DNA of 64,000 nt from Acanthornis magna (Eukaryota > Chordata > Aves > Passeriformes > Acanthizidae). The stretch spans positions 1-64,000 of the forward strand of contig JAWUZG010000955.1 of NCBI GenBank assembly GCA_036785705.1, given 5' to 3'. This document shows, one piece after another, positions 1 to 64,000 of this stretch (position 1 is its first letter; every line of letters begins with the position of its first letter). The notes under the pieces are model-generated. The model searched no databases. It saw only the letters and a list, made by a program, of their open reading frames with translations, and was not told the DNA's origin. Position numbers and translations under genes: made by a program.

Positions 1-3000
1 ATGGGAGTTTTGGGGAAAAATTCGGGAATTTGGGAATTTTGGGGAAAAATTTGGGAAAAATTTGGTGGTTTTGGGAAAAAATTTGGGGATTTTGGGAGAA
101 AATTGGGGATTTTAGGGGGAAAAATGGGAATTTTTGGGAATTTTAGGGAGAAATTTGGAGATTTTAAGGAGAAATTTGGGATTTTAGGGAAAAAAATGGG
201 AATTTGGGGAAAAATTTGGATTTTCGGGAAAAATTTGGCACTTTTGGGAAAAAAATTGGGGATTTTTTTGGGGGAAAATTGGGAATTTTGGGGGGAAAAA
301 TGGGAATTTTTGGGGATTTTAGGGAGAAAATTGGGGATTTTAGGGAAAAAATGGGGATTTTGGGGGAAAAAATAGGAATTTCGGGGAAAAAAGGAATTTT
401 TGGAAAAATTTGGGGATTTTCGGGAAAAATTGGGATTTTTGGGAAAAAATTGGGAAAAATTTGGTGGTTTTGGGAAAAAAATTGGGGATTTTGGGGAAAA
501 ATTGGGGATTTTAGGGAGAAAATTGGGGATTTTGGGGGAAAAAATGGGGATTTTTTGGGAAAAATTTGGGAATTTTGGGAATTTTTGGGAAAAATTGGGG
601 ATTTTACGGAAAAAATTGGGAATTTTGGGAGAAAAAATGGGGATTTTGGGAAAAAATTGGGAATTTTTGGGGAAAAAATGGGGATTTTTGGGAAAAATTT
701 GGGGATTTTTGGGGAAAAAATTGGGGATTTTGGGAAAAAAATGGGAGTTTTTGAGGATTTTAGGGAGAAATTTGGAATTTGGGAATTTTTGGGAAAATTT
801 GGGAATTTGGGAAAAAATTGGGAATTTTTGGGGAAAAAATTGGGATTTTTGGGAAAAAAATTGAGAATTTTGGGGAAGAAAATAGGAATTTTAGGGAAAA
901 AATTGGGATTTGGGAAAAAAATAGGAATTTTGGGGGAAAAAATTGGGATTTGGGGAAAAAAATAGGAATTTTTGGGAAAAAATTGGGATTTGGAGAAGAA
1001 ATTGGGGATTTTGGGGGAAAAAAATGGGAGTTTTGGGAATTTTTGGGAAAAATTCGGGAATTTGGGGAATTTTTGGGGAAAAATTTGGGAAAAATTTGGT
1101 GGTTTTGGGAAAAAATTTAGGGGATTTTAGGGAGAAAATTGGGGATTTTAGGGGAAAAAATGGGATTTTTGGGAAAAAAATTGAGAATTTTGGGGAAAAA
1201 ATGGGAATTTTTGGGGATTTTAGGGAGAATTTTGGGAATTTTTGGGAAAAATTTGGGGATTTTAGGGAGAAAATTGGGGATTTTAGGGAAAAAAATGGAA
1301 TTTTTGGGGATTTTAGGGAGAAATTTGGGAATTTTGGGAATTTTTGGGAAAATTTGGGATTTTAGGGAGAAAATCGGGGATTTTGGGGGAAAATTTGGGA
1401 TTTTTGGGTATTTTGGGAAAAAATTTGGGGATTTTAGGGAAAAAAATGGGAATTTTGGGAAAAATGGGAATTTCAGGGGAAAAAATGGGGATTTGGGGAA
1501 AAAATTGGGGATTTTTTTGGGGGAAAATTGGGAATTTTGGGGGAAAAATGGGAATTTTTGGGATTTTAGGGAGAAAATTGGGATTTTAGGGAAAAAAATG
1601 GGAATTTTGGGGAAAAAAATAGGAATTTTTGGGAAAAAATTGGGATTTGGGGAAAAAAAATAGGAATTTTGGGGAAAAAAATTGGGGATTTTGGAGAAGA
1701 ATTGGGATTTTGGGGAAAAAAATGGGAGTTTTGGGGAAAAATTCGGGAATTTGGGAATTTTGGGGAAAAATTTGGAAAAATTTGGTGGTTTTGGGAAAAA
1801 ATTTGGGGATTTTGGGGAGAAAATTGGGGATTTTAGGGGGAAAAATGGGAATTTTTGGAATTTTAGGGAGAAATTTGGAGATTTTAAGGAGAAATTTGGG
1901 ATTTTAGGGAAAAAAATGGGAATTTTGGGGAAAAATTTGGGATTTTCGGGAAAAATTTGGCACTTTTGGGAAAAAAAATTGGGGATTTTTTGGGGGAAAA
2001 TTGGGAATTTTGGGGGAAAAATGGGAATTTTTGGGATTTTAGGGAGAAAATTGGGGATTTTAGGGAAAAAATGGGGATTTTGGGGGAAAAAATAGGAATT
2101 TCGGGGAAAAAAGGAATTTTTGGAAAAATTTGGGGATTTTCGGAAAAATTTGGGATTTTTTGGGAAAAAATTGGGAAAAATTTGGTGGTTTTGGGAAAAA
2201 AATTGGGGATTTTGGGGAAAAATTGGGGATTTTAGGGAGAAAATTGGGGATTTTGGGGGAAAAAATGGGGATTTTTGGGAAAAATTTGGGAATTTTGGGA
2301 ATTTTTGGGAAAAATTTGGGGATTTTACGGAAAAAATTGGAATTTTGGAGAAAAAATGGGGATTTTGGGAAAAAATTGGGAATTTTTGGGGAAAAAATGG
2401 GGATTTTTGGGAAAAATTTGGGATTTTTGGGGAAAAAATTGGGGATTTTGGGGAAAAAAATGGGAGTTTTTGAGGATTTTAGGGAGAAATTTGGAATTTT
2501 GGGAATTTTTGGGAAAAATTTGGGAATTTGGGGAAAAAATTGGAATTTTTGGGGAAAAAATTGGGATTTTTGGGAAAAAAATTGAGAATTTTGGGGAAGA
2601 AAATAGGAATTTTAGGGAAAAAATTGGGATTTGGGGAAAAAAATAGGAATTTTGGGGAAAAATTGGGATTTGGGGAAAAAAATAGGAATTTTGGGGAAAA
2701 AATTGGGGATTTTGGAGAAGAAATTGGGGATTTTGGGGGAAAAAAATGGGAGTTTTGGGAATTTTTGGGAAAAATTCGGGAATTTGGGGAATTTTTTGGG
2801 GAAAAATTTGGGAAAAATTTGGTGGTTTTGGGAAAAAATTTGGGGATTTTAGGGAGAAAATTGGGGATTTTAGGGGAAAAAATGGGATTTTTGGGAAAAA
2901 AATTGAGAATTTTGGGGAAAAAATGGGAATTTTTGGGATTTAGGGAGAATTTTTGGGAATTTTTGGGAAAAATTTGGGGATTTTAGGGAGAAAATTGGGG

Positions 3001-6000
3001 ATTTTAGGGAAAAAATGGGAATTTTTGGGATTTAGGGAGAAATTTGGGAATTTTGGGAATTTTTGGGAAAAATTTGGGGATTTTAGGAGAAAATCGGGGA
3101 TTTTGGGGGAAAATTTGGGATTTTTGGGTATTTTGGGAAAAAATTTGGGGATTTTAGGGAAAAAAATGGAATTTGGGGGAAAAATGGGAATTTCAGGGGA
3201 AAAATGGGGATTTTGGGGAAAAAATTGGGGATTTTTTGGGGGAAAATTGGGAATTTTGGGGGAAAAATGGAATTTTTTGGGATTTTAGGGAGAAAATTGG
3301 GGATTTTAGGGAAAAAAATGGGGAATTTTGGGGAAAAAAATAGGAATTTTTGGGAAAAAATTGGATTTGGGGAAAAAAAATAGGAATTTTGGGGAAAAAA
3401 ATTGGGGATTTTGGAGAAAGAAATGGGGATTTTGGGGGAAAAAATGGGAGTTTTGGGGAAAAATTCGGGAATTTGGGGAATTTTGGGGAAAAATTTGGGA
3501 AAAATTTGGTGGTTTTGGGAAAAAATTTTGGGGATTTTGGGGAGAAAATTGGGATTTTAGGGGGAAAAATGGGAATTTTTGGGAATTTTAGGGAGAAATT
3601 TGGAGATTTTAAGGAGAAATTTGGGATTTTAGGGAAAAAAATGGGAATTTTGGGGGAAAAATTTGGGATTTTCGGGAAAAATTTGGCACTTTTGGGAAAA
3701 AAATTGGGGATTTTTTTGGGGAAAATTGGGAATTTTGGGGGAAAAATGGGAATTTTTGGGATTTTAGGGAGAAAATTGGGGATTTTAGGGAAAAAATGGG
3801 GATTTTGGGGGAAAAAATAGGAATTTCGGGGAAAAAAGGAATTTTTGGAAAAATTTGGGGATTTTCGGGAAAAATTTGGATTTTTTGGGAAAAAATTGGG
3901 AAAAATTTGGTGGTTTTGGGAAAAAAATTGGGGATTTTGGGGAAAAATTGGGGATTTTAGGGAGAAAATTGGGGATTTTGGGGGAAAAAATGGGGATTTT
4001 TGGGAAAAATTTGGGAATTTTGGGAATTTTTGGGAAAAATTTGGGGATTTTACGGAAAAAATTGGGAATCTTGGGAGAAAAAATGGGGATTTTGGGAAAA
4101 AATTGGGAATTTTTGGGAAAAAATGGGGATTTTGGGAAAAATTTGGGGATTTTTGGGGAAAAAATTGGGGATTTTGGGGAAAAAATGGGAGTTTTTGAGG
4201 ATTTTAGGGAGAAATTTGGGAATTTTGGGAATTTTTGGGAAAAATTTGGGAATTTGGGGAAAAAATTGGGAATTTTTGGGGAAAAAATTGGGATTTTTGG
4301 GAAAAAAATTGAGAATTTTGGGGAAGAAAATAGGAATTTTAGGGAAAAAATTGGGATTTGGGGAAAAAAATAGGATTTTGGGGAAAAAATTGGGATTTGG
4401 GAAAAAAATAGGAATTTTGGGGAAAAAATTGGGGATTTTGGAGAAGAAATTGGGGATTTTGGGGGAAAAAAAATGGGAGTTTTGGGAATTTTTGGGAAAA
4501 ATTCGGGAATTTGGGGAATTTTTGGGGAAAAATTTGGGAAAAAATTTGGTGGTTTTTGGGAAAAATTTGGGGATTTTAGGGAGAAAATTGGGATTTTAGG
4601 GGAAAAAATGGATTTTTGGGAAAAAAATTGAGAATTTTGGGGAAAAAATGGGAATTTTTGGGGATTTTAGGGAGAATTTTGGGAATTTTTGGGAAAAATT
4701 TGGGGATTTTAGGGAGAAAATTGGGGATTTTAGGGAAAAAAATGGGAATTTTTGGGGATTTTAGGGAGAAATTTGGGAATTTTTGGGAATTTTTGGGAAA
4801 AATTTGGGATTTTAGGGAGAAAATCGGGGATTTTGGGGGAAAATTTGGGATTTTTGGGTATTTTGGGAAAAAATTTGGGGATTTTAGGGAAAAAAATGGG
4901 AATTTTGGGGAAAAATGGGAATTTCAGGGGAAAAAATGGGGATTTTGGGGAAAAAATTGGGGATTTTTTGGGGGAAAATTGGGAATTTTGGGGGAAAAAT
5001 GGGAATTTTTTGGGATTTTAGGGAGAAAATTGGGGATTTTAGGGAAAAAAATGGGAATTTTGGGGAAAAAAATAGGAATTTTTGGGAAAAATTGGGATTT
5101 GGGGAAAAAAAATAGGAATTTTGGGGAAAAAAATTGGGGATTTTGGGAGAAGAAATTGGGGATTTTGGGGGAAAAAAATGGGAGTTTTGGGGAAAAATTC
5201 GGGAATTTGGGGAATTTTGGGGAAAAATTTGGGAAAAATTTGGTGGTTTTGGGGAAAAATTTGGGGATTTTGGGGAGAAAATTGGGGATTTTAGGGGGAA
5301 AAATGGGAATTTTTGGGAATTTTAGGGAGAAATTTGGAGATTTTAAGGAGAAATTTGGGATTTTAGGGAAAAAAATGGGAATTTTGGGGAAAAATTTGGG
5401 ATTTTCGGGAAAATTTGGCACTTTTGGGAAAAAAATTGGGGATTTTTTGGGGGAAAATTGGGAATTTTGGGGGAAAAATGGGAATTTTTGGGGATTTTAG
5501 GGAGAAATTGGGGATTTAGGGAAAAAATGGGGATTTTGGGGGAAAAAATAGGAATTTCGGGGAAAAAAGGAATTTTTGGAAAAATTTGGGGATTTTCGGG
5601 AAAAATTTGGGATTTTTTGGGAAAAAATTGGGAAAAATTTGGTGGTTTTGGGAAAAAAATTGGGGATTTTGGGGAAAAATTGGGGATTTTAGGGAGAAAA
5701 TTGGGGATTTTGGGGAAAAAATGGGGATTTTTGGGGATTTTAGGAAAAAATCGGGAATTTTGGGGAAAAATTTGGGAAAAATTTGGCGGTTTTGGGAAAA
5801 AATTTGGGGATTTTAGGGAGAAAATTGGAGATTTTAGGGGAAAAAATGGGAATTTTTGGGGATTTTTGGGAAAAATTTGGGGATTTTAGGGAGAAATTTG
5901 GGAATTTTGGGGAAAAAAATAGGAATTTTTGGGGAAAAAATTGGATTTGGGGAAAAAAATAGGAATTTTGGGGAAAAAAATGGGGATTTTGGAGAAGAAA

Positions 6001-6640
6001 TTGGGGATTTTGGGGGAAAAAAATGGGAGTTTTGGGAATTTTGGGGAAAAATTCGGGAATTTGGGGAATTTTTGGGGAAAATTTGGGAAAAATTTGGTGG
6101 TTTTGGGAAAAAATTTGGGGATTTTAGGAGAAAATTGGGGATTTTAGGGAGAAAATAGGGGATTTAGGGGAAAAAATGGGAATTTTGGGGATTTTTGGGA
6201 AAAATTTGGGATTTTTGGGAATTTTGGGAAAAAATTTGGGGATTTTACGGAAAAAAATTGGGAATTTTAGGGAGAAATTTGGGAATTTTCGGGAAAAAAT
6301 TGGGAATTTTGGGAAAAAATGGGGATTTTTGGGAAAAATTTAGGAATGTTGAGAAAAATTTGGAGTTTTGGGAAAAAATTGGGGATTTTTGGGAAAAATT
6401 TGGGAAAAATTTGGTGGTTTTGGGAAAAAATTTGGGGATTTTAGGGGAAAAAATTGGGGATTTTGGGGGAAAAAAATGGGAATTTTGGGGAAAAAATTGG
6501 GAATTTTGGGAATTTTTGGGAAAAATTTGGGGATTTTAGGGAGAAAATTGGGGATTTTGGAGATTTTTGGGAGAAATTTGGGATTTTCGGGAGTTTTGGG
6601 GAAAAAATTGGGGATTTTGGAGAAAATTTGGGAATTTTTT
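1..6640. repeat. G-rich minisatellite with about 1.72-kb higher-order repeat, in AP4M1 intron
   Basis: The whole stretch is built from 15-30 bp variants of a GGGGATTTT / GGGAAAAAT motif on the plus strand. Longer blocks recur: the block opening with atgggagttttggggaaa is at about 1, 1722, 3446 and 5178, and a second marker block is at about 1025, 2749 and 4474, so the higher-order period is about 1.72-1.73 kb. By position it lies in the AP4M1 intron following coding exon 4 (minus strand), and it runs off the left edge. No conserved exon was found in it. Open frames rich in G, F, K and L run through it in all plus frames because the motif has few stops; they are not genes. Confidence 0.9.
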
Positions 6641-8349
6641 CATCCCAGTTCAATCCCAGTCCCATCCCAGGACAAACCAGTATCAAAATCCCCATTTTTC
6701 CCCATTTTTTTCCCATTTTTCCCGAATTTTTCCCAATTTTCCATTCCCAGTCCCTCCCAGTTTGATCCCAGTTCGATCCCAGTCCATTCCCAGTCCCTCC
6801 CAGTCCATTCCCAGTCCATTCCAGTACAAACCAGTATCAAAATCCCCATTTTTTCCCATTTTTCTTCATATTTTCCCATTGTTTTCCCAATTTTTTTGCC
6901 AATTTCCCATTCCCAGTCCCTCCCAGTCCATTCCCAGTCCCTCCAGTACAAACCAGTATCAAAATCCCCATTTTTTCCCCATTTTTCATCATATTTTTAC
7001 CATTTTTCCCCAATTTTCCCATTTTTTTCCCAATTTTTTCCCATTTTTCCCCAATTTTCCCCAATTTTTCCCCAATTTTCCCCTCCCAGTATAAACCAGT
7101 CAGTCCCCAGTCACCACCAGCTCCTCCAGGATCTCTCCCACCAGGCTCAGGTTCGTTCCCAGTCCCTCCCAGTACAAACCAGTATCAAAATCCCCATTTT
7201 TCGCTTTTTTTTTCCCCCAATTTTTCCCATTTTTTCCCAATTTTTCCCAATTTTTTCCCCATTTCCCATTCCCAGTTCATTCCCAGTCCCTCCCAGTACA
7301 AACCAGTATAAAAATCCTCTTATTTTCCTCCTGTTTTTTCAATTTTTTCCATTTTCTTTCATTTTTTTCCCATTTTTTCTCATTTTTCTGTTTTTTTTCT
7401 CAATTTTTCCCCATTTTTCCCCAATTTTCCCCAATTTTTCCCCAAATTTTCCCTCCCAGTATAAACCAGTCAGTCCCAGTCACCACCAGCTCCTCCAGGA
7501 TCTCTCCCACCAGGCCCAGGTTTGTTCCCAGTCCCTCCCAGTACAAACCAGTATCAAAATCCCCATTTTTCGCCTTTTTTTTCCCCAATTTTTCCCATTT
7601 TTTCCCAATTTTTCCCGATTTTTTCCCCATTTCCCATTCCCAGTTCATTCCCAGTCCCTCCCAGTACAAACCAGTATAAAAATCCTCTTTTTTTCCTCCT
7701 GTTTTTTTCAAATTTTTTCCATTTTTCTTTCATTTTTTTTCCCATTTTTCCTCATTTTTCTGGTTTTTTTCCTCAATTTTTTCCCCATTTTTCCCCAATT
7801 TTCCCCAATTTTTCCCCAATTTTCCCCTCCCAGTATAAACCAGTCAGTCCCAGTCACCACCAGCTCCTCCAGGATCTCTCCCACCAGGCCCAGGTTTGTT
7901 CCCAGTCCCTCCCAGTACAAACCAGTACCAAAATCCCCATTTTTCCCGAATTTTTCCCAATTTTCCATTCCCAGTCCCTCCCAGTTTGATCCCAGTTCGA
8001 TCCCAGTCCATTCCCAGTCCCTCCCAGTCCATTCCCAGTCCATTCCAGTACAAACCAGTATCAAAATCCCCATTTTTTCCCATTTTTCTTCATATTTTCC
8101 CATTGTTTTCCCAATTTTTTGCCAATTTTCCATTCCAGTCCCTCCCAGTCCATTCCCAGTCCCTCCCAGTACAAACCAGTATCAAAATCCCCATTTTTTC
8201 CCCATTTTTCATCATATTTTTACAATTTTCCTCCCCATTTTCCCATTTTTTTCCAATTTTTCCCAATTTTTTCCCATTTTTTCCCAATTTTCCCCAATTT
8301 TTCCCCAATTTTCCCCTCCCAGTATAAACCAGTCAGTCCCAGTCACCAC
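6641..8349. repeat. C/T-rich minisatellite, AP4M1 intron side next to coding exon 4 donor
   Basis: The base bias flips at about 6640 from G/A-rich to C/T-rich on the plus strand. Units combine a cccagtccctcccagt block with a tatcaaaatccccattttt block and repeat at about 360-370 bp. Three units include a copy of the 3' end of AP4M1 coding exon 4, listed separately. On the AP4M1 sense strand this is purine-rich intron beginning directly after the exon 4 donor. Confidence 0.85.
7118..7900 (-). pseudogene. Three donor-edge shards of AP4M1 coding exon 4
   Basis: Copies of about the last 40 nt of AP4M1 coding exon 4, plus its donor and the first intron bases, lie at about 7118-7158, 7487-7526 and 7861-7900. 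They match the real exon end (8350 upwards) nearly base for base, including the residues GLVGEILEEL in the sense frame. They lack the 5' part of the exon and any acceptor, so they read as intronic duplicates of an exon edge. They sit about 370 bp apart inside the C/T-rich array. Confidence 0.85.
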
Positions 8350-8443
8350 CAGCTCCTCCAGGATCTCTCCCACCAGGCCCAGGTTTGTTCCGAGGCTTTT
8401 TTCGCTCACGGGGCCACAGAAATCTCTCAGCAGAGTCACCAAC
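8350..8443 (-). CDS. AP4M1: AP4M1 coding exon 4
   Basis: The acceptor CCCCAG|GTTGG falls at 8444/8443; the first base completes the CG carried over from exon 3, giving Arg. The exon encodes LVTLLRDFCGPV, then SEKSLGTN and GLVGEILEEL, aligning with the conserved TLLGDYCG and LLDEVL stretches of mammalian AP4M1. The donor is ambiguous by one codon: CTG|GTGGTG ends the exon at 8350 and GTG|GTGACT at 8347; both keep the frame. It is the only copy with both ends intact. Donor-edge shards lie downstream on the sense strand and acceptor-edge shards upstream. Confidence 0.85.
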
Positions 8444-11400
8444 CTGGGGAGGAAAAAATCCAAAATTTGGCCCAGAAAGTTCCCAAAAATTGGGAAATTT
8501 ATCCCAAAAATTCACAAAATTTATCCTAAAAATTCCCGGAATTTAGCCCAAAAATTCACAAAATTTAGCCCAAAAATTCACAAAATTTAGCCAAAAATTC
8601 ATAAAATTTAGCCCAAAAATTCCCAGAATTTATCCCAAAAATTCACAAAATTTATCCCAAAAATTCCCAGAATTTATCCCAAAAATTCACAAGATTTATC
8701 CCAAAAATACACAAAATTTATCCCAAAAATTCCCAGAATTTATCCCAAAAATTCACAAAATTTAGCCCAAAAATTCCCGGAATTTATCCCAAAAATTTTC
8801 AGAATTTATCCCAAAAATTCACAAAATTTATCCCAAAAATTCCCAGAAAAATTCTGAAAAATGGCGAAAAATTCCAACAAAAAAAGAGAAAGATCTCAAA
8901 AATTGTCAAAAGTCATTCCAAAAATTCCTAAAATTTATCCCAAAAAATCCTGGAATTTATCCTGAAAAATTCTGGGAAAAAATCACCAAAAAAATTCCTG
9001 AAAACTCAAAAAAAATTCAAAAATTGAGCTCCAAAAATTGCACAGAAATCTCTCAGCAGAGTCACCAACCTGGGGAGGAAAAATCCAAAATTTGGCCCAA
9101 AAAAGTTCCCAAAAATTGCCGAAATTTATCCCAAAATTCCAGAATTTATCCCAAAAATTCCCAGAATTTAGCCCAAAAATTTCCCAGAAAAATTCTGAAA
9201 AATCACAGAATTTATCACGAAAATTCACAAAATTTATCCTAAAAATTCCCGGAATTTATCCCAAAAATTTTCAGAATTTATCCCAAAAATTCACAAAATT
9301 TATCCCAAAAACTCCTGGAATTTATCCCAAAAATTCACAAAATTTACCCCAAAAATTCACAAAATTTATCCCAAAAAATCCTGGAAAAATTCCCAAAATG
9401 GCCAAAAATTCCAACAAAAAAGGGGAAAAAAAAATCTCAAAAATTGTCAAAAGTCATTCCAAAAATTCCTAAAATTTATCCCAAAAAATCCTGAATTTAA
9501 TCCCAAAAAAATCCCCGAAAAAATAATCAAAAAAATTCCCCAAAAATCTCAAAAAAAAAAAAATTCGAAAATTGAGCTCCAAAAATTGCACAGAAATCTC
9601 TCAGCAGAGTCACCAACCTGAGAGGAAAAAATCCAAAATTTGGCCAAAAAAGTTCCCAAAAATTGCCGAAATTTATCCCAAAAATTCACAAAATTTATCC
9701 CAAAAAATCCTGGAAAAATTCCCAAAAAATCCCAGAATTTATCCCAAAAATTCCCAGAATTTATCCCAAAAATTCCCAGAATTTAGCCCAAAAATTCCCA
9801 GAATTTAGACCAAAAATTCACAAAATTTATCCCAAAAATTCACAAAATTTAGCCCAAAAATTCCAGAAATTATCCCAGAAATTCCCAAAATTTATCCTAA
9901 AAATTCCCAGAATTTATCCCAAAAATTTTCAGAATTTAGCCCAAAAAATCCCAGAATTTATCCCAAAAATTCCCAAAATTTAGCCAAAAATTCCCAGAAT
10001 TTATCCCAAAAAATCTCAGAATTTATCCCAAAAATTCCAGAATTTATCCCAAAAATTCACAAAATTTAGCCCAAAAATTCCCAGAAATTATCCCAAAAAT
10101 TCACAAATTTTATCCAAAAATTCACAAAATTTAGCCCAAAAATTCCAGAATTTATCCCAAAAATTCTTGGAATTTATCCCAAAAATTCACAAAATTTATT
10201 CCAAAAGTTCCTGGAATTTATCCCAAAAATTACCAAAATTTATCCCAAAAATTCACAAAATTTAGCCCAAAAATTCTCAGGATTTATCCCAAAAATTCCC
10301 GGAATTTATCCCAAAAAATTCACAAAATTTATCCAAAAATTCACAAAATTTATCCCAGAAATTCACAAAATTTATCCCAAAAATTCCCAGAATTTATCCC
10401 AAAAATTCACAAAATTTAGCTCAAAAATTCCCAAAATTTATCCCAAAAATTTCCCAGAAAAATTCTGAAAAATGGCGAAAAATTCCAACAAAAAAAGGAG
10501 AAAAATCTCAAAAATTGTCAAAGTCATTCCAAAAATTCCTAAAATTTATCCCAAAAAATCCTGAATTTAATCCCAAAAAAATCCCCGAAAAAATAATCAA
10601 AAAAATTCCCCAAAAATCTCAAAAAAAAAAAAAAATTCGAAAATTGAGCTCCAAAAATTGCACAGAAATCTCTCAGCGGAGTCACCAACCTGGGGAGGAA
10701 AAATCCAAAATTTGGCCAAAAAAGTTCCCAAAAATTGCTGAAATTTATCCCCAAAATTGTCAGAATTTATCCCAAAAAATCCCAGAATTTAGCCAAAAAT
10801 TCCAAGAATTTATCCCAAAAATTCCTAGAATTTATCCCAAAAATTCACAAAACTTATCCCAAAAATTCCCAGAATTTATCCAAAAATTCCCAGAATTTAT
10901 CCCAAAAATTCACAAAATTTATCCCAAAAATACACAAAATTTATCCCAAAAATTCCCAGAATTTATCCCAAAAATTCACAAAATTTAGCCCAAAAATTCC
11001 CGGAATTTATCCCAAAAATTTCAGAATTTATCCCAAAAATTCACAAAATTTATCCCAAAAATTCCCAGAAAAATTCTGAAAAATGGCGAAAAATTCCAAC
11101 AAAAAAAGAAATCTCAAAAATTGTCAAAAGTCATTCCAAAAATTCCTAAAATTTATCCCAAAAAATCCTGGAATTTATCCTGAAAAATTCTGGAAAAATT
11201 CACAAAAAAAATTCCTGAAAACTCAAAAAAAAATTCGAAAATTGAGCTCCAAAAATTGCACAGAAATCTCTCAGCAGAGTCACCAACCTGAGAGGAAAAA
11301 ATCCAAAATTTGGCCAAAAAAGTTCCCAAAAATTGCCGAAATTTATCCCAAAAATTCACAAAATTTATCCCAAAAAATCCTGGAAAAATTCCCAAAAAAT

Positions 11401-14400
11401 CCCAGAATTTATCCCAAAAATTCCCAGAATTTATCCCAAAAATTCCCAGAATTTAGCCCAAAAATTCCCAGAATTTAGACCAAAAATTCACAAAATTTAT
11501 CCCAAAAATTCACAAAATTTAGCCCAAAAATTCCCAGAAATTATCCCAGAAATTCCCAAAATTTATCCTAAAAATTCCCAGAATTTATCCCAAAAATTTT
11601 CAGAATTTAGCCCAAAAAATCCCAGAATTTATCCCAAAAATTCCCAAAATTTAGCCCAAAAATTCCCAGAATTTATCCAAAAAATCTCAGAATTTATCCC
11701 AAAAATTCCCAGAATTTATCCCAAAAATTCACAAAATTTAGCCCAAAAATTCCCAGAAATTATCCCAAAAATTCACAAATTTTATCCCAAAAATTCACAA
11801 AATTTAGCCCAAAAATTCCCAGAAATTATCCCAGAAATTCCCAAAATTTATCCTAAAAATTCCCAGAATTTATCCCAAAAATTTCAGAATTTATCCCAAA
11901 AAATCCCAGAATTTATCCCAAAAATTCCCAAAATTTAGCCCAAAAATTCCCAAAATTTAGCCCAAAAATTCACAAAATTTATCCCAGAAATTCACAAAAT
12001 TTATCCAGAAATTCCCAAAATTTATCCCAAAAATTCACAAAATTTATTCCAAAAGTTCCTGGAATTTATCCCAAAAATTACCAAAATTTATCCCAAAAAT
12101 TCACAAAATTTACCCCAAAAATTCACAAAATTTATCCCAAAAAATCCTGGAATTTATCCAAAAAATTCACAAAATTTATCCAAAAAATTCACAAAATTTA
12201 TCCCAAAAATTCCCAGAATTTATCCCAAAAAAGTCCTGGAATTTATCCCAAAAATTCACAAAATTTAGCCCAAAAATTCCTAGAATTTATCCCAAAAATT
12301 CCCAGAATTTATCCTAAAAATTCCCAGAATTTATCCCAAAAATTCACAAAATTTATCCCAGAAATTCACAAAATTTATCCCAGAAATTCCCAAAATTTAT
12401 CCTAAAAATTCCCAGAATTTATCCCAAAAATTTTCAGAATTTAGCCCAAAAAATCCCAGAATTTATCCCAAAAATTCCCAAAATTTAGCCCAAAAATTCC
12501 CAAAATTTATCCCAAAAATTCCCAAAATTTATCCCAGAAATTCCCAAAATTTATCCCAAAAATTCCCAAAATTTATCCCAAAAATTCACAAAATTTATCC
12601 CAAAAATTTACAAAATTTATTCCAAAAGTTCCTGGAATTTATCCCAAAAATTCCCAGAATTTATCCCAAAAATTCCCAAAATTTACCCCAAAAAGTCCTG
12701 AGAAAATTTTTTTTAAAATCCCGAAAAATTCTCAAATAAATCCCAAAATTCGGCCCAAAAATCCTGAAATTCAGCCCAAAAAATTCCAAAAAAAATCCAA
12801 AAAAATCTAAAAAATTTCCCAAAAAAAATCCAAGCAAAATAAAAAAAAATTCCCAAAAAAATCCAAAAAAATTTAAAAAAAAATCCAAAAAAATCCAAAA
12901 AAATTCCCCAAAAAATAAAAAAAAATTCCCAAAAAACCCCCAAAAAATTGCTAAAAAATTCCCAAAAAATTCCCAAAAATTCCCCAAAATTCCCCGAACC
13001 TCCCGGACCTCCCGGAATTCCCGAATTTCCCGAAATTTCCCCGAAATTTCCCCGAAAATTGGGGATTTTTTGGTTACCGATTGAGGAACTCGACGAGGGT
13101 GAAGGGAGAAGGATCTCCCTCGGAGGCTGCGCCGAAGAAAAGTCCTGCGTGCCTGACGTGCACAAAACGCAGCCCCCCCGCGCTCTGGGGGGCAAAAGTC
13201 ATCCCAAAATTCCCAAAATTTCCCAAATTCCCAAAATTCCCAAAAAAAAATCTGACGAAAATCGCATAAAATTCAATAAAATTGCCGAAATTCCCACGAA
13301 AATCGCATAAAATTCACTGAAATTCCCATGAAATTCCCACAAAATCCACCCCAAATCCACTCCAAATTCCCCAAAATATCCCAAAAATTCCATCCCAAAA
13401 TCCCCAAATCCCAAAATTCCCAAAATTTCCCCAAAAAATCCCAAAATTCCCACGAAATTCCCAAGAAATTCCCATAAAAATGGCCCCCAAATGGCCCAAA
13501 GTCCTGCGTGCCTGACGTGCACAAAACGCAGCCCCCCCGCGCTCTGGGGGGCAAAAGTCATCCCAAAATTCCCAAAAATTCCAAATTCCAAAATTCCCCA
13601 AAAAAAATCCGACGAAAATCGCGTAAAATTCAATAAAATTGCCGAAATTCCCACAAAAATCGCATAAAATTCACTAAAATTCCCATAAAATCTCATAAAA
13701 TTCACTGAAATCCCCATCCGAAATTCACCTTAATTCCCAAAAAATTCCATCCCAAAAACCCCAAATCCCAAAATTCCCAAAATTTCCCAAAAAATCCCAA
13801 AATTCTCATAAAATTCCCATAAAATTCCCATGAAATTCCCATGAAATTCCCATGAAATCCATCCAAAATCCACCCAGAATTCCCCAAAATATCCCAAAAG
13901 TTCCATCCCAAAAACCCCAAATCCCAAAATTCCCAAAATTTCCCCAAAATTCCCAAAAATTTCCCAAGAAATTCCCATGAAATTCTCCCAGAATGGCCCA
14001 AAGCTCTCGGTGCCTGACGTGCACAAAACGCAGCCCCCCCGCGCTCTGGGGGGCAAAAGTCATCCCAAAATTCCCAAAATTCCCAAATTCCCAAAATTCC
14101 CAAAAAAAATCCCGAAATTCCCAGCGAAATTCCCCAAAAAATCGCCAAAAAATTGCATAAATTCACTGAAATTGCGCGAATTTCCATCGAAATCTTATAA
14201 AATCCTGACCCAAAATATCCCAAATTCCCAAAAAATTTCGACCTAAAATCCCAAATCCAAAAATCCCAAATCCCAAAATCCCAAATTCCAAAATATCCCA
14301 AAAAATTCCCCAAAATTCCCAAAAAATCCACCCAAATTCCCATAAAGTTCACCAAAGTTCCCATAAAAATCTCATAAAAATCCACTCCAAATCCACCCAA

Positions 14401-17400
14401 AATTCCCCAAAATATCCCAAAAATTCCATCCCAAAAACCCCAAATCCCAAAATTCCCAAAATTTCTCCAAAAAATCCCAAAATTCTCATAAAATTCCCAT
14501 AAAATTCCCATGAAATTCCCACAAAATTCCCATGAATTCTCATAAAATTCCCATAAAATTCCCATGAAATTCCCACAAAATTCCCATGAAATTCACCCAA
14601 AATGCACCCAAAATCCACCCTAAATTCCACAAAATTCCCCAAAATATCCCAAAGTTCCATCCCAAAATCCCCAAATCCCAAAATTCCAAATTTCCCCAAA
14701 AAATCCCAAAATTCCCAAAAAATTTCCATAAAATTCCCATGAAATTCCATAAAATCCATCCCAAAGTCCACTCCAAATCCACACAAAATTCCCCAAAATA
14801 TCCCAAAATTCCATCCCAAAAACCCAAATCCCAAAATTCCAAAATTCCCAAAAAAATCCCAAAATTCTCAAAAAATTCCCAAAAAATTTCCGTAAAATTC
14901 CCATGAAATTCCCATGAAATCCATCCCAAAATGCACCCAAAATTCCACAAAATTCCCCAAAATATCCCAAAAATTCCATCCCAAAAACCCAAATCCCAAA
15001 ATTCCCAAAATTCCCAAAAAAATCCCAAAATTCTCAAAAAATTCCCAAAAAATTTCCGTAAAATTCCCATGAAATTCCCATGAAATCCATCCCAAATGCA
15101 CCCAAAATTCCACAAAATTCCCCAAAATATCCCAAAAATTCCATCCCAAAAATCCCAAATCCAAAATTCCAAAATTTCCCCAAAAATCCCAAAATTCCCA
15201 AAAAATTTCCCAAGAAATTCCCATGAAATTCTCCCAGAATGGCCCAAAGCTCTCGGTGCCTGATGTGCACAAAACGCAGCCCCCCCGCGCTCTGGGGGGC
15301 AAAAATCATCCCAAAATTCCCAAAATTTCAAATTCCCAAAATTCCCCAAAAAAATCCGACGAAAATCGCATAAAATTCAATAAAATTGCCGAAATTCCAC
15401 GAAAATCGCACAAAATTCACTGAAATTCCCATGAAATTCCACAAAATCCACCCCAAATCCACTCCAAATTCCCCCAAAATATCCCAAAAATTCCATCCCA
15501 AAATCCCCAAATCCCAAAATTCCCAAAATTTCCCCAAAAAATCCAAAATTCCCACGAAATTCCCAAGAAATTCCCATAAAAATGGCCCCCAAATGGCCCA
15601 AAGTCCTGCGTGCCTGACGTGCACAAAACGCAGCCCCCCGCGCTCTGGGGGGGCAAAAATCATCCAAAATTCCCAAAAATTCCCAAATTCCCAAATTCCC
15701 AAAAAAATCCCGAAATTCCCAGCGAAATTCCCCAAAAAATCGCCAAAAAATCGCATAAAATTCACTGAAATTGCGCGAATTTCCATCGAAATCTTATAAA
15801 ATCCTGACCCAAAATATCCCAAATTCCCAAAAAATTCCATCCCAAAATCCCAAATCCAAAAATCCCAAATCCCAAAATCCCAAATTCCAAAATATCCCAA
15901 AAAATTCCCCAAAATTCCCCAAAATTCCCAAAAAATCCACCCAAATTCCCATAAAGTTCGCCAAAGTTCCCATAAAAATCTCATAAAAATCCACTCCAAA
16001 TCCACCCAGAATTCCCCAAAATATCCCAAAAATTCCATCCCAAAACTCCCAAATCCCAAATCCCAAAATTCCCAAAATTTCTCCAAAAAATCCCAAAATT
16101 CCAAAAAAATTTCCATGAAATTCCCATGAAATTCCCACAAAATTCCCATAAATCCATCCCAAAATGCACCCAAAATTCCCACAAAATTCCCCAAAATATC
16201 CAAAAATTCCATCCCAAAAACCCCAAATCCCCAAAATTCCCAAAATTTCCCAAAAAAATCCCAAAATTCTCATAAAATTCCCATGAAATTCCCATGAAAT
16301 TCCCATGAAATTCCCATAAAATTCACCCAAAATGCACCCAAAATTCCCACAAAATTCACAAAATTCCCCAAAATATCCCAAAGTTCCATCCCAAAAACCC
16401 CAAATCCCAAAATTCCCAAAATTTCCCAAAAAATCCCAAAATTCCCAAATAATTTCCCATAAAATTCCCATGAGATTCCCATAAAATTCACCCAAAATGC
16501 ACCCAAAATTCCCACAAAATTCCCCAAAATATCCCAAAAATTCCATCCCAAAATCCCAAAATTCCCAAAATTCCCAAAATTTCCCCAAAAAATCCCAAAA
16601 TTCCCACGAAATTCCCAAGAAATTCCCATAAAAATGGCCCCCAAATGGCCCAAAGTCCTGAGTGCCTGACGTGCACAAAACGCAGCCCCCCGCGCTCTGG
16701 GGGGCAAAAGTCATCCCAAAATTCCCAAAAATTCCCAAATTCCCAAAATTCCCCAAAAAAATCCGACGAAAATCGCGTAAAATTCAATAAAATTGCCGAA
16801 ATTCCCACAAAAATCGCATAAAATTCACTAAAATTCCCATAAAATCTCATAAAATTCACTGAAATCCCCATCCGAAATTCACCTTAATTCCCAAAAAATT
16901 CCATCCCAAAAACCCCAAATCCCAAAATTCCCAAAATTTCCCAAAAAATCCCAAAATTCTCATAAAATTCCCATAAAATTCCCATGAAATTCCCATGAAA
17001 TTCCCATGAAATCCATCCCAAAATCCACCCAGAATTCCCCAAAATATCCCAAAAGTTCCATCCCAAAAACCCCAAATCCCAAAATTCCCAAAATTTCCCC
17101 AAAATTCCCAAAAATTTCCCAAGAAATTCCCATGAAATTCTCCAGAATGGCCCAAAGCTCTCGGTGCCTGACGTGCACAAAACGCAGCCCCCCGCGCTCT
17201 GGGGGGCAAAAGTCATCCCAAAATTCCCAAAAATTCCCAAATTCCCAAAATTCCCAAAAAAATCCCGAAATTCCCAGCGAAATTCCCCAAAAAATCGCCA
17301 AAAAATTGCATAAATTCACTGAAATTGCGCGAATTTCCATCGAAATCTTATAAAATCCTGACCCAAAATATCCCAAATTCCCAAAAAATTTAGACCTAAA

Positions 17401-20400
17401 ATCCCAAATCCAAAAATCCCAAATCCCAAAATCCCAAATTCCAAAATATCCCAAAAAATTCCCCAAAATTCCCAAAAAATCCACCAAATTCCCATAAAGT
17501 TCACCCAAAGTTCCCATAAAAATCTCATAAAAATCCACTCCAAATCCACCCAAAATTCCCCAAAATATCCCAAAAATTCCATCCCAAAAACCCCAAATCC
17601 CAAAATTCCCAAAATTTCTCCAAAAAATCCAAAATTCCCACAAAATTCCCATGAAATTCCCATGAAATTCCCATAAAATCCATCCCAAAATGCACCCAAA
17701 ATTCCCACAAAATTCCCCAAAATATCCCAAAGTTCCATCCCAAAAACCCCAAATTCCCAAAAATTCCAAAATTCCAAAATTCCCCAAAAAAATCCGACGA
17801 AAATCGCATAAAATTCAATAAAATTGCCGAAATTCCCATGAAAATCGCGCAAAATTCACTGAAATTCTCATAAAATCTCATAAAATTCACTGAAATCCCC
17901 ATCCGAAATTCACTTTAATTCCCAAAAAATTCCATCCCAAAATCCCAAATCCCCAAAATTCCCAAAATTTACCAAAAAAATCCCAAATTCTCATAAAATT
18001 CTCATAAAATTCCCATGAAATTCCCATGAAATTCCCATGAAATCCATCCCAAAATGCACCCACAATTCCCACAAAATTCCCCCAAAATATCCCAAAGTTC
18101 CATCCAAAAACCCCAAATTCCCAAAATTCAAAATTCCCAAAATTCCCCCAAAAAATCCGACGAAAATCGCATAAAATTCAATAAAATTGGCAAAATTCCC
18201 ACTAAAATCTCATAAATTCACTGAAATCCCCATCCGAAATTCACTTAATTCCCAAAAAATTCCATCCCAAAATCCCAAATCCCCAAAATTCCCAAAATTT
18301 CCCAAAAAAATCCCAAAATTCCACAAAATTCCCACAAAATTCCATAAAATTCCCATGAAATTCCCATGAAATCCATCCCAAATCCACCCAAAATTCCACA
18401 AAATTCCCCAAAATTCCCCATAATATCCCAAAAATTCTACCCCAAAAACCCCAAATCCCAAAATTCCCAAAATTTCCCCAAAAAATCCCAAAATTCCCAA
18501 AAAATTTCCAAGAAATTCCCATGAAATTCTCCCAGAATGGCCCAAAGCTCTCGGTGCCTGACGTGCACAAAACGCAGCCCCCCCGCGCTCTGGGGGGCAA
18601 AAGTCATCCCAAAATTCCCAAAAATTCCCAAATTCCCAAAATTCCCCAAAAAAAATCCGACGAAAATCGCGTAAAATTCAATAAAATTGCCGAAATTCCA
18701 TGAAAATCGCATAAAATTCACTAAAATTCCCATAAAATCTCATAAAATTCACTGAAATCCCCATCCGAAATTCACTTTAATTCCAAAAAATTCCATCCCA
18801 AAATCCCAAATCCAAAATTCCCAAAATTTCCCAAAAAAATCCCAAAATTCCCATAAAATTCCCAAAAATTTCCATAAAATTCCATGAAATTCCCATGAAA
18901 TCCATCCCAAAATCCACCCAGAATTCCCCAAAATATCCCAAAAGTTCCATCCCAAAAACCCCAAATCCCAAAATTCCCAAAATTTCCCAAATTCCCAAAA
19001 TTCCCAAAAAAAAATCCGACGAAAATCGCATAAAATTCAATAAAATTGCCGAAATTCCCACGAAAATTGCATAAAATTCACTGAAATTCTCATAAAGTTA
19101 CCACAAAATCCAACCGAGATCTGCCCATATTCCCCAAAATATCCCAAAAATTCCATCCCAAAATCCCAAATCCCAAAATTTCCCCCAAAAAATCCTAACG
19201 TTCCCAAAAAATTCCCCAAAAAATCCTATAAAAATTGAAAAAATTCACCCAATTCCCATGAAAATCCCAAAACTTCCCACAAAATCCACCCCAAATCCAC
19301 TCCAAATTTCCCCAAAATATCCCAAAAAATTTCACCCCAAAAACCCCAAATCCCAAAATTCCCAAAATTTCCCCAAAATTCCCCAAAATTTCCCCAAAAT
19401 TCCCAAATTTCCCCAAAAATGCCCAAATTTTCCAATTCCCCAAAATTCCCCCAAAATTCCCTCCAAAATCTCCGAAATTCCACCAAAATCCCAAATTTCA
19501 CCTAAAAAAACCCCAAAATTCACCCAAAACTCTCCCAAAATTCCCCAAAATTTCCCCAAAATTCCCGAAATTCCAAAATCCCGAAATTCCCCCAAAATTC
19601 CCCAAAAATTCCCTCCAAAATCCCGAAATTCCACCCAAAATCCCCAAAATTCCACCCAAAACACTCCCAAATTCCCCAAAATTTCCCAAAAATCCCCAAA
19701 TTTCGCCCCAATTCCCCAAAATTCCCCCAAAAATTCCACCCAAAAATCCCCAAAATTTCCACACAAATCTGCCCAAAATTCCCCAAAAAATCCCAAAAAA
19801 CTCCACCCAAAATCCCCAAATTTCACCCAAAAATCCCCAAAATTCCACCCAAAACCCTGAAAATCCACCCAAAATCCCAAAATTCCACCCAAAACTCTCC
19901 CAAAATTCCCAGATTTCCCCAAAAATCCCCAAATTTTCCCAAAAATTCCCAAAAATCCCAAAATTTTGGGATTTACCAGGAACACGGGGGTCTGCTCCCC
20001 CCCCACGGAGGTGACCCCGCGGTAGAACAAATCTGTGACGTCACGGGGGGGCCTGGGGGGGTCCCCGCGGACTTTTTGGGGGGTCAAGGAAATTTGGGGA
20101 AATTTGGGGAAAATTTGGGAAAATTTGGTGAAATTTGGGCATTTTTTGAGGGATTTTTGGGGAAATTTGGGGGAAATTTGGGCATTTTTGGGTGATTTTT
20201 TAGGATTAAAAGGGATTTTGGGGGTCCTGATGACGTCACGGGGGGGCCTGGGGGGGTCCCTGCGGACTTTTTGGGGGGTCAAGGAAATTTGGGGAAATTT
20301 TGGGAAAATTTGGGAAATTTTGGGGAAAATTCGGGAAAATTTGGGTGAAATTTGGGCATTTTTTGAGGGATTTTGGGGAAATTTGGGCATTTATGGGGCA

Positions 20401-22527
20401 ATTTTTGGGGAAGAGAAGAGATTTTGGGGGGCCTGGGGGGGTCCCCGCAGACTTTTTGGGGGGTCAAGGAAATTTGGGGAAATTTGGGGAAAATTTGGGA
20501 AAATTTGGGTGAAATTTGGGCGATTTTTGAGGGATTTTTGGGGAAATTTGGGTGAAATTTGGGCGATTTTTGAGGGATTTTTGGGAAATTTGGGTGAAAT
20601 TTGGGCATTTTTGGGGCATTTTTTGGGGATTAAAAGGGATTTTGGGAGGTCCTGATGACGTCACGGGGGTCCTGGGGGGAAATTTGGGGAAAATTCGGGG
20701 AAAATTTGGGAATTTTTCTGTGGATTTGGGGAAATTTGGGGGTCCTGGGGGAAATTTCAGGAAAATTTGGGTGAATTTCGTAGAAATTTGGAGGTCCTGG
20801 GGGGGGATTTGGGGAAAATTTGGGTGAATTTGGGGAAATTTGGGGGAAATTTGGGATTTTTGGGTGGATTTGGGGAAATTTGGGGGTCCTGGGGGGGGAT
20901 TTGGGGAAAATTTGGGTGAATTTCGGGAAATTTGGGGGAAATTTGGGGATTTTTTGGTGGATTGGGGAAATTTTGGGGTCCTGGGGGATTTTGGGGTAAA
21001 ATTTGGGATTTTGTGGAGAATTCGGAGGAAATTTGGGGATTTTTTGGGGATTGGATGAAATTTGGGGGTCCTAGGAGGGAATTGGGGAAAATTTGGGATT
21101 TTTTTGAGGTTAAAAGTGTTTTAAAGGAATTTTAGAAGAGATTTTGAGGAGATTTAGAGGAATTTGGGGCGATTTTGGGGGTCCTGTGGGGAAAATTTGG
21201 GGAATTTTGGGAATTTGGGGGAAATTTGGGGATTTTTTGGGTAGTTTTTAAGATTAAAAGTGTTTTAAAGGGATTTTAGGAGAGACTTTCAGGGAATTTA
21301 GAGGAATTTGGGGCGATTTTTGGGGTCCTGTGGGGAATTTGTGAGAAATTTGGGGATTTTTTGGGTATTTTTTGAGATTAAAAGCCTTTTAAAGGAATTT
21401 TAAGAGAGGTTTTGAGAGGATTTAGAGGAATTTGGGGCGATTTTTGGGGGTCCTGTGGGGAAAATTTGGGGAATTTGGGGGAAATTTGGGGAATTTGGGG
21501 GAAATTTGGGGATTTTTTGGGTATTTTTTAAGATTAAAAGTGTTTTAAAGGGATTTTAGGAGAGACTTTGAGGGAATTTAGAGGAATTTGGGGCGATTTT
21601 TGGGGGTCCTGTGGGGGATTTGTGGGGAATTTGTGAGAAATTTGGGATTTTTTGGGTATTTTTTAAGATTAAAAGTATTTTAAAGGGATTTTAGGAGAGA
21701 TTTTGAGGGAATTTAGAGCAATTTGGGGCGATTTTGGGGGTCCTGTGGGGAAAATTTGGGGAATTGGGGGGGAATTTGGGGAAATTTGGGGATTTTTTGG
21801 GGTATTTTTTAGATTAAAAGTGTTTGAAAGGGATTTTAGGAGAGATTTTGAGGGAATTTAGAGAATTTGGGCGATTTTTGGGGGGTCTGTGGGGAAAATT
21901 TGGGGAATTGGGGGGAAATTTGGGGAATTTGTGAGAAATTTGGGGATTTTTTTGGTATTTTTTAAGGTTAAAAGTGTTTTAAAGCGATTTTAGGAGAGAT
22001 TTTGAGGAGATTTAGAGGAATTTGGGGCGATTTTGGAGGTCCTGTGGGAAAATTTGGGGAATTTGGGGAAAATTTGGGGAATTTGGGGGAAATTTGTGGA
22101 TTTTTTGGGTATTTTTTGAGATTAAAAGCCTTTTAAAAGGTATTTTAGGAGAGATTTTGAGGGAATTTAGAGAAATTTGGGCGATTTTTGGGGTCCTGTG
22201 GGGAAAATTTGGGGAATTTGGGGAAATTTGTGGATTTTTTGGGTATTTTTGAGATTAAAAGCCTTTTAAATGTATTTTAGGAGAGATTTTGAGGAGATTT
22301 AGAGGAATTTGGGGCGATTTTGGGGTCCTGTGGGGGATTTTGGGTTTTGAGGGGTCCCGGGGTGAATTTTGGGGGTCCCGGGGTGGATTTTGGGTATTTA
22401 GGGCATTTTGGGAGGATTTTTGGGCATTTTGGGAGGATTTTAGGGCATTTTTGCGATTTTAGGCGATACAATCCCTGTAGATCAGAGGATCTCCCTTGGA
22501 GCTGAGGATGAAGAGCTGAGAAATCAT
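8350..22527 (-). CDS. AP4M1: AP-4 complex subunit mu (AP4M1), coding exons 1-4, gene continues beyond left edge
   Basis: AP4M1 is the medium subunit of the AP-4 adaptor, a trans-Golgi heterotetramer (epsilon, beta4, mu4, sigma4) that sorts cargo such as ATG9A. Four minus-strand exons join in frame: 22527-22470, 20071-19977, 13184-13078 and 8443-8350. They give about 118 residues of the N-terminal longin-like domain, which in this family packs against the beta subunit. Matches recalled from mammalian AP4M1 include MISQ-FILSSKGDPLIY at the start, RDV-x-LFYR, F-H-RH-GL, SPF-L-E-L-R and TLL-D-CG. The cargo-binding mu homology domain must lie left of the window. The ATG immediately follows an AG acceptor, so an untranslated exon is expected upstream. 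The gene is head to head with MCM7, as in human. The start codons are 807 bp apart. Confidence 0.9.
8444..12700. repeat. A-rich minisatellite in AP4M1 intron 3
   Basis: This is a tandem array of 20-22 bp units of the type aaaattcccagaatttatcc / aaaattcacaaaatttagcc, with no stretch of normal intron between. Larger segments recur; for example, the stretch around 9560-9990 reappears nearly intact at about 11230-11680. Four units carry AP4M1 exon 4 acceptor-edge copies. No other exon-like segment was seen. Confidence 0.9.
9040..11287 (-). pseudogene. Four acceptor-edge shards of AP4M1 coding exon 4
   Basis: Copies of the first 28-30 nt of AP4M1 coding exon 4, with the preceding AG acceptor, end at 9069, 9617, 10689 and 11287 on the plus strand. 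Each reads LVTLLRDFC in the sense frame and then runs into intron-like sequence instead of the rest of the exon. Two have CCCCAG and two have CTCTCAG before the exon start. They lie upstream of the real exon in transcription order, so they are potential decoy acceptors. Confidence 0.85.
12701..13077. repeat. A-rich simple sequence in AP4M1 intron 3
   Basis: The stretch contains runs of six to nine A separated by ttccc or atcc blocks, grading into a C-richer segment close to the exon 3 donor. No gene or exon copy is visible in it. Confidence 0.8.
13078..13184 (-). CDS. AP4M1: AP4M1 coding exon 3
   Basis: The acceptor CCCCAG|AGCGCG and donor AATCG|GTAACC bound 107 nt (35 codons plus 2 nt). The exon encodes SAGGLRFVHVRHAGLFFG, then AASEGDPSPFTLVEFLNR. 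This matches the mammalian FIHIRHSGLYLV and SPFSLLELLSR segments of the AP4M1 longin-like domain. Frame and phase join exons 2 and 4 without a stop. This is the only full-length copy; seven partial copies of its 5' end lie at 13.5-18.6 kb, upstream in the sense direction. Confidence 0.9.
13185..19976. repeat. A/C-rich minisatellite in AP4M1 intron 2, with higher-order units
   Basis: The array is made of 10-25 bp units such as aaaattcccatgaaattccc and ccaaaatatcccaaaaattc. These are grouped into larger blocks that recur (the block around 13650-14260 resembles 16790-17420). Seven blocks contain an acceptor-edge copy of AP4M1 exon 3. The last 0.7 kb before 19976 (about 19.3-19.97 kb) is a simpler C-rich variant with no exon copy. 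Confidence 0.9.
13499..18589 (-). pseudogene. Seven acceptor-edge shards of AP4M1 coding exon 3
   Basis: Partial copies of about the first 38-45 nt of exon 3, with the AG acceptor and adjoining intron, end at 13543, 14045, 15291, 15644, 16696, 17198 and 18589 on the plus strand. Each keeps GGLRFVH in the sense frame (two, at 15644 and 17198 among others, differ in the length of the C run and so shift frame near the acceptor). They then diverge after the HVRH codons. None has the SPFTLVEFL half or the GTAACC donor, so none can replace the real exon. Confidence 0.85.
19977..20071 (-). CDS. AP4M1: AP4M1 coding exon 2
   Basis: The acceptor AAAAAG|TCCGCG follows a weak pyrimidine tract; the donor is CTG|GTAAAT. 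With the T carried over from exon 1 it starts FRGD. It then has PPRPP, RDVTDLFYRG and EQTPVFL. Mammalian AP4M1 has FRGDSGGRDVAELFYRK here, so the match is clear apart from PPRPP in place of SGG. The length is 95 nt and exons 1 plus 2 make exactly 51 codons. Confidence 0.85.
20072..21100. repeat. G/T-rich minisatellite in AP4M1 intron 1 with two exon 2 acceptor shards
   Basis: The units are of the ggggaaatttggggaaaatt type with interspersed gggggtcctgggggg blocks. At about 20230-20266 and 20428-20451 (plus strand) are copies of the first 24-37 nt of AP4M1 exon 2 with its AG acceptor. The first extends into the gacgtcac that encodes DVT, then breaks off. A degenerate trace lies near 20655-20680. 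No gene otherwise. Confidence 0.8.
21101..22330. repeat. About 125-155 bp minisatellite in AP4M1 intron 1
   Basis: About nine units follow each other, each containing a ggtcctgtgggg block, a gattttttgggtatttttt block, an attaaaag motif (about 21112, 21255, 21379, 21536, 21670, 21816, 21968, 22113, 22255) and an aatttagaggaatttgggg block. No exon copy was seen. The array stops about 140 bp before the AP4M1 first coding exon. Confidence 0.85.
22470..22527 (-). CDS. AP4M1: AP4M1 coding exon 1 (start codon)
   Basis: On the minus strand CCCTCAG is followed directly by the ATG at 22527-22525, and the exon ends GAT T|GTATCG at 22470. It encodes MISQLFILSSKGDPLIYRD plus one base, virtually the same as the start of mammalian AP4M1. 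The unspliced T joins the TC of exon 2 to make Phe. An AG abutting the ATG implies a separate 5' untranslated exon closer to the promoter; I could not fix its position. Confidence 0.93.
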
Positions 22528-22965
22528 CTGAGGGAAAAATTCCATTCAGAGACCCCCGAGAGCCCCAAAATCCCCCAAAATCTTCCCCAAAATCCCCTCC
22601 GCAACTCGAACCCCTCCCGGAGTGGTTGGGACTCCCCAAAATCCTCCCAAAAAACCCCAAAAATGGAGGCCCACCCCTCATATCTGAACCCGCCGAAAAC
22701 GGAGCGGCCCTCACACCCCAAACCCCCGAAACCCAAACGCCCCCGGCCCCAAACCCCTCCCCGCGCCCCCAAATCGCCTCAGGACCCCCAAAATTCCCCT
22801 CAGGACCCCCAAAATTCCTCAGGACCCCCTAAAATCTCCCAAAAAAGGCCGCGCCCCTTTAAGAAGGGCGTGGCCAAGCCCCCCCCCAGGGCCCTCAGAA
22901 CCTCCGCGCCGCTTCCCGCCGCCGCCGCGCGCTCGGCTCCGCCCACCGTGGGCGTGGTTTTGCGT

Positions 22966-22971
22966 CACGTG
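22966..22971. promoter_or_regulatory. E-box CACGTG
   Basis: A TCACGTGG context inside the shared promoter, a typical USF/MYC-MAX target. A second copy is at 23094-23099, also preceded by GCGT, so the GCGTCACGTG decamer occurs twice. Confidence 0.6.
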
Positions 22972-23093
22972 GGCGCCGCCGCGCCTTCCCATTGGCTGGT
23001 GTTTGCCCGCCTCTGGGCGTGCTCTCCCGTGATTGGCCGGCGATGCCGTCACGCGGAGGGAGGTCCCTGCGTTGTGATTGGCCGGCCGGGCGT

Positions 23094-23099
23094 CACGTG
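23094..23099. promoter_or_regulatory. E-box CACGTG, second copy
   Basis: Same GCGTCACGTG context as the site at 22966, next to the third CCAAT box and 12 bp before the E2F-type site. The close spacing suggests one regulatory block. Confidence 0.6.
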
Positions 23100-23110
23100 C
23101 CTGCCTCCGC

Positions 23111-23121
23111 TTTTTCGCGCC
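23111..23121 (+). promoter_or_regulatory. E2F-type site TTTTTCGCGCC
   Basis: TTTTTCGCGCC fits the TTTSSCGC E2F consensus and lies about 220 bp upstream of the MCM7 start codon. MCM genes are classic E2F targets expressed at G1/S, so this is the most likely cell-cycle element. It stands directly before the TCGCGA tandem array. Confidence 0.7.
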
Positions 23122-23124
23122 ATT

Positions 23125-23310
23125 TGAGGGGGAAATCGCGATCCGTGAGGGGAAATCGCGATCCGTGAGGGGAAAATCGCGATCCGTGAGGGGAAAGTCG
23201 CGATCCGTGAGGGGAAAGTCGCGATCCGTGAGGGGAAAATCGCGATCCGTGAGGGGAAAATCGCGATCCGTGAGGGGAAATCGTCATCGTGAGGGGAAAT
23301 CGCGCCGGGG
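23125..23310 (+). repeat. Tandem array of about nine 20-21 bp TCGCGA units in the MCM7 5' flank
   Basis: Units of the form gaggggaaatcgcgatccgt repeat head to tail between the E2F-type site and the MCM7 start codon. Seven contain the palindrome TCGCGA (NruI site). The eighth is altered to tcgtcatcgt and the last ends in tcgcgccgg. The array probably lies in the core promoter or 5' untranslated region, since the MCM7 ATG is only about 25 bp further on. Confidence 0.9.
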
Positions 23311-23334
23311 AATCGCGACAGGAGCGGTCCCGAC

Positions 23335-58323
<34,989 letters not shown>

Positions 58324-58400
58324 CTTCCGGCGGCGCTGCTGTCGCGGTTCGATCTCCTCTGGCTGCTCCAGGATCGGCCCCAGAGGGATCGCGATCTGAG
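58324..58400 (+). pseudogene. First duplicate of the last 77 nt of MCM7 exon 11 with donor
   Basis: It is identical to the exon 11 end from CTTCCGG to CTGAG as far as read, followed by GTGAGCGGCG. It encodes [19 protein letters not shown] and DRDL. There is no acceptor at its left edge: upstream is repeat (cctgagttcgtgg). It could serve only as a cryptic exon or decoy donor. Confidence 0.92.
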
Positions 58401-61400
58401 GTGAGCGGCGGGGGAGGGGTTGGGGAATTTTTGGGTTGGGTTGGGAAGAGTTTGGAACCAATGGAGAAGGGTTGGGTTGAGTTGGAGAAACTCTTGGATT
58501 CATTGGGAGAATCTTAGGATCAATGGAAGAGTCTTTGGGTTGGGTTGGAGAAACTCTTGGGATCAATGGAAGAGTCTTGGGATCAACGGAAAAGTCTTCA
58601 GATCAATGGGAGAGTCATTGGGTTGAGTTGGGTTGAGTTGGACAAAGTCTTGGGATCAATGGAACAGTTTTGGGATCAATGGAAGAATCTTTGGGTTGAG
58701 TTGGGAAGAGTCTTGGGGTCAATGGCAGAGTCTTGGGGTTGAGTTGAGTTGAATTGGAGAAACTCTTGGATTCATTGGAAGAGTCTTGGGGTCAATGGAA
58801 GAGTCTTTGGGTTGGGTTGGAGAAACTCTTGGATTCATCGGCAGCCATTTGGGATCAATCGAAGAGCCTTGGGGTCAATGGAGAAGTCTTTGGGTTGAGT
58901 TGGGTTGAGTTGGAGAAAGTCTTGGATTCATTGGAAATCATTTCGCATCAACGGAGAAGTCTTGGGGTTGAGTTACAAAGAGTTCGGAACCAATGGAAGA
59001 GTCTTGGGATCAATGGAAGAGTCATTGGGTTGAGTTGGAGAAAGTCTTGGATTCATTGGAAGCCGTTTGGGGTCAATGGAAGAGTCTTTGGGTTGGGTTG
59101 GGAAGAGTTTGGAACCAATGGAGAAGGGTTGGGTTGAGTTGGAGAAACTCTTGGATTCATCGGAAGAGTCATGGGATCAACGGAAGAATCTTTGGGTCAA
59201 TGGAAGAGTCATTGGGTTGAGTTGGGTTGAGTTGGAGAAAGTCTTGGGATCAGTGGAAAAGTCTTTGGGTTGGGTTGGGAAGAGTTTGGAACCAATGGAA
59301 GAGTCTTGTGGTCAATGGGAGAGTTTTGCGATCAACGGAAGAGTGTTTGGGTTGGGTTGGGTTGAGTTTGGAATCAATGGGAGAGTCTTGGGATCAATGG
59401 CAGAGTCTTGGGGTTGAGTTGAGTTGAATTGGAGAAACTCTTGGGTTCATTGGAAGAGTCTTGGGATCAATGGGAGAGTTTTAGGATCAATAGAAGAGTC
59501 ATTGGATTGGGTTGGGTTGGGTTGGAGAAAGTCTTGGATTCATCGGAAGAGTCTTAGGATCAATGAGTTGGATTGGGTTGAGTTGGAGAAACTCTTGGGA
59601 TCATTGGAAGAGCCTTGGGGTCAATGGAAGAGTCTTGGGATTGAGTTGAGTTGAGTTGAGTTGGAGAAACTCTTGGATTCATTGGAAGAGTCTTGGGATC
59701 AATGGAAGAGCCTTTGGGTTGAGTTGGGAAGAGTTTGGAACCAATGGAAGAGTTTGGGATCAATGGAAGAGTCTTTGGGTTCAGTTGGGTTGAGTTGGAG
59801 AAACTCTTGGGATCATTGGAAGAGTCTTGGGATCAACGGAAGAGTCTTTGGGTTGAGTTGGGTTGAGTTTGGAACCAATGGAAGAGTCTTGGGGTCAATG
59901 GAAGAGTCTTTGGGTTGAGTTGGAGGAACTCTTGGATTCATTGGAAGCCGTTTGGGATCAATGGGAGAGTCGTTGGGTTGAGTTGGAGAAAGTCTTGGAT
60001 TCATTGGAAGCCGTTTGGGGTCAATGGAAGAGTCTTTGGGTTGGGTTGGGTTGAGTTTGGAACCAACTGGGAAGGGTTGGGTTGAGTTGGAGAAACTCTT
60101 CGATTCATCGGAAGAGTCATGGGATCAACAGAAAAGTCTTCGGATCAATGGGAGAGTCATTGGGTTGAGTTGGGTTGAGTTGGAGAAAGTCTTGGGATCA
60201 ATGGAAAAGTCGTTGGGTTGAGTTGGGAAGAGTTTGGAATCAATGGGAGAGCCTTGGGGTCAATGGCAGAGTCTTGGGGTTGAGTTGAGTTGAATTGGAG
60301 AAACTCTTGGGTTCATTGGAAGAGTCTTGGGGTCAATGGAAGAGTCTTTGGGTTGGGTTGGAGAAACTCTTGGATTCATTGGCAGCCATTTGGGATCAAT
60401 CGAAGAGCCTTGGGGTCAATGGAAAGGTCTTTGGGTTGAGTTGGGTTGAGTTGGAGAAAGTCTTGGATTCATTGGAAATCATTTCGCATCAACAGAGAAG
60501 TCTTGGGGTTGAGTTACAAAGAGTTCGGAACCAATGGGAGAGTCTTGGGATCAATGGAAGAGTCGTTGGGTTGGTTTGGGTTGAGTTGGAGAAAGTCTTG
60601 GATTCATTGGAAGCCGTTTGGGGTCAATGGAAGAGTCTTTGGGTTGGGTTGGGAAGAGTTTGGAACCAATGGAGAAGGGTTGGATTGAGTTGGAGAAACT
60701 CTTGGATTCATCGGAAGAGTCTTGGGATCAACGGAAAAGTCTTCGGATCAATGGGAGAGTCATTGGGTTGAGTTGGGTTGAGTTGGAGAAAGTCTTGGGA
60801 TCAGTGGAAAAGTCTTTGGGTTAGGTTGGGAAGAGTTTGGAACCAATGGAAGAGTCTTGTGGTCAATGGGAGAGTTTTGCGATCAACGGAAGAGTGGTTG
60901 GGTTGGGTTAGGTTGAGTTTGGAATCAATGGGAGAGTCTTGGGATCAATGGCAGAGTCTTGGGGTTGAGTTGAGTTGAATTGGAGAAACTCTTGGGTTCA
61001 TTGGAAGAGCCTTGGGGTCAACGGAAAAGTGTTTGGGTTGAGTTGAGTTGGGTTGAGTTGAGTTGGAGAAAGTCTTGAGTTCATCGGAAGCCATTTGGGA
61101 TCAATGGGAGAGTCTTTGGGTTGGGTTGGGAAGAGTTTGGAACCAATGGGAGAGTCTTGGGATCAATGGAAGAGTCATTGGGTTGGTTTGGGTTGGGTTG
61201 GAGAAAGTCTTGGATTCATTGGAAAAGTCTTGGGATCAATGGAAGAGTCTTTGGGTTGGATTGGGTTGAGTTGGAAAAAGCTTTGGGGTCAATGGGAAAG
61301 TTTAGAGATCAATGGAAAAGTCTTGGGGTTGAGTTGGAAAGAGTTGGGAAGAGTTTGGAACCAATGGGAGAGTCTTGGGATCAACGGAAAAGTCTTCGGA

Positions 61401-63513
61401 TCAATGGGAGAGTCATTGGGTTGAGTTGGGTTGAGTTGGAGAAACTCTTGGGATCAATGGAAGAGTTTTGGGATCAATGGAAGAGCCTTTGGGTTAGGTT
61501 GGGACGAGTTTGGAACCAATGGAAGAGTCTTGGGATCAATGGCAGAGTCTTGGGGTTGAGTTGAGTTGAATTGGAGAAACTCTTGGGTTCATTGGAAGAG
61601 TCTTGGGGTCAATGGAAGAGTCTTGGGGTTGAGTTGGAGAAACTCTTGGATTCATCGGAAGCCGTTTGGGATCAATGGAAGAGCCTTGGGGTCAATGGAA
61701 AAGTCTTTGGGTTGAGTTGGAGAAACTCTTGGGATCAATGGAAGAGTCTTGGGATCAACGCAAAAGTCTTCAGATCAATGGGAGAGTCATTGGGTTGAGT
61801 TGGGTTGAATTGGACAAAGTCTTGGGATCAATGGAACAGTTTTGGGATCAATGGAAGAATCTTTGGGTTGAGTTGGGAAGAGTCTTGGGGTCAATGGCAG
61901 AGTCTTGGGGTTGAGTTGAGTTGAATTGGAGAAACTCTTGGGTTCATTGGAAGAGTCTTGGGGTCAATGGAAGAGTCTTGGGGTTGGGTTGGAGAAACTC
62001 TTGGATTCATTGGAAGCCGTTTGGGATCAATGGAAGAGTTTTAGGATCAATGGAAGAGTCTTTGAGTTGAGTTGAGTTGAGTTGGGTTGGAAAAACTCTT
62101 GGGATCGTTGGAAGAGTTTTGGGGTCAATGGAAGAGTCATTGGGTTGGGTTGGGTTGGATTGGATTGAGTTGGAGAAGGTCTTGGATTTATCGGATGCCG
62201 TTCGGGATCAATGGAAGAGTCTTTGGGTTGAGTTGGGTTGGGTTGGGTTGAGTTGGAGAAGGTCTCGGATTCATCGGAAACCATTTGGGATCAATCGAAG
62301 AGCCTTGGGGTCAACGGAAAAGTCTTTGGGTTGAGTTGGGTTGAGTTGGAGAAAGTCTTGGATTCATTGGAAATCATTTCGCATCAACAGAGAAGTCTTG
62401 GGGTTGAGTTACAAAGAGTTCGGAACCAATGGAAGAGTCTTGGGATCAATGGAAGAGTCATTGGGTTGGTTTGGGTTGAGTTGGAGAAAGTCTTGGGTTC
62501 ACTGGAAGAGTCTTGGGATCAATGGAAGACTCGTTGGGTTGAGTTGGAGAAAGTCTTGGGATCAATGGGAGAGTTTGGGATCAATGGAAGAGTCATTGGG
62601 TTGAGTTGGAGAAAGTCTTGGATTCATTGGAAGCCGTTTGGGGTCAATGGAAGAGTCTTTGGGTTGGGTTGGGTTGAGTTTGGAACCAACTGGGAAGGGT
62701 TGGGTTGAGTTGGAGAAACTCTTCGATTCATCGGAAGAGTCATGGGATCAACGGAAAAGTCTTCGGATCAATGGGAGAGTCATTGGGTTGAGTTGGGTTG
62801 AGTTGGAGAAAGTCTTGGGATCAGTGGAAAAGTCGTTGGGTTGGGTTGGGAAGAGTTTGGAACCAATGGAAGAGTCTTGGGGTCAATGGAGAAGTCTTTG
62901 GGTTGAGTTGGGTTGAGTTGGAGAAAGTCTTGGATTCATTGGAAGAGTTTTGGGATCAACGGAAGAGTCTTTGGGTTGAGTTGGGTTGAGTTTGGAATCA
63001 ATGGGAGAGTCTTGGGGTCAATGGAAGAGTCATTGGGTTGAGTTGGAGAAAGTCTTGGGATCAATGGGAGAGTTTGGGATCAATGGAAGAATCTTTGGGT
63101 TGGGTTGGGAAGAGTTTGGAACCAATGGAGAAGGGTTGGGTTGAGTTGGAGAAACTCTTGGATTCATTGGGAGAATCTTAGGATCAATGGAAGAGTCTTT
63201 GGGTTGAATTGGACAAAGTCTTGGGATCAATGGAACAGTTTTGGGATCAATGGAAGAATCTTTGGGTTGGGTTGGGTTGAGTTTGGAACCAATGGAAGAG
63301 TCTTGGGATCAATGGAATAGTCTTGGGATTGGGTTGGAGAAACTCTTGGATTCATCGGAAGCCGTTTGGGATCAATGGGAGAGCCTTGGGGTCAATGGAA
63401 AGGTCTTTGGGTTGAGTTGGGTTGAGTTGGAGAAAGTCTTGGATTCATTGGAAGAGTCTTGGGCTCAATGGGAGAGTCTTTGGGTTGAGTTGGAGAAAGT
63501 CCTGAGTTCGTGG
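58401..63513. repeat. MCM7 intron 11, higher-order unit 2 (5190 bp from donor to donor)
   Basis: The unit repeats unit 1 with a constant 5190-bp offset from about 53.56 kb onward (for example 54234/59424, 55105/60295). Only scattered single-base differences were noticed in the stretches compared, such as g/c at 55762/60952 and g/a at 56875/62065. Near its left end it carries about 170 bp more than unit 1. Confidence 0.92.
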
Positions 63514-63590
63514 CTTCCGGCGGCGCTGCTGTCGCGGTTCGATCTCCTCTGGCTGCTCCAGGATCGGCCCCAGAGGGATCGCGATCTGAG
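63514..63590 (+). pseudogene. Second duplicate of the last 77 nt of MCM7 exon 11 with donor
   Basis: Same 77 nt as at 58324-58400, exactly 5190 bp further on, followed by the same GTGAGCGGCGGGGGAGG. Again there is no acceptor. Confidence 0.92.
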
Positions 63591-64000
63591 GTGAGCGGCG
63601 GGGGAGGGGTTGGGGAATTTTTGGGTTGGGTTGGGAAGAGTTTGGAACCAATGGAGAAGGGTTGGGTTGAGTTGGAGAAAGTCTTGGATTCATTGGGAGA
63701 ATCTTAGGATCAATGGAAGAGTCTTTGGGTTGGGTTGGAGAAACTCTTGGGATCAATGGAAGAGTCTTGGGATCAACGGAAAAGTCTTCAGATCAATGGG
63801 AGAGTCATTGGGTTGAGTTGGGTTGAGTTGGACAAAGTCTTGGGATCAATGGAACAGTTTTGGGATCAATGGAAGAATCTTTGGGTTGAGTTGGGAAGAG
63901 TCTTGGGGTCAATGGCAGAGTCTTGGGGTTGAGTTGAGTTGAATTGGAGAAACTCTTGGATTCATTGGAAGAGTCTTGGGGTCAATGGAAGAGTCTTTGG
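63591..64000. repeat. MCM7 intron 11, start of higher-order unit 3, cut by window edge
   Basis: It repeats 58401-58810 at the 5190-bp offset with one difference noticed (aaactcttgg versus aaagtcttgg near 63680). The next MCM7 exon is not reached. Confidence 0.9.

Follow-up and report, generated by a model that had tools for sequence, protein, structure and literature searches.

Partial copies of exon edges in the introns of AP4M1 and MCM7 on a contig of Acanthornis magna

The introns of AP4M1 and MCM7 in Acanthornis magna contain arrays whose units carry part of the edge of the neighbouring exon, with such partial copies (shards) present in 11 of 15 introns (4/4 in AP4M1 and 7/11 in MCM7). 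We consider this very probably to be exon stuttering in hyper-unstable DNA resembling that reported from the dot chromosomes of birds, in which recurrent local tandem duplication is combined with purifying selection on coding sequence. The analysis was conducted on a window of 64,000 bp (positions 1 to 64,000, forward strand, of contig JAWUZG010000955.1, assembly GCA_036785705.1) and, where stated, on the whole contig.

Exon-edge copies in the adjoining introns

The exon model comprised AP4M1 exons 1–4 (minus strand) and MCM7 exons 1–11 (plus strand), with GT...AG introns and open frames, and matches to PDB chains supported the identity of AP4M1 (E = 8.8e-34) and MCM7 (E = 2.4e-261). Across the whole contig the MCM7 frame was open for 2157 bp, with 718 codons and a stop spread over 15 exons; for AP4M1 intactness was checked on exons 1–4. 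No Rfam family reached the gathering threshold in the window. When the 15 exons were compared with the window by BLASTn (≥20 bp), 88 hits were obtained, 15 of them self-matches. All 73 others were on the same strand as the exon, and 72 lay in the adjoining intron on the predicted side, with copies upstream of an exon corresponding to its 5' (acceptor) part and copies downstream to its 3' (donor) part. The single distal hit scored 18.3 bits, under the best match (32.2 bits) from 30 dinucleotide shuffles with exons masked, which yielded a mean of 0.4 hits ≥20 bp. These data uphold the directionality described in the initial annotation, and the concern that shards might match exon edges no better than random intron was checked with the same shuffles, which the real copies clearly beat.

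None of the 73 non-self hits was a whole-exon copy, in agreement with the earlier statement that full exons are never duplicated, and the earlier count of more than 60 shards is matched by 68 copies at ≥33 bits in the window. A scan of 28 exon edges with 24-mers (≤4 mismatches) gave matches at 16 edges (7 donor, 9 acceptor) and no distal match. These were exactly the edges that had been listed, at a level far above chance, with two of the 16 being weak (MCM7 exon 4 donor and MCM7 exon 6 acceptor, found in the 24-mer scan only or near noise). Over the whole contig, adjacency, strand and side were as predicted for 159/159 copies at ≥33 bits (97 from AP4M1 and MCM7, and 62 from COPS6). At their outermost, the shards in the window reach from 7115 to 63590, close to the span of 7118..63590 first reported.

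In AP4M1 (minus strand), each of the four shard families was found by both BLASTn and the 24-mer scan. Exon 4 (8347..8443; donor taken as GTG|gtgact, with CTG|gtggtg a possible alternative) has three donor-edge copies in intron 4 with 45 nt of exon (7115..7902) and four acceptor-edge copies with 29 nt of exon (9041..11287). Exon 3 (13078..13184) has seven acceptor-edge copies containing ~36 or 46 nt of exon (13498..18589), and exon 2 (19977..20071) has two (20231..20448). The coding part of exon 1 (22470..22527) showed no shards in the 24-mer scan.

In MCM7 (plus strand), exon 3 (27129..27293) is followed by 12 donor-edge copies (27396..29520) with 30–85 nt of exon, spaced 147–216 bp apart (BLASTn, 24-mer scan and unit alignment). 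Both BLASTn and the 24-mer scan recovered four acceptor-edge copies of exon 4 (parent 32269..32393; copies 30005..31849, 39 nt of exon), at least four acceptor-edge copies of exon 5 (parent 35486..35666; copies 34344..35372, 36–56 nt of exon) and four donor-edge copies of exon 5 (35769..36329, 43 nt of exon). The two weak families appeared in the 24-mer scan only: two donor-edge copies of exon 4 (32681..33163; 10–14 nt of exon, 20 and 21 of 24 bases matching) and one acceptor-edge copy of exon 6 (37019..37042; 18 nt of exon, 20/24 bases). Exon 6 (37247..37384) also has ~8 donor-edge copies (37549..38868, ~45 nt of exon; BLASTn, 24-mer scan and looser alignment), several of which have AT or other letters at the position of the donor GT. 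BLASTn and unit alignment identified seven acceptor-edge copies of exon 7 (parent 40300..40449; copies 38969..40162, 41–56 nt of exon, spacing 176–218 bp) and 10 of exon 8 (parent 46014..46131, in register; copies 42399..45703, 36–43 nt of exon, spacing 346–376 bp). BLASTn likewise gave two donor-edge copies of exon 7 (41087..41612, 42 nt of exon), three acceptor-edge copies of exon 9 (parent 49565..49696; copies 48262..48829, 35–40 nt of exon) and two donor-edge copies of exon 11 (parent 52985..53378; copies 58322..63590), the last with 79 nt of exon identical to the parent and one copy per 5190-bp unit. No shards were found for the coding part of exon 1 (23335..23365) or for exon 2 (23827..23906) by BLASTn and the 24-mer scan, or for exon 10 (51332..51415) by the 24-mer scan.

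COPS6, the stop-codon edge and control loci

The pattern was initially assigned to the introns of AP4M1 and MCM7; shards are indeed present there, but that scope was too narrow, as COPS6, a third gene beside them, is affected too (62 exon-edge copies on the contig at ≥33 bits), and so is the 3' flank of MCM7. In this flank, nine copies of the coding end of the last MCM7 exon were found, 8/9 with the stop codon, and the coding end of the last COPS6 exon has one copy. Since the outer end of the last MCM7 coding exon is amplified without a splice site, a splice site is neither needed for copying nor its target.

As controls, 24 exon pieces from seven MCM-family loci on large contigs were searched and gave no copies. 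MCM-domain pieces outside this contig number 26, two of which lie beyond the fetched 10-kb stretches; the 24 used are domain matches and may stop short of the exon edge. Tandem-repeat cover determined by TRF was 47–92% among 18 contig bins, coding and non-coding sequence taken together, versus 0–3% at the seven control loci. Throughout the contig, A/T tracts are phased at ~10.5–11 bp and G runs lie mostly on one strand at a time; a literature search by title found no paper on 10-bp phasing in bird introns.

Array structure, divergence and alternative explanations

Where pairs of units were compared, the edge of the parent exon forms the end unit of its tandem array and lies in register with it, which supports the proposal that arrays repeatedly began to grow across splice junctions. 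Identity between the parent-side unit and other units was 0.87–0.99 in the pairs compared, against 0.78–0.92 for block-shuffled units, and alignments across the junction showed that the exon pieces run on into matching intron flank. Similarity to the parent showed no consistent trend with distance from it. Junction microhomology, which would hint at how the copies arose, could be scored with all copies masked in 6 of 14 families, and exceeded the random value in 5/6 (p = 0.22).

We infer that segments of tens to a few hundred bases were tandemly duplicated repeatedly, which may have occurred by slippage, break repair or unequal exchange. A duplication within an exon, or one spanning an entire exon, would alter the mRNA and be removed by selection. 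By contrast, a duplication running from inside an exon into the next intron would leave the exon intact with a partial copy downstream, and one finishing inside the exon would leave a partial copy upstream. Units would then expand into tandem arrays, the genuine exon being the end unit, as seen in the families compared, and the copies, which show no sign of constraint, would drift neutrally. The geometry of tandem duplication together with this filter on the mRNA would account for intact exons, adjacency, shared strand and one-sidedness, and the copies need no function. One-sidedness needs no special mechanism, since it is the sole mRNA-preserving outcome of tandem duplication across one exon edge.

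The initial annotation had also suggested that units are kept for their splice-like sequence, in which case the shards might serve as decoy splice sites, as pseudo-exons that tune expression or in recursive splicing of long introns. Across 68 catalogued copies, AG was kept in 40/41 and GT in 25/27, although this tally misses several MCM7 exon 6 copies with AT or other letters at the GT. Donor cores (−12 to +8) changed less than their flanks, but the junction 24-mer used to find some of the copies favours kept junctions and is at least partly the cause of this low change. Shards of MCM7 exons 7 and 8 are possible pseudo-exons of ~36–40 nt with both splice signals; the exon's donor-like CAC|GTGAGC is kept in 4/10 exon 8 shards, and GTGAGG has been gained after the break in 4/7 exon 7 shards. 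The divergence of the copies points the other way. Exon and intron parts of the units diverged about equally (exon lower in 7/13 families and equal in 1, Wilcoxon p = 0.42, with MCM7 exon 6 and the two weak families left out), changes private to a single copy were neutral (15/42 synonymous and 27 not; expected 31.5%, p = 0.62), and the coding end of MCM7 was amplified despite having no splice site. On this evidence the suggestion is not supported, and we regard selection for splice-like function as very improbable.

Better conservation of exon parts than of intron parts was seen with a nearly ungapped alignment of the slippery intron sequence, and was gone when small gaps were allowed. Exon differences common to at least two copies were enriched for synonymous changes (25/39, p = 3.6e-5), the pattern predicted when constraint acts on the exon but not on its copies.

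A further possibility is that low-complexity long reads were mis-assembled and that the arrays, or some of their length, arose in this way: the contig is short (173,612 bp, in a 1.48-Gb genome), the window starts at the contig end, the arrays are known from one assembly, and the 5190-bp unit of MCM7 intron 11 repeats at 99.6–100% identity past its first 750 bases. In most families, however, copies differ by substitutions and small indels of a kind that assemblers do not easily create, the coding sequence is unbroken with its exons correctly ordered, and raw nanopore reads confirmed the tandem structure of the published example PHF8 (PMC12954441), so that an artefact appears highly improbable. 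Insertion of exon pieces as RNA-derived or repair-templated fragments is scarcely credible: exon pieces do recur at intervals within larger array units, and for some junctions no intron source could be identified, but fragment insertion would scatter the copies, whereas strand, side and adjacency are kept in all 159, the pieces run without a break into matching intron flank and the parent units keep register.

Relation to published exon stuttering and reach into the exon

The initial annotation knew of no named system of this kind, but one has been published as sequence or exon stuttering on the dot chromosomes of the chicken (Hron et al. 2026, PMC12954441). In exon stuttering, parts of exons are copied together with the splice site next to them, in the adjacent intron only, forming imperfect tandem arrays of tens to hundreds of bases; the exon part is 20–187 nt (median 36), coding sequence is intact, introns are mostly simple repeats, and large intron-length polymorphism within the species is a main published feature (PMC12954441). 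The copies described here are alike in lying next to their parent exon, with its strand and the predicted side preserved (all 159 contig copies), in a copied stretch that reaches the exon border and intron sequence (24-mer hits, 16/28 edges), in intact coding exons (718 codons of MCM7; exons 1–4 of AP4M1), in simple tandem repeats that are heavy here, unlike on large contigs of the same genome, and in an exon part of tens of bases. They differ in that the stop-codon edge, without a splice site, is also copied. The main text of PMC12954441 does not name AP4M1, MCM7 or COPS6, and makes no mention of stop codons, of terminal or last exons, or of periodicity, A-tracts, curvature, helical or bent DNA, or microhomology.

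Two other avian systems share some of these features. GC-rich 'hidden' genes are reported to have introns and flanks almost wholly composed of tandem repeats rich in G-quadruplex motifs (PMC6792250, BMC Genomics 2019), a feature shared with the introns and flanks here, but the portion of that paper available to us describes no exon-edge copies inside introns. The CNM 41-bp repeat of chicken microchromosomes, a centromeric family with higher-order repeats found on the smallest chromosomes (PMC9974502, PNAS 2023, from excerpts), also forms tandem arrays with higher-order structure, whereas the introns here have their own locally derived arrays, many holding their own exon edge. No paper on AP4M1 or MCM7 on microchromosomes was found in a literature search by title.

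Across 21 edges of AP4M1 and MCM7, the exon part measured 14–85 nt (median 43) and never exceeded 52% of its exon. Looser alignment of 32 query ends gave 20–93 nt (median 45) with a contig-wide maximum of 67% of the exon; two weak distal matches under this alignment are probably due to chance. The simplest model, in which tandem duplications are random and only those changing the mRNA are rejected, does not reproduce these short exon parts, the observed limit having p ≤0.004 in 15/15 simulated settings. We tentatively raise the possibility that border copying, which includes the stop-codon border, is not a splicing phenomenon and has an intrinsic reach of ~20–90 nt into coding sequence, with copies seldom longer than half an exon. 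Such a ceiling might be a signature of the machinery that makes the duplications, or of a hidden selection against pseudo-exons of greater length, on a contig of phased A/T tracts whose G runs keep mostly to one strand at a time.

For the annotation of such genes, these results carry a warning: an intronic match to an exon edge is not necessarily a genuine exon. Exon edges are natural tags for the start, direction and reach of an array, by which the mechanism of stuttering becomes testable, and old copies may preserve a record of earlier exon sequence. The housekeeping genes AP4M1 and MCM7, together with COPS6, sit in DNA that is rewriting everything but the coding sequence.

Exon-edge copies in AP4M1, MCM7 and COPS6

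Genes in the window, the first 64,000 of 173,612 contig bases in a 1.48 Gb genome, were mapped by tblastn with human protein queries, and exon borders were set by splice sites and reading frame. Exons 1–4 of AP4M1 (minus strand) and exons 1–11 of MCM7 (plus strand) were placed in this way, and the proteins encoded by the joined exons had PDB matches at E 8.8e-34 (AP4M1, to the AP-4 mu subunit; Pfam match slightly under the cut-off, 20 vs 22.5 bits) and E 2.4e-261 (MCM7). Over the whole contig, full MCM7 comprises 15 exons with a 2157-base open frame (718 codons and stop). A further tblastn search with a human protein query identified COPS6 on this contig (minus strand); the tblastn cores supply only approximate exon ends for it. 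A peptide like a CTD-type nuclear-envelope phosphatase is also encoded at contig 143600–143674 (minus strand), and the contig may therefore carry at least one gene besides these three.

BLASTn of the 15 exons against the window gave 88 matches of at least 20 bp, of which 73 were not the parent exon itself (the intact exon whose edge is copied). All 73 were on the same strand and 72 lay within the adjoining intron, with copies upstream carrying the 5′ part of the exon and copies downstream its 3′ part; none was a whole-exon copy. The sole distal match scored 18.3 bits, under the best score from shuffled sequence (32.2 bits; 30 shuffles, mean 0.4 matches). A 24-mer scan over 28 exon edges detected copies at 16, two of these weak, and no distal matches, and 11 of the 15 introns in the window bear copies. 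The 16 edges are exactly those listed in the initial annotation, whose claims that the copies lie beside their parent edge on a fixed side and never duplicate a full exon both hold. The exon-edge copy observation is confirmed in unusual detail.

Across the rest of the contig the rules were unchanged, with MCM7 exons 12–15 (outside the first-pass query set) contributing 29 more copies. At a threshold of 33 bits, all 97 AP4M1 and MCM7 copies in the contig were adjacent, same-strand and on the predicted side, as were 62 of 62 COPS6 copies, for which exon ends are approximate. Looser alignment added two weak distal matches (74% and 82% identity), which are probably due to chance. At seven MCM-domain-family loci on large contigs, 24 exon pieces yielded no exon-piece copies. 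Tandem repeats cover 47–92% of the studied contig in 18 bins versus 0–3% at the seven control loci, and repeat cover is the firmer half of this control because the control pieces, being domain matches, need not reach an exon edge.

Tandem arrays and their sequence setting

The copies are units of tandem arrays. Inter-copy spacing was regular in several families (copies from one edge), including MCM7 exon 8 (346–376 bp, 10 copies) and exon 7 (176–218 bp, 7 copies). The gap between the true exon and its nearest copy agrees with this spacing. Parent-side units aligned with other units at 0.87–0.99 identity, versus 0.78–0.92 for block-shuffled units, in a comparison that left out six pairs of very unequal length. 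These data bear out the proposal that array growth ran across splice junctions. The copies of MCM7 exon 11 sit in a 5190-bp higher-order repeat in intron 11 (53379–64000), the two units of which are 99.6–100% identical per 250-bp block past the first 750 bases and share an identical run of up to 1692 bp; this repeat is either a very recent duplication or an assembly error. A COPS6 intron array (contig 112059–126360) in which the donor edge of a single exon is copied 26 times has a ~5.1 kb repeat above the unit, judging by how far apart near-identical matches lie.

Putative G-quadruplex motifs make up 11.6% of the window versus 0–1.3% at control loci. Throughout the contig, AA/TT steps recur each 10–11 bases and at 21 bases, with an autocorrelation at 10–11 of 0.15–0.45 (controls, 0.01–0.09) and negative values at the half-period in 16 of 18 bins. 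Peaks near 10–11, 21, 31–32, 42 and 52 were seen in most of 14 window intervals, the last two (51420–52980 and 53400–64000) fitting this phasing poorly. Intron arrays of unlike sequence have in common A/T tracts phased at ~10.5–11 bp together with G runs mostly confined to one strand at a time, a combination not found at the control loci. The phased tracts suggest intrinsically curved DNA. A sharp base-skew flip was also seen at 6639 in AP4M1 intron 4, with the plus strand G-rich before and C-rich after.

Stop-codon edges and the reach of copies into exons

A splice site is unnecessary for edge copying, because the last MCM7 exon, which has no donor, has its coding end copied nine times downstream (contig 79,942–82,085, in the region 79,942–82,107). 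The stop codon is present in eight of these copies, and the longest (62 nt, n = 4) continue into matching 3′ flank. The last exon of COPS6 has one downstream copy of its coding end. The flank receiving such copies may be transcribed or hold an untranslated intron, and the border of coding sequence appears to be the feature common to copied edges.

A tandem duplication over one exon edge would leave one complete exon and a partial copy on its outer side; duplications within an exon or spanning all of it would alter the message and be lost. We infer that adjacency, strand, side and the intactness of exons follow from this geometry and purifying selection, with no added assumption needed. As simulated, however, simple random duplication leaves the short exon parts without explanation. 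At 21 copied AP4M1 and MCM7 splice edges the exon part was 14–85 nt (median 43) and at most 52% of the exon, and a maximum that low had a probability of ≤0.004 under random tandem duplication (five length distributions, three intron lengths); the median is compatible with simulated duplications of mean length 40–80 bp. Looser alignment across the contig (32 query ends, two probably chance) gave a maximum of 67% (COPS6 exon 9, 89% identity) and a median of 45 nt. The limit reflects either short-reaching duplication machinery or selection against longer pieces. The stop-codon edges, where 62 of 205 nt (MCM7 exon 15) and 37 of 138 nt (COPS6; 71 with looser alignment) were copied, hint at short-reach machinery (n = 2).

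Selection on copies and relation to published stuttering

It had also been proposed that units are kept because they carry splice-like sequence, a suggestion that found no support: selection on the copies was not detected by exon/intron divergence (exon part less changed between copies in 7 of 13 families, equal in one and more changed in 5; p = 0.42) or by differences private to one copy, which were neutral (15 synonymous and 27 nonsynonymous; p = 0.62). Better-conserved exon parts, hinted at by a stiffer alignment, were rejected on the same divergence count. Differences common to at least two copies were enriched for synonymous changes (25 vs 14; p = 3.6e-5; exons 3, 5 and 6 gave 33 of 39), which fits drifting copies of a constrained exon that itself continues to acquire silent changes. 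Both the private and the shared counts pool alleles. In a catalogue that favours kept junctions, 65 of 68 copies retained their splice dinucleotides; several MCM7 exon 6 copies with lost GT fall outside it.

MCM7 exon 8 copies (42399–45703) break at or just past CAC/GTGAGC, where exon 8 has an internal donor-like site, kept in 4 of 10 copies, and 4 of 7 exon 7 copies (38969–40162) have CTGT/GTGAGG past the break. Copies with both splice signals are possible pseudo-exons of 36 and 40 nt.

The main text of Hron et al. 2026 (PMC12954441) describes sequence stuttering, or exon stuttering, in 115 chicken genes and 236 introns (190 on dot chromosomes), with strong length polymorphism and with partial exon copies that lie in the neighbouring intron and include the splice site, 20–187 nt of each being exon (median 36). 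One sentence notes that short-repeat variation also affects intergenic regions, and the mechanism is left open, with replication stress, G-quadruplexes and meiotic gene conversion as candidates. That main text mentions neither AP4M1, MCM7 or COPS6 nor AA/TT phasing, nor does it contain the terms stop codon, terminal exon or last exon. Five of seven listed features of exon stuttering are found at the present locus, polymorphism and dot-chromosome location lying outside this count. The locus thus adds a heavily affected new case to a phenomenon that was named recently, and offers two additions worth following: the copying of stop-codon edges and the short reach into the exon.
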